NCBI GenBank assembly: GCA_001189345.1
Contig: LFKV01000008.1
Location: 1 to 64,000, forward strand
Length of the DNA stretch: 64,000 nt
Direction of reading: 5' to 3'
DNA from: Candidatus Paraburkholderia kirkii
GTDB lineage: Bacteria; Pseudomonadota; Gammaproteobacteria; Burkholderiales; Burkholderiaceae
How positions within the stretch are numbered: the stretch's first letter is position 1; each line of letters starts with the position of its first letter. The notes under the pieces were generated by a model. That model saw nothing but the letters and a program-made list of their open reading frames with translations, was not told the DNA's origin and ran no database searches. Below, piece after piece: positions 1 to 64,000 of this stretch. Both the position numbers and the translations under genes were made by a program.

Positions 1-74
1 CGGTCTTTCACGACGTCGATTCGCTCGGCTTGCGCATCGTGCCGTTTCGCGCGCCGTCCGAGCGCGAGGCCGCT
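1..74 (+). pseudogene. Coding fragment cut by an IS2-like end
   Basis: Frame 3 is open across the whole fragment and reads VFHDVDSLGLRIVPFRAPSE, with codon use like the neighbours, so this is probably part of a host gene. It is interrupted at position 75, where an IS2-like terminus begins. I do not recognise the family from 24 residues. Its other half is not visible in this window. Confidence 0.35.
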
Positions 75-450
75 TGGGCCGTCCCCCGCAAAAGCCGGAC
101 ATGCGGTGACGCTTAAATTATTTTGAGGTAGTCTTCTGCCTATGTTTAAGCCTAGTCATAACGTGGAACCTCTAGAAGTTCTGACCCAGCCGGAGCAGCG
201 CCGCCGGCGTTCGGTTGAAGAGAAACTAGCGATAGTTCGCGAGACTTTCGAGCCCGGTGCAACGGTCTCTGGCGTCGCTCGCCGACATCAAGTGAATGCC
301 AACCAAGTCTTCGGCTGGCGCAAGCTCTATCAGGACGAGAGCCTATCGGTGGTCTGCCGGGGTGTCGGCATCGAACCTACGAAGCAAGTGAAGCCGCCGG
401 CTGACGCTAGCCGAAGCAATGAAGCAGATGCTCGACGACACGGCGCTCGC
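75..450 (+). mobile_element. Remnant of an IS2-like (IS3 family) element, orfA end
   Basis: The first ~290 bases nearly match the orfA end of the IS2-type copy at 26424-27777, but in the opposite orientation. The terminus starts TGGGCCGTCCCCCGC, like the right end of the other copy. Homology is close up to about 360, diverges, then shares a short block around 408-430. The rest of the element, including the DDE domain, is missing because an IS630 element starts at the TA at 451-452. What remains cannot transpose by itself. Confidence 0.75.
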
Positions 451-474
451 TACTGCGCTGCGTTATTGAATTAG
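142..474 (+). pseudogene. Truncated IS3-family orfA
   Basis: This encodes the helix-turn-helix half of an IS2-type orfA. Residues [20 protein letters not shown] and [20 protein letters not shown] are the classic IS3 OrfA DNA-binding segment, and differ from the second copy in this window at only two or so positions. After LSVVCR (about base 360) the reading frame leaves the family. The stop at 474 lies inside the IS630 element. No catalytic domain follows, so it is a dead fragment. Confidence 0.7.
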
Positions 475-1566
475 CACCCTGTCTGTGTTCAGATACAGGT
501 CATGGGTCAAAATGAACCTGACAGATATCGAACGTGAGCAACTGTTGTCGGCGGCGCGCAGCCGAACGGTGCGTGCGGCGGACGTGCGACGCGCAAAGTT
601 GATCCTGATGCTCGAGGACGGCGAATCGCGCGACAGTATCATGCGCACACTGGGTTGCGATTCGCGCTTCATCGCACGCTGGTCGGGGCGCTTCCTCAGC
701 GAGCGACTAGCCGGCATGTACGCCCGGCACCGCGGGCGGGCGCCTACGCAGCCACCGGCCAAACTGGAAGCGCGGGTGCTCAAGTGCACCCTCAAGCACA
801 AACCCGCCGACGGTTCGACACACTGGAGTAGCTACAAGCTCGCAGCAGAACTCGGCGACGTATCGGTCTCGGCCGTGCAGCGCATCTGGCGCAAGCACGG
901 CATCAAGCCGCAGCAGTTGGAGCGGCACATGGTCTCCAACGACCCGGACTTCGAGACCAAGGCAGCCGACGTGATCGGGCTGTACCTGAACCCGCCGGCG
1001 CACGCAGCGGTGTTCTGCGTGGACGAGAAGACCGCGATCCAGGCACTCGATCGCAAGGACCGTATGCTGCCGCTGTCGCCCGGGCGCGCCGAGAGTCACG
1101 GCTTCGAGTACAAGCGCAACGGCACGCTCAGCCTGTTCGCGGCGTTCAATACTGCCACCGGCGAGGTGCTGGGCAAGACGGTGGCGCGCCACACCAGCGA
1201 GCAGTTCGTGGCCTTCCTGACCGACGTCGTCGCCAGCCAGCCCAAACGCCGGGAAATCCACGCGATCTGCGACAACGTCAGCAGCCATAAGACGCAGCGG
1301 GTTGCCGACTTCCTTGATGCGCAGCGCAACGTGCACCTGCACTTCACGCCGACCTACTCGTCGTGGCTCAACCAGGTGGAGAACTGGTTCTCGCGCATTC
1401 AGCGTGAAGTGATCGCTCGCGGCATCTTCACTTCGGTGAAGGATTGGGATCGCAAACTGATGCCGATACATCCGCGAACACAACAAGAACCCGAAACCGA
1501 TCAAGTGGAAATATGACGATCCTTCGCGCCGGATTCGACCAGTGCCAATTCAATGACGCAATGGAA
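453..1566 (+). mobile_element. IS630-family insertion sequence with TA target duplication
   Basis: The element is bounded by TA at 451-452 and TA at 1567-1568, the dinucleotide target that IS630 elements duplicate. Imperfect terminal inverted repeats begin 6 nt inside each TA: TGCGTTATTGAATTAGCAC from 459, and the complement of TGCGTCATTGAATTGGCAC ending at 1560. Length is about 1.1 kb with one transposase gene, as usual for the family. It sits between an IS2-like remnant and an integrase remnant, so the scar was built by nested insertions. Confidence 0.8.
512..1556 (+). pseudogene. IS630-family transposase, frameshifted near its C-terminus
   Basis: DDE transposase with an N-terminal helix-turn-helix region (RRAKLILMLEDGESRDSI) and a catalytic domain in which VFCVDEKTA, HAICDNVSSH and SWLNQVENWF supply the D, D and E. 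The start at 512 (MNLTDIER) fits the family. An extra C in the run at 1463-1464 shifts the frame after DRKLM. Removing it restores RYIREHNKNPKPIKWKYDDP and a stop at 1554-1556, about 347 residues, the normal length. All three catalytic residues precede the shift, but the conserved tail is lost, so activity is doubtful. Confidence 0.85.
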
Positions 1567-1568
1567 TA

Positions 1569-2145
1569 GCAACAAAACTAAGTCCTTCGTAGGGATGGCC
1601 TTCGGAATTCTTCGTGGCGGTTTGCGCACCGAGTTGGTGACAGCAGAAAAATCGATGCCTCCAGGGTGATAGCCACACTCAATGGCCCATCGGTAGAGAG
1701 CGACGATTGTCCTCATCCTGCTTCGCTTGGTCGCGCTGCTCAGAGGTAAAAGGGTAAGAGGACTGACCGCGCTTTCGAGAGCGACCGAATACGCGAGAAG
1801 GTCATCGCCGGTGACTTCGTTCCATGAAGGTGGACGAGGCAGAATTGCTTCGCCATTGGCGACTGCCGACTCGTGTGCTTCCTCGAGCGCCTCCAGATGA
1901 GCAACCTACTCAAACAGAGCTTCTACGTACGTTCGTACGGTGTTTTCGCGCTTTAGCAGGCCACCGGGCGTGAACCTGTCAAAAATGAAAAGAAGGACCT
2001 GTTCAATTACGTCCCCGAATCTGTCGACTAAAAACCGGAATCCGGCTGGAAGGGTGAAGGAGTGGCGTCCAATTGCCCATCGCGTCCTATCGAGAACGGT
2101 GTAGGGTGAGTCGCCACTCGTACCATCGACACCATATCGGCCCAT
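1569..2145 (-). pseudogene. Site-specific integrase remnant with a nonsense codon
   Basis: Reading leftward from an ATG at 2145, the frame gives an N-terminal region ending LKRENTVRTYVEALFE, then TAG at 1908-1906, then VAHLEALEEAHESAV and TIVALYRWAIECGYHPGG in the same frame. This resembles the SAM-like core-binding domain of tyrosine recombinases, where RENTVRTY-type and LYRWAIE-type segments are common. The TAG replaces what is most likely Trp (TGG). The gene is then cut by the IS630 element, so the catalytic Arg/His/Tyr domain is absent. Family assignment rests on a short domain and is moderate. Confidence 0.55.
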
Positions 2146-2370
2146 GTTGCGAAAAAGAGACAGTTAGGAAACCGCGGGCATCATCCGAAAACGTGTTCAC
2201 TATGGCCATAGAAATGGGGCCTCGGAGAACACAATAGGCGTTTGTGACCCGTCCGGTAAGCCCGTGAACAAGTCGAGCGCGCGTTTGATAAAACCACGAG
2301 GAAATGGCAGGGGCGCCAAGCAAAGCCAGTCCGAATGGGGGCCTCGCTTTGTTCAAGCCGAATCCACATA
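2146..2370. other. Mobile-DNA flank of unknown origin between integrase remnant and rnhA
   Basis: This stretch joins the integrase remnant to the point at about 2370 where rnhA similarity stops. It contains no recognisable gene. Open frames crossing it are continuations of frameshifted neighbours. It may be the end of an integrative element carrying the integrase, with the boundary inside rnhA, but I could not find a direct or inverted repeat that defines its end. Confidence 0.4.
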
Positions 2371-2434
2371 ATGCCTTTGCAGGCGCCGTCCGTGTAATGT
2401 CGATTATCTTGTTCGATGCGGATTCTTGAGTCAT
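2371..2434 (-). pseudogene. rnhA: 5' stub of RNase HI
   Basis: RNase HI removes the RNA strand of RNA-DNA hybrids. Only the first ~22 codons remain. The ATG overlaps the methyltransferase stop (TGATG, 2436-2432). MTQESASNK is followed, after a small shift, by YTDGACKG, the start of the RNase HI fold carrying the first catalytic Asp. Similarity ends abruptly after ACKG at about 2371, where foreign sequence begins. A base is also missing between GACATT and ACACGG compared with the family (TTTAC expected), so even the stub is out of frame. In this family the gene follows this methyltransferase, so it is a genuine locus that has been destroyed. Confidence 0.7.
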
Positions 2435-3259
2435 CAATGCTCGTTGCGAGTCTCGTTGCGCGTGTGCGGAGCGGCGACCGGCGCGAGCGCGGTTTTTTTT
2501 TTTCAGCTTGCGCGGACCGATGAGACGCATGCCGCGCACGCGCTTCACCGCCGTGATCATGTATGCCGCACCGAAGATGGGCCACCAGCGGTCGCCGGCG
2601 GCTTCCATGAATCGATAGCGCTGCAGCCACTTGTCCGTGACGAGCGGCGGACGATAGCAGCCGAAGCGTCCGCGTTCAAGATCGAAGCCGAGCAGCTTGA
2701 TCCAGTCCTTGATCCGCGTGAACGCGATCATCTCGTGCGCCGACAGCACGAACGGCCGCCCCGCCACCTTGCCGAGCGATTGCCGCGCGCCCCACAGGCT
2801 CAGCGAATTGAAGCCGAGGACGATCAGCTGGCCCTCCGGCACCAGCACGCGCTCGGCTTCGCGCAGAAGGCGGTGCGGGTCGGGCGAGAATTCCAGCGTG
2901 TGCGGCAGCACGAGCAGATCGACGCTCTGCGCTTCGAACGGCAGGTCGAGCAGATTGCACCACACCGTGCTGCGGCCGTCCGGCGCGCTCGCGGCGGGCA
3001 GCGCGCTCACGCCGGGCGTCGTCGCGCGCGGCGGCGCGTAGGGCGCGCTCGATGCGCTTTCCGCGTCGAGCACGAGCGCGCGGCCGATCATGCGGTTCTC
3101 CCGCAGCGCGTCGAGCTGCGGCATGCCGAGCTGAAGCGCGTGATAGCCGAAAATGTCGGACACCACGTGATCGAGCTGCGCCTGCTCCCAGTCGAGCACG
3201 TAGCGTCCGGGCGCCGAGCTCGTCCAGGTGGGCCAGTCTATAATCGCCCGGTCAGACAT
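2434..3259 (-). CDS. Class I SAM-dependent methyltransferase with a T11 homopolymer frameshift
   Basis: Methyltransferase-11-type protein of unknown substrate. Features seen are a degenerate SAM-binding region, the FEAQSVDLLVLPHTLEFSPD motif, LREAERVLVPEGQLIVLGFN and a C-terminal WWPIFGAAYMITAVKRVRG segment typical of the Burkholderia gene next to rnhA and gloB. The frame is broken at the 11-T run 2493-2503 (A11 on the coding strand). With ten A it would end KKKTALAPVAAPH...NEH with a stop at 2436-2434 overlapping the rnhA start, giving about 274 residues. As given, the frame runs on into the scar to 2087. The tract could be a phase-variable run, a fixed mutation or a sequencing error. The catalytic core lies upstream, so function may survive. 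Confidence 0.75.
3239..3244 (+). promoter_or_regulatory. Likely -10 box for gloB
   Basis: A perfect TATAAT lies 34-43 nt upstream of the two possible gloB start codons and inside the first codons of the divergent methyltransferase gene. No good -35 hexamer is visible at 16-18 nt spacing. Confidence 0.45.
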
Positions 3260-3277
3260 GTTCGGGTTGCCGCATAG

Positions 3278-4120
3278 ATGATCGCCATGGATTCGCTCAC
3301 CAAGAATTCGCCTGCTCGGAATGCGCTCGAATACGTGCCGGTTCCGGCGTTCGAGGACAACTGCATCTGGCTCGTGTCGGATTCGCGCGATGCGGTCGTG
3401 GTCGACCCGGGCGACGCCGCGCCGGTCGAAGCCTATCTCGCCAGGCGCGGTTGGCGGCTGACCGCTATTTTACTCACGCACCATCATCAGGACCACGTCG
3501 GCGGCGTGAAAGCGCTGCTCGACAGCCGGATGGCGGAGGGCGGGATTCCCGTCTACGGTCCGGCCGGCGAGCGTATCGAGCATCTGACCGAGCGCCTGTC
3601 GGGCGGCGATACCGTGCGCATCGCGCACCCGGCGATGGAACTCTCCGTGATCGACGTTCCTGGCCATACGGCCGGCCACATCGCGTACTTCCAGGCGGCC
3701 GGCGAGAACGGCACGCCGCACCTCTTCTGCGGCGACACGCTGTTCGCGAGCGGCTGCGGGCGTCTTTTCGAAGGCACGCCGCAGCAGATGCTCGGCTCGC
3801 TCGACGCGCTCGCGGCGCTGCCCGAGAATACGCAGGTTCACTGCGCGCACGAGTACACGCTCTCGAACATCCGTTTCGCGCGCGCATGCGAGCCGGACAA
3901 CGGCGCGCTCATTCGCTGGAACGACGCCGCGCAGGCACTGCGCGACGCCGGCAAGCCGACCTTGCCAACGACCATCGGCCACGAGAAAGCGGTGAATCCG
4001 TTCCTGCGCGCGCACGTGCCAGCCGTCCAGGCGGTGCTTTCGTCGAAGTTCGGCACGCCGGTTTCGGACCGGCTGGAAGCGTTCCGAATGATGCGAGGAT
4101 GGAAGGATAAGTTCCGCTAA
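3278..4120 (+). CDS. gloB: Hydroxyacylglutathione hydrolase (glyoxalase II)
   Basis: Metallo-beta-lactamase-fold enzyme that hydrolyses S-lactoylglutathione to lactate and glutathione, the second step of cytosolic methylglyoxal detoxification. The binuclear metal motif THHHQDHVGG is present at about residues 67-76, followed by DVPGHTAGH, FCGDTLFASGCGR and CAHEYTLSNIRFA, which supply the remaining metal and glutathione-contact residues. The C-terminal NPFLR segment is also typical. Length 280 is slightly above the usual ~260. A start at 3287 (MDSLTKN) is equally possible because neither ATG has a clear ribosome site. It is divergent from the methyltransferase with only 18 nt between start codons. 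Intact. Confidence 0.93.
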   Translation: MIAMDSLTKNSPARNALEYVPVPAFEDNCIWLVSDSRDAVVVDPGDAAPVEAYLARRGWRLTAILLTHHHQDHVGGVKALLDSRMAEGGIPVYGPAGERIEHLTERLSGGDTVRIAHPAMELSVIDVPGHTAGHIAYFQAAGENGTPHLFCGDTLFASGCGRLFEGTPQQMLGSLDALAALPENTQVHCAHEYTLSNIRFARACEPDNGALIRWNDAAQALRDAGKPTLPTTIGHEKAVNPFLRAHVPAVQAVLSSKFGTPVSDRLEAFRMMRGWKDKFR

Positions 4121-4285
4121 CCCAGGCCCTTTTGTGGTCAACTTAATCTGAAACGTTGGAAACGCTGTTAGATGACGGATTTTGCAGGGGTTTTGCGTGC
4201 ATTCTTATTGACGTCTTAAGTGCGGTTCCGTACCATCGGCTGCAAATTTCCAAGCATCATCATCTTTTGGAAGCCGAGACGTTCC

Positions 4286-5941
4286 ATGCGACTAATTCTT
4301 AGCGCGCTGTCCGTCCTGATGCTCGCCGCTTGCGCGAGCCAGGGACCGACAGCGTCCGATCCTCTTTCAGCCTCAACCCCTTCCACCGCCTCGCAGCAAA
4401 AGCAGCAACAAGTCGCCGACACGATTCGCCGCACTGCAGCAGCCAAGGAAACCATCGACGTCGACAAGACGTCCGTCACCTCGCTCGCGGGTTCGGCCGA
4501 TCTCTGGAGCCGCATCCGCGGTGGCTTCCAGATCCCGGATCTGCAAAGCGATCTCGTCGACATGCAGGTCAACTGGTATGCGCAGCGTCCGGATTACGTC
4601 GAGCGCATGACGACGCGTTCGCAGAAATACCTGTATCATATCGTCGAGGAACTGGAGCAGCGCCACATGCCGACGGAGCTGGCGCTCCTGCCGTTCATCG
4701 AGTCGGCGTTCAACCCGCAGGCGCTGTCCGTGGCGAAGGCCGCGGGCATGTGGCAATTCGTGCCGGGCACCGGCCGCGACTACAACCTTAAGCAGAACAT
4801 GTGGCAGGACGAGCGCCGCGACGTGCTCGCCTCCACGAGCGCCGCGCTCGACTATCTCTCGCGCCTGCACGACATGTTCGGCGACTGGCATCTCGCGCTC
4901 GCCGCGTACAACTGGGGCGAGGGCAACGTGCAGCGCGCGGTCGCGCGCAACGAGGTGGCGGGTCTGCCGACCGACTACGAAAGCCTGCGCATGCCCAACG
5001 AGACGCGCAACTACGTGCCGAAGCTGCAGGCGGTGAAGAACATCATCAGTAATCCGCAGATGTATGGGCTCACGCTGCCGGACATTCCGAACCACCCGTA
5101 TTTCGTGACGGTCACGACCGCGCGCGACATCGACGTGACGATGGCCGCCAAGCTCGCCGGCATGAGCGTGGAGGAGTTCCGCTCGCTCAACCCGTCGTTC
5201 TCGAAGCCGGTGATTCTCGGGGCGACCAATCCGCAGATCCTGCTGCCGTTCGACAATGCGGCTTCGTTCCAGCGCAATCTGTCGTCGTACACGGGCGCGC
5301 TCTCGTCCTGGACCACCTATACTGTGACCGAGCGCGCGCACCCGGCCGCGATCGCCGAGAAGATCGGCGTCGACGCGGACACGCTGATGTCCGTCAACCG
5401 CATCCCCGCGGGCATGCGCCTGAAGCCCGGCTCGACGATCGTCGTGCCGCGCACGGACGACGACGAAGACATCAGCGCGGACGTCGCCGAAAACGCGATG
5501 CTCGCCGTCGAGCGCGACGTGCCCGACACGCGCAGGCTGGTGATTCGCGTGCGCCGCAAGCAGGCGATCACAACGCTGGCGGACCGCTACAATGTGTCGG
5601 TGGCGCAGGTGCGCGCCTGGAACCGCACGCGCGGCGACCTGGTCATGCCGGGGCAGGTGGTCGTCCTACATGTGCGTGCCGTACGGTCGTCCGGTGCCGG
5701 CCGAGCCGGGGCCGATGCGCGTGGGACGGTGGCGGCGTCGAGCCGTTCGTCGGGCGGCGTGTCGAAGATCGGCACGCGGGTGCCGGAGACGAAATCGTCG
5801 CGCGGCGGCAAGGTGCCCGCACGTGCGCCGGCGAAAGCGACGAAGGTGTCGGCATCGACGGCGTCGCACGCCGCCAAGCCCGCCGCAGCGGCAAAGACCG
5901 CGAAGCCGGTCGCCAGCGCGAAGAGCGGCAAGAAGAAGTAA
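4286..5941 (+). CDS. mltD: Membrane-bound lytic murein transglycosylase D
   Basis: Outer-membrane lipoprotein that cleaves peptidoglycan glycan strands with 1,6-anhydro product formation. The start at 4286 gives a lipoprotein signal, MRLILSALSVLMLAACAS, with lipobox LAAC. The SLT catalytic domain follows: ALLPFIESAFNPQA with catalytic Glu, GMWQFVPGTGRDY, and LALAAYNWGEGNV. Two LysM-like cell-wall-binding segments lie at YTVTERAHPAAIAEKIGVD and VRRKQAITTLADRYNVSVAQ. The tail (about 100 residues) is low complexity, rich in Lys, Ala and Ser. An upstream ATG at 4220 exists, but the signal peptide argues for 4286. Intact at 551 residues. Confidence 0.9.
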   Translation: MRLILSALSVLMLAACASQGPTASDPLSASTPSTASQQKQQQVADTIRRTAAAKETIDVDKTSVTSLAGSADLWSRIRGGFQIPDLQSDLVDMQVNWYAQRPDYVERMTTRSQKYLYHIVEELEQRHMPTELALLPFIESAFNPQALSVAKAAGMWQFVPGTGRDYNLKQNMWQDERRDVLASTSAALDYLSRLHDMFGDWHLALAAYNWGEGNVQRAVARNEVAGLPTDYESLRMPNETRNYVPKLQAVKNIISNPQMYGLTLPDIPNHPYFVTVTTARDIDVTMAAKLAGMSVEEFRSLNPSFSKPVILGATNPQILLPFDNAASFQRNLSSYTGALSSWTTYTVTERAHPAAIAEKIGVDADTLMSVNRIPAGMRLKPGSTIVVPRTDDDEDISADVAENAMLAVERDVPDTRRLVIRVRRKQAITTLADRYNVSVAQVRAWNRTRGDLVMPGQVVVLHVRAVRSSGAGRAGADARGTVAASSRSSGGVSKIGTRVPETKSSRGGKVPARAPAKATKVSASTASHAAKPAAAAKTAKPVASAKSGKKK

Positions 5942-5971
5942 GGCAAAGGCTTTTGCCGAAGCCCTATCCCA

Positions 5972-6002
5972 CGCTGTCACCAAGGTGACGGCGTTTTCGT
6001 TT
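5972..6002 (+). terminator. Rho-independent terminator after mltD
   Basis: CGCTGTCACC pairs with GGTGACGGCG across an AA loop (one G-T pair), followed by TTTTCGTTT. Placed 31 nt after the mltD stop. Confidence 0.75.
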
Positions 6003-6056
6003 GGCGGCCCCGTTAAACTGGCGTTCCAGAAAAAATCGAAGAATCGCCCGCCTCGC

Positions 6057-7291
6057 ATGCCGTCTTCCGTTCGCCTCCGCGTCTTTTGCCTGTTCGCCGC
6101 CGGTTACTCCGTCTCGTACGTGTTTCGCGGCGTCAATCTCGGCTTCGCGCCGCTCATCACGCACGATCTCGGCCTGTCCGCGGCCGATCTCGGCCTTCTG
6201 ACCTCGCTCTATTTCATCGGTTTTGCCGCGGCGTAGATTCCCGTCGGCGTGCTGCTCGATCACTTCGGCCCGCGGCGCGTCACCGCCGCCATGCTTGTAT
6301 TCGCGGCGGTGGGCATCTGGATCTTCGGCGTCGCGCGCGGACTCGGCGGGCTGATGATCGGCCGGCTTCTGATCGGTGTTGGCGTGTCGGTGTGCCTGAG
6401 CGCGGCCTTCAAGGCGTCGGCGCAGTATTTCCCCCTCGCGCGCCTGCCGCTCGTGAACGGATTCACGATGGCCGTCGGCGGCCTGGGAGGCGTCGTGGTC
6501 GGATCGCCGCTCGCGTCGCTCCTGCACCTCGCGACTTGGCGGCAGGTGTGTATCGGACTGGGCGCGTTCACGCTGGCCTTTGCCGCGGCGATCGTGCTCT
6601 TCGCGCCGCGCAAGGCCGAGACCGACGCGCACCATCGGGCGGACGTCATCACGCAGTTCAAGGGCACCTGGCACATCCTGAAGAGAGCGGCGTGTTCTGG
6701 AAGATCGCGTCGTTTTCCGTCGTCTCGCAGGGCGTCTTTTTTGCGATGCAGCCGCTCTTGATCAGGCCCTATTTGCTCGACGCGATGGACCTCTCGTCCG
6801 CACACGCCGCGGCGCTCGTCTCGGTGCTCGGCTTCGCGATGATGTCCGGTTGCATCCGGCTTCGGCGCGGCGTCTCGGTGTACGCGTTCTGCGGAGTCGG
6901 CATGGGCTTGTTCGTCGTCACGCAGGTTCTGATGGTGCTGCGCGTGTCTTTGCCGCCGTCCGTGCTGCTCGCAGCGTACGGCGTATTCGGCGGCACCGGC
7001 ATTCTGAGCTACGCGGTGGCCGCGGAGTACTTTCCGTCCCACAAGATCGGGCGTGTCCGCACCACGCTGACGCTCGTGATCTTCCTGCTGATCTTCGGTT
7101 TCCAGGTGGGCGTCGGCGCGATGCTTTCGCTGTGGCCGTCCGAAGGCGGGCGCTACCCGGCGACGGCGCATCTGACGGTGTGGATCGCGCTTATCGCGCT
7201 GCAAGTCGCGAGCGCGATCTGGTATTTCTTGCCGAGCCGCGCGCTGCACAAGCGTGATCGCGATCACGAAGCGGAGCGCGTCCCCTCCTGA
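6057..7291 (+). pseudogene. MFS transporter, broken by a stop and a frameshift
   Basis: Twelve-helix major facilitator superfamily permease of unknown substrate. The N-terminus (GYSVSYVFRGVNLGFAPLI) and the motif-A region VGVLLDHFGPRRV are clear. TAG at 6234-6236 interrupts SLYFIGFAAA-IPVGVLL, where Gln (CAG) is expected. A base is missing at about 6681-6687, so the frame moves from HILK to SGVFWKIASFSVV; restoring it gives roughly 411 residues. Near 6850-6880 (AMMSGCIRLRRGVS) the cytoplasmic loop between helices also appears about ten residues short, which may be a third lesion. Located between mltD and carA, as in related genomes. Confidence 0.85.
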
Positions 7292-7642
7292 ACGAAGGCG
7301 CGCAACACGTAGGCGGCTTGCAAGCGGAAGTTTCCCAAATCTGGCGAATGCGCGGGTTTCAAGCTATACTCCGAAAGTCTAAGCATATCAACCCGCACCC
7401 TAGCGCTTACCTCCCATTCACCGTCGTTCGCTGCGCCAGTCAGCGCGCGCCGCACGTCGCCAATCGTCCGTTTCGATACCCCGTTTGCCCTGCGCAAGCG
7501 AGCCGGTCCGAATAGCGATGCGCGCCTCGCGAGCCGCCGCGGTCACTGCGCGAAGGAAACCCGCGTTCTTCGAGCGGCGGGAGGCCAAGCCTGAATTTCG
7601 GACAGACAGGTCGGTAACAGGGTGTCCCCCAAGGAGCCTCCC
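7292..7642 (+). promoter_or_regulatory. carAB upstream region with candidate promoter
   Basis: This 350-nt gap has no convincing gene. TATACT at 7365-7370 is a good -10 box; the -35 position (TGGCGA, 7342-7347) is weak. If used, it gives a leader of roughly 270 nt before carA. AAGGAG at 7631-7636 is the carA ribosome site. I saw no clear attenuator or riboswitch. Confidence 0.4.
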
Positions 7643-8785
7643 GTGTTGCCGTCATTTTCCCCCGCACTTTTCGCACTTGCCGACGGCACGGTCTTTCGTG
7701 GTCAATCGATCGGCGCGCCCGGTTCGACGATCGGCGAGGTGGTGTTCAACACCGCCATCACCGGCTATCAGGAAATCCTGACGGATCCGAGCTACGCCCG
7801 CCAGATCGTCACGCTGACCTATCCGCACATCGGCAATGTCGGCGTCAATGCCGAAGACGTCGAAGCCACCAAAGTCCATGCCGCCGGTCTCATCATCCGC
7901 GACCTGCCGATTCTCGCCTCCAACTTCCGTTCCGAGCAGACGCTCTCCGATTACCTGAAGGCGCAAAACGTCGTCGCGATCGCGGGCATCGATACACGCA
8001 AGCTCACCCGCATCCTGCGCGACAAGGGCGCTCAGAACGGCTGTATCCTCGCCGGCAGCGACGACGAAGCGAAGGCGCTCGGCCTCGCGCGCTCGTTCCC
8101 GGGTCTCGCGGGCATGGACCTCGCGAAGGTCGTGTCGACCGAGAAGACCTATGAGTGGACGCAGACCGAATGGCGTCTCGGCCGCGGCTACGGCAAGCAG
8201 GAAGCGCCGAAGTTCCGCGTCGTCGCGTTCGATTACGGCGTGAAGTACAACATCCTGCGCATGTTCGCCGAGCGCGGCTGCCATGTCACCGTGCTGCCCG
8301 CGCAGGCGACCGCCGCCGACGCGCTCGCGCTCAATCCGGACGGCATCTTCCTGTCGAACGGCCCCGGCGATCCGGAACCGTGCGACTACGCGATCAAGGC
8401 GACGCGCGAGTTCATCGAGCGCGGCATTTCGACCTTCGGCATTTGCCTCGGCCACCAGATCATGGGTCTCGCCGTCGGCGCCAAGACCATGAAGATGAAG
8501 ACCGGCCATCACGGCGCAAACCATCCGGTGAAGGACATGGACGACGGCCGCGTGGTGATCACGTCGCAGAACCACGGCTTCGCGGTGGACGCTTCGACGC
8601 TGCCCGCCAACGCGAAGGTCACGCACGTCTCGCTCTTCGACGGCACGCTGCAAGGCTTCGCGCTCACGGACAAGCCGGCGTTCTGCTTTCAGGGCCACCC
8701 CGAGGCATCGCCCGGCCCGCGCGACATCGCGTATCTGTTCGACCGCTTCATCAAGCTGATGGAGACGGCGAAGGTCGCCGCTTGA
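7643..8785 (+). CDS. carA: Carbamoyl-phosphate synthase small subunit
   Basis: Glutaminase subunit that releases ammonia from glutamine and channels it to CarB for carbamoyl phosphate, used for pyrimidines and arginine. The GTG start at 7643 is chosen because AAGGAG lies 6 nt upstream and gives [15 protein letters not shown], the usual N-terminus. The N-terminal CPSase domain has [20 protein letters not shown]. The class I amidotransferase domain has the nucleophile Cys in [10 protein letters not shown] (about residue 267), ITSQNHGF, and catalytic His/Glu in [12 protein letters not shown]. 380 residues, intact. It is 42 nt upstream of carB in one operon. Confidence 0.95.
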
Positions 8786-8827
8786 AAGCAAAGAACGGAA
8801 CACAGCACATATACATCGAGAGCAGTT

Positions 8828-11800
8828 ATGCCGAAGCGCACAGACATCAAGAGCATCCTCATCATCGGCGCGGGCCCGATCATCATCGGCCAGGCGTGCG
8901 AGTTCGACTATTCGGGCGCGCAGGCTTGTAAAGCGCTGCGTGAGGAAGGCTACAAGGTCATCCTCGTCAACAGCAATCCGGCGACGATCATGACCGACCC
9001 GAACACAGCGGACGTCACCTACATCGAGCCGATCTCGTGGGAAGTGGTCGAGCGCATCATCGCGAAGGAGCGTCCCGACGCGATCCTGCCGACCATGGGC
9101 GGACAGACCGCGCTCAACTGCGCGCTGGATCTCTTCCATCACGGCGTGCTGGAGAAGTACGGGGTCGAGCTGATCGGCGCGTCGCCGGAAGCAATCGACA
9201 AGGCGGAAGACCGCCAGAAGTTCAAGGACGCGATGACGAAGATCGGCCTCGGCTCGGCCAAGTCGGGCATCGCGCATTCGATGGAAGAAGCGCTCGCCGT
9301 GCAGGCCGAAATCGCGGCGGCTACCGGCAGCGGCGGTTATCCGACCGTCATTCGTCCGTCGTTCACGCTGGGCGGCTCGGGCGGCGGCATCGCGTACAAC
9401 AAGGAAGAGTTCGAGGAAATCTGCCGTCGGGGCCTGGATCTTTCGTCCACGCGCGAGCTGCTGATCGAAGAGTCGCTGCTCGGCTGGAAAGAGTACGAGA
9501 TGGAAGTTGTCCGCGACAAGAAGGACAACTGCATCATCGTCTGCTCGATCGAAAACCTCGACCCGATGGGTGTGCACACCGGCGATTCCATCACCGTCGC
9601 GCCCGCGCAGACGCTCACCGACAAGGAATATCAGGTGCTGCGCAACGCGTCGCTCGCGGTGCTGCGCGAGATCGGCGTCGACACCGGCGGCTCGAACGTG
9701 CAGTTCGCGATCAATCCGCGCGACGGCCGCATGGTCGTGATCGAGATGAACCCGCGCGTGTCGCGCTCATCCGCATTGGCGTCGAAGGCGACGGGCTTCC
9801 CCATCGCCAAGGTCGCCGCGAAGCTCGCGTGCGGCTATACGCTCGACGAACTGAAGAACGAAATCACCGGTGGCCAGACGCCCGCATCGTTCGAGCCGAC
9901 GATCGACTACATCGTGACGAAGGTGCCGCGCTTCGCGTTCGAGAAATTCCGCGAGGCGGATTCGCGCCTGACCACGCAGATGAAGTCCGTCGGCGAAGTG
10001 ATGGCGATGGGCCGCACCTTCCAGGAATCGTTCCAGAAGGCGCTGCGCGGCCTGGAAGTGGGCGTCGACGGTCTCGACGAAAAGACCACGAGCCGCGACG
10101 AAGTCATCCGCGAGATCGGCGAGCCGGGCCCGGACCGCATCTGGTATCTTGGCGATGTGTTCCGCCTCGGCCTCACGATGGAAGAGATCTTCGAGGAGAC
10201 GTCGATCGATCCGTGGTTCCTCGCGCAGATCGAGCAGATCGTGCTGAAGGAAAAGGCGCTCGAAGGCCGCACGCTGGACAGCCTCACGAAGGACGAACTG
10301 CTGTATCTGAAGAAGAGCGGTTTCTCGGATCGCCGGCTCGCGAAGCTCACCGGATCGACCCAGGCCGACGTGCGCAAGCGTCGCCACGAACTGAAGGTGC
10401 GCCCGGTGTACAAGCGCGTGGATACGTGCGCGGCGGAGTTCGCGACCAAGACCGCCTACATGTACTCGACCTACGAGGAAGAGTGCGAGGCGAATCCGAC
10501 CGACAAGAAGAAGATCATGGTGCTGGGCGGCGGCCCGAACCGGATCGGGCAGGGCATCGAGTTCGACTATTGCTGCGTGCACGCCGCGCTCGCGATGCGC
10601 GAGGACGGCTATGAAACCATCATGGTCAACTGCAACCCGGAAACGGTATCCACCGACTACGACACGTCCGATCGTCTGTACTTCGAATCGCTGACGCTCG
10701 AAGACGTGCTCGAAATCGTCGATCTGGAGAAGCCGGTCGGCGTGATCGTGCAGTACGGCGGGCAGACGCCGCTCAAGCTCGCGCTCGATCTCGAGGCGAA
10801 CGGCGTGCCGATCATCGGCACGTCGCCGGACATGATCGATGCCGCCGAAGACCGCGAGCGTTTCCAGAAGCTGCTGAAGGATCTCGACCTGCGCCAGCCA
10901 CCGAACCGCACCGCGCGCGCGGAAGACGAAGCGCTCGCGCTGGCGGAGGAAATCGGCTATCCGCTGGTCGTGCGTCCGTCGTACGTGCTGGGCGGCCGCG
11001 CGATGGAAATCGTCCACGAACCGCGCGACCTCGAGCGCTACATGCGCGAGGCCGTGAAGGTGTCGAACGATTCGCCGGTGCTGCTCGATCGCTTCCTGAA
11101 CGACGCGATCGAATGCGACGTCGACTGCATTTCAGACGGCGACGACGTGTTCATCGGCGGCGTGATGGAGCACATCGAACAGGCGGGCGTGCACTCGGGC
11201 GATTCGGCCTGCTCGCTGCCGCCGTACTCGCTGTCGAAGGAAACCGTCGACGAGCTGAAGCGGCAGACTGCCGCAATGGCGAAGGCTTTGAACGTCGTCG
11301 GCCTGATGAACGTGCAGTTCGCGATCCAGCAGGTGCCGCAGGACGACGGCACGAAGAAGGACGTCATCTACGTGCTGGAAGTGAATCCGCGCGCGTCGCG
11401 CACGGTGCCGTACGTCTCGAAGGCGACCGGCTTGCCGCTCGCGAAGATCGCCGCCCGCGCGATGGTCGGTCAGAAACTTGCTCAGCAAGGCATTACGAAG
11501 GAAGTGATGCCGCCGTACTTCAGCGTGAAGGAAGCGGTGTTCCCGTTCGTCAAGTTCCCGGCGGTGGATCCGGTCCTCGGGCCCGAAATGCGCTCGACCG
11601 GCGAAGTGATGGGCGTGGGCCGCACCTTCGGCGAGGCGCTTTTCAAGTCGCAACTGGCGGCCGGCTCGCGCCTGCCGGAATCGGGCACGGTGCTGCTGAC
11701 CGTGATGGACGCCGACAAGCCGAAGGCCGTCGAAGTGGCGCAGATGCTGCACGAGCTCGGCTATCCGATCGTCGCGACCAAGGGCACGGCGGCTGCCATC

Positions 11801-12100
11801 GCGGCGGCCGGCGTGCCGGTGAAGGTCGTGAACAAGGTGAAGGACGGCCGCCCGCATATCGTCGACATGATCAAGAACGGCGAGATCGCCCTCGTCTTTA
11901 CGACGGTTGACGAAACGCGCGCGGCGATCGCCGATTCGCGCTCCATCCGCATGAGCGCGCAGGCCAACAGGGTCACGTACTATACGACCATGTCGGGCGC
12001 GCGCGCGGCGGTCGAAGGCCTGCCGGCGGTCGAAGGCCTGCGTTATCTGCGCGATTTGGAAGTCTATGATTTACAAGGCTTGCATGCTCGCCTAAACTAA
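8828..12100 (+). CDS. carB: Carbamoyl-phosphate synthase large subunit
   Basis: Uses bicarbonate, ATP and CarA-derived ammonia to make carbamoyl phosphate. Two homologous ATP-grasp halves are visible: residues 1-400 ([47 protein letters not shown]) and about 555-940 ([46 protein letters not shown]). The C-terminal MGS-like allosteric domain (about 945-1080) carries [16 protein letters not shown] and [13 protein letters not shown]. 1090 residues, full length and intact. No independent promoter is obvious; co-transcribed with carA and ended by the strong hairpin at 12147. Confidence 0.96.
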
Positions 12101-12116
12101 GGCTTCGATTACTGGT

Positions 12117-12140
12117 CCAACCATCCAACCATCCAACCAT
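12117..12140. repeat. Three tandem copies of CCAACCAT
   Basis: Perfect 8-bp repeats at 12117-12124, 12125-12132 and 12133-12140 lie between the carB stop and its terminator. Non-coding; copy number is likely variable between strains. Confidence 0.7.
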
Positions 12141-12146
12141 CACGAG

Positions 12147-12201
12147 CCGCGGTTAAGCGGTGTCTCCCTCGGGAGATGCGCTTAACCGCGGTAATTTTTT
12201 T
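12147..12201 (+). terminator. Strong Rho-independent terminator between carB and greA
   Basis: Perfect 13-bp arms CCGCGGTTAAGCG and CGCTTAACCGCGG enclose a second nested stem, TCTCCC/GGGAGA, and are followed by TAATTTTTTT. This separates carAB from greA, although the end of the hairpin lies only ~40 nt before the greA start, so greA may also be controlled by readthrough. Confidence 0.85.
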
Positions 12202-12229
12202 AAGGCTGTTTTTGTTTTTTTGGGTTGTC

Positions 12230-12706
12230 ATGAGCACGATTCCTTTGACGAAGCGCGGCGCGGAGCTGCTGCGCGACGAATTGCAACGCCTGAAGGCTGT
12301 CGAGCGTCCGGCGGTCATCAACGCGATCGCGGAAGCGCGCGCGCAGGGCGATCTGTCGGAAAACGCGGAATACGATGCCGCAAAGGAAAAGCAGGGTTTC
12401 ATCGAGGGCCGCATCGCCGAGCTCGAATCGAAGCTGGCTGCCGCCCAGGTGATCGATCCGACGCAGGTCGAAGCCGAAGGCCGCGTGGTGTTCGGCGCGA
12501 CCGTGGAACTGGAAGATCTCGAGTCGGGCGGCACGGTGACGTATCAGATCGTCGGCGATGGCGAAGCCGACATCGATCACGGCCTCATTTCCGTCAGCTC
12601 GCCGATTGCGCGCGCGCTGATTTCGAAGTCGGAAGGCGACGTGGCGTCCGTGCAGGCTCCGGGTGGCGTGCGAGAATACGAAATCATCGCGGTTCGCTAC
12701 GTCTGA
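12230..12706 (+). CDS. greA: Transcription elongation factor GreA
   Basis: Binds RNA polymerase through the secondary channel and stimulates cleavage of backtracked RNA. The start at 12230 gives [18 protein letters not shown], the standard N-terminus, and 158 residues. The antiparallel coiled coil carries the acidic tip [13 protein letters not shown] (about residues 41-53), with D and E at the tip. The C-terminal FKBP-like domain has the usual [30 protein letters not shown] and YEIIAVRY. Intact. The stop overlaps the next ATG (TGATG), so translation is coupled to the DUF4149 gene. Confidence 0.95.
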
Positions 12707-13218
12707 TGGCGCACCGGTTTTTTCGCCTCGTTTCCATGGTGTGGGTCGGCAGCCTGCTGACCCTGGGTCTCATCGCCGCGCCGGTGCTGTTCTCGATGCT
12801 CGGCACGTCGGCCGGCTCGGTCGCCGCGCAGCTCTTCAGAATCGAGGCGATCATCGGCGTGGTGAGCGCACTCGTTCTGATCCTGATCGGCAATCGCTTC
12901 GTGAAAAGCGGCATCGCCGATTACAAGCGCGTGCGGTGGATCGTCGCGGTAATGCTCTTATGCGTGCTGGTCGGCTACTTCGGCCTGCAGCCGTTCATGA
13001 ACTCGCTGCGCATGGTCGCGCAGGAGGCCGGCACGGATCTGGCGGATTCGCCTTACGCGAAGCAGTTCGGCATGCTGCACGGCGTGTCGAGCGCGATTTA
13101 TCTGATCGAATGCCTGTTCGGGCTCGCGCTCGTATGGCGTTTGCCGGGCGCGACCCCCGTCGCCATCGTGCCGAAGAACAAGTCGGCCAAGATGGCGGCC
13201 AAACGCGCGCGCAGCTAG
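12706..13218 (+). CDS. DUF4149 membrane protein
   Basis: Small inner-membrane protein of unknown function, 170 residues, with about four hydrophobic segments (LVSMVWVGSLLTLGLIAAPV, IEAIIGVVSALVLILIG, WIVAVMLLCVLVGYFGL and SAIYLIECLFGLALVW) and a Lys/Arg-rich cytoplasmic tail ending KMAAKRARS. The organisation fits DUF4149, usually found next to greA in beta-proteobacteria. The ATG overlaps the greA stop. Intact. No catalytic motif is seen. Confidence 0.8.
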   Translation: MAHRFFRLVSMVWVGSLLTLGLIAAPVLFSMLGTSAGSVAAQLFRIEAIIGVVSALVLILIGNRFVKSGIADYKRVRWIVAVMLLCVLVGYFGLQPFMNSLRMVAQEAGTDLADSPYAKQFGMLHGVSSAIYLIECLFGLALVWRLPGATPVAIVPKNKSAKMAAKRARS

Positions 13219-13235
13219 TCTCGTCTTCCGCCGCG

Positions 13236-13271
13236 GCGGCGCGTGGGCTTCTTTCGAAGTCCACGCGCCGC
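13236..13271. terminator. Hairpin between convergent genes
   Basis: GCGGCGCGTGG pairs perfectly with CCACGCGCCGC; an inner TTC/GAA extends the stem. No T tract on either side, but its position between convergent stops suggests a bidirectional terminator. Confidence 0.5.
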
Positions 13272-13275
13272 TTGA

Positions 13276-13816
13276 TCATTTCACTGCCTGATTCTGGCGC
13301 TTCGCGCTGGTCTGACGCTTCTTCGCCCGCTTGACGTTGCCGCCGGCCGTGACGCGCTCGTTGCCGAGCACTTTCAGCGTCTGCTTTTTCGGCTTTCTGA
13401 CGACGGGCGCGTCGCGCGTGGTCTTCACGGGCCTTGACGATGCGCGGCGCGCGTCCCTTGGTCGAACGATGCTCCGCGGCTTCGCCCGCGCTCGGCGGCA
13501 TCGTGCTGCGGGTGCGCGTGGCGCGGCTCTTCGGCGCGGCGCCTTCGGGCCTCCAGATCACGAGCAGCTTGCCGATATGCTGAACAGGCGCGGCGTTCAG
13601 CCGATCGCAGATTTCGTCGTAGATTTCGACGCGCGCCTCGCGTTCGTCGCCGAACACGCGGCTCTTGATGAGATGATGCGCCTCGAGGTGCACGCCGATC
13701 TCCTTGAGCACGGCATCGGTCAGACCCTCCGCGCCGACGAGCACGACGGGCTTGAGCGCATGGGCCTGGGAGCGCAGGTCGGCGCGCTCGGCGGGGGAGA
13801 GTTTAAGAGCTGGCAT
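13276..13816 (-). pseudogene. yhbY: YhbY/CRM-domain RNA-binding protein, frameshifted
   Basis: The N-terminal 95 residues form a CRM (YhbY) domain: LSPAERADLRSQAHALKPVV, GLTDAVLKEIGVHLEAHHLIK and LLVIWRPEG. YhbY binds the pre-50S ribosomal particle. Around 13401-13423 the frame is shifted by +1. Downstream the family-like basic tail VVRKPKKQTLKVLGNERVTA and RAKKRQTSAKRQNQAVK reads in another frame with a stop at 13278-13276, giving about 179 residues when restored. As given, translation runs past into the convergent gene. The CRM domain is upstream of the shift and could still fold. Only the tail, variable between species, is affected. Confidence 0.75.
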
Positions 13817-14106
13817 GAGAAATTAGGGACTCGACTAGAATGTGGGCGGCGTGAGGCACGGCAGGCGGCGCGAGCGCGCCGCGGGTTGCATCGATTCGAG
13901 ACGGCCGGAAATCCGGCGCATGAATCGCGCCGCCACCCGCCATAAAACAAAATGGGCCGGATGCCGGGTTTCGGCGCGCGAGCGCCCGAGGGCCGGTCCG
14001 GCCGACAAGACGCGTATTATCCGCTAAAAGCATCGCGCAATGCAGCAGAATGCGCACCGGGCGCGCAGCGCGCTTTCGTCGCTGGCGCCACATGATCTCA
14101 GTTTCA
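13817..14106. other. Divergent intergenic region yhbY/rlmE
   Basis: A 290-nt gap between divergently transcribed yhbY and rlmE that should hold both promoters. I see no hexamer pair good enough to name and no gene. Short open frames crossing it lack ribosome sites. Confidence 0.5.
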
Positions 14107-14769
14107 ATGGCAAAGAACCGTTTCAATCAGTCGTGGTTGCACGACCATATCAACGATCCCTACGTCAAGATGGCGCAGCGCGAGGGCTATCGCGCGCGCG
14201 CCGCCTACAAGCTGAAGGAGATCGACGAGCAGGACAAGCTCATCAAGCCGGGGATGGTGATCGTCGATCTCGGTTCGACGCCCGGCAGCTGGAGCCAGTA
14301 CGCGCGCAACAAGCTGGCGCAGAGCCCGAAGCGGGACACGCAGCGCGAAGGCGGCATCGACGGCACGATCATCGCGCTGGATATTCTGCCGATGGAACCG
14401 ATTGCGGACGTCGAGTTCATTCAGGGCGACTTCCGCGAGGAAGAGGTGCTCGCGAAACTCGATGAAATCGTGGGCGAGCGGCAAGTGGACCTTGTAATCT
14501 CGGACATGGCCCCCAGCCTGTCTGGCGTGGCGAGCGCGGATGCAGCTCGCATCGAGCACCTCTGCGATCTGGCGCTGGAGTTTGCCCAGAACCACCTGAA
14601 ACCGGACGGCGCGCTGCTGGTCAAATGTTTTTATGGCAGCGGTTATAGTCAGATCGTGGAGAAGTTCAAGCACCAGTTCAAAGTGGTGGCGCCGCGCAAG
14701 CCCAAGGCGTCTCGCGACAAATCGTCGGAGACATTTGTCCTCGGACGGCGGCTCAAGCATCCAGGTTGA
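14107..14769 (+). CDS. rlmE: 23S rRNA 2'-O-ribose U2552 methyltransferase
   Basis: RlmE (FtsJ/RrmJ) methylates U2552 in the A loop of 23S rRNA during late 50S assembly. The start at 14107 gives [14 protein letters not shown]. The Rossmann core has K ([16 protein letters not shown]), [16 protein letters not shown] (SAM binding), [13 protein letters not shown] (catalytic Asp), [11 protein letters not shown] (catalytic Lys) and [14 protein letters not shown] (catalytic Glu), the KDKE tetrad. One difference: the SAM motif reads DLGSTPGSW where DLGxAPGxW is usual. 220 residues, intact. Its position upstream of ftsH is the conserved rlmE-ftsH pair. Confidence 0.95.
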
Positions 14770-14956
14770 TCGGTCCGCTTAAACGATGTCGGCGAAAATC
14801 AGCGATATTCTCGCAGATTATGCCGAAAATGCCCTGTCTGCCGCTATTTGTTCGGTAGATAAAGCTTATGGCGGGGGGTTAGCGGTCTGGATTAGAATGC
14901 TTTAGTGGTGTCGCAAGGATTATGTAGGCGCCCGTCTACGAGTGAGGAGTGGTGCT

Positions 14957-16843
14957 TTGAACAACAATATGTTCTCTAAAGCGGTAGTGTGGCTCGTGAT
15001 CGCACTGGTGCTGTTTACGGTGTTCAAGCAGTTCGATAAGCCCCGCGTCCAGGAAGGTGTGTCGTATTCGCAGTTCATGGACGACGCTAAGAACGGCAAA
15101 GTCAAGAACGTCACCGTTCAGGGCCGCAATCTAACGGTCACTCCGACAGACGGCCAAAAATACCAGATCGTGTCGCCCGGCGACATCTGGATGGTCGGCG
15201 ATCTGATGAAATACGGCGTTCAGGTCAGCGGCAAGGCTGACGATGAACCGAATGCGCTCGTCTCCGCGCTGTACTACCTCGGGCCGACGATCCTGATCAT
15301 CGGCTTCTGGTTCTACATGATGAGGCAGATGCAGGGGGGCGGCAAAGGCGGGGCGTTTTCGTTCGGGAAGTCGCGAGCGCGGCTGATCGACGAGAACAAC
15401 AACGCAATCAATTTCACCGACGTCGCGGGCTGCGACGAGTCCAAGGAAGAAGTCTCCGAACTGGTGGATTTCTTGCGCGATCCGCAGAAGTTCCAGAAGC
15501 TGGGCGGCCGCATTCCGCGCGGCGTGCTCCTGGTCGGCCCTCCGGGTACCGGTAAGACGCTGCTGGCGCGCGCCATCGCGGGCGAAGCGAAGGTGCCGTT
15601 CTTCAGCATCTCGGGTTCGGATTTCGTTGAAATGTTCGTCGGCGTGGGCGCGGCCCGCGTGCGCGACATGTTCGAGCAGGCCAAGAAGCATGCGCCGTGT
15701 ATCGTATTCATCGACGAAATCGACGCGGTCGGCCGTCATCGCGGCGCTGGCATGGGCGGCGGTAACGACGAGCGCGAGCAGACGCTGAACCAGATGCTTG
15801 TCGAAATGGACGGCTTCGAGGCGAATTCGGGCGTCATCGTGATCGCGGCGACCAACCGTTCGGACGTGCTGGACAAGGCGCTGCTGCGTCCGGGCCGTTT
15901 CGACCGCCAGGTGTATGTCGGTCTGCCGGACATCCGCGGCCGCGAGCACATCATGAAGGTGCACCTGCGCAAGGTGCCGATCGCGAACGACGTGGACGCA
16001 TCGGTCATCGCGCGCGGCACGCCGGGCTTTTCGGGCGCCGATCTTGCCAACCTCGTGAACGAGGCCGCGCTGTTCGCGGCGCGCCGCGGCAAGCGCATCG
16101 TCGAGATGCAGGATTTCGAAGACGCAAAGGACAAGATCTTCATGGGTCCGGAGCGCAAGTCTGCGGTTATGCGCGAGGAAGAGCGCCGCAACACGGCGTA
16201 TCACGAGTCCGGCCATGCGGTCGTGGCGAAGCTGCTTCCGCACGCCGATCCGGTCCACAAGGTCACGATCATGCCGCGCGGCTGGGCGCTGGGCGTCACC
16301 TGGCAGTTGCCGGAGCATGACCGCGTAAACTTGTACCGCGACAAGATGCTGGAAGAAATCGCGATCCTGTTCGGCGGCCGCGCAGCGGAAGAAGTGTTCC
16401 TGAATTCGATGTCCACGGGTGCTTCCAACGACTTCGAACGCGCGACCAAGATGGCGCGCGACATGGTGACGCGCTACGGCATGTCGGACGTGCTCGGCAC
16501 GATGGTCTATGTCGATACCGAACCCGACGGCATGTTCGGCAAGTTCGGCTCGAAGACAGTGTCCGAAGCCACGCAGCAGAAGGTCGACGCGGAAATCCGC
16601 CGCATTCTGGACGAGCAATACGCGCTCGCCCGCAAGCTGCTGGAAGACAACCGCGACAAGGTGGAGGCGATGACCAAGGCGCTGCTCGAATGGGAAACCA
16701 TCGACGCCGACCAGATCAGCGACATCATGTCGGATCGTCCGCCGCGTCCGCCGAAGAACATGCCGCCTCCGTCCGGCGACACGCCGCCGGGTGGCAGCAG
16801 CGGCACCAAGGTCAAGCCGGGCAGCGCGCCGGCGACGGCCTGA
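14957..16843 (+). CDS. ftsH: ATP-dependent zinc metalloprotease FtsH
   Basis: Inner-membrane AAA protease that degrades misfolded membrane proteins and regulators such as LpxC and sigma-32. TTG at 14957 is taken as start ([20 protein letters not shown]) because GAGGAG lies just upstream. There are two transmembrane helices, about 7-25 and 105-125, flanking a periplasmic domain. Walker A is GPPGTGKT (about 194-201), Walker [13 protein letters not shown], then the [23 protein letters not shown]. Zinc motif HESGH is near residue 416. The C-terminal tail is Pro/Gly-rich. 628 residues, intact. A hairpin follows at 16862. Confidence 0.96.
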
Positions 16844-16861
16844 GTTTTTCGCGTCCGTTCA

Positions 16862-16899
16862 TGGGCCGGCGTGCATCGCACGCCGGCCCATTTTCAATT
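16862..16899 (+). terminator. Rho-independent terminator after ftsH
   Basis: TGGGCCGGCGTGC and GCACGCCGGCCCA form a perfect 13-bp stem around ATC, followed by TTTTCAATTT. Confidence 0.8.
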
Positions 16900-17023
16900 T
16901 CAGGGGTTCTTGTCTTAGGCAGAGATTGATCGCCGACCCGGATCGCGCTCGGTTCGCGTCGAATCCAGTCGATCCCAGACGTTCGTCTGCCGCGCGCGAG
17001 AGTGTCGACCTCCTTTCCGACTT

Positions 17024-17926
17024 TTGCTTCGCCCGACTCGCTTGATCACACCACCCCAACCTCCGCTTTCAGCTGCGCCGCTTCAGTGCGACCGCTTCAC
17101 GCTGACCTTCGAACGCCCGCTCGTCATGGGCATCCTCAACGTCACGCCGGATTCGTTTTCCGACGGCGACCGCTTCCTTTCCCGTGATGCCGCACTCGCT
17201 CGCGCCAGGAAAATGCTCGCCGATGGCGCCGACATGATCGACATCGGCGGCGAATCGACGCGTCCCGGTGCGCCGCCCGTTCCGCTCGAAGAAGAGCTCG
17301 AGCGCGTCGTGCCGATCGTCGAGGCCTTGCGCGAAGTCGAGGTGCCGCTTTCCGTGGATACCTACAAGCCGGCCGTGATGCGCGCCGTGCTCGACGCGGG
17401 CGCGGACATGATCAACGACATCTGGGGCTTGCGGCAGAAAGGCGCGCTCGATGCCGTCAAGGACAGCAATTGCGGCCTCTGCGTGATGCACATGCTCGGC
17501 GAGCCGCGTACGATGCAGCTCCACGAGCCGTTTTACGAGGATGTCGTCGCCGAGGTGCGCGCGTTCTTCGAGGCGCGCACAGCCGCGCTCGAGCACGCCG
17601 GGGTGTCGGCCGCGCGCGTCAGTCTCGATCCGGGCTACGGCTTCGGGAAGACAGTGGAGCATAATTACGCGCTGCTCGCGCACCTGCGCTCGACACTGCC
17701 CGCCGGCACGAACCATCCGTTGTTCGCCGGCATGTCGCGCAAGTCGATGCTGGGCGCCGTGACCGGACGCGGCGCCGGCGAGCGTCTCGCGGCAAGCGTC
17801 GCTGCGGCGGTTTGCGCGGCGGAGCGGGGCGCGGCGATCATTCGCGTGCACGACGTCGCCGAAACCGTCGATGCGCTGAAGGTCTGGCAGGCCACTAGGA
17901 ATGCTGCCCTCGATGGGCATCACTGA
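17024..17926 (+). CDS. folP: Dihydropteroate synthase
   Basis: Condenses para-aminobenzoate with dihydropterin pyrophosphate in folate synthesis; the sulfonamide target. Hallmarks are GILNVTPDSFSDGDRF, DIGGESTRPGAPPV, PLSVDTYKPAVMRA, INDIWGLRQKGAL and the C-terminal MSRKSMLGAVTGR and IIRVHDVAETVDALKVW. The start is uncertain. TTG at 17024 gives 300 residues; a TTG at 17042 also fits. No strong ribosome site separates them. The catalytic core is complete and undamaged. It lies between ftsH and glmM, the conserved beta-proteobacterial order. Confidence 0.93.
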   Translation: MLRPTRLITPPQPPLSAAPLQCDRFTLTFERPLVMGILNVTPDSFSDGDRFLSRDAALARARKMLADGADMIDIGGESTRPGAPPVPLEEELERVVPIVEALREVEVPLSVDTYKPAVMRAVLDAGADMINDIWGLRQKGALDAVKDSNCGLCVMHMLGEPRTMQLHEPFYEDVVAEVRAFFEARTAALEHAGVSAARVSLDPGYGFGKTVEHNYALLAHLRSTLPAGTNHPLFAGMSRKSMLGAVTGRGAGERLAASVAAAVCAAERGAAIIRVHDVAETVDALKVWQATRNAALDGHH

Positions 17927-18040
17927 TCATTGGCTCAGATCGGCAAGGATTACGGCGCAGGCGCGCGCCGGTACAAACGTCAACTAAACATCGCGGATTC
18001 ATAACAGGCGCCATACGTCCGCGAGGAGGGTCAAGCAACA

Positions 18041-19402
18041 ATGGCACGTCAATATTTTGGAACGGACGGAGTTCGGGGGCGCGTAGGCGTCACGCCGATC
18101 ACGCCGGACTTCGTACTCAAGCTGGGCTACGCTGCGGGCAAGGTGCTCGCGGGCGCCGACCGCGCGCAGCAGAAAAAGGGCAATCGCCCGACGGTGCTGA
18201 TTGGCAAGGACACGCGCGTGTCCGGTTACATGCTCGAAGCGGCGCTCGAATCGGGCTTTTCGGCGGCAGGCGTCGACGTGATGCTGGCCGGCCCGATGCC
18301 GACGCCGGGCGTCGCCTATCTGACGCGCGCGCTGCGGCTGTCGGCGGGCGTGGTGATCAGCGCGTCGCACAATCCTTACAACGACAACGGCATCAAGTTC
18401 TTCTCGGCCGACGGCAACAAGCTCCCCGACGAGGTCGAGCTGGAAATCGAGCGGCAGCTCGAGCAGCCGATGGAGTGCGCGCCGTCTGAGCGTCTCGGCA
18501 AGGCGCGCCGTCTCGACGATGCGGGCGGCCGCTACATCGAGTTCTGCAAGAGCACGTTTCCGGCGAGCTTCGACCTGCGCGGGCTGAAGCTCGTCGTCGA
18601 TTGCGCGCACGGCGCCGCCTATGACGTCGGGCCGCACGTTTTCCACGAGCTGGGCGCCGAGGTGGTGTCGATCGGCGTGTCGCCGAACGGCTTCAACATC
18701 AACGACGGCGTCGGCGCGACCGCCCCCGATGCGCTCGTGCGCGCCGTGCTGGAGCACAAGGCCGATCTCGGCATCGCGCTCGACGGCGACGCGGACCGCG
18801 TGCAGATCGTCGATTCGACCGGCCGCCTCTACAACGGCGACGAGCTGCTCTACGTGCTCGTCAAGGATCGCATCGCGACCGACGGCAAAGTGGAGGGCGC
18901 CGTGGGCACGCTGATGACCAACATGGCCGTCGAAGTGGCACTGAAGGAGGCGGGCGTGCAGTTCGTGCGCGCGGCGGTCGGCGACCGCTACGTGCTGGAG
19001 AAACTGCGTGAGAACGACTGGCAGCTGGGCGCGGAGGGCTCGGGCCACATTCTGTCGCTGGACCGTCATTCGACCGGCGACGGCATCGTGTCCGCGCTAC
19101 TGGTGCTGGCGGCGATCCAGCGCAGCGGCAGGACGCTCGCCGAATTGCTCGATGGCATGACGCTCTTCCCGCAGAAACTGATCAACGTGCGCATGAACGC
19201 GGGCGCCGACTGGAAGAGCAGCGACGCGATTCGCCGCGCGATCGAGCAAGCCGAGCGTTCCCTCCAATCGCACGGCCGGGTCCTGATTCGCGCCTCGGGA
19301 ACCGAACCGATGCTGCGAGTGATGGTGGAAACCTCGGCGCAGCAGGACGCGGTTCGTCACGCGGAAACGATTGCGCAGGTCGTGAAAGACGCGACTTCAT
19401 AA
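18041..19402 (+). CDS. glmM: Phosphoglucosamine mutase
   Basis: Converts glucosamine-6-phosphate to glucosamine-1-phosphate for UDP-GlcNAc, feeding peptidoglycan and lipid A. Seen: [16 protein letters not shown] at the N-terminus, the phosphoserine loop [16 protein letters not shown] (about residue 107), metal loop [10 protein letters not shown] (about 246-255), sugar loop EGSGHI and the phosphate-binding [14 protein letters not shown]. 453 residues, full length, intact. GAGGAGGG lies just upstream of the ATG. A strong terminator follows. Confidence 0.96.
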
Positions 19403-19434
19403 GCGTTTACCGAAATTCGTCACAATTCGCTGAA

Positions 19435-19458
19435 AGCGGGCTACGGCCCGCTTTTTTA
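19435..19458 (+). terminator. Rho-independent terminator after glmM
   Basis: AGCGGGC and GCCCGCT flank a TACG tetraloop and are followed by a T6 run and TTATTT. Confidence 0.85.
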
Positions 19459-19535
19459 TTTCCATCAACCGCTTGACAAAGCGCGTATGATCAAACTTTC
19501 GTCACGTAAGTAAAGTGACATGTTGGCTTCACGAT

Positions 19536-19570
19536 TAGTCATATTACTGTCACAGACTCCTCCTATATTT
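19536..19570 (+). promoter_or_regulatory. PhoB box and -10 region of pstS
   Basis: TAGTCATATTACTGTCAC at 19536-19553 fits the PhoB consensus of two 7-bp half-sites (CTGTCAT-like) separated by an AT-rich 4-bp gap; the second half-site is exact. A TATATT near 19564, about 10 nt further, suits a PhoB-dependent promoter that lacks a -35 box. A second partial match (AAGTGACATG) lies ~20 nt upstream. Confidence 0.75.
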
Positions 19571-19621
19571 CGCGGTGTCGCACGCACACACGACACACGC
19601 TCACAACCCTGGAGGTTAAGA

Positions 19622-20650
19622 ATGAAATTGATGCAAACCGCGCTGGCCGGCCTGATTGGTGCAGTGTTCGCCATCTCCGCGCAAGCAGCCGATATCACTG
19701 GCGCGGGTAGTACCTTCGCAGCTCCGATCTATACCAAGTGGGCGGATGCCTATCAGAAAAACGGCGGCGGCAAGGTCAACTACCAAGGCATCGGATCGTC
19801 GGGCGGTATCAAGCAGATCATCGCGAGGACGGTCGATTTCGCGGGCTCGGACGCTCCCCTCAAAGACGACGAACTCGCGAAGGACGGCCTGTTCCAGTTC
19901 CCGACGGTGGTCGGCGGCGTGGTGCCGGTGATCAACGTGCCGGGCGTGAAAGCCGGTGAGGTGACGCTGTCGGGCCAGGTGCTCGGCGACATTTACCTCG
20001 GCAAGATCAAGAAGTGGAATGATCCGGAGATCGTCGCGCTGAATCCGAAGGTCAAGCTGCCGGACACGGACATCGCCGTGGTTCGCCGCGCCGACGGTTC
20101 GGGCACCAGCTTCATCTGGACGAACTATCTGTCGAAGGTGAACCCGGAGTGGAAGTCGAAGGTCGGCGAAGGCTCGACCGTGAACTGGCCGACCGGCACG
20201 GGCGGCAAGGGCAACGACGGCGTCGCGGCATTCGTGCAGCGTCTGCCGGGCGCGATCGGCTACGTCGAGTGGGCGTACGCGAAGCAGAACAAGATGGCCT
20301 ATGTCGGCATGAAGAACTCCGCCGGCACGGTCGTCGAGCCGAAGACCGACACGTTCAAGGCGGCTGCGGCCGGCGCGGACTGGTCGAAGTTGTTCCAGAT
20401 CCTGACGAACGAGCCGGGCAAGGACGCATGGCCGATCGTCGGCGCGACCTTCGTGCTGCTGCACGCTACGCAGGACAAGGCGGCGCAAGGCACGGAAACG
20501 CTGAAGTTCTTCGACTGGGCGTTCAAGAACGGCAACCAGGCCGCGAACGACCTCGACTACATCTCGCTGCCGGATTCGGTCGTGGCCGAAATCCGCACGC
20601 AATGGAAGGCGAAGGTCAAGGACGCGTCGGGCAAGCGGTCGGCAGAGTAA
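19622..20650 (+). CDS. pstS: Periplasmic phosphate-binding protein
   Basis: High-affinity phosphate receptor of the PstSCAB transporter. The ATG at 19622 follows GGAGGTTAAGA and begins a Sec signal peptide ([20 protein letters not shown], cut after AQA). The mature protein has phosphate-contact motifs [29 protein letters not shown] and [16 protein letters not shown]. 342 residues, intact. It heads the pst-pho operon under the PhoB box; a GC hairpin between it and pstC probably keeps pstS transcript more abundant than the permease genes. Confidence 0.96.
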
Positions 20651-20711
20651 GACGAGTCGTTTCAAACTGTCCTAAGCTGCTGAAAGTGCGGACAGGCAGT
20701 AAAGCAAAAAG

Positions 20712-20743
20712 CCGCGCGGCGGGCCGAAAGGCGTGCCGCGCGG
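20712..20743 (+). promoter_or_regulatory. Intercistronic hairpin pstS-pstC
   Basis: CCGCGCGGC and GCCGCGCGG form a 9-bp all-GC stem with no T run. Such structures after binding-protein genes of ABC operons usually stabilise the upstream message or partly stop transcription. Confidence 0.6.
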
Positions 20744-20771
20744 TCTGACACGTAGCGTAACCAAGGCTCCC

Positions 20772-21755
20772 ATGTCGGACATCAACTTAGCGTCGGCACC
20801 GCCGGCAGCGCATACGCAGCGCGCGCCGAGCCGTATCGGCGACATCATTTTCGGCGGCGTCACCCGGCTTGCGGCCGTCGTGACGCTACTTTTGCTTGGC
20901 GGCATCATCGTTTCGCTGATCTTCGCGTCGATGCCGACTATCCAGAAATTCGGTCTTTCGTTCCTCTGGCGCGCGGAGTGGGATGCGCCGAGCAAATCCT
21001 TCGGCGCCCTCGTCCCGATCTACGGCACCATTGCGACCTCGGTCATCGCGCTCATCATCGCGGTGCCGGTGAGTTTCGGCATTGCGCTCTTCCTGACGGA
21101 GCTGTCGCCCGCGTGGCTGCGCCGTCCGCTCGGCCTCGCCATCGAGCTGCTCGCGGCGATTCCGTCGATCGTCTACGGCATGTGGGGCTTGCTCGTGTTC
21201 GCGCCGATCTTCGCGATGTACTTCGAGAAGTCGCTCGGCCACCTGCTCGGCGACGTGCCCGTCATCGGCATGTTCTTCCAGGGCCCGCCGATCGGTATCG
21301 GCATTCTGTGCGCGGGCGTGATTCTCGCGATCATGATCATCCCGTACATCGCTTCGGTCATGCACGACGTGTTCGAAGTCACGCCGGTCCTGCTGAAGGA
21401 ATCGGCGTACGGCATCGGCTGCACGACCTGGGAAGTGATGTGGAAGATCGTGCTACCGTACACGCGCGCCGGCGTGATCGGCGGCGTGATGCTCGGACTC
21501 GGCCGCGCGCTCGGCGAGACGATGGCGGTGACCTTCGTGATCGGCAACACGAACCTGCTCGACAACGTGTCGCTCTTCTCGCCCGGCAACAGCATCACCT
21601 CGGCGCTCGCCAACGAATTCGCTGAAGCGAGCCCGGGCCTGCATACGTCGGCATTGATGGAGCTCGGCCTGATTCTGTTCGTGATCACGTTCTTCGTGCT
21701 CGCGCTCTCGAAACTGATGCTTCTGCGCATGGAACGCGGGGAGGGCCGTAAATAA
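20772..21755 (+). CDS. pstC: Phosphate ABC transporter permease PstC
   Basis: Inner-membrane permease subunit that pairs with PstA. The start at 20772 ([10 protein letters not shown]) is preferred over an upstream one because it matches the family. Six hydrophobic spans are visible, e.g. [40 protein letters not shown] and [17 protein letters not shown]. The EAA loop that contacts PstB is [20 protein letters not shown]. 327 residues, intact. The TAA stop overlaps the pstA ATG (TAATG). Confidence 0.94.
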
Positions 21756-22642
21756 TGAGCCGTCCCGCTACGTTCAACCAGGACCCGGATCGCGTGCAGG
21801 CCACGCGGCTCAAGCTGCAGCGCCGCCGCCGCGGCACCAACGCGGTCGCGCTGACCCTTTCGCTTGCCGCGATGGCCTTCGGCCTGATCTGGCTCATCTG
21901 GATTCTCTATACGACGCTGAAGCTCGGCATAGGCGGGCTGTCGGTGGATCTGTTCACGCAGTCGACGCCGCCGCCGAACACGGATGGCGGCGGTCTCGCC
22001 AACGCGATCGTCGGCAGCCTGATGCTCGTCGTGCTCGCGACCTGCGTCGGCACGCCGCTCGGCATCCTCGCGGGCGTCTATCTGGCCGAGTACGGCCAGA
22101 AGCGCTGGCTCGCCAACGTCACGCGCTTCATCAACGACATTCTGCTGTCGGCGCCCTCGATCGTCGTCGGTCTGTTCGTGTACGCGCTGGTCGTCGCGAA
22201 GATGGGGCGCTTCTCGGGCTGGGCTGGCGTGATCGCGCTGGGCCTGCTGCAGATTCCGATCGTGATACGCACGACCGAAAACATGCTGAAGCTCGTGCCC
22301 AACGCCTTGCGCGAGGCCGCGTTCGCGCTCGGCACGCCGAAGTGGAAGATGGTGATGTCGATCACGCTGAAGGCGTCGGTGGGCGGCATCGTCACCGGCG
22401 TGCTGCTGGCGGTTGCGCGTATTGCCGGCGAAACCGCGCCGCTGCTGTTCACGGCGCTGTCGAATCAATTTTTCTCGTGGGACATGAATCAGCCGGTGGC
22501 CAACCTGCCGGTGACGATCTACAAGTTCGCGATGAGCCTGTTCCCGCAGTGGCAATCGCTCGCGTGGGCCGGTGTGTTCCTGATTACGCTCGGCGTGCTG
22601 GGTCTGAATATCCTGGCGCGCGCTATTTTCTCGAAGAAATAA
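21755..22642 (+). CDS. pstA: Phosphate ABC transporter permease PstA
   Basis: Second permease subunit. Transmembrane spans include [40 protein letters not shown] and [18 protein letters not shown]. The EAA loop is [21 protein letters not shown] periplasmic loop with [15 protein letters not shown] is typical of PstA. 295 residues, intact, translationally coupled to pstC by a 1-nt overlap and followed by pstB after 15 nt. Confidence 0.94.
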
Positions 22643-22657
22643 GGGTGGAGTGATTCC

Positions 22658-23533
22658 ATGAATATGGTCGAAAGTGGTGTCAACCACCTGAATTCGAAGA
22701 CTGAAGAGACGCCCGTCGAGCGCGGTCCGGTTCCGGGCAGCGTGCGTCCGACGCACGGCTCGCAGCCGGCGGATTCGATCAGGCCGAAGATCGAGGTGAA
22801 GAACCTCAACTTCTTCTACAACAAGTATCACGCGCTGAAGAACATCAACCTGCGCATTCCCGAAAAGAAGGTCACGGCCTTCATCGGGCCGTCAGGTTGC
22901 GGCAAGTCCACGCTTCTGCGCACCTTCAACAAGATGTACGCGCTCTATCCGGAGCAGCGCGCCGAAGGCGAGATCCTGATGGACGGCGCGAACCTGCTCG
23001 ATACGACGCGCGACATTTCGCTGCTGCGCGCGGGCGTGGGCATGGTGTTCCAGAAGCCGACGCCGTTCCCGATGTCGATCTATGACAACATTGCGTTCGG
23101 CGTGAAGATGTTCGAGCAGCTCTCGCGCTCGGAGATGGACGACCGCGTGGAATGGGCACTGACGAAAGCCGCGCTCTGGACCGAAGTGAAGGACAAGCTG
23201 CAGCAGAGCGGCTACGGCCTCTCGGGCGGCCAGCAGCAGCGTTTGTGCATCGCGCGCGGCATCGCGATCCGCCCGGAAGTGCTCCTGCTCGACGAGCCTT
23301 GCTCGGCGCTCGATCCGATCTCGACGGGCCGCATCGAGGAGCTGATCGCGGAGCTGAAGAGCGATTACACAGTCGTGATCGTCACGCACAACATGCAGCA
23401 GGCGGCGCGTTGTTCGGACTACACTGCCTATATGTACCTGGGTGAATTGATCGAGTTCGGCGATACCGAAAAGATCTTCATCAAGCCGGCCCGCAAGGAA
23501 ACGGAAGACTACATCACGGGCCGCTTCGGCTGA
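22658..23533 (+). CDS. pstB: Phosphate ABC transporter ATPase
   Basis: Energises PstCA and takes part in phosphate signalling with PhoU and PhoR. Walker A is GPSGCGKST (about 76-84), signature LSGGQQQRL (about 187), Walker [15 protein letters not shown]-loop VTHNMQQA. The last residues ([10 protein letters not shown]) are typical. 291 residues including a ~40-residue extra N-terminus rich in Pro/Glu before [17 protein letters not shown]. Intact. Confidence 0.96.
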
Positions 23534-23572
23534 TCTTCGGCCAGGTGAAACACAAGGGCTTAAGGAGCACAT

Positions 23573-24277
23573 ATGTCCGATAAACATCTCTCGAGCCAGT
23601 TCGACGCTGACCTCAACGCGGTGTCGTCGAAAGTGCTGGAAATGGGCGGCCTGGTCGAGTCGCAGATCATCGCGGCGATGCAGGCGCTGAACGAGTTCGA
23701 CATCGGCATCGCGGATCAGGTGATCGCGGCCGAAGCGCGCCTGAACACGATGGAAGTCGAGATCGACGAGGAGTGCAGCAACATCATCGCGCGCCGCCAG
23801 CCGGCCGCGCGCGACCTGCGTCTGCTCATGGCGATCTCGAAGACCATCACGAACCTCGAGCGCGCCGGCGACGAAGCCGAGAAGATCGCCAAGCGCGTGA
23901 AGCGCATCAACGAGGACGGCGCGGGCCGCACGGTGAACATCGCCGAGATCAGGCTCTCGGGCGAGATGGCGGTGTCGATCCTGCGCCGCGCGCTCGACGC
24001 GTTCGCGCGTCTCGACACGGTGGCCGCCGCGCAGATCGTGTGCGACGACAAGGCGATCGACGACGAATTCCGCGCGTTCGTGCGCAAGCTCGTGACGTAC
24101 ATGATGGAAGACCCGCGCACGATCTCGGCGGGCCTCGACTATCTGTTCATCGCGAAGGCGGTGGAGCGGATCGGCGATCACGCGAAGAACATCGCCGAAT
24201 TCATCATCTATATCGTCAAGGGCACGGACGTGCGGCATGTCTCGCGCGACCAGCTCGAGCGCGAGGCGCTGAACTGA
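23573..24277 (+). CDS. phoU: Phosphate signalling regulator PhoU
   Basis: Helical-bundle protein that couples Pst activity to PhoR and keeps the Pho regulon off when phosphate is plentiful. Two PhoU repeats with the metal-binding E/DxxxD pattern are present: MEVEIDEECSNIIARRQPAA and DDKAIDDEFRAFVRKLVTYM. LRLLMAISKTITNLERAGDEAEKIAKR and AVERIGDHAKNIAE are conserved signatures. 234 residues, intact, 39 nt after pstB with AAGGAG ahead of the ATG. Confidence 0.95.
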   Translation: MSDKHLSSQFDADLNAVSSKVLEMGGLVESQIIAAMQALNEFDIGIADQVIAAEARLNTMEVEIDEECSNIIARRQPAARDLRLLMAISKTITNLERAGDEAEKIAKRVKRINEDGAGRTVNIAEIRLSGEMAVSILRRALDAFARLDTVAAAQIVCDDKAIDDEFRAFVRKLVTYMMEDPRTISAGLDYLFIAKAVERIGDHAKNIAEFIIYIVKGTDVRHVSRDQLEREALN

Positions 24278-24328
24278 CCGCCGGTCGCGCGAAACGTTTC
24301 ACTCCAAGCAAAAGGTCAAGAGGTGCTG

Positions 24329-25030
24329 ATGCCCAGCAGTATCCTCGTCGTCGAAGACGAACCCGCGATCTCCGAATTGATCTCGGTGAATCTCCAACAT
24401 GCGGGACATTGCCCCATTCGTGCGTATAACGCGGAACAGGCGCAAAACCTGATCAGCGACGTGCTGCCCGATCTCGTGCTGCTCGACTGGATGCTGCCCG
24501 GCAAGTCGGGTATTGCGTTCGCGCGCGAACTGCGCAACAACGAGCGCACCAAGTACATTCCGATCATCATGCTCACGGCTCGCGGCGACGAGCAGGACAA
24601 GGTGCTCGGTCTCGAGATCGGCGCGGACGACTACGTCACCAAGCCGTTCTCGCCGAAGGAACTGATGGCGCGCATCAAGGCGGTCCTGCGCCGGCGTGCG
24701 CCGCAGCTCACGGAAGACGTGGTTGCGATCCATGGTCTGCGCCTCGATCCGGCGACGCATCGTGTCGCGGCGAATCATTCGGGCAACGACATCAAGCTCG
24801 ATCTCGGCCCGACCGAATTCCGGCTGCTGCATTTCTTCATGACGCATCCGGAGCGCGTGCACAGCCGCACGCAATTGCTGGATCAGGTGTGGGGCGATCA
24901 CGTGTTCGTCGAGGAACGCACGGTCGACGTGCATATCAAACGTCTGCGCGCCGCCCTCAAGCCCGCGGGCTGCGATGCTATGATCGAGACGGTGCGCGGC
25001 AGCGGGTACCGGCTTGCGAAGAGTGCTTGA
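24329..25030 (+). CDS. phoB: Phosphate response regulator PhoB
   Basis: OmpR-family activator of phosphate-starvation genes; it should bind the box at 19536. The start at 24329 (MPSSILVVEDEP) is chosen over a GTG two codons upstream because of the AAGAGG spacing. Receiver domain: EDE acidic pocket, phosphoacceptor Asp in LVLLDWMLPG (about residue 53), LTARGDE and TKPFSPKEL with the conserved Lys. The winged-helix effector domain ends HIKRLRAALKPAG and ETVRGSGYRLAK. 233 residues, intact. Confidence 0.95.
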   Translation: MPSSILVVEDEPAISELISVNLQHAGHCPIRAYNAEQAQNLISDVLPDLVLLDWMLPGKSGIAFARELRNNERTKYIPIIMLTARGDEQDKVLGLEIGADDYVTKPFSPKELMARIKAVLRRRAPQLTEDVVAIHGLRLDPATHRVAANHSGNDIKLDLGPTEFRLLHFFMTHPERVHSRTQLLDQVWGDHVFVEERTVDVHIKRLRAALKPAGCDAMIETVRGSGYRLAKSA

Positions 25031-25093
25031 GCCCGGGCTTGACGAACTTCGTTCGACATTGCCGTATCAACGACACTCGGATTCACCGACAAC

Positions 25094-26407
25094 ATGAACA
25101 TCATCTGGACGCGTGCCATCGTGTCCCTCGCGCTGCTCGCCACGCTCTGCGCCGCGATCGGCGCATTCGCCGGGGTGCGCGTCGCGCTCGCCTTTGCGGT
25201 GCTCATGCTCGTCGTGCAGGGCTTCTTCGTCACGTATCACATGCAGCGGCTGTGGCGGCTGCTCGAGGTGCCGGTCTACGGCGAGGTTCCGAGCGCGCTC
25301 GGCATCTGGGGCGAAATCTACTATCGCCTGCACAAGCTCGCGAAGCGCTGGCACGCGCAGGTGCGGCAGGTCGAGCAGCAGCATGCGCGTTTCATTCAGG
25401 CCATTCAGGCGTCGCCCAACGGTGTCGCGATGCTCGACGATCACGATCAGATCGAGTGGTGCAACGCGATCGCCGAGGAGCATTTCGGTCTCGATGTGAA
25501 GCGTGATCTGCGCCAGCACATCACGCATCTCGTGCGTCAGCCGGATTTCATCCGCTATCTGAACTCGCACCATTACGAAGAGATGCTCGTGATGCGCGGC
25601 ATGGGCGTGAACCGCAAATACACGGTCTCGGTGCAGGTGTTTCCGTATGGCGACAACCGCAAGCTCATTCTCACGCAGGACATCACCGAACTCGAGCGCA
25701 CGGATTCGATGCGGCGCGACTTCGTGGCCAACGTCTCGCACGAGCTGAAGACGCCGCTCACGGTGCTTTCCGGCTTCCTCGAGACGATGCGTGAGCTGCC
25801 GCTCGACGAAGCCGACCGCATGCGTTATCTGGACATGATGGAGCAGCAGGCGTCGCGCATGCAGAACATCGTGCGCGATCTGCTCGTGCTGGCCAACCTG
25901 GAGGGCGACATGCGTCCGCCCGGCGACGAACTGCTCGACATGCGCGCGGTGATGCGCCATCTGGAGGACGATGCGAACAACTTGTCGAGCGGGCGGCATC
26001 GCATCGAGTTCCATAGCGACGATGCGCTGACGATAGCGGGTGCGGAAACGGAGGTGATGAGCGCGCTCGGGAACCTGGTCACGAACGCGGTGCGATATAC
26101 GCCGGACGGCGGCGCGATCGACGTGTCGTGGCAGCGCGTGAAGGATCGCGCGGTGTTCACGGTGCGCGATAGCGGGCTCGGCATTCCGGCGGAGCATATT
26201 CCGCGGCTGACCGAGCGTTTCTATCGCGTGGATCGCAGCCGCTCGCGGGATACGGGTGGCACGGGGCTGGGGCTTGCCATCGTCAAGCATGTGTTGCAGC
26301 GACACAATGCCGAGCTCGACGTGAAGAGTGAAGTGGGGAGGGGGAGTACGTTCATCGTGCGGTTTCCCGCTTCGCGGACGGCTATGAGGAAGTCGTTGGC
26401 AGCATAG
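25094..26407 (+). CDS. phoR: Phosphate sensor histidine kinase PhoR
   Basis: Membrane-anchored kinase that phosphorylates PhoB under phosphate limitation. Two N-terminal hydrophobic spans (residues about 5-45) have almost no periplasmic loop, as expected for a sensor that reads Pst/PhoU rather than external ligand. A PAS domain follows (about 95-190, FIQAIQASPNGVAMLDDHDQ). H-box DFVANVSHELKTPLTVL (His about 216), N-box NLVTNAVRYTP, G1 DSGLGIP, G2 GTGLGLAIVKH. 437 residues, intact. The usual next gene, ppk, is absent; an IS begins 16 nt after the stop. Confidence 0.95.
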   Translation: MNIIWTRAIVSLALLATLCAAIGAFAGVRVALAFAVLMLVVQGFFVTYHMQRLWRLLEVPVYGEVPSALGIWGEIYYRLHKLAKRWHAQVRQVEQQHARFIQAIQASPNGVAMLDDHDQIEWCNAIAEEHFGLDVKRDLRQHITHLVRQPDFIRYLNSHHYEEMLVMRGMGVNRKYTVSVQVFPYGDNRKLILTQDITELERTDSMRRDFVANVSHELKTPLTVLSGFLETMRELPLDEADRMRYLDMMEQQASRMQNIVRDLLVLANLEGDMRPPGDELLDMRAVMRHLEDDANNLSSGRHRIEFHSDDALTIAGAETEVMSALGNLVTNAVRYTPDGGAIDVSWQRVKDRAVFTVRDSGLGIPAEHIPRLTERFYRVDRSRSRDTGGTGLGLAIVKHVLQRHNAELDVKSEVGRGSTFIVRFPASRTAMRKSLAA

Positions 26408-26460
26408 GGGGTTGGGTTTTGGTTGGACTTGCCCCCGCATAACCGGACAGCCGGTCCCGC

Positions 26461-27558
26461 TTAGGTTGGAGGATTTGCTTGCCGATGAAACTCGCGCGGC
26501 GAGCGGTATTTAAGGGCGCTATGCGGGTGTGACTCGTTATCGTGGTCGAACGCGATGGCCAGATTTTGCAGCGCCGTCCTGGCGTCGGGTTTCGGCATCC
26601 ACGAAACGTAATCACGCTTTATCGTTTCGTAATCACGCTTTATCGTTTTAACGAAGCTCTCGGCCATCCCGTTGCTTTGCGGACTTCTGACGGGTGTCGT
26701 TACTGGCTTCAGTCCGATTTTTCGAGAGAACTTCAATGTGTCATCGGCAATGTAGCAGGAACCATCGCCGCTTAACCACTCGACTTCCCTGTCGGCCTTC
26801 AACGCGCCGGTGAAGCGGTTCTCGACGGCTTGAAGCATGACGTCACGCACCATATCGCCAGTGTAACCGCCTGTGCTCGCGGCCCAACTCATGGCTTCGC
26901 GGTCGCAACAGTCGAGTGCGAAGACGACACGCAATGGGACACCGGCATCGCAGCGGAATTCGAAGCCATCCGAGCACCAGCGCATGTTGCTGCTATCCAC
27001 CGCGACCTTGCCGTCATGCCGACGCGTAGACGAGGCGTGCCGAGGGCGATGTTCAAGCAGCAGGCCGTGGCGACGCATCACGCGATACACGCGCTTTGCA
27101 TTTACTCGCGGTTGAGCCAGCATGTCCCGGCTTCGCCTCAGCAACGCCCAAGCACCTCGGTATCCATACGTCGGCGCGTCGCCTAACAACTCATGAAGTT
27201 CGGCGACAAGCGCCGTGTCGTCGAGCACGGGCATCTTGCGCCGGTCGACCCAGTCAGCCGGCCGCTTCGACTTGACTGCGAGATTCGAGCGCGACACCCC
27301 CAGGACTTCACAGACCGTCTTCAACGGTCGTCCCCCGGCAGCAATGGTGAGCGCAGTCAATTTTTTTGTTCGACCATACTCCACTGCTTCACGGAGGATT
27401 TCTACCTCCATTGTCTTCTTTCCTAGCAATCGCTGCAGCTCGCGAATCTGCTTCATTGCTTCGGCTAGGTCAGATGCCGGCACCACGTGCTCGCCGGCAG
27501 ACCACCGATAGGCTCTCGTCCTGATAGAGCTTGCGCCAGCCGAAGACTTGGTTGGCAT
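26461..27558 (-). pseudogene. IS2-type orfB transposase with altered active site and 21-bp duplication
   Basis: DDE integrase-type transposase. It opens with the OrfA leucine-zipper part ([40 protein letters not shown]), then a second helix-turn-helix and the catalytic core RWCSDGFEF (first D), [14 protein letters not shown], and [16 protein letters not shown] (E). In IS2 the second catalytic Asp is in LTDNGSCY; here the aligned residues are LSGDGSCY, so that Asp is Gly (26767-26769). Immediately after the catalytic Glu a perfect in-frame 21-bp tandem duplication doubles KRDY-ETI. Both changes make activity unlikely. The frame is otherwise open for 365 codons to 26461. Confidence 0.75.
26607..26648. 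repeat. Perfect 21-bp tandem duplication inside orfB
   Basis: Positions 26607-26627 are repeated exactly at 26628-26648. The duplication adds seven residues to orfB directly after the catalytic Glu helix; relatives go straight from TIKRDY to VSWMPKPD-like sequence. Confidence 0.9.
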
Positions 27559-27691
27559 TCACTTGATGTCGGCGAGCGACGCCAGAGACCGTTGTACCGG
27601 GCTCGAAAGTCTCGCGAACTATCGCTAGTTTCTCTTCAATTGAACGCCGGCGGCGCTGCTCCGGCTGGGTCAGAACTTCTAGAGGTTCCAC
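27470..27691 (-). CDS. IS2-type orfA, helix-turn-helix part
   Basis: 73-residue OrfA N-terminus with the IS3-family helix-turn-helix ([40 protein letters not shown]). In IS2 the same frame continues into the leucine zipper, and frameshifting to orfB happens after it. Here the zipper sits in the orfB frame, and orfA stops soon after SLSVVC. The switch lies around 27500-27520. Either the programmed frameshift site is in a different place in this subgroup or orfA has lost bases. Confidence 0.65.
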
Positions 27692-27827
27692 GTTGTGACT
27701 AGGCTTAAAACATAGGCAGAAGACTACCTCAAAATTTAAGCGTCACCGCATGTCCGGCTTTTGCGGGGGACGGCCCATTTTTAGTACCTAATCTATGCGC
27801 GAACACTTCGACTGACGACGAATACGC

Positions 27828-28730
27828 ATGGATCGATTCAAGCAGATAGAAACGTTCGCCTCGGTCGCGGCGAAGGGCAGCCTGTCGGCGGCGGTGCAGG
27901 CGGAAGGCATCGCGCCGGCCGTCATCGGTCGCAGGCTCGATGCGCTGGAAGAGCGGCTTGGCGTCAAGCTGCTCGTGCGCACGACGCGCAGAATCACGCT
28001 CACCTTCGAAGGCTCTGCGTTTCTGGAGGACTGCCAGCGCATCATCAACGACATGCAGAACGCCGAGGCGAGCGTGTCGGCGGGCGGCGTGAAGGCGAGC
28101 GGGCACCTGCGCGTGTCTGCGCCGGCGGGTTTCGGGCGCCGGCACGTCGCGCCGCTCGTGCCGAAGTTTACGGCACAGTATCCGGACGTCTCCGTGAGTC
28201 TCGATCTGACCGATCGCATGGTCGATCTTGTCAACGAAGGATTCGACTGCGCGGTGCGCCTGGGCGAACTGCCGGATTCGTCGCTGGTTTCGTTGGAGCT
28301 CGGAGAGAACCGGTGCGTGTGCGTCGCGTCGCCGGACTATCTCGCGCAGCGCGGCGAGCCCGCCGATCTCGCGGTGCTCGCGCACCACAATTGTTTTGCG
28401 CTCGCGGCGTCGGCGAATCAGCAGCGCGGCTGGGTGTTTCAGCAGGACGGCAAGATCGTGACGATCAAGTTCTCCGGCACGATGGAATGCTCGGACGGCG
28501 CGGTGCTGCACGAGTGGTGTCTGGAAGGCCGGGGGTTGGCGTGGTGCTCGTGGTGGGAGGTCGGCGAGGACATCGCGGCGGGGCGGCTCGTGAGCGTGCT
28601 CGATGCATTCGCCGCCCCACCGATCGGCATCCATGCGGTGTTTCCGCAGAGAAGGCACTTGCCGTTGCGCGTGCAGTTGTTTCTCGATCTGCTCAAGCAT
28701 ACGTACAGCGCTCCGGGATATTGGGGATAG
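27828..28730 (+). CDS. LysR-family transcriptional regulator
   Basis: N-terminal winged helix-turn-helix (FKQIETFASVAAKGSLSAAV, IGRRLDALEERLGVKLLVRT), then the periplasmic-binding-like effector domain (SGHLRVSAPAGFGRRHVAPL, RMVDLVNEGFDCAVRLGELP). The DNA-binding domain belongs to the AaeR/DmlR-like group by wording; the effector is unknown. 300 residues, intact. It follows the IS by 50 nt, so its native promoter may have been displaced. In related genomes a LysR gene lies near uspA and aceA, which fits the order here. Confidence 0.88.
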   Translation: MDRFKQIETFASVAAKGSLSAAVQAEGIAPAVIGRRLDALEERLGVKLLVRTTRRITLTFEGSAFLEDCQRIINDMQNAEASVSAGGVKASGHLRVSAPAGFGRRHVAPLVPKFTAQYPDVSVSLDLTDRMVDLVNEGFDCAVRLGELPDSSLVSLELGENRCVCVASPDYLAQRGEPADLAVLAHHNCFALAASANQQRGWVFQQDGKIVTIKFSGTMECSDGAVLHEWCLEGRGLAWCSWWEVGEDIAAGRLVSVLDAFAAPPIGIHAVFPQRRHLPLRVQLFLDLLKHTYSAPGYWG

Positions 28731-29014
28731 GCCGTGCGGCGGGATGCGCCGGCCAGCGGTCCGCGGCGCCCTTGCGATCGTCCGACGCTCGCGCATCCGG
28801 GGAACGGTACGGATTCCTATGCAAGTCCATTGCCGCGAAATCGCGCCGGCTCAACCAACGGATTCTCGCGGGCGCCTGTCTCGGACACACGCCGGCAGGT
28901 ATGGAACGAATCTGCCCGGAACGACGCTTCGCCACATCCACGCGTGGAAATTTCCTCCGCGGCCGTGCGCCTGACTACAATGAAAGCGTGCCCCGACGTT
29001 CCAAGGAGGACGCC

Positions 29015-29449
29015 ATGTTCAAGCACATCCTGGTGCCCACCGACGGCTCCGAGCTATCGCAGAAAGCCATCGACGGCGCGATCGATCTCGCGCAACCCGT
29101 TGGCGCGCGCATCACGGCGTACGCGTGTCTGCCGCAATACCCTTACTCGCCGTTCGCGGACGTCGCTGTCGAGCCGCCCGACGACTTCCACGCCCGGGCT
29201 GAGAACGAAGCGCGCGAGCATCTGCGTGCGGTCGAGCGCGCCGCCGAAAGCGCCGGTGTGCCGTGCACGAGCGTGACGAGCATCGAAGCCGCGCCGTACC
29301 TCGGCATCATCGACACGGCGGAGCAGAACGGCTGCGACGTCATCCTGATGGCCTCGCACGGACGGCGCGGTCTCGGCAGCCTGCTCATCGGCAGCGAGAC
29401 GCAACGCGTGCTCACGCACACCAAGATTCCGGTCATCGTCTATCGGTGA
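29015..29449 (+). CDS. Universal stress protein, UspA family
   Basis: Cytoplasmic nucleotide-binding stress protein. The start is fixed by AAGGAGG 8 nt upstream of the ATG at 29015. MFKHILVPTDGSELSQKAID begins the alpha/beta fold, and VILMASHGRRGLGSLLIGSE with TQRVLTHTKIPVIV carries the G-2x-G-9x-G(S/T) ATP-binding signature. 144 residues, intact. TACAAT at about 28976-28981 could be a -10 box. The 284-nt gap upstream holds no gene. Confidence 0.9.
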   Translation: MFKHILVPTDGSELSQKAIDGAIDLAQPVGARITAYACLPQYPYSPFADVAVEPPDDFHARAENEAREHLRAVERAAESAGVPCTSVTSIEAAPYLGIIDTAEQNGCDVILMASHGRRGLGSLLIGSETQRVLTHTKIPVIVYR

Positions 29450-29466
29450 GACCTCGATCTCAAAAG

Positions 29467-29499
29467 CAAGCGCGCCGCGTTCGCGATGCGCTTGTTTTT
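29467..29499 (+). terminator. Rho-independent terminator after uspA
   Basis: CAAGCGC and GCGCTTG flank a 14-nt loop and are followed by TTTTT. Confidence 0.7.
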
Positions 29500-29585
29500 G
29501 AGCGGCGGCCGCGGCGCGTTCCTGCATGCGCCACGGTCGCCGCCGCTTTCACCGCTCTCCCTGATTCAATCTGCCGGGCCTGCCA

Positions 29586-30900
<1,315 letters not shown>

Positions 30901-30999
30901 GGCGTTTCTCCTTGAGATTGGACTGAACGGCGAATCCTGAATCGATGTTCGACGACTTGAGCTCCGATGCGCCGTATCCGGGCGGTCTGCGTTTACTCA

Positions 31000-31015
31000 A
31001 CTCTTATATAAGAGT
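31000..31015. promoter_or_regulatory. 16-bp perfect palindrome upstream of aceA
   Basis: ACTCTTATATAAGAGT is self-complementary over all 16 bases and lies 100 nt upstream of the aceA ATG, AT-rich in a GC-rich genome. It could be an operator or contain the promoter (TATATA core). The regulator is unknown. Confidence 0.5.
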
Positions 31016-31166
31016 CTAGGCAAACGAGGCCTCGCGAAACACCTCTCGGAAAGAGAAATGTGGAATATTTTTATCGTTTTAATTCAAAAGTTTATATTTT
31101 TCATTCCGTATTGTGGAAGGCCTTTTTCTATCTTGCAACAGATCACTTTGTGTCGCGCAGCACATC

Positions 31167-31181
31167 TTTTGCGACGCAAAA
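31167..31181. promoter_or_regulatory. 15-bp palindrome in the aceA-rhlE gap
   Basis: TTTTGCGACGCAAAA has perfect 7-bp arms around one base. It is about 270 nt upstream of the aceA ATG and could be an operator. The 390-nt gap 30901-31292 otherwise contains only the palindrome at 31000 and the rhlE terminator. Confidence 0.4.
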
Positions 31182-31215
31182 GGTCATTGCACATCGTGAA
31201 ATATGGCGACAGGCG

Positions 31216-31242
31216 AAAAAAACCGATGCGCGAGGCATCGGT
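31216..31242 (-). terminator. Rho-independent terminator after the DEAD-box gene
   Basis: Read on the minus strand, ACCGATGC and GCATCGGT form an 8-bp stem around a CTCGC loop followed by a T7 run (A7 on the plus strand, 31216-31222). Confidence 0.8.
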
Positions 31243-31292
31243 TTGTCCTTGCGACCGCGGAAACGGTGTGCGAAACCGTTTCGCGGACCGCC

Positions 31293-32801
31293 TTAGCTGC
31301 CGCGTCGCGGCGCGTGCGTGCCGTAGCCGTCGCGCTGACCGTAGCCGCCTTCGCCGCGGTTGCCGCCGCGGTAGCCGCCGCCGTCACGATAGCCGACTTC
31401 GCGCGCACCGGTGTTCGACTTGTTGCCGTAGCCGCCAGCATTGCCCGCGCCGTAGCCGCGACCGCCGCCGTTGCCGTCGAAGCCGCCCTTGGGCGGCGCC
31501 TTGCGCGGCTCGAAGCCCGCGACGACGTTCACCGGAAGCGGCGTGCGCACGAAGTGCTCGATGCGCTTCAGCGCGCCCATCTCGGCGTAATGCACGAGGC
31601 TCACGGCGATGCCGCTGCGGTCCGCGCGGCCCGTACGGCCGATGCGGTGCACGTAGTCTTCCGCGAACTTCGGCAGGTCGTAGTTGAAGACGTGCGTGAT
31701 GCCCGGAATGTCGATGCCGCGCGCGGCGACGTCGGTAGCCACCAGCACGCGCACGCGACGCTCGCGCAGCGCGCGGATCGTGCGATTGCGCGCGCCTTGC
31801 GGCAGGTCGCCGTGCAGCGCGGCGGATTCGAAGCCCGCGTCGGCGAGACGGTTGGCGATGAGGTCGGCGTCGCTCTTGGTCGCCGTGAAGACGATCGCCT
31901 GATCCAGTCCGGCGTCGCGCAGCAGGTGATCAAGCAGGCGGTCCTTGTGATCGCGGTCATCGACGTAATGCACGGTCTGCGCGATGTTGCCGTTCGCTTC
32001 CAGCTTCTGCACGATCTCGATGCGCTCCGGATCCTTCAGCAGGCGCCCGGTCAGCGAGGTGATCTTGCTGTCGATGGTCGCGGAGAAGAGCAGCGTCTGG
32101 CGCGTGGCCGGCGTCACGTCGACGATCGTCTCGATATCTTCGATGAAGCCCATGTCGAGCATGCGGTCGGCTTCGTCGAGCACGAGCATGTTCAGCTCCG
32201 ACAGGTCGATGCGGCCGCGCTCGAGGTGATCGATCAGGCGGCCCGGCGTCGCGACGAGAATCTCCGGATTCTTCGCGAGCAGCATCAACTGCTGGCCGTA
32301 CGCGACACCGCCAAGAATGCTGATGGTGCGCAGGCGGCGCAGGTGCTTGCCGTACGTGGTCGCCGCGGTCGAAACCTGCATCGCGAGTTCGCGGGTCGGC
32401 GTGAGCACCAGCAGGCGCGGGCGCGCGACCGGCTGCGGACGACGGCCGCGGGGCGCGTTCGGGCCGCGCGGCGGGCGCGGCTGCTGCGCTTCCTGCTTCT
32501 GCAGTTGCGCGAATTTTTCGATGGCCGGCAGCATGAACGCCGCGGTCTTGCCCGAGCCGGTCGGGCTGGAAACCAGCAGATCGCGGCCGGCGAGCGCGGC
32601 GGGAATCGCGCGCTGCTGCACGGACGTCGGGGATTCGTAGCCCGCGGCGGTCAGCGCGGACACGATTTCGGCGGAAAGGCCGAGCGATTCGAAACTGGGG
32701 CCGGCGGGCTTGTCTGGGGCCGGGGCGTCGGTGGCGGGCGTGGTGCCGAGTGCTTGTGCTGCGATGTTGTCCAACGGGCTAGCGGTGAAGCTCGAAGTCA
32801 T
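31293..32801 (-). CDS. rhlE: DEAD-box RNA helicase, RhlE-like
   Basis: ATP-dependent RNA helicase for ribosome assembly or RNA turnover. The start at 32801 gives MTSSFTASPLDNIAAQALG. Motifs in order: Q motif (FESLGLSAEIVSALTAAGYE...PTSVQQRAIP), I SSPTGSGKTA, Ia PTREL, Ib TPGR, II VLDEADRMLDMG, III FSATID, IV IVFTATK, V ATDVAARGIDIPG, VI HRIGRTGRA. A ~70-residue Gly/Arg/Tyr-rich tail binds RNA non-specifically. 502 residues, intact. A long upstream leader suggests cold or post-transcriptional control. It might be called dbpA/csdA-like instead, but RhlE fits best. Confidence 0.88.
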   Translation of the reverse strand: MTSSFTASPLDNIAAQALGTTPATDAPAPDKPAGPSFESLGLSAEIVSALTAAGYESPTSVQQRAIPAALAGRDLLVSSPTGSGKTAAFMLPAIEKFAQLQKQEAQQPRPPRGPNAPRGRRPQPVARPRLLVLTPTRELAMQVSTAATTYGKHLRRLRTISILGGVAYGQQLMLLAKNPEILVATPGRLIDHLERGRIDLSELNMLVLDEADRMLDMGFIEDIETIVDVTPATRQTLLFSATIDSKITSLTGRLLKDPERIEIVQKLEANGNIAQTVHYVDDRDHKDRLLDHLLRDAGLDQAIVFTATKSDADLIANRLADAGFESAALHGDLPQGARNRTIRALRERRVRVLVATDVAARGIDIPGITHVFNYDLPKFAEDYVHRIGRTGRADRSGIAVSLVHYAEMGALKRIEHFVRTPLPVNVVAGFEPRKAPPKGGFDGNGGGRGYGAGNAGGYGNKSNTGAREVGYRDGGGYRGGNRGEGGYGQRDGYGTHAPRRGS

Positions 32802-33163
32802 GTCGATCCTTGAAACGGGGAATAAGACGTCGGCGCCAATCGGCATACCCAAGTCGTTGGATTCAGCGAGCGAAGAAACAGCGAGCAAATCGAAAAACGG
32901 GGGCCACTCGCGCGAACGTGCGGCGAGTATCTTTGTTAGAAACTGTATCGGATACGGCAGGCCAGTCGATCGACGGGCGCTGACGTCAGCCTGATGCATG
33001 ACGGGCCGGGAAACACTCTGCGCGCAAACTTCGGCACAACGGCCTAGCAGGGAGGGGACAGTTTCTAAACTGGATTGGAGCGAAACGCTACGAAGCACCT
33101 TGCTGCGGGAGGCTTTGCTGGTGAAGCTCGCAACTCGTAGTCCGGCACCGAGTCGCAAGTATA
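32802..33163 (-). promoter_or_regulatory. Long 5' leader and candidate promoter of rhlE
   Basis: On the minus strand a good -10 box, TATACT, lies at 33163-33158. With initiation near 33150 the transcript would carry about 350 nt of untranslated leader before the ATG at 32801. No gene is supported there. Long leaders are typical of cold-inducible DEAD-box and Csp genes. Confidence 0.5.
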
Positions 33164-33285
33164 TCGGATTTTGCTGCACTGCGCCACATCTTGACGCATT
33201 CCCGCGCCATCTCCGAGCATCGGAGGGCGCGGTCTTGGTTCATGCCGGCGTCCGGCCGCCCGCTCAAGGGCCTCGCAGGGGCCGC

Positions 33286-33555
33286 TCAGGCCGCTTCGCC
33301 CCGCTTGAGCGACTCGACGAGCTCGATGTAGCGCGCCTTGGCGTCATCGGCGGGCGTGCCCTTCAGCGCTTCCCACGCTTCGTACTTGTACTTGCCGGCG
33401 ATGTCCGTGAAGCCGGGCTTGTCGCCTTGCACGTCGCCGAGGTTCCCCTGCTTGAAAAGCGCATAGAGACGCAGCAGCGTGAGATTGCCGGGGCGCTCGG
33501 GCAGTCGGGTCACATCGGCCTGGGCCTGCGCGAATTGCTGATCGATATCGGTCAT
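33286..33555 (-). CDS. Acyl-CoA-binding protein
   Basis: Small four-helix protein that binds long-chain acyl-CoA in the cytoplasm. Diagnostic motifs: FAQAQADVTRLPERP, LRLYALFKQGNLGDV (the YxLyKQa region), DIAGKYKYEAWEALKGTPAD (KWdAW region) and ARYIELVESLK. 89 residues, standard length, intact. It lies downstream of the helicase promoter and divergent from tsaB. Confidence 0.92.
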   Translation of the reverse strand: MTDIDQQFAQAQADVTRLPERPGNLTLLRLYALFKQGNLGDVQGDKPGFTDIAGKYKYEAWEALKGTPADDAKARYIELVESLKRGEAA

Positions 33556-33727
33556 GCGTGCTCCGTTGTCGTGGATAGAGGTAGGTGCGGTTGATCTTAG
33601 CAAGCGGGCCGCGCGCTGTCCGTCGAGGCTTTCCTCCAAACGAGGATGTCTTCCAGGCGCGCTTCGGATCGGTCCGCTCGCGTCGATGGCGCGAATCCGG
33701 CGCATGTCCCGCATTACAATACCGGCT

Positions 33728-34507
33728 ATGACACGTACCGTTCTGCTTGCCCTCGACACCTCGACGGAGTTCTGCTCTGTCGCGCTTCTGCTCGACGATT
33801 CCGCTTCCGCCTCCCTCCCGTCCGCCGCCGCGCCGCAATACGCGAGCGGCAACCCCCGCGTCTGGTTCCGCCACGAGGCGACCGGCGCGGTGCCGAGCAC
33901 GCGTCTCTTGCCCGCCGTGCGCGAGCTCTTCGACGACGCCGGCCTCGCGCTCGCCGATTGCGCCGCGATCGCGTTCGGCGCGGGCCCGGGGTCGTTTACC
34001 GGCCTGCGCACCGCCACGGGCGTCGCGCAGGGGCTCGCGTTCGGGCTGAACGTGCCAGTCGTGCCGGTGAGCACGCTGCTCGCGTGCGCGCAAGCCGCGC
34101 AACTCCACGATCCCGCGTTGCCGCCGCGCGTGCTCGCGGCGCTCGATGCGCGCATGGACGAGGCCTACTGGGCCGACTACGAATTCGACGCCGCCACGGG
34201 CGACTGGCGCACGCTGCATCCCGCATCGCTCGATGCCCCGGACGCGCTGCCGCTGCCCGCCGCGCCGTTCGCGCTCGCCGGCAATGCCGCGGCCGCGTTC
34301 GGTGACCGCCTGCCGGCGGCGGCCGCGGCCGCGCGCGTCGATCGCGAGGCGCTGCCGCATGCGCTGCCCGTCGCGCTGATCGGCTTGCGCGCGCTGCTGG
34401 CGGGCCGCACGGTCGCGCCCGAGCACGCGGCGCCGGAGTACGTCCGCGACAAGGTCGCCCAGACCACGGCGGAACGCATGCGGGCACGCGAGGAGGCGCT
34501 TCGGTGA
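33728..34507 (+). CDS. tsaB: tRNA t6A modification protein TsaB
   Basis: Non-catalytic partner of TsaD in threonylcarbamoyl-adenosine formation at A37 of ANN-decoding tRNAs. The ASKHA-fold N-terminus reads LLALDTSTEFCSVALLLDD and the phosphate loop AFGAGPGSFTGLRTATGVAQ is diagnostic. A low-complexity Ala-rich stretch around residue 180-205 is lineage specific. The start at 33728 was chosen as the first ATG giving the standard MTRTVLLALDTS. 259 residues, intact, with the GTG start of rimI inside its last codons. Confidence 0.93.
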   Translation: MTRTVLLALDTSTEFCSVALLLDDSASASLPSAAAPQYASGNPRVWFRHEATGAVPSTRLLPAVRELFDDAGLALADCAAIAFGAGPGSFTGLRTATGVAQGLAFGLNVPVVPVSTLLACAQAAQLHDPALPPRVLAALDARMDEAYWADYEFDAATGDWRTLHPASLDAPDALPLPAAPFALAGNAAAAFGDRLPAAAAAARVDREALPHALPVALIGLRALLAGRTVAPEHAAPEYVRDKVAQTTAERMRAREEALR

Positions 34508-34998
34508 GCGGCGTGCTGCTGGCGGATCGGTATCTCACGCCGATGACCGAAGCCGACCTCGACGAAGTCGCCGCCGTCGAGAAGCTCGCCTATGAATTTC
34601 CCTGGAGCCGCGGCAATTTTCAGGATTCGCTGCGTAATGGCTACTATGGTGTCTGTCTCCGGCACGTGACGGGCGCGCTGATCGGCTACTGCGTGCTGAT
34701 GCCCGTCGTCGACAAGATGTATCTGCTCAACCTGTGCGTCGCGCCGTCCGCACAGCGCGCGGGCGCGGGCCTCACGCTGCTGCGCGAAGCGGTGCGCATC
34801 ACGCGCGCGGAAAAGCTCGAAGGCGTGCTGCTCGAGGTGCGGCCGTCCAATCCGCGCGCGATCCAGCTTTACGAGCGCTTCGGCTTCACCGCCATCGGGC
34901 GCCGCAAGAACTATTATCCCGCCCGGCATCGCTCGCGCGAGGACGCAATCGTCATGCGTCTGTCGTTACCGAAGGAGAGTGGGCATGGCGCTCGATGA
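34504..34998 (+). CDS. rimI: Ribosomal protein S18-alanine N-acetyltransferase
   Basis: GNAT-family enzyme that acetylates the N-terminus of ribosomal protein S18. Begins with GTG at 34504, overlapping the tsaB stop by 4 nt. GNAT motifs: EKLAYEFPWSRGNFQDSL, LLNLCVAPSAQRAGAGLTLL (acetyl-CoA pyrophosphate loop), LLEVRPSNPRAIQLYERFGF and the C-terminal RKNYYPA. 164 residues, intact. tsaB-rimI pairing is conserved. Confidence 0.93.
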   Translation: MSGVLLADRYLTPMTEADLDEVAAVEKLAYEFPWSRGNFQDSLRNGYYGVCLRHVTGALIGYCVLMPVVDKMYLLNLCVAPSAQRAGAGLTLLREAVRITRAEKLEGVLLEVRPSNPRAIQLYERFGFTAIGRRKNYYPARHRSREDAIVMRLSLPKESGHGAR

Positions 34999-35911
34999 AT
35001 CGCTGATCGAGGAGTTGGGAATCGGGCCGGTCTGGGTCCGGCGGCAAGCCGTGCCGGCTGTGTCGATCGAGGCGGAGGCCGTGGCGAGCGCGCCTGCTCC
35101 GTCCGCGATGCCGTCGGCACAGGCGGCCGAAGCGCGGGCGGACACGGCAGGCGAGCCGACCCCACCCGATGCAGCGCGCAGCGAAGCGCCGCAAGCCGCA
35201 TCGGACGATACCGAAGCGCCGCCCCTCGACGCCTACGACGATCTCCCCTGGACCGACGATGTCCCGGCCCACGCCGAGCCCGCCGTGGTCGACATGCCGG
35301 GCGACGTCCGCACGCTCGACTGGGACGCGCTTGCCGAGCGCGTCGCGAACTGCAAGCGCTGCCGCCTGTGCGAGCGGCGCACGAACACGGTCTTCGGCGT
35401 TGGCGACCGCGAAGCCGACTGGATGCTGATCGGCGAAGCGCCAGGCGAGAACGAGGACAAGCAGGGCGAGCCGTTCGTCGGTCAGGCGGGCAAGCTGCTC
35501 GACAATATGCTGCACGCGCTCGCGCTGTCGCGGCAATCGAACGTGTATATCGCGAACGTGATCAAGTGCCGGCCGCCCGGCAACCGCAACCCCGAACCCG
35601 ACGAAGTCGCGCGCTGCGAGCCGTATCTGCAGCGGCAGGTCGAGCTCGTGAAGCCGAAGGTGATCGTCGCGATGGGGCGCTTCGCCACGCAAAGCCTGCT
35701 GAGGAACGAGGCCAGCATCGCGTCGATGCGCGGGCGCGTGCACGAGTACCGGGGCGTTCCCGTCGTCGTCACGTATCACCCCGCCTATCTGCTGCGCAGT
35801 CTGCACGACAAGTCGAAGGCCTGGGCCGATCTCTGCCTCGCGCGCGATACCTACCGGGACGCGCTCGCGGCGCTCGGCGTCGAGCAAGGAGCGGGGAAGG
35901 GTGGCGTCTGA
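34985..35911 (+). CDS. Type 4 uracil-DNA glycosylase
   Basis: Iron-sulfur uracil-DNA glycosylase that removes uracil from DNA. The first ~115 residues are Ala/Pro-rich and poorly conserved. The catalytic part has the first Cys pair in [18 protein letters not shown], the family motif [38 protein letters not shown] with further Cys ligands (…VARCEPY), and the C-terminal [10 protein letters not shown]. 308 residues from ATG 34985, preceded by AAGGAG. Overlaps rimI by 14 nt and its stop overlaps the next ATG. Intact. Confidence 0.9.
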
Positions 35912-36850
35912 TGGTCGCCCGGGCGAGCGAGCTTGCGCGTCTGGTCGATCGTTTCGGCGACGTCACGGTTCGGGATCTCGCCTGGCTGCTCTTCGCGCCT
36001 GACTTGCTGCGCGAAGGCGACGCCGCCCTGGCGCGGCCGTTTGCGACATCGGCCGAGCGGGGCGCCACGCTTGCGTGGCTCACATCGCTCGATGCCGCGC
36101 CGCAAGCGCTTCACGATCATGCGCGCAATCCCAGGTTCAGCCGCCTGGGCATCTACGCCGAAAGCCTTCTCCGATACTTCCTCGCTTACGGACCGGCGGC
36201 GCGTCTCGTCGCGGCGAACGTGCCGCTGCGGCGTCAGCGCCGCACCATCGGCGAATGCGATTTCTTGCTCGAAGCGGCGAGCGGCGCCCGCCTGCATTGG
36301 GAACTGGCGGTCAAGTTCTACCTGCATATCGGCGACGGCGCGGCATCGCGCACGGCGCGCCTGTCGGACTACGTCGGACCGAATCTTCAGGATCGCTTCG
36401 ATCTCAAGCACGCGTGGCTGCTCACGCATCAACTTGCGTTGACCTCGCGTGCGGAGTTCGTCGGGCTCGGCTTCGCCGGGCCGTGGCACGCGCAGCTGTA
36501 TATCAAGGGCAGGCTATTCTATCACGGACTGCACGGCGATGGCGTCGTGCCGGCGCCGGAGATCGGCGACGACCACCTGCGCGGCTGGTGGCTCACGGCC
36601 TCGGAATGGCGCGAGGCCCGCGCCGAACCCGCCGGCGACGACCGCGCGTGGCTCGCGTCGCGGTGGCTCGACACGGCGGCCGCCGTGTCGCTCGTGGCGG
36701 AGTCGGCGGCGATTCGGGCGCGCCTGGAAGCTACCGTCGCGCCGACGATGGTCGCCGTCTACGCGCGGGACGAGTCGGGCGGCTGGATCGAAGGAGTCGC
36801 CGGACGACTGGCCGGAGCAAGCGTGCGCGTTCGCGGCGTCGACGCCCTGA
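35911..36850 (+). pseudogene. DUF1853 family protein, frameshifted near the end
   Basis: Protein of unknown function; DUF1853 is recognised from FLLEAASGARLHWELAVKFY, YVGPNLQDRFDLKHAWLLTH and YIKGRLFYHGLHGDG. Around 36790-36800 (GGWIE) the frame seems shifted. The +1 frame continues ESPDDWPEQACAFAASTP with a stop at 36848-36850, giving about 312 residues and leaving 12 nt before the convergent thiD stop. The unshifted frame runs to 37050 across thiD as Arg/Ser-rich sequence that looks non-biological. The region also seems to lack a few residues usual before PDDWP. The core is intact, so the protein might still work. Confidence 0.65.
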
Positions 36851-36862
36851 TCGGGCCGCGCT

Positions 36863-37675
36863 CTACCACCAGCGGAAGAAGTGATGCACCGGCCCGACGC
36901 CGTGACCGACGTCGAGCCGCACGCTCGTCTCGATCGCGCCGGTCAGATAGCGCTTCGCCTCGGCGGTGGCGTTCGCGAGATCGTCGGTCTGCGGAATCAG
37001 CGCCGCGATCGCCGACGACAGCGTGCAGCCCGTGCCGTGGGTGTTCCTGAGCGGCACACGCGCGCCGCCGAGCCTGAGCGAGCCGCCCGGCTCGATGAGC
37101 CAGTCGGGGCTTTCGGACGAGGCGAGATGGCCGCCTTTCATCAGCACGGCCCGCGCGCCGAGCGCGTGCAGCGCTTCGCCCTGACGCACTATCGCGTCTT
37201 CGTCGGCGGCGGTCTCGGCGCCGAGCAGCGCCGCCGCTTCGGGCAGATTCGGCGTGACCAGCGTCGCGAGCGGCAGCAGTTCGTCGCGCAGCGCGGCGAC
37301 GGCTTCCGGCGCGAGCAGCGCGTGATGGCTCTTCGAGATCATCACCGTGTCGAGCACGACATGCCGCGGCCGATGGCGCCTGAGCGCATCGGCGACCGCG
37401 CGCACGATGCCGGCGTTCGCCAGCATGCCGATCTTCACCGCGTCGATACGGATGTCGTCGAACACGGCGTCGAGCTGCGCGCCGACGAATGACGGCTCCG
37501 GCGCATGGACCGCCGTGACGCCGCGCGTGTTCTGCGCCGTGAGCGCCGTGATGACGCTCGCGCCGTACGCGCCGAGCGCGGAAAAGGCCTTCAGATCAGC
37601 CTGTATGCCCGCGCCGCCGCCCGAGTCGGAACCGGCGATCGTGAGCACATTGGGAATGGGTTTCGTGGCGGCCAT
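36863..37675 (-). CDS. thiD: Hydroxymethylpyrimidine/phosphomethylpyrimidine kinase
   Basis: Ribokinase-fold enzyme that phosphorylates HMP and HMP-P for thiamine synthesis. The start is ATG 37675 ([20 protein letters not shown]). Motifs: [51 protein letters not shown] and the anion-hole loop [17 protein letters not shown]. 270 residues, intact. In the raw sequence it reads in frame with thiE, so gene finders would report a 490-residue fusion; this is caused by a 5-bp duplication in thiE. Confidence 0.92.
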
Positions 37676-37682
37676 GGCAGGA

Positions 37683-38335
37683 TCAGATTTGAGCGCGCGC
37701 GATGGTGGCGCGCAGGGCCGCGGCGGCATCGCGCGGGTCGGGCGCTTTGCTTTGCAGATCGCGGAGACCACGGCGAGGCTGGCGGGTTTCACGCGCATCA
37801 CGTCGGCGGCGTTGTGCGCCTGGATGCCGCCGATCGCAACGGTCGGAAAACGCGTGGCGGCGCGGATCGCGGCGAGTCCGTCGATGCCGCACGGCGCGGA
37901 GGCGTCGGTCTTGGTCGGCGTCACGTACACCGGGCCCGCGCCGAGATAGTCGACGACGTCCGCGAGCGCTTGCGCATCGGCGGTCTCGGCGAGATTCGAG
38001 ACCGAAAGGCCAATGAGCGCATCCGGCCCGAGCAGGCGCCGCGCGAGGTCCGCGGGCAGGTCGCGCTGGCCGATGTGCACGCCGTCTGCGCCGACGGCGA
38101 GCGCGACATCGACATGATCGTTGATGACGAACGGTACGCCGTGCGCACGCGTGATCGGCAGAAGCTCGCGCGCGAGGTCGAGCCACGCGCGCTTGTGCCG
38201 ATCACGCGTGCGCAGTTGCACGAGCGTCGCACCGCCTTCGAGCGCGGCGCGCGCGACGCGAACCGCGGCGTCGTGCCCGCCGCACTGGACGGGATCGAGC
38301 ACGAGATAGAGCGAAAGATCGAACGGGGCGCGCAT
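37683..38335 (-). pseudogene. thiE: Thiamine-phosphate synthase, C-terminal frameshift
   Basis: Joins HMP-PP and thiazole phosphate to thiamine phosphate. TIM-barrel motifs are all present: [68 protein letters not shown]. Near the end, CTTTG is duplicated in tandem (37745-37749 and 37750-37754), shifting the frame after SAICKA. Removing one copy gives [19 protein letters not shown] and a stop at 37685-37683, 215 residues. All catalytic segments precede the lesion. The read-through product is fused to ThiD, so some activity could persist. Confidence 0.85.
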
Positions 38336-38337
38336 GG

Positions 38338-39174
38338 TCAGCCGGAAACGATATCGATATCGATATCGCGATATCGCGCTGCACGAGCGTCTTTTCGAAC
38401 GTTGCGCCGTTGAGCGACGCGAGCCGGTCGAGATAACGTGACGGCGAAGCTGCCGGGCAGGGCGGCGTCGCGCGCGGCGAGCTCGCCCGCGATGGTCGAA
38501 TACGCGATCGCGGCGACGGTCGCGCTCCAGAACGCATCGCGCTCCGACGCCGCGCCGACGAATGCCGCGACCGTCGCCGAAAGGGCGCAGCCGACGCCCG
38601 TCACGCGCGTCATCAGGGGCGAGCCGTTGGAGAGCGCGATCACGCGCCGTCCGTCGGTCACGTAGTCGGTCGGGCCCGTCACGGCAACGACGGCCTGCGT
38701 CTTCAGCGCGAGGATCTGCGCGGCGTCGAGCGCGGCGTCGGTGGCGGCGGTGTTGTCGACGCCGCGTCCGCTGGCCGCGCCCCCGGACAGGCTGATGATT
38801 TCCGACGCGTTGCCGCGAATCACCGCGGGTTTCGAATCGAGCAGATCGAGCGCGAATTCCGTGCGAAACGCGAGTGGCCCGACCGCGACCGGATCGAGCC
38901 CCCAGGGCTTGCCCGCGCCGTTGGCGGCGTCGACGGCGGCGCGGATGGCGCGCGTCTGTGGCACGTCGAGCGTGCCGAGATTGACGGAGAGCGCATTGGC
39001 GAGTGGCGCGAACTCGCCGACTTCCTCACGCGCGACGACCATCGCCGGCGCGGCACCGATGGCGAGCAGCACGTTGGCGGTGAAGTTGGTGACGACGAGA
39101 TTCGTTAGGCAATGCACGAGCGGCGCGCGTTCGCGCACGCGGGTGATGAACGGGAAGAGGTCGGCGGCGGGCAT
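38338..39174 (-). pseudogene. thiM: Hydroxyethylthiazole kinase, frameshifted C-terminus
   Basis: Salvages thiazole alcohol for thiamine synthesis. The start at 39174 gives MPAADLFPFITRVRERAPLV; motifs VHCLTNLVVTNFTANVLLAI, PWGLDPVAVG, VIRGNASEIISL and the catalytic loop MTRVTGVGCALSATVAAFVG are intact. An extra T near 38434-38436 shifts the frame after GSFAVT: the neighbouring frame reads YLDRLASLNGATFEKTLVQ. The current frame ends with repeat-encoded DIDIDI and a stop at 38340-38338, 2 nt before thiE. Only the last ~30 residues are affected, so it may be functional. The GATATC repeats in the tail may also have changed. Confidence 0.75.
38350..38367. repeat. Three tandem GATATC hexamers at the thiM/thiE junction
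   Basis: GATATC is repeated three times, followed by GC and a fourth GATATC (38370-38375). AT-rich microsatellite-like tract at the very end of thiM, 15-30 nt before the thiE start. Unit changes of 6 bp keep the frame. Confidence 0.7.
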
Positions 39175-39212
39175 GATGGATGTCGGGAGAAACAGACGCG
39201 GCGTACGAAGGA

Positions 39213-40520
39213 TCAATGCCGCGCTTCGCCGATCAGCGCGACCGAATCGAAGGCGCGCTGATTGGCCTGATGCCGCCGCATCACAAAGTACATCATCAGG
39301 CACACGAAGGAGCCGAACAGCACGATGACGAACTGGATCGGCATGTCGAGCCACACGAGCACCGCATACAGGCACAGCATCACGAGCACCGAAAGGTTCT
39401 CGTTGAAGTTCTGCACGGCGATGGAATGCCCGGCGGAGAGCAGCACGTGTCCGCGATGCTGGAGCAGCGCGTTCATCGGCACGACGAAGAAGCCCGACAG
39501 GCCGCCGACTATCATCAGGAACACATAGGCGATCAGCAGATAGCCGGGAAAGTGCATCTTGCCGAAATAGACGCCCCAGTGCGCGGGAAAGAGATGGCGC
39601 GTGTAGAAGGCCATCAGCATGACGGCGAGCCCCATGACGATGCCCACGGGGAGCACCGAGAGCGAGCGCTTGAGCGGCACGCGCGCGGCCGCGAGCACGG
39701 CGCCGGCCCCCACCCCGACCGTGATCACCGCCTCCAGGATGGCGGCTTGCGAGAGCGTCATGCCGAGCGACACCTCGCCCCACTTTAGCACGATGAACTG
39801 CAGCGTCGCGCCTGCGCCCCAGAACAGCGTCGTGACCGCGAGCGAGATCTGGCCGAGCTTGTCGCGCCAGAGTGTGAGGAAGCAGTCGGCGAAATCGGTG
39901 ACGAGCTTGAGCGGCCGCGTTTCCTGTTTCGGATAGCGCGCGCCGGTGTCCGGAATGCGCAGATTGAAGATCGCGGCGATCACGTACATCAGCATGATGG
40001 CAAGCATCGCGGCCTCGGCGGGCGTGTTGATGCGCGGAACGTGCAGCGACAGCAGGTGGCTCGCGATATGCGGACTGATGAGCGTGCCGCCCATGACGGT
40101 GCCGAGGATGATCGAGCCGACGGTCGTGCCCTCGATCCAGCCGTTCGCCGCGACCAGGCGGTCAGCGGGCAAAAGTTCGGTGAGAATGCCGTATTTCGCC
40201 GGCGAATAGGCGGCGGCGCCGAAGCCGACCACGCCGTACGCGAGCAGCGGATGCGCGCCGAAAAGCATCGTCACGCAGCCGATCACTTTGATCGAATTGG
40301 TCACGAACATTACGTGACCCTTGGGGCGGGAATCCGCGAAAGCGCCCACGAACGCTGCCAGAATCACATAGGAGAGCACGAAGAACAGCTTGAGCAGCGG
40401 CGTCATCCAGTTCGGAGCGTGAAGGTCTTTGAGCAGTGCGATGGCAGCGATCAGGAGAGCGTTGTCGGCCAGCGATGAGAAAAACTGCGCGGCCATGATG
40501 GTGTAAAAACCTTTTTTCAT
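39213..40520 (-). CDS. lplT: Lysophospholipid transporter LplT
   Basis: MFS-type flippase that moves lysophospholipids inward across the inner membrane for reacylation. The start at 40520 gives MKKGFYTIMAAQFFSSLADN, the LplT signature N-terminus. Other conserved segments are GAFADSRPKGHVMFVTN, GAAAYSPAKYGILTELLP and GLSGFFVVPMNALLQHRGH. About twelve hydrophobic spans, 435 residues, intact. It is 38 nt upstream of thiM and divergent from alr. Confidence 0.93.
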   Translation of the reverse strand: MKKGFYTIMAAQFFSSLADNALLIAAIALLKDLHAPNWMTPLLKLFFVLSYVILAAFVGAFADSRPKGHVMFVTNSIKVIGCVTMLFGAHPLLAYGVVGFGAAAYSPAKYGILTELLPADRLVAANGWIEGTTVGSIILGTVMGGTLISPHIASHLLSLHVPRINTPAEAAMLAIMLMYVIAAIFNLRIPDTGARYPKQETRPLKLVTDFADCFLTLWRDKLGQISLAVTTLFWGAGATLQFIVLKWGEVSLGMTLSQAAILEAVITVGVGAGAVLAAARVPLKRSLSVLPVGIVMGLAVMLMAFYTRHLFPAHWGVYFGKMHFPGYLLIAYVFLMIVGGLSGFFVVPMNALLQHRGHVLLSAGHSIAVQNFNENLSVLVMLCLYAVLVWLDMPIQFVIVLFGSFVCLMMYFVMRRHQANQRAFDSVALIGEARH

Positions 40521-40801
40521 CTGATCCGAAGCTTTCCTTACTGCGGGTGATCCGCCCCGGGCACCTGTCTTGCGCTCGGGCTTATGCCTTTCGAAATGGG
40601 TTGTGCGCACGGCTTTATAACACGAAAATAGGTGCATTCTGACTAGCAGTAATCTCGATGACGTGCGAAATGGCACGCTCGTCCATGAGATTCCTCATAA
40701 GATACTGATTCGCAAGGCGTCCCGGTCGACGCAGCAGGACGCGTCCCGCTGTCGTATGCTCGCTGTTCCGGCCGCCCTCACCGTATTGCCACCGAACGCT
40801 C
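40521..40801. other. Divergent intergenic region lplT/alr
   Basis: 281 nt between divergent genes, presumably holding both promoters. No gene, hairpin or clear operator was found. Confidence 0.45.
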
Positions 40802-41872
40802 ATGCCGCGCCCCTTATCCGCAACGATCCACACCGCCGCACTCGCCAGCAACCTCGCCATCGCGCGAAAGTACGACCCGAAATCCAAGATCTGGGCCGTT
40901 GTCAAGGCCAATGCGTATGGCCACGGGCTCGCCCGGGCATTTCCCGGACTGCGCGCGACGGACGGCTTTGGGCTTCTCGACCTCGAAGAAGCCGCGAAGT
41001 TGCGTGAATTGGGCTGGGCGGGGCCGATTCTTTTGCTCGAAGGCTTTTTCCGGCCGACCGACATCGACGTGATCGACCGCTACAGCCTGACCACGGCCGT
41101 GCACTGCGACGAGCAGTTGCGCATGCTGGAAATGGCGCGCCTCTCGAAGCCCGTCAACCTCCAATTGAAGATGAACAGCGGCATGAACCGCCTGGGCTAC
41201 ACGCCGGAGAAGTTCCGCACGGCGTGGGAGCGCGCGCGCGCCGTGCAGGGCGTCGGCCAGATCACGCTCATGACCCATTTTTCCGATGCCGACGGTCCGC
41301 GCGGCATCGCGCATCAGCTGGACGCGTTCGAGCGCGGCGCGGAAGGCATCGCGGGTGCGCGCAGCCTGGCGAACTCGGCTGCGGTGCTGTGGCATCCGGA
41401 CTCGCATTTCGACTGGGTGCGGCCCGGCATCATGCTGTACGGCGCGTCGCCGTCGGGCGTGACCGCCGACATCGCCGATACCGGTCTCAAGCCCGCGATG
41501 ACGCTCCAGTCGGAGCTGATCGCCGTACAGACGGTCGAGGCGGGGAGCAGCATCGGCTACGGCTCGACGTTTACCGCGGGCGAATCGATGCGCATCGGCG
41601 TGGTCGCGTGCGGCTACGCGGACGGCTATCCGCGCGTGGCGCCGGAAGGCACGCCCGTTATCGTCGACGGCGTGAAGACGAAGCTCGTCGGCCGCGTGTC
41701 GATGGACATGCTCACCGTCGATCTGACGCCGTGCCCGAATGCGGGCATCGGCTCGCGCGTCGAGCTGTGGGGCGCGAACCTGCCGATCGACGACGTGGCG
41801 AGCGCCGCCGGCACGATCGGCTACGAGCTCATGTGCGCGGTCGCGCAGCGTGTGCCGGTGCGCGCGGAATGA
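40802..41872 (+). CDS. alr: Alanine racemase
   Basis: PLP enzyme that interconverts L- and D-alanine for peptidoglycan. Schiff-base Lys in [14 protein letters not shown] (about residue 34), [13 protein letters not shown], and the second catalytic Tyr in [12 protein letters not shown] (about residue 253), then GYADGYPR and [13 protein letters not shown]. 356 residues, intact. Its stop lies 41 nt from radA. Confidence 0.95.
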
Positions 41873-41912
41873 CCCTCTTCCTCTACAACGAAAACCCCAA
41901 GCAAGGCGGCGC

Positions 41913-43298
41913 GTGGCAAAAGTAGCGAAGGCAAAGACGCTCTACACCTGTAGCGAATGCGGCGGACAGGCGCTGAAATGGACCGGCCAGTGCGCGGCGT
42001 GCGGCGCGTGGAACACGCTGATCGAATCGGTGGAGCAGGCGGCGTCGGGCCATCGCTTCCAGGCGCTCGCCAAAAGCTCGCCGGTGCGGCGCCTCGCCAA
42101 GATCGAGGCCTCCGACGTGCCGCGCTTCACAACCGGCGTCGGCGAATTCGATCGCGTGCTGGGCGGCGGGCTCGTGCCGGGCGGCGTCGTGCTGATCGGC
42201 GGCGATCCGGGCATCGGCAAATCGACGCTGCTGCTGCAATCGCTCGCGGAGATCGCGCGCGAGCGGCCCGCGCTCTACGTGAGCGGCGAGGAATCCGGCG
42301 CGCAGATCGCGCTGCGCGCGCAGCGGCTCGGGCTGGTCGGCGGTGCGAGCGCGGTGGGCGACCTGGCGCTGCTCGCGGAAATCCAGCTCGAAAAGATCCA
42401 GGTGACCATCGACGAGCAACGGCCCGAAGTCGCCGTGATCGACTCCATCCAGACGATCTACTCCGAAGCGCTGACCTCCGCGCCCGGCTCCGTCGCGCAG
42501 GTGCGCGAGTGCGCGGCGCAGCTCACGCGCATCGCGAAGCAGACCGGCACGTCGATCATCATGGTCGGTCACGTGACGAAGGAAGGCAGCCTTGCGGGGC
42601 CGCGCGTGCTCGAGCACATCGTCGATACCGTGCTGTATTTCGAGGGCGACACGCATTCGTCGTTCAGGCTCGTGCGCGCGTTCAAGAACCGCTTCGGCGC
42701 GGTCAACGAGCTGGGCGTGTTCGCGATGACGGAAAAGGGCCTGCGCGGTGTGGCCAATCCGTCGGCGCTCTTTCTGTCGCAGCATGAGCAGAGCGTCGCG
42801 GGGTCGTGCGTGCTCGTGACGCAGGAAGGCTCGCGGCCGCTGCTCGTCGAAGTGCAGGCGCTCGTCGATACCGCGCACGTGCCCAATCCGCGCCGGCTCG
42901 CGGTCGGGCTGGAGCAGAACCGGCTCGCGCTGCTGCTCGCCGTGCTGCACCGGCATGCGGGCATCGCGTGCTTCGATCAGGACGTGTTCCTGAATGCCGT
43001 CGGCGGCGTGAAGATCACCGAGCCCGCGGCCGATCTCGCCTTATTGCTCGCGATTCACTCGTCGATGCGCAACAAGCCGCTGCCTAAGGGGCTCATCACG
43101 TTCGGGGAAGTGGGGCTGGCAGGCGAGATCCGGCCGTCGCCGCGCGGACAGGATCGTCTCAAGGAAGCGGCCAAGCTTGGCTTCTCGGTCGCGCTGATTC
43201 CGAAGGCGAACGCGCCGAAACAGGCGATCGACGGCCTGAAGGTGATCGCGGTCGACCGCATCGAGGAAGCGATCGACCGGGTTCGGGATCTCGAATGA
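41913..43298 (+). CDS. radA: DNA repair protein RadA
   Basis: RecA-like branch-migration ATPase. GTG at 41913 is the start (MAKVAKAKTLYTCSECGG). N-terminal C4 zinc finger (CSECGG...CAACGAW), Walker A GGDPGIGKST (about 96), Walker B VAVIDSIQTIY, the RadA-specific KNRFG motif in FKNRFGAVNELG, and a C-terminal Lon-like domain (GGVKITEPAADLALLLAI, GEVGLAGEIRPSPRGQDRLK). 461 residues, intact. Confidence 0.95.
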   Translation: MAKVAKAKTLYTCSECGGQALKWTGQCAACGAWNTLIESVEQAASGHRFQALAKSSPVRRLAKIEASDVPRFTTGVGEFDRVLGGGLVPGGVVLIGGDPGIGKSTLLLQSLAEIARERPALYVSGEESGAQIALRAQRLGLVGGASAVGDLALLAEIQLEKIQVTIDEQRPEVAVIDSIQTIYSEALTSAPGSVAQVRECAAQLTRIAKQTGTSIIMVGHVTKEGSLAGPRVLEHIVDTVLYFEGDTHSSFRLVRAFKNRFGAVNELGVFAMTEKGLRGVANPSALFLSQHEQSVAGSCVLVTQEGSRPLLVEVQALVDTAHVPNPRRLAVGLEQNRLALLLAVLHRHAGIACFDQDVFLNAVGGVKITEPAADLALLLAIHSSMRNKPLPKGLITFGEVGLAGEIRPSPRGQDRLKEAAKLGFSVALIPKANAPKQAIDGLKVIAVDRIEEAIDRVRDLE

Positions 43299-43375
43299 TC
43301 GCGGACGGTGTGGACGGTGCCGACTACTTGATCGGACCCCTCGTAACGGGCCGTAAAAATATGGTTGCGCAATGT

Positions 43376-43401
43376 AACCCAAGCGAGGCCGGGTTTTCTT
43401 A
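43376..43401 (+). terminator. Weak candidate terminator after radA
   Basis: AACCC and GGGTT flank a 10-nt loop and lead into TTCTTATCC, 78 nt after the radA stop. Short stem; low confidence. Confidence 0.35.
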
Positions 43402-43498
43402 TCCTTTCAAAGCTACCTCATTGGGGTAACTTCGCGGTCAACCTCGTCAAGGGCATCTCAAGAAGCGAAGTGACCGGAAGGATCGAGAGGACCACGCA

Positions 43499-43772
43499 TT
43501 GAAACACTCAAAATCAGCAAGCCGGCCGAAGCCCGCCTTCCACCTGCGCGGATGCCGCGTTTCCGCGCCGCTGCAGCAGCCCTGGGGCAGCGGATGCCGG
43601 ATCGTCGAATGGATCGACGAGCAAGGCCAGATTTCGCGCTGCGCCGTCGCGGCCGATGTCACCGAGGATGAAGTCGTCGCGACCATCCGCCAACACCCAA
43701 CACGTGACGGGCCGCAAGCACGTGCTCATCGACGACGAGCGCCAGCCGCATCAGGTTCTGCCGTGCCGTTAG
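43499..43772 (+). pseudogene. Small conserved hypothetical protein broken by a 7-bp duplication
   Basis: Starting at TTG 43499, the frame reads MKHSKSASRPKPAFHLRGCR and VEWIDEQGQISRCAVAADVT. At 43690-43703 the heptamer CCAACAC occurs twice in tandem, shifting the frame after ATIRQH. With one copy removed it continues VTGRKHVLIDDERQPHQVLP to a stop at 43770-43772, an 88-residue protein. I know of no function for it. The two joined halves have consistent acidic and polar character, which supports a real gene. Convergent with the CoA transferase, sharing 4 bases. Confidence 0.6.
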
Positions 43773-44799
43773 ACCCGGGCGTCGCGAAAAAGCGGATGTG
43801 CGGCCGTCTCGGCGGGCGTGAGCACCGGCGCGACGCAGCAATCGAGCGGCTCCAGCAGCGTCATCCATTCGTCGCGCGTGCGCTCGCGAAAGCGCGCGGC
43901 CAGCTCCGCGGACAACTGCGCCGCGTCCGCCCGCCGATCGCCTGCCCGAGGCTCCAGTGCCGTGCCGCCCAATCAGGGCGGCCGAGCGCCTCGCACAGAG
44001 TTTGCCAGAACTTCAGCTCCAGCGCGCCCACGGCGACGAAGCGGTCATCGCGCGTGCGATACACGTCGTAGCAGGGCACGCCGCCGTTGAGCAGGCCCGC
44101 GCCGGCGCGCGTGCTCGCTTCGTTCGCATTGGCGAGTGCGACGTGCGCCATCACGTTGTGCGTGTGCACGGCGTTCGTCATCGAGACGTCGATGCGTCAC
44201 CCCGCGCCGCCGCGCGCGACGCGCCACGCCGCGGCGAGGATTTCCATGACGGCCGAGAGCGCGCCGCCGAGCAGATTCGCGAGCTGAAAATTGGGCACGA
44301 CGGGCGCGCCGTCGCGCGCCGCGAGCTGATCGAGCACGCCCACATAGGCGATGTAGTTCAGATCGTGACCGGCTTTGTGCGCGAACGGCCCCTCGCTGCC
44401 GAAGCCGGTGATCGCACAATAGACGAGCTTCGGATTCGCCTCGCGCAACACCTCGTAGCCGACGCCCAGCCGCGTCATCACCGATGGCCGGAAGCTTTCC
44501 ACCAGGACGTCCGCGTCGCGCGCGAGCCCGATCAGCCTTGCGCGGCCTTCCGCGGTCTTGAGATCGAGCGTGAGCTGCCGCTTGCCGCGATTGACGATGC
44601 GATAGAACGCGCTCGGGGCGCCGCTTCGGCGGTCGGCTTCGCTTTGCAGCATGGTGCGCGCATAGTCGCCGGCGCCGGGCGGCTCGATCTTGAGCACGTC
44701 GGCGCCGAGCTCGGCCAGCCGCAGAGTGACGACGGGGCCGGGCAGCAGCCGCGTCAGATCGAGCACGCGAAGGCCGGAAAGCGCGGGCGGGGTCGTCAT
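43769..44799 (-). pseudogene. CaiB/BaiF family CoA transferase with stop and frameshift
   Basis: Family III CoA transferase or alpha-methylacyl-CoA racemase type. The N-terminus LSGLRVLDLTRLLPGPVVTL, GADVLKIEPPGAGDYAR (catalytic region near the conserved Asp), NRGKRQLTLDLKTAEGRA and AHKAGHDLNYIAYVG is clear. TGA at 44199-44197 follows RVARGGAG where Arg (CGA) is expected, and the frame continues IDVSMTNAVHTHNV. A ±1 shift near 43945-43965 moves GQAIGG to ADAAQLSAELAARFRE, ending LFRDARV with a stop at 43771-43769. Total restored length about 344. Two lesions make this a firm pseudogene. The original substrate is unknown. Confidence 0.85.
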
Positions 44800-44845
44800 G
44801 GCGGCGGCCTCCTGCGAGCCGGGTCAGGATAGATCGAACGGCGGG

Positions 44846-46776
<1,931 letters not shown>

Positions 46777-46947
46777 GTCGAATGGCGGCGAAAAGGGCGC
46801 GGCTTGGAAAGGAAGCGCTATTTTAGACCGGACGGATCGCGAGGCAGGGGTCGGCCGTCCGGCCAATGGCGGGCGAGCGCGCGTCAGGGTAGCATCGCGT
46901 GAACTTCATCGAAATTCACCGTATCGGACTTACTCGAGGAACACCCC

Positions 46948-47439
46948 ATGAGCGCAGCCAGCGAAGGCATCTACGGCTTTTCGGCTGAAACACTCGACGG
47001 CGCCACCGTCAGTCTCGGCACGTACCGCGACAAGGTGCTGCTCATCGTGAACACGGCGAGCGAATGCGGCTTCACGCCGCAATACAAGGGCCTGCAGGAC
47101 GTCTACTAGCAATTCGCCGCGCGCGGCTTCGAGGTGCTCGGCTTTCCCTGCAACCAGTTCGGCAAGCAGGAGCCGGGCGACGCCGCGCAGATCGGCAGCT
47201 TCTGCGAGAAGAATTTCGGCGTCACGTTTCCGATGTTCGCGAAGATCGAGGTGAACGGCGCGAACGCGCATCCGCTCTACCGGTATCTCAAGGACCAGGA
47301 GCCGGGCCTGCTCGGCATCGAGCCGATCAAGTGGAATTTCACGAAGTTCCTGGTCGACCGCAAGGGCAACGTGGTGAAGCGCTACGCGCCGCAGACGAAG
47401 CCCGAGGCGATCGCGGACGACATCGAAAGGCTGCTCTGA
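46948..47439 (+). pseudogene. Glutathione peroxidase with an in-frame stop
   Basis: Thiol peroxidase of the Gpx/BtuE family. From ATG 46948: [20 protein letters not shown], catalytic Cys in [16 protein letters not shown] (residue 40), then TAG at 47107-47109 after DVY, and in the same frame QFAARGFEVLGFPCNQFGKQ (catalytic Gln) and IKWNFTKFLVDRKGNVV (catalytic Trp). 163 residues if read through, a normal Gpx length. The expected codon at the stop is Lys or Gln. The single lesion removes two of three catalytic residues, so it is inactive unless suppressed. Confidence 0.88.
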
Positions 47440-47452
47440 ACGCTCTGCGCAC

Positions 47453-48943
47453 TCAGAGAATCGGCGAAAAGAGCTGCGCGATGTGCATCGCCATGCGCCG
47501 CCAGAATGCCGTGCCGCGATAGTCGTTCGCGTCGATCTCGAACGAATGCGCGAAGTCCGCGAGCAGCATCGACTCCACTTCGCTTGCGAACGCGCGATCG
47601 ACGGTGAGCACCGTGATCTCGAAGTTCAGGCGAAACGAGCGGTTGTCGAGATTCGCGCTGCCGATGGACGCGGCGATATCGTCGACGAGCACGACCTTCT
47701 GATGCAGGAAGCCCGGCTTGTAGCGGAAAATGCGCACGCCCGCCTGCACCAGATCGTACGCGTAGAGCTTCGACGCGGCGAACACCACACGATGATCGCG
47801 CCGGCTCGGAATCAGAATGCGCACGTCCACGCCGCGCATCACCGCGAGCCTGAGCGCGGAGAACACGGCCTCGTCGGGAATCAGGTAGGGCGAGGTGATC
47901 CAGATGCGCTCGCGCGCCGCGTTGATCGCCTCCACGAAGAACAGCGAGCAGGTTTCCTGCTTGTCGGCGGGGCCGCTCGAGAGCACCATGCAGTGCATGT
48001 TCTCGTCCGAATGCGGCGCGGGGCCGAGCTCGGGCAGGCGCTGCGTCGCCCAGTACCAGTCCTCGGTGAAGACGAACTGAATGCTGGCCACCGCCGGTCC
48101 GCGCACCTCGACGTGCGTGTCGCGCCAGGGCGAGAGCCGCGGATTGCCGCCGAGATACTCGACGCCCACGTTGTGCCCGCCGACGAAGGCGCGCTTGCCG
48201 TCGACGACCACGATCTTCCGATGATTGCGGAAATTGATCTGGAAGCGGTGCACGAACTTGCGCTTGGCCGCGAACGGGTGCGCCTCGACGCCGCTCGCGC
48301 GTAGCGCGTTCACGTAGCGGTGCGGCAGGTCGAAGCTGCCGATGCTGTCGTAGAGGAAGTACACGCGCACGCCGGCCTGCGCTTTCTTGATCAGCGCGTC
48401 CTTGAGCATTTCGCCGAGCGCGTCATCGCGCACGATGAAGAACTGCACGACGATGTAGCGCTCGGCCGCGGCGATTGCCTCGAGGATCGCGGTGAACGTG
48501 GCGTCGCCGTTGACGAGCACGCGCACCGAGTTGCCGCGCAGGAACGGCATGCCCGAGAGACGCTGCAGCGTGCGGATGGTCGGATTGCCGAGGTAGGCGG
48601 CGGGTCCCGGCGCCATTTCGCCGCGCACGCCCGAGGGATCGGCGAGCGAAGTGTCTTCCGGCACGTCGCTGCGGGTGCCCGAGTCCCATTCGGCGGGTTT
48701 CGAGCTGCTGCGCAGGATGTCGATTTCGAGCCGACGCGCGTCGATATAGCCCGCGAACTTGCTGCGGCCCAGAAAAAGATAGGGGATGAGCGTGAAGTAG
48801 GGCATCGTGACCAGCGATACCGCCCACGCCACCGCGCCTTGCGACGTGCGTGTGTTGATGACGGCATGGATCGCGGCGATCACGCCGAGCACATGCGCGG
48901 CCATCACGAGCGTGCCGAGGTGGAGCCAGTCCGATGCTTGCAT
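47453..48943 (-). CDS. cls: Cardiolipin synthase
   Basis: Phospholipase D superfamily enzyme that makes cardiolipin from phosphatidylglycerol at the inner membrane. Two N-terminal hydrophobic spans (residues about 8-55), then two HKD motifs: HRKIVVVDGKRAFVGG and HQKVVLVDDIAASIGS. Between them is TEDWYWATQRLPELG. 496 residues, intact. It converges with gpx, leaving 13 nt between stops. Confidence 0.92.
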   Translation of the reverse strand: MQASDWLHLGTLVMAAHVLGVIAAIHAVINTRTSQGAVAWAVSLVTMPYFTLIPYLFLGRSKFAGYIDARRLEIDILRSSSKPAEWDSGTRSDVPEDTSLADPSGVRGEMAPGPAAYLGNPTIRTLQRLSGMPFLRGNSVRVLVNGDATFTAILEAIAAAERYIVVQFFIVRDDALGEMLKDALIKKAQAGVRVYFLYDSIGSFDLPHRYVNALRASGVEAHPFAAKRKFVHRFQINFRNHRKIVVVDGKRAFVGGHNVGVEYLGGNPRLSPWRDTHVEVRGPAVASIQFVFTEDWYWATQRLPELGPAPHSDENMHCMVLSSGPADKQETCSLFFVEAINAARERIWITSPYLIPDEAVFSALRLAVMRGVDVRILIPSRRDHRVVFAASKLYAYDLVQAGVRIFRYKPGFLHQKVVLVDDIAASIGSANLDNRSFRLNFEITVLTVDRAFASEVESMLLADFAHSFEIDANDYRGTAFWRRMAMHIAQLFSPIL

Positions 48944-49064
48944 AGACGCAGAAGATGGGAGGGTCTTCGCTAACGGCGATTCGCCATATTACCCAGCCTT
49001 CCGCGCGAAGTGTCAGCAATCGTTGCAGCGGATTGCGCCGCCGCAACGGTCGCCCGCGGGCGAA

Positions 49065-49949
49065 TCAGGCCGGCAGGTCGGCGGCCTGGATCAGGAACAC
49101 GTTGCCGTCGCCGGCGCTGGTCGAGAGCCAGACGAGATCGAGGCCGCCCAGCGCCGCCTCGACATTCGACCGCTCGTTGCCGATCTCGACGACGAGTACG
49201 CCGTCCTCGGTCAGCCATTTGCCCGCGTCGCGCACGATGCGCCGCACCACGTCCATGCCGTCCGCGCCGCCCGCGAGCGCGAGCTCGGACTCGTGCCGGT
49301 ATTCCTCGGGCAGCGCCTGCATCGCCTGCGCGTTGACGTACGGCGGATTCGTGATGATCACCTCGTAGCGCTCCTGCGGCAGCGGCGCGTACAGGTCGCC
49401 CTCGTAGAGGCTCACGCGCTCGCCGAGCCCGTAATCGTCGACGTTGCGGCGCGCTACCGCGAGCGCGTCCGGCGAGATGTCGACGGCATCAACATCGGCG
49501 TTCTCGAAGGCCTGCGCCGCGAGAATCGCGAGACACCCCGAGCCGGTGCAGAGCTCGAGCACGTGCGTGACCTGGTCCGGATCGGCGACGTACGGCTGCA
49601 AGCCGTCCTGCAGCAGCTCGCCGATGAACGAACGCGGCACGATCACGCGCTCGTCGACGTAGAAGCGGCGGCCGTGCATCCACGCTTCCTGCGTGATGTA
49701 CGCGGCGGGAATGCGCTCCTTGGCGCGGCGCTCGATCACTTTCATGACGGCGTCGATCTCGTGGTCGAGCAGGCGCGCGTCGAGGAACGGATCGAGCGTA
49801 TCGAGCGGCAGGTGCAGCGTGTGCAGGATCAGATACGCGGCTTCGTCGTAGGCATTGGTCGGGCCGTGGCCGAACGACAGGCCGGCTTCGGTGAAGCGCG
49901 AAACGCCGAAGCGCAGCAGATCGCGCACGGTGGTAAAGGGCAGCGCCAT
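49065..49949 (-). CDS. prmB: Ribosomal protein L3 N5-glutamine methyltransferase
   Basis: Methylates a glutamine of ribosomal protein L3. The start at 49949 gives MALPFTTVRDLLRFGVSRFT. The N-terminal helical domain is followed by ERVIVPRSFIGELL, the SAM-binding VLELCTGSGCLAILAAQAF and the glutamine-MTase signature ITNPPYVNAQAM. The alternative, release-factor methylase PrmC, has RPDTE in place of the VPRSFIGE segment, so PrmB is preferred. 294 residues, intact. Confidence 0.93.
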   Translation of the reverse strand: MALPFTTVRDLLRFGVSRFTEAGLSFGHGPTNAYDEAAYLILHTLHLPLDTLDPFLDARLLDHEIDAVMKVIERRAKERIPAAYITQEAWMHGRRFYVDERVIVPRSFIGELLQDGLQPYVADPDQVTHVLELCTGSGCLAILAAQAFENADVDAVDISPDALAVARRNVDDYGLGERVSLYEGDLYAPLPQERYEVIITNPPYVNAQAMQALPEEYRHESELALAGGADGMDVVRRIVRDAGKWLTEDGVLVVEIGNERSNVEAALGGLDLVWLSTSAGDGNVFLIQAADLPA

Positions 49950-49990
49950 CGAAGGCTCCTTTTTATTGTCGGACTGATGGTGTGGTGAAT

Positions 49991-51235
<1,245 letters not shown>

Positions 51236-51607
51236 TCACGCAAAGAGCGTTTCGTACTGCTCGGCGGAAAACCCGAGCGTCTTCACGCGTCCGTTCACGA
51301 CGACGACCGGCCGCTTGATGATCGACAGCTTGTGGATCATCAGCGCGATCGCGTCGGCGGTCGTGTCGGCTTCGGCCTTGTGCACGTCGGATAGGCCCCG
51401 CCACGTCGTGCCGCGCTTGTTGATGAGCTGGTCGAGCGGCACGTCCTTGAGGCAGTCCTGAACCAGCTTCTCGTTCACGCCGGCCTTCTTGAAGTCGTGG
51501 AACTCGAACGGCACGCCGTGCTCTTCCAGCCACACGCGCACTTTCTTCACGGTGTCGCAGTTGGGGATGCCGTACACGACGGTCGTCGGGGTGGATCCGC
51601 GCGCCAC
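51236..51607 (-). CDS. ArsC/Spx-family protein in the dap operon
   Basis: Thioredoxin-fold protein of the ArsC/YffB group, usually annotated as arsenate-reductase-related; true substrate unknown. GTG at 51607, 2 nt after the dapD stop, is chosen as start. TTVVYGIPNCDTVKKVRVWL carries a single Cys (CDTVKK, not CxxC), then VPFEFHDFKKAGVNEKL, RGTTWRGL and IKRPVVVVNGRVKTLGFS. 123 residues, intact. A place between dapD and dapE is common in beta-proteobacteria, but a role in lysine synthesis is not shown. Confidence 0.88.
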   Translation of the reverse strand: MARGSTPTTVVYGIPNCDTVKKVRVWLEEHGVPFEFHDFKKAGVNEKLVQDCLKDVPLDQLINKRGTTWRGLSDVHKAEADTTADAIALMIHKLSIIKRPVVVVNGRVKTLGFSAEQYETLFA

Positions 51608-51609
51608 GC

Positions 51610-52437
51610 TCAGTCGCCTCGCAGCAGCTCGTTCAGGCCGACCTTCGCGCGCGTCTTGGCATCGACCTTCTTGACGATCACCGCGCAGTACAGATTGTGC
51701 GTACCGTCCTTCGACGGCAGGTTGCCCGCCACCACGACCGAGCCCGCCGGAATGCGGCCGTAGCTCACTTCGCCGGTTTCGCGGTCGTAGATCTTGGTCG
51801 ACTGGCCGAGATACACGCCCATCGAGATGACCGAGTTCTTCTCGACGATCACGCCTTCCACCACTTCCGAGCGCGCGCCGATGAAGCAGTTGTCCTCGAT
51901 GATGACCGGATTCGCCTGCAGCGGCTCCAGCACGCCGCCGATGCCCACGCCGCCCGACAGATGCACGTTCTTGCCGATCTGCGCGCACGAGCCGACGGTG
52001 GCCCACGTGTCGACCATCGTGCCTTCGTCGACGTAAGCGCCGATGTTGGTGTACGACGGCATCAGCACGACGTTCTTCGCGATGAACGAGCCGCGCCGCG
52101 CGATGGCCGGCGGCACCACGCGGAAGCCGCCCGCCGCGAAATCCTCGGCCGTGTAGTTCGCGAACTTCGAGGGCACCTTGTCGTAGAACTGGGAGTAGCC
52201 GCCGGCGGGCATCGGCGCGTTGTCTTCGAGGCGGAACGACAGCAGCACGGCCTTCTTGAGCCACTGATTCACGACCCACTCGCCGTCGCGCTTCTCGGCG
52301 ACGCGCATCTGGCCACGGTCGAGCTGCTCGATCGCGTGCGCGACGGCTTCGCGGACTTCGGCGGGCGCGGCCTTGGCGGACAGCTCGGCGTGGTTTTCCC
52401 AGGCGGTATCGATGATGCTCTGAGTTTGTTGCGACAT
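51610..52437 (-). CDS. dapD: Tetrahydrodipicolinate N-succinyltransferase
   Basis: Succinylates tetrahydrodipicolinate in the succinylase route to diaminopimelate. Start ATG 52437 ([20 protein letters not shown]). The C-terminal half is a left-handed beta-helix of hexapeptide repeats: [40 protein letters not shown] and [20 protein letters not shown]. 275 residues, intact. Confidence 0.96.
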
Positions 52438-52472
52438 AGTGATATCAAGGATGGAAAGATGGACTGGCACGC

Positions 52473-53614
52473 TCAGGACCCGAGCGTGCGGCAGAATTCG
52501 ACGATGCGGCGAGCCCCTTCGACACATTCTCCGGTCTCGGCGACGAGCGCGATGCGCACGAAGCCTTCGCCCGGATTCGTGCCGTGCGCCGCGCGAGCGA
52601 GGAAAGAGCCCGGCAGAACCGTCACATTATAGTCGGCGTACAGGCGCGCCGCGAACTCGGTATCCGTCGTGAGGCCGGTGCGCGAGACCTTCGCCTAGAG
52701 GTAGAACGCGGCGTCGGGCAGGCGGACGTCGAGCACCTCGGCGAGCATCGGCGTGACCGTCTGGAATTTTTTCAGATACTTCGCGCGGTTGTCGCGCACG
52801 TGCGTTTCATCCTGCCACGCGGCGATGCTCGCGCGCTGGAACACCGTCGAGAGCGCCGCGCCGTGATACGTGCGATAGAGCAGGAAGTCCTTCAGGATCG
52901 ATGCGTCGCCCGCGACGAAGCCCGAGCGCATGCCCGGCACGTTCGAGCGCTTCGACAGGCTCGACAGCATCACCAGGCGATCGAAGCCGCGGCCCAGCAG
53001 GCGCGCCGCCTCGAGGCCACCGAGCGGCGGTTTCGTCTCGTCGAAGTAGATCTCCGAGTAGCACTCGTCCGACGCGATCACGAAGCCGTGCTGTCCGACA
53101 GCGCGAACAGCTCGCGCCAGTTGTCGAGCGTGAGCACCGCGCCGGTCGGGTTGCCCGGCGAGCACACGTAGAGCAGTTGCGTGCGCGCCCAGATGTGATC
53201 CGGCACGACCGAGTAGTCGCAGGCGAAGTTGCGGGAAGGATCGCTGTTGACGAAGTAGGGCTCGGCGCCCGCGAGCAGGGCCGCGCCTTCGTAGATTTGA
53301 TAGAACGGGTTCGGACAGAGTACGATGGGCGGTCCGGCGGCGTCCGTGCCGCGGCTGTCGACGACCTTCTGCGCGAGCGCGAACAGCGCTTCCCGCGAGC
53401 CGGAGACAGGCAGCACCTGCGTGGCCGGATTGACAGCTTCGAGGCCGTCGAGCGAAGCGATCACCGCGTCGCGGATGAGCGCCGGCGTCGGATGCTTCGG
53501 CTCGCCGATGCCGAAGCTGATCGGCGTGAATCCGGCGCGCGGCTCGATGCCCTTGAAGAGCGCACGAAGCTTTTCGAACGGATAGGGCTGAAGTTTCTTG
53601 AGAAGTGGATTCAC
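52473..53614 (-). pseudogene. dapC: Succinyldiaminopimelate aminotransferase with stop and frameshift
   Basis: PLP aminotransferase of the succinylase diaminopimelate route. GTG start at 53614 (MNPLLKKLQPYPFEKLRALF). GIGEPKHPTPALI, SGSREALFALAQ, CPNPFYQIYEG and YVCSPGNPTGAVL are intact. A missing base near 53089-53100 shifts LFALSD to HGFVIASDECYSEIYFDE. The PLP-lysine segment MLSSLSKRSNVPGMRSGFVA follows in the new frame. TAG at 52697-52695 then interrupts PDAAFYL-AKVSRTGLTTD, where Trp (TGG) is expected. Restored length is about 380. Because dapD and dapE are intact, another aminotransferase such as ArgD must supply this step if lysine synthesis works. Confidence 0.9.
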
Positions 53615-53836
53615 GGCGTGACCGGTAAGCAGTGAGCGATGCGCGCGAGGCGCGGAGCGCCTGCCGGAGCAGCATCGGAAGACATCGAACGGACGCGAAA
53701 CAAGCAGCGCGCGCCCCCGCGCCCCAAGCGGGCGGCGGCGTGCGGCACGAAGGACGAAAGCGCGAATGAAGAAGCTCATGAGCCACGAAATGGGCGCGAT
53801 GGCGGAGACGAGGACGACCCGGAACGGAGTGCCGCA

Positions 53837-54821
53837 ATGACCCGCGGTCTGCACAACGCGTGGCCAACGCTCGCGATCATGCTGGGCGCGTCGGTGTGGG
53901 GCCTCGTCTGGTACCCGATGCGCATGCTCGCCGCGATGGGCTTCACGGGCACCGCCGCCAGTGCGACCACCAGCGGCGCCGCATGCCTCTTCGTGCTGCT
54001 GGCGAAGCGCCCGATCAGCACGCTTTCCTGGCACTGGCTGCTCGTCGCGCTCGGCGCGGCGGCGGGCGTGACCAGCATCGGCTTCGTGTGGGGCGCGATC
54101 CACGGCCAGGTGATGCGCGTGCTGCTGCTCTTCTATCTGACCCCCGCCTGGACCGCGCTCTTCGCGCACTTCATCCTGAGAGACCGCCTGACGCGCGCCG
54201 ACGCCGCGCTGTCGCTCCTCTCGCTCGCGGGCGCCGTGACGATGCTCTGGTCGCCCGAGCTTGGCATGCCGCTGCCCGCCGATTTCGCCGAATGGGCGGG
54301 TCTCATGGGCGGCATGGGTTTCGCGATGAGCAACGTGCTCATCGTCAGGATCACGCGCACGCTGCCCGCGATGAAACCCGAGATGCGCACCGCCGTGATC
54401 TTCGGCGGCGCGGCGCTCGTCGCCTCGCTCGCCGCGCTGCTCGAGCCGATGCCCGCGCCTCCCGCCGCCGCCCAGCTTCCCGCCGTGGCGCTCATCATGA
54501 TCGGTCTCGGCATCGTGCTCGCGGCGAACAACGTGATCGTGCAAGTCGGGCTCGCGCGCGTGCCGGCCAATCGCGCGTCGATCATCATGCTCTTCGAAAC
54601 TCGTGGTCACGGCGCTGTCGTCGTGGCTCTTCGCGGGCGAGGTGCCCGGCCCGCGCGAATGGGCGGGCGGCGCGTGCATCGTCGCCGCGTGCGTGCTGTC
54701 GGCGTGGGCGCACCGCACGCGCGCGTCGCGTGCATCGCGTGCGCCGGCCGCGGCCGAACCGCCCGACGTCGCCGGACGCGAGCCGGAAAGCAAAAAGAAA
54801 TCGACTCGCGCGATGGTATGA
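53837..54821 (+). pseudogene. EamA/DMT-family transporter, frameshifted
   Basis: Drug/metabolite transporter superfamily permease with ten expected helices; substrate unknown. Start ATG 53837 (MTRGLHNAWPTLAIMLGASV). Two EamA repeats are visible, e.g. LLLFYLTPAWTALFAHFILR (end of the first) and ASIIMLFE (second). An extra A at 54597-54600 shifts the frame after IIMLFE. The other frame continues LVVTALSSWLFAGEVPGPRE and GGACIVAACVLSAWAHRTRA to a stop at 54821. About 327 residues when restored. The shift removes the last two helices. Confidence 0.85.
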
Positions 54822-54951
54822 TGGTGCCCGCTGCGCCGGACCCCTCGCACAACGCACAATGATGCGCGGCGTGGCCGAACGCGATCGACGGGCCGCGCTG
54901 CGACCTGTCCGCTATTCATCCTCCGTCACCATTCCAAACAGCGATATCGCC

Positions 54952-57900
54952 GTGCGGCTGACCTCGATAAAACTCGCTGGCTTCAAGTCCTTCGTCGATC
55001 CCACGCATTTTCAAGTCCCCGGCCAGCTGGTCGGCGTCGTCGGGCCGAACGGCTGTGGCAAGTCCAACATCATCGATGCCGTGCGCTGGGTGCTCGGCGA
55101 ATCGCGCGCCTCGGAGCTGCGCGGCGAATCGATGCAGGACGTGATCTTCAACGGATCGACGGCGCGCAAGCCCGGCAGCCGGGCAAGCGTCGAACTGATC
55201 TTCGATAACGCCGAAGGCCGTGCTGCCGGCCAATGGAGCAGCTACGGCGAAATCGCCGTGAAGCGCGTGCTCACGCGCGACGGCACCTCCAGCTACTACA
55301 TCAACAATCTGCCCGCGCGCCGCCGCGACATCCAGGACATCTTCCTCGGCACGGGCCTCGGCCCGCGCGCGTACGCGATCATCGGGCAGGGCATGATCGC
55401 GCGCATCATCGAGGCGAAGCCGGAAGAGCTGCGCGTGTTTCTCGAGGAAGCCGCGGGCGTGTCGAAGTACAAGGAGCGCCGCTGCGAGACCGAGAACCGT
55501 CTGCACGACACGCGCGAGAACCTGACGCGCGTCGAGGACATCGTCCGCGAGCTCTCCGCGAATCTCGAGAAGCTCGAGGCGCAGGCGGTGGTTGCGACCC
55601 GATACAAGGAACTGCAGGCCGAGGGGGAGGAGAAGCAGCGCCTGCTGTGGCTTCTGCGCAAGCGGGAAGCGGGCAGCGAAGCGGAGCGCCAGCAACGCGC
55701 GATCCGCGAGGCGCAGGTCGAGCTCGAAGCGCAGACCGCGCGTCTGCGCGAAGTCGAGGCGCACCTGGAGACGCTGCGCGTCGCGCACTACAGCGCGAGC
55801 GATGCGATGCAGGGCGCGCAGGGCGCGCTCTACGAAGCCAATGCCGAAGTGAGCCGGCTGGAGGCGGAGATCCGCTTCATCGTCGAGTCGTGCAATCGCG
55901 TGCAGGCGCAGATCGCCGCGCTCACGGCGCAGCGCGAGCAGTGGCAGGCGCAGGCGCAGAAGGCGCGCGACGAGATCGACAGCGCCACCGAGGCGCTCGC
56001 CGAAGGCGAGGAGAAAGCCGCGATCGCGCAAGAGAACGCCGCCGCGAAGCACGACGCGCTGCCCGCGCTCGAAGCCCGCTGGCGCGATGCTCAGGCGCAA
56101 CTGAACGAGGAGCGCGCGGGCATCGCGCGCGCGGAGCAGGCGCTGAAGCTCGAGGTGGCGCATCAGCGCAACGCCGATCAGCAGCTTCAGCAACTCCAGC
56201 AGCGCCAGGAGCGTCTGAAGACCGAAGCGAGCGGCCTCGATGCACCCGACGAAGCGCAGCTCGAGGCGCTGCGCATGCAGCTCGCCGAAAACGAAGAAAT
56301 TCTCGCCGAAGCGCAGGCGCGTCTTGCCGATGCGCAGGAAACCGTGCCGCGTCTCGATGCCGAGCGCCGCGCCGCGCAGGAACGCGTGCAGAAGGAAAGC
56401 GCGCAGATCCATCAGCTTGAGGCGCGCCTCGCCGCGCTCAAGGCATTGCAGGAGAGCGTGCAGACCGAAGGCAAGATCCAGCCGTGGCTCGACAGGCACG
56501 AGCTCGGCGCGCTGCCGCGCCTGTGGAAGAAGCTGCACGTCGAACCCGGCTGGGAAGCGATGCTCGAATCCGTGCTGCGCGAGCGTCTTGCGGCGCTCGA
56601 GGTATCGAATCTCGACTGGATCAAAGCCTTCGCCACCGATGCGCCGCCCGCGAAGCTCGCGTTCTATTCGCCGCCCGTCGCGGGCAAGCCAGTCGAGACG
56701 CCGCAAGGCCTGCGCTCGCTGCTCTCGCTGGTGCGCATCGACGATCCGGGCCTGCGCGCGGTGCTCAACGAATGGCTCGGCACGACCTTCGTCGCCGACG
56801 ACATCGCGCAGGCGCTGGCCTCGCGCAGCCAGTTGCCGGAAGGCGCCGCGTTCGTCGTGAAGGCGGGGCACGTCGTGACGCGCGTCGGCGTGCAACTCTA
56901 CGCGTCGGATTCCGAGCAGTCGGGCATGCTCGCGCGCGCCCAGGAAATCGAGAATCTCGCGACGCAGGTGCGCACGCAGGCGCTGCTCTCCGACGAAGCG
57001 AAAGCGCACGCCGTGCGCGCCGACGCGGCCCACACTCAGGGCTCACAGGCGCTCGCGGAAGCGCGCGCCGCCGCCGAGCGCGCGACGCAGCGCGTCCACG
57101 CGCTGCAGTTGGACGTGCTGAAGCTCGCGCAGGCGCACGAGCGGTACACGCAACGCAACACGCAGATCGGCGAGGAGCTGGAGGAGATCGCCGCCCAGAT
57201 CGAGGAGCAGCGTGCGCTGCGCGCGGAATCGGAAGCCGCGTTCGAGCGCCACGATGCCGAGATCGCGCAGCTGCAGGCGCGTTTCGAGGACAACCAGCTC
57301 GCGTTCGAGGCGCTCGACGAGCAGCTCACGAACGCGCGCCACGAACTGCGCGAACTGGAGCGCGCCGCGAGCGACGCGAGTTTCGCGGTGCGCGGGCTCG
57401 CCGCGAAGATCGACGAGTACCGGCGCAACATCGACACGGCGCACGAGCAGAGCGAGCGCATCGCGGGCACGCTGGAAGACGCGCGCGCCGAGCTCGAGAC
57501 CATCAACGAGCAGACCGCGCAGACCAGCCTGCAGGACGCGCTCGAAGTGCGCGCGGCGCGCGAGGAGTCGCTGCATGCGGCGCGCGTCGAATTGGACGAT
57601 CTCACCGCGCGCCTGTGTCAGGCCGACGAGCAGCGTCTGGTGGCCGAGCGCTCGCTGCAGCCGCTGCGCGACCGCATCAACGAATTGCAGTTGAAGGAGC
57701 AGGCCGCGCGCATCAGCGGGGAGCAGTTCGTCGAGCAGTTGCAGGCGGCGGGCGTGGACGAGGCCGAGCTCGCCGAGAAACTCGCGCCGGACATGAAGCC
57801 GTCGTATCTGCAGGGCGAAGTCACGCGCCTGAACAACGCGATCAACGCGCTCGGGCCCGTCAACATGGCGGCGCTCGAAGAGCTGGCGGCGGCGACCGAG

Positions 57901-58467
57901 CGCAAGCACTTCCTCGACGCGCAGTCGGCGGACCTGAATGACGCCATCGGCACGCTGGAAGACGCGATCCAGAAAATCGACCAGGAAACGCGCGCCCTGC
58001 TGCAAGGCACGTTCGACGAGGTGAACCGCCACTTCGGCGAGCTGTTCCCGCGTCTTTTCGGCGGCGGCCAGGCGAAGCTCATCATGACCGGCGACGAGAT
58101 CTTCGACGCTGGCGTGCAGGTGATGGCGCAGCCTCCCGGCAAGAAGAACTCGACGATTCACCTGCTTTCGGGCGGAGAAAAGGCGCTCACCGCAACCGCG
58201 CTCGTGTTCGCGATGTTCCGGCTGAATCCCGCGCCGTTCTGTCTGCTGGACGAAGTGGACGCGCCGCTCGACGACGCGAACACCGAGCGCTTCGCGAACC
58301 TCGTGCGCGCGATGGCGGCCAAGACGCAGTTCCTGTTCATCTCGCACAACAAGATCGCGATGGAAATGGCGCAGCAGCTGATCGGCGTGACGATGCAGGA
58401 GCAGGGCGTGTCGCGCATCGTGGCGGTGGATATGGAATCGGCGGCGGGTTTCGCGCAGAACGGCTGA
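54952..58467 (+). CDS. smc: Chromosome segregation ATPase SMC
   Basis: Condensin-type ATPase that organises and segregates the chromosome. GTG at 54952 gives MRLTSIKLAGFKSFVDPTHF. Walker A GVVGPNGCGKSN (about 30-40), DIFLGTGLGPRAYAIIGQG, then ~400 residues of Glu/Ala/Gln-rich coiled coil, the hinge (about 480-640) around DWIKAFATDAPPAKLAFYSP, a second coiled coil, signature LSGGEKALTATALVFAMFR (about 1070) and Walker B FCLLDEVDAPLDDAN. 1171 residues with no lesion over 3.5 kb, notable next to damaged neighbours. zipA follows. Confidence 0.95.
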   Translation: MRLTSIKLAGFKSFVDPTHFQVPGQLVGVVGPNGCGKSNIIDAVRWVLGESRASELRGESMQDVIFNGSTARKPGSRASVELIFDNAEGRAAGQWSSYGEIAVKRVLTRDGTSSYYINNLPARRRDIQDIFLGTGLGPRAYAIIGQGMIARIIEAKPEELRVFLEEAAGVSKYKERRCETENRLHDTRENLTRVEDIVRELSANLEKLEAQAVVATRYKELQAEGEEKQRLLWLLRKREAGSEAERQQRAIREAQVELEAQTARLREVEAHLETLRVAHYSASDAMQGAQGALYEANAEVSRLEAEIRFIVESCNRVQAQIAALTAQREQWQAQAQKARDEIDSATEALAEGEEKAAIAQENAAAKHDALPALEARWRDAQAQLNEERAGIARAEQALKLEVAHQRNADQQLQQLQQRQERLKTEASGLDAPDEAQLEALRMQLAENEEILAEAQARLADAQETVPRLDAERRAAQERVQKESAQIHQLEARLAALKALQESVQTEGKIQPWLDRHELGALPRLWKKLHVEPGWEAMLESVLRERLAALEVSNLDWIKAFATDAPPAKLAFYSPPVAGKPVETPQGLRSLLSLVRIDDPGLRAVLNEWLGTTFVADDIAQALASRSQLPEGAAFVVKAGHVVTRVGVQLYASDSEQSGMLARAQEIENLATQVRTQALLSDEAKAHAVRADAAHTQGSQALAEARAAAERATQRVHALQLDVLKLAQAHERYTQRNTQIGEELEEIAAQIEEQRALRAESEAAFERHDAEIAQLQARFEDNQLAFEALDEQLTNARHELRELERAASDASFAVRGLAAKIDEYRRNIDTAHEQSERIAGTLEDARAELETINEQTAQTSLQDALEVRAAREESLHAARVELDDLTARLCQADEQRLVAERSLQPLRDRINELQLKEQAARISGEQFVEQLQAAGVDEAELAEKLAPDMKPSYLQGEVTRLNNAINALGPVNMAALEELAAATERKHFLDAQSADLNDAIGTLEDAIQKIDQETRALLQGTFDEVNRHFGELFPRLFGGGQAKLIMTGDEIFDAGVQVMAQPPGKKNSTIHLLSGGEKALTATALVFAMFRLNPAPFCLLDEVDAPLDDANTERFANLVRAMAAKTQFLFISHNKIAMEMAQQLIGVTMQEQGVSRIVAVDMESAAGFAQNG

Positions 58468-58644
58468 CGCATCGTCGCCAATCGCGGAGTTTTGAACGAG
58501 CGGCAGGCCGGACCGTGTCCGGTCATTGCGCCAAGACGCGGAGTGGTGCGCATCGGCCAGGCGGCGGCGAGAAGCCGGAACGCGGCGCGATGCGTGCGAC
58601 AGATCGCGCGGCGCTTCGTAACTTAAAAGAATGATGGAGCCTGC

Positions 58645-59898
58645 ATGGACGAGTTGACACTCGGTTTGATTGGAGCCGGAGCCGTGGTGGTGGGCGGCGT
58701 GGTCGTGTACAACGCGTGGCAGAGCGCGAAGGTGCGGCGCAGGATGCCGCGCCCGATGCCCGACGAAGCGGCCGATGCGCTCGTGCGCCAGGAGACCGAC
58801 GACGAGCAGCCGTTCATCGAGCCCGTGCGCCAGCCGCGCCGCGAGCCGGAAGCGGGAGACGGCGGCGATCAGCCGCGCGACACGCGCGTGGAGCCGAGCT
58901 TCGGCGGCGCGAGTTCGGCGACCACGGCGCCGCCGCCGGTCGCGCCCGCCGATACCGCCGTCGATCTTCAGGCCGAGGCGACGTCCGCCAACGGCCTCTC
59001 CGAGGAAGCCGAGAGCCGCGGCGAGGACGAGCGCACCGAACCGGTGATGCCCGCCGCCGCCGCCATTTCGTCGGCGCCGCCGGCCGTGGTGGATCGCCGC
59101 ATCGACTGCGTCGTGCCGATCCGCCTCGCCGCGCCCGTCGCGGGCGACCGCGTGATTCCGCTCGCGCAGCGTCTGCGTCGCGCGGGCACGAAACCCGTCA
59201 CGATCGAAGGCAAGGCCGAAGGCCAGAGCACGTGGGAATTGCCGCGCAACGGCGTGCGTTACGAAGAGCTGCGCGCGGCCGCGCAGCTGGCGAACCGTAG
59301 CGGTCCGCTGAACGAGCTCGAATTCTCGGAGTTCGTGACCGGCGTGCAGCGTCTTGCCGACGCCATCGACGGGTCGCCCGAATGCCCCGACATGATGGAA
59401 ACCGTCGGCATGGCGCGCGAGCTCGATGCGTTCGCCGCGCAGTGCGACGCGCAGCTCTCGATCAACATTCTCTCCGACGGTGCGCCGTGGTCGGCGAATT
59501 ACGTGCAGGCGGTGGCGTCGCAGGACGGCCTCCTGCTCTCGCGCGACGGCACGCGCTTCGTGAAGCTCGACGCGAAGCAGAATCCCGTGTTCATGCTCCA
59601 GTTCGGCGACACCAACTTCCTGCGCGACGACCTCACGTACAAGGGCGGCCGGATGATCACGCTGGTGCTCGACGTGCCCTTCGCCGACGAGGACATTCTT
59701 CCGTTCCGGCTGATGTGCGACTACGCGAAGTCGCTGTCGGAGCGCATCGGCGCGCGCGTCGTCGACGATCAGCGCCGGCCGCTGCCGGAATCCGCGCTGC
59801 TCGCCATCGAAAAGCAGCTGATGACGCTTTATGCGAAGCTGGAGCAGGCGAGCATTCCGGCCGGCTCGCCGGCGACGCGGCGGCTCTTCAGCCAGTAG
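58645..59898 (+). CDS. zipA: Cell division protein ZipA
   Basis: Bitopic inner-membrane protein that tethers FtsZ. N-terminal membrane anchor LTLGLIGAGAVVVGGVVVYN, then an Arg-rich stop-transfer segment, a long acidic/Pro-rich linker (about 45-150) and a C-terminal FtsZ-binding ZipA domain (about 270-400: FAAQCDAQLSINILSDGAPW, VFMLQFGDTNFLRDDLTY and LDVPFADEDILPFRLMCDYA). 417 residues, intact. smc-zipA-ligA order is conserved. Confidence 0.9.
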   Translation: MDELTLGLIGAGAVVVGGVVVYNAWQSAKVRRRMPRPMPDEAADALVRQETDDEQPFIEPVRQPRREPEAGDGGDQPRDTRVEPSFGGASSATTAPPPVAPADTAVDLQAEATSANGLSEEAESRGEDERTEPVMPAAAAISSAPPAVVDRRIDCVVPIRLAAPVAGDRVIPLAQRLRRAGTKPVTIEGKAEGQSTWELPRNGVRYEELRAAAQLANRSGPLNELEFSEFVTGVQRLADAIDGSPECPDMMETVGMARELDAFAAQCDAQLSINILSDGAPWSANYVQAVASQDGLLLSRDGTRFVKLDAKQNPVFMLQFGDTNFLRDDLTYKGGRMITLVLDVPFADEDILPFRLMCDYAKSLSERIGARVVDDQRRPLPESALLAIEKQLMTLYAKLEQASIPAGSPATRRLFSQ

Positions 59899-59946
59899 AC
59901 GCGGTGCGCGCGAGATTTCCAAACGCGCGCTTGCTGCCAGAGGATC

Positions 59947-59972
59947 GCGCCCCATAAGGGGCGCTTTCTTTT
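59947..59972 (+). terminator. Rho-independent terminator after zipA
   Basis: GCGCCCC and GGGGCGC flank an ATAA loop and are followed by TTTCTTTT. Confidence 0.85.
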
Positions 59973-60035
59973 GCGTGCGCGCTGCCGCACTCGCGCCCGC
60001 ACTCAGGCCATTCGGCCGATGCCATGATTTACTGA

Positions 60036-62700
<2,665 letters not shown>

Positions 62701-62735
62701 CGCCGTGCGTATCGGACCGCAAGAAGATCGGGCAG

Positions 62736-62768
62736 AAGGCCGCTTCGCGGGGAGCGGCCTTTTCTTTA
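62736..62768 (+). terminator. Rho-independent terminator after def
   Basis: AAGGCCGCT and AGCGGCCTT flank an 8-nt loop and are followed by TTCTTT. Confidence 0.8.
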
Positions 62769-63002
62769 CGCCGGCGTTTTCGGATTGCCGCTGATATCGG
62801 GCTGGCGGAACAGGGCGACGTGCTCCGGATTCGCGGACGCCTGCAGGCGTCCGTCCGGCAGGCGGGCGATCACCATTTCGCCGATGCCGGGGCTCATCAC
62901 GACGACTTCGTCGCGCAGGGCGAGCAGGGCTTCGAGCCGTCGTCGGCCGCTCACGATCTCAAGACCGGTTCCCGTCTCACGAACGATGATCTCAACTGAC
63001 AT
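62766..63002 (-). CDS. Small protein of unknown function, ParB-like segment
   Basis: 78 residues from ATG 63002: MSVEIIVRETGTGLEIVSGR, RRLEALLALRDEVVVMSPGI and EMVIARLPDGRLQASANPEH. I do not recognise it with certainty. The segment LEIVSGRRRLEALLAL resembles the ParB N-terminal motif (xxIxxGxRRxxAxxxL), but the protein is far too short for ParB and lacks its other domains. It is convergent with def and sits over the def terminator. Amino acid composition and codon use fit a real gene. The 240 nt upstream to 63244 hold no gene. Confidence 0.5.
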   Translation of the reverse strand: MSVEIIVRETGTGLEIVSGRRRLEALLALRDEVVVMSPGIGEMVIARLPDGRLQASANPEHVALFRQPDISGNPKTPA

Positions 63003-63244
63003 GGCGATTTTCCCTCGATGCCGTTCAATGCTGGTCCTGCCGCCGTCCACCTGATCGGCGCGGCTGCCTGACCGGTGTAACGGATCGGTGATTCATTTTC
63101 TTTAGCCAGAAACCGGCCAAAAATGAAAAGGCACGACCGGGGCTGCATCGTACCGATTTCCTTGCTGGCGCGTCGTATTTTTGCGACGCAGCGGTGCCCG
63201 GCGCGTACGTTCGATCGGACGTGCGCGCGGGCATTCCGGTTTGT

Positions 63245-63995
63245 TCAGAAGCTCTCGTTCGGTCCTAGATAACGCCACTGCCCGGGCGGCAGCGCGCCGA
63301 GCGTGATACGCCCCATGCGGATGCGTTTGAGGCCGACGACTTCCAGTCCGACTAGCTCGCACATGCGGCGAATCTGGCGCTTCTTGCCTTCGCGCAGCAC
63401 GGAGCGAAGCTGCTCGCCGTTCTGCCAGCTCACCTGCGCCGTCTTGAGCGGCACGCCGTCAAGCTCGAGCCCGTGACGCAGCAGCGCGAGCTTTTCCGCG
63501 GGCAGGTGCCGATCGAAGTCGACGGTGTGCTCGCCGAAGCGCACGCGCACGAGGTACTCCTTGTCGACTTCCGAGTGGCCACCGATCAGCTGCTTGGCGA
63601 TGCGGCCGTCCTGCGTGAGCACGAGCAGGCCCGTCGAATCGATGTCGAGGCGGCCCGCGGGCGCGAGCGTGCGCAGATGGCCCGGCGAGAAACGGATGCC
63701 CGAGCGGTCCTCTTCCCAGTGGTTGGCCGGGTTGACGAGCGTCACGGCCGGCTCGTAGCCGTCTTCGGCCTGACCAGACACGAAGCCCACCGGCTTGTGC
63801 AGAAAGATCGTGACCCGTTGCGATTGCGCGGAGTGCGCGGCGGGCAGGATATCGATGTTCTGCGTCGGACGGATGCGCGTGCCGAGCGTGTCGATGACTT
63901 CGCCGTCGACGAGCCCTCAGCCTTTCTCGATCCCATTCATCGGCTTCGCGGCGCGAGCAAAGGCCGAGTTCGGACATGACTTTCGACAGGCGCAC
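63245..63995 (-). pseudogene. RsuA/RluB-family pseudouridine synthase with insertion and stop
   Basis: Converts a uridine in rRNA to pseudouridine. GTG at 63995 begins MRLSKVMSELGLCSRREADE, the S4 domain. An extra G (CCC at 63931-63933 region) shifts the frame at EW-IEKG, and in the restored frame TGA at 63919-63917 replaces an expected Trp (TGG), followed by [20 protein letters not shown]. The catalytic domain is intact in the third segment: [20 protein letters not shown] with the catalytic Asp, and [19 protein letters not shown]. Restored length about 249. The gene could begin beyond the window end, but the S4 start looks complete. RluB and RluF are both possible. Confidence 0.8.
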
Positions 63996-64000
63996 GAGAC

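Follow-up and report, generated by a model that had tools for sequence, protein, structure and literature searches.

The genomes of Psychotria leaf-nodule symbionts, among them Candidatus Burkholderia (Caballeronia) kirkii, are near 4 Mb in size. Excerpts of the published work place C7-cyclitol genes of Ca. B. kirkii on plasmid pKIR01 (PMC8599487), and the erosion of leaf-nodule-type genomes, as these excerpts describe it, is a known phenomenon. Excerpts on symbionts of other hosts give pseudogenes as 45% of the ORFs, together with 159 transposase ORFs, for Burkholderia sp. Lv-StB of Lagria beetles (PMC7042692), a reduced genome of ~3 Mb, enriched in transposons and pseudogenes, for endofungal Mycetohabitans, and 3.2–5.9% pseudogenized CDS for other symbiotic Burkholderia sensu lato (PMC12696581).

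We analyzed a DNA stretch of 64,000 nucleotides (the window), for which a first-pass annotation had proposed host-restricted genome reduction of the leaf-nodule kind. The proposal was upheld by the place in the tree, the genome size, the burst of insertion sequences (IS), the raised dN, and the cyclitol clusters: we assign the window, with a probability of about 0.9, to chromosome 1 of a Caballeronia that is host-restricted and most likely of the Rubiaceae leaf-nodule 'Candidatus Burkholderia kirkii' kind.

Layout of the window, intact genes, and IS elements

Comparison by blastn showed that the window contains two blocks, both collinear with chromosome 1 of the relatives (positions below are those of relative G011, contig C1). 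The pst/pho names were taken from the families of the G011 orthologues.

75..470, + strand: partial IS3-family copy with an HTH_Tnp_1 ORF, cut by the IS630 copy
450..1571, + strand: IS630-family element (DDE_3), transposase ORF 485-1516 intact
2372..26423, + strand: block A, matching ~2.035-2.061 Mb of G011 C1, reversed
7739..12097, + strand: carA-carB, intact
14107..19399, + strand: rlmE-ftsH-folP-glmM, intact; rlmE, folP, and glmM named by domain and order
19622..26404, + strand: pstSCAB-phoU-phoB-phoR set, intact, single open frames with 100% coverage
26424..27777, − strand: IS3-family element with rve domains, at the block A/block B junction; ends taken from the sequence
27778..64000, + strand: block B, matching ~1.182-1.218 Mb of G011 C1
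49994..51127, − strand: dapE, intact
51613..52437, − strand: dapD, intact
54952..62168, + strand: smc-zipA-ligA, intact

Block A ends and block B begins exactly at the edges of the IS3 element, which marks a chromosomal break within the window. Its flanks carry no matching duplication, and the junction could be an assembly join through the repeat. The partial copy at 75..470 is 93% identical to this element by blastn and lies in inverted orientation. The IS630 element has five other copies of at least 1.1 kb in the sampled parts of the genome, all at least 99.7% identical. Positions 1560-2372 hold two ORFs with no Pfam match, and a search for their origin gave no match in the sampled stretches of the relatives and no plasmid match.

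Our IS scan, which covered the two families IS630 and IS3, found 189 transposase-domain matches genome-wide (85 rve and 104 DDE_3), against 0-11 rve and 0-4 DDE_3 matches in the other 12 genomes searched, eight of them congeners. The IS proliferation and rearrangement that characterize early host-restricted reduction are thus both present.

Broken genes and the control in relatives

As anchors we used 49 G011 genes for which three or more of the relatives G001, G012, G005, and G004 have an orthologue of full length (85% reciprocal coverage). Ten of them, about a fifth, were clearly interrupted; nine are broken within the window itself, and the RluB-type gene, which runs off the end, was found broken once 36 kb of contig sequence beyond the window were added. 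The leave-one-out control with the four relatives gave 0/49, 1/49, 0/49, and 0/49, or 1/196 in all (Fisher p = 4e-7 versus 10/49). The gene decay in the window is real. A further four genes (the methyltransferase beside gloB, DUF1853, thiE, and thiM) were shifted near the 3' end only, so that 14 genes carry some lesion.

2437..3199, − strand: methyltransferase (beside gloB), frameshift at the 3' end only
6057..7270, + strand: MFS transporter, broken by a frameshift and a stop
13279..13816, − strand: yhbY, broken by a frameshift
29589..30900, − strand: aceA (isocitrate lyase), broken by a frameshift and a stop
35911..36792, + strand: DUF1853 protein, shift at the 3' end only
36863..38335, − strand: single open frame of 490 aa, in which thiE lacks its last residues and continues into a complete thiD
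38370..39174, − strand: thiM, frameshift at the 3' end only
43778..44724, − strand: CoA-transferase family III, broken by a frameshift and a stop
44849..46776, − strand: yheS-type ABC-F protein, broken by two frameshifts
46948..47436, + strand: gpx, broken by a stop
52476..53614, − strand: dapC (G011 orthologue DapC_gpp), broken by a frameshift, a stop, and an in-frame deletion
53879..54818, + strand: EamA transporter, broken by a frameshift
62168..62697, + strand: putative peptide deformylase paralogue, broken by a frameshift
63248..64000 and past the window end, − strand: RluB-type pseudouridine synthase, broken by a frameshift and a stop

The first-pass annotation had counted at least fifteen damaged genes. 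Many family-like genes are indeed interrupted, and every example it named (MFS, EamA, the def paralogue, gpx, the yheS-type gene, aceA, yhbY, and the RluB-type gene) was found, but the number comes to 14 with a lesion and 10 clearly broken. It had also placed IS elements within core loci. Instead, the block edges are where we found copies of IS630 and IS3, and no IS separates the pieces of any broken gene; since these pieces adjoin and the copies of the two scanned families lie elsewhere, IS insertion was rejected as the cause of the lesions in the window.

For the yheS-type gene, the N-terminal 377 aa of the G011 orthologue match PRK10636, which we take to be the YheS model. In G011, thiE and thiD are in different frames; judging by the sequence, one frameshift joins them here into a single open frame, both domains of which score above their curated cut-offs (thiE 199 bits with a cut-off of 145, HMP-P kinase 327 bits with a cut-off of 205).

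The supposed rule that cell-wall genes stay intact fails on dapC, which had been overlooked and which has a role in making the lysine/cell-wall precursor. The broader notion of function-biased loss was weakened by the same gene and retained in one respect, namely that core genes survive: none of an 11-gene core list, which we drew up post hoc, is among the 10 broken genes (p = 0.011). Survival alone explains this absence.

Genome context and age of the lesions

The genome is a draft assembly of 3.91 Mb in 48 contigs, 97% complete, and ~half the size of most congeners (5.5-10.1 Mb in the 11 that are at least 97% complete). In the carB tree, the window and 12 congeners form a clade of 13 rows at 100/100, outside of which the named Burkholderia, Paraburkholderia, and Pandoraea fall, and 20 kb of congener G001 are 100% identical to Caballeronia insecticola NC_021295.1. 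Thus, the genus is Caballeronia. A tree over 17.5 kb joined the window with G003 at 100/100; this sister has 2.4 Mb at 60% completeness, so that its true size is uncertain, and it carries a cyclitol-synthase-like gene. The large-genome relatives compared show ~85-90% DNA identity over the two blocks, and a place among free-living strains whose orthologues are intact at low divergence, named by the first-pass annotation as counter-evidence, was not found.

No lesion shared with G003 was seen in its stretch covering window positions 6667-24279, where yhbY is intact, the part of the MFS gene that is present is open, and a DUF4149 gene of its own is broken. A long G003 match to block B was not found in its 60% complete assembly.

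On the dN ratio between the window branch and the G011 branch (1.72, interval 1.50-1.97), purifying selection is relaxed; the omega of the intact genes was 0.115 on the window branch versus 0.086, with overlapping intervals. Many genes are broken in this reduced genome (36/138 sampled), with 19/33 on the second chromosome (two stretches) and 17/105 on chromosome 1, which as sampled is mostly intact. The omega of broken genes was 0.26 [0.23-0.31] in the second-chromosome samples versus 0.17 [0.14-0.22] in the window, and the former look older. The claim that the lesions are recent therefore fits the 10 window genes and does not extend to all sampled parts of the genome. Little DNA lost and uniformly young lesions were not what we found; with a genome of about half size and 19/33 second-chromosome genes broken and older-looking, the term 'first phase' is unsupported and sets the stage too early. 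A drift towards A+T, sought as a mark of decay, was not found (GC3 0.867 versus 0.843 and 0.833 in two relatives).

Origin of the decay and comparison with known systems

A 75-kb contig (C43) carries two sugar-phosphate-cyclase genes far below the aroB cut-off (215 versus 305 bits), the first adjoined by a trehalose-phosphate-synthase-like gene and an aminotransferase, and the second, which matches plasmid genes annotated as sedoheptulose 7-phosphate cyclase at 44%, by an aminotransferase. Of the 12 other genomes searched, 11 gave a single match of aroB strength only, and G003 gave only the weaker type. From their family and neighbours, the two would encode EEVS or a related cyclase, and the C7-cyclitol-type cluster expected of leaf-nodule Caballeronia is present twice. 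It is very improbable that the bacterium is host-restricted in an insect or a fungus and forms no leaf nodule: pseudogenes are numerous in the reduced beetle Burkholderia, next to its 159 transposase ORFs, and pseudogene and transposon content are both raised in endofungal Mycetohabitans, as the excerpts state (PMC7042692; PMC12696581), but the Caballeronia place and the two cyclitol-type clusters fit the Psychotria symbionts.

Were the bacterium a free-living Caballeronia with gene loss at the usual strain level, the 88/105 intact genes of the chromosome 1 samples would fit, as would the stable base composition, but this reading deserves hardly any credence beside a genome of ~half size, 189 transposase-domain matches, a small-genome sister, and heavily decayed second-chromosome samples. 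Equally negligible, and rejected, is the idea that most lesions are assembly or sequencing errors: the 48-contig draft and the methyltransferase 3' shift inside a long single-base run would allow it, but at the other small frameshifts the runs are 1-4 bases long, 6/10 broken genes contain an in-frame stop, 6/10 combine a frameshift with a stop or, as yheS, have two frameshifts, the long genes carB, smc, ftsH, and ligA, which catch most random errors, are lesion-free, and the relatives, some of them drafts, gave 1/196.

For a Caballeronia of the leaf-nodule kind, we infer a host, an obligate, vertically inherited life, and decay brought about by a small effective population size. Purifying selection would have become weaker along this genome's branch; the two IS families would have multiplied, recombination between their copies probably rearranged the chromosome, and selection would no longer clear the small frameshifts and stops arising in dispensable genes. 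Core genes, we propose, remain intact because cells losing them die. More tentatively, and on balance doubtfully, decay may proceed replicon by replicon, chromosome 2 having gone first and chromosome 1 eroding mostly at present; on the latter, lesions may be tolerated where enzyme promiscuity or fusion makes up for them, through an intact ArgD performing the dapC step and a frameshift that yielded a working ThiE-ThiD fusion. With intact relatives to compare for each lesion, the window shows genome reduction at a well-preserved intermediate stage, and two questions become testable: whether secondary replicons are the first to decay, and whether redundancy among enzymes (dapC/ArgD) predicts losses better than broad classes of function do.

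The amoeba-associated Paraburkholderia bonniea and P. hayleyella are likewise host-associated, with 4.1-Mb genomes, but unlike the present genome these are described in excerpts as stable, without excess IS or pseudogenes (PMC9601139). Lv-StB has lost G+C (58.7% versus 67.9%) according to its excerpted description (PMC7042692), whereas the coding DNA of the window has not. For Mycetohabitans, 6.4-10% of CDS are given as pseudogenized in the excerpts (PMC12696581), compared with 17/105 and 19/33 sampled genes here under a different rule. Excerpts on Ca. B. kirkii put its cyclitol genes on a 140-kb plasmid, whereas here they lie on the 75-kb contig, and the C7-cyclitol-type clusters published for Psychotria leaf-nodule symbionts, as excerpted, are like the two found here.

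Broken genes in the window

Genes of G011, a large-genome Caballeronia relative, were called with a codon-usage score, and the 49 of them in two blocks of the window with full-length orthologues in at least three of four other relatives served as anchors. An anchor was scored as broken when its longest stop-free piece covered less than 85% of the protein. The results showed nine broken genes in the window and a tenth, rluB, cut by the window edge; rluB was broken too once the rest of the contig was included, giving 10 in total. In the four relatives, where anchors were defined without the relative under test, the same count was 1 of 196. The broken genes (yhbY and rluB being named by domain) are:

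MFS transporter
yhbY
aceA
CoA-transferase
yheS-type ABC-F gene
gpx
dapC
EamA transporter
def paralogue
RluB-type synthase (rluB)

Six of them contain an in-frame stop. Four further genes have only the 3′ end shifted. Across both groups, every frameshift lies in a run of 1–4 bases, apart from one that falls in a long stretch of a single base. The decay reported in the first-pass annotation therefore stands, with slightly fewer damaged genes than the at least fifteen it had claimed. Simple ORF coding density, which includes gene fragments and hence understates decay, was 0.805 in the window, 0.81–0.88 in relatives and 0.40–0.87 in ten other stretches of this genome. In G003, a second small genome, a DUF4149 gene is broken and yhbY is intact; the window has the reverse.

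Among the intact genes of the window are carAB, greA, rlmE, ftsH, folP, glmM, the pst-pho set, tsaB, alr, radA, dapD, dapE, smc, zipA and ligA. None of an 11-gene core list, compiled after the lesions were known, is broken (p = 0.011 in length-weighted draws), although survival alone already predicts this absence, and the description of the decay as function-biased has to be put more weakly. The claim that cell-wall genes are intact fails clearly at dapC: this gene has a frameshift, a stop and a deletion, with dapD and dapE close by both intact. Contig C1 of the same genome holds an intact argD scoring above the curated cut-off, and E. coli ArgD is able to perform the DapC step. In the gene table of PMC5814848, argD is annotated as acetylornithine/N-succinyldiaminopimelate aminotransferase.

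In the thiamine salvage cluster (36863–38335), a frameshift close to where thiE ends places thiE and thiD, which are in different frames in G011, in one 490-aa open frame with both enzyme domains above curated cut-offs. This candidate frameshift-born fusion seems more likely to be a working protein than a dead gene.

Rearrangement and insertion sequences

The window is made up largely of three parts:

2372–26423, block A, collinear with one region of the relatives' chromosome 1
26424–27777, IS3-family element, occupying exactly the gap between the blocks
27778–64000, block B, collinear with another region of that chromosome

In G011 the two blocks lie about 0.85 Mb apart in opposite orientation. 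At the window start there is an incomplete copy of this IS3 in inverted orientation, interrupted by an IS630 element. The junction fits recombination between IS copies; it may alternatively be an assembly join through the repeat. When the sequence was read by eye, no flank duplication was visible around the IS3 at 26424–27777. The roughly 0.8 kb (1560–2372) separating the IS630 copy from block A had no match in the fetched relatives, plasmids or Pfam. On contig C2, three adjoining segments at 20–40 kb map to G011 chromosome 1 at about 3.01, 3.06 and 2.91 Mb, a further rearrangement.

Searched with differing E-value limits, this genome gave 85 rve and 104 DDE_3 domain matches, versus 0–11 and 0–4 in 12 other genomes (8 congeners); the rve figure is a lower bound (150 of 184 candidates scored) and, since this domain also occurs in other IS families, not a count of IS3. 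Five further IS630 copies of at least 1.1 kb in the fetched parts of the genome share at least 99.7% identity with the one in the window, indicating that the IS630 burst is young.

Age and extent of the decay

For intact genes, omega was 0.115 (0.096–0.139) along the window branch and 0.086 (0.068–0.109) along that of G011; the dN ratio was 1.72 (1.50–1.97). For the 10 broken genes the values were 0.173 (0.141–0.219) and 0.112 (0.081–0.150), so they appear to have been free of constraint only briefly, and their lesions look young. Coding GC3 showed no fall.

With edge rows set aside beforehand, 4 of 29 anchors were broken in the adjoining 36 kb of the contig (two common with the window excluded), 1 of 17 on C2 (two edge rows dropped) and 2 of 10 on C3; together with the window, these stretches match G011's 3.07-Mb replicon, with 17 of 105 broken. 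The corresponding figures were 13 of 17 on C1 (leaving out one edge row and two absent ones) and 6 of 16 on C4 (one absent row dropped), whose first 8 kb also match a further replicon. C1 and C4 match G011's 1.49-Mb replicon, taken as the second chromosome, and have 19 of 33 broken (Fisher p = 8e-6 against 17 of 105, with genes within one stretch non-independent and only two second-chromosome stretches sampled). Omega was 0.261 (0.23–0.31) for second-chromosome broken genes (20 rows, edge row included) and 0.312 (0.22–0.48) for the few on C2 and C3 (five rows, edge rows included), so there are old lesions on chromosome 1 as well, which counts against a clean replicon order of decay. Calling the lesions recent suits the window better than some other sampled stretches, where they look older, and "first phase" has to be put more weakly.

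A reduced genome with cyclitol-type clusters

The window is positions 1–64000 of contig C8. The genome measures 3.91 Mb (48 contigs, 97.3% complete), whereas 11 of the 12 congeners found, all at least 97% complete, have 5.5–10.1 Mb; the remaining one, G003, is 60% complete at 2.4 Mb. A plasmid of Caballeronia insecticola (NC_021295.1) is 100% identical over 20 kb to congener G001, which identifies the genus as Caballeronia. In the carB tree, a single clade (100/100) unites the window with the 12 congeners and leaves named Burkholderia, Paraburkholderia and Pandoraea outside. A 17.5-kb part of block A places the window as sister to G003 (100/100), and a grouping of the window with G011 and G004, another large-genome relative, was rejected.

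Two sugar-phosphate-cyclase genes on contig C43 (75 kb) score well below the aroB cut-off. One adjoins a trehalose-phosphate-synthase-like gene and an aminotransferase; the other has an aminotransferase nearby and 44% identity to plasmid genes annotated as sedoheptulose 7-phosphate cyclase. Both C7-cyclitol-type clusters sit among IS630 and IS3 copies (C43 20000–59999), and G003 has one cyclase gene of this kind. PMC8599487 describes such C7-cyclitol genes for the plasmid pKIR01 of Ca. B. kirkii. Of two aroB-strength cyclase matches, that on C5 has 375 aa, whereas the second, on C41, is open over just 189 aa.

The interpretation of this genome as that of a leaf-nodule symbiont, proposed from the window alone, is well supported. 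The decay of such a genome is, as a phenomenon, already known: massive genome erosion is described for Psychotria symbionts in PMC8599487.
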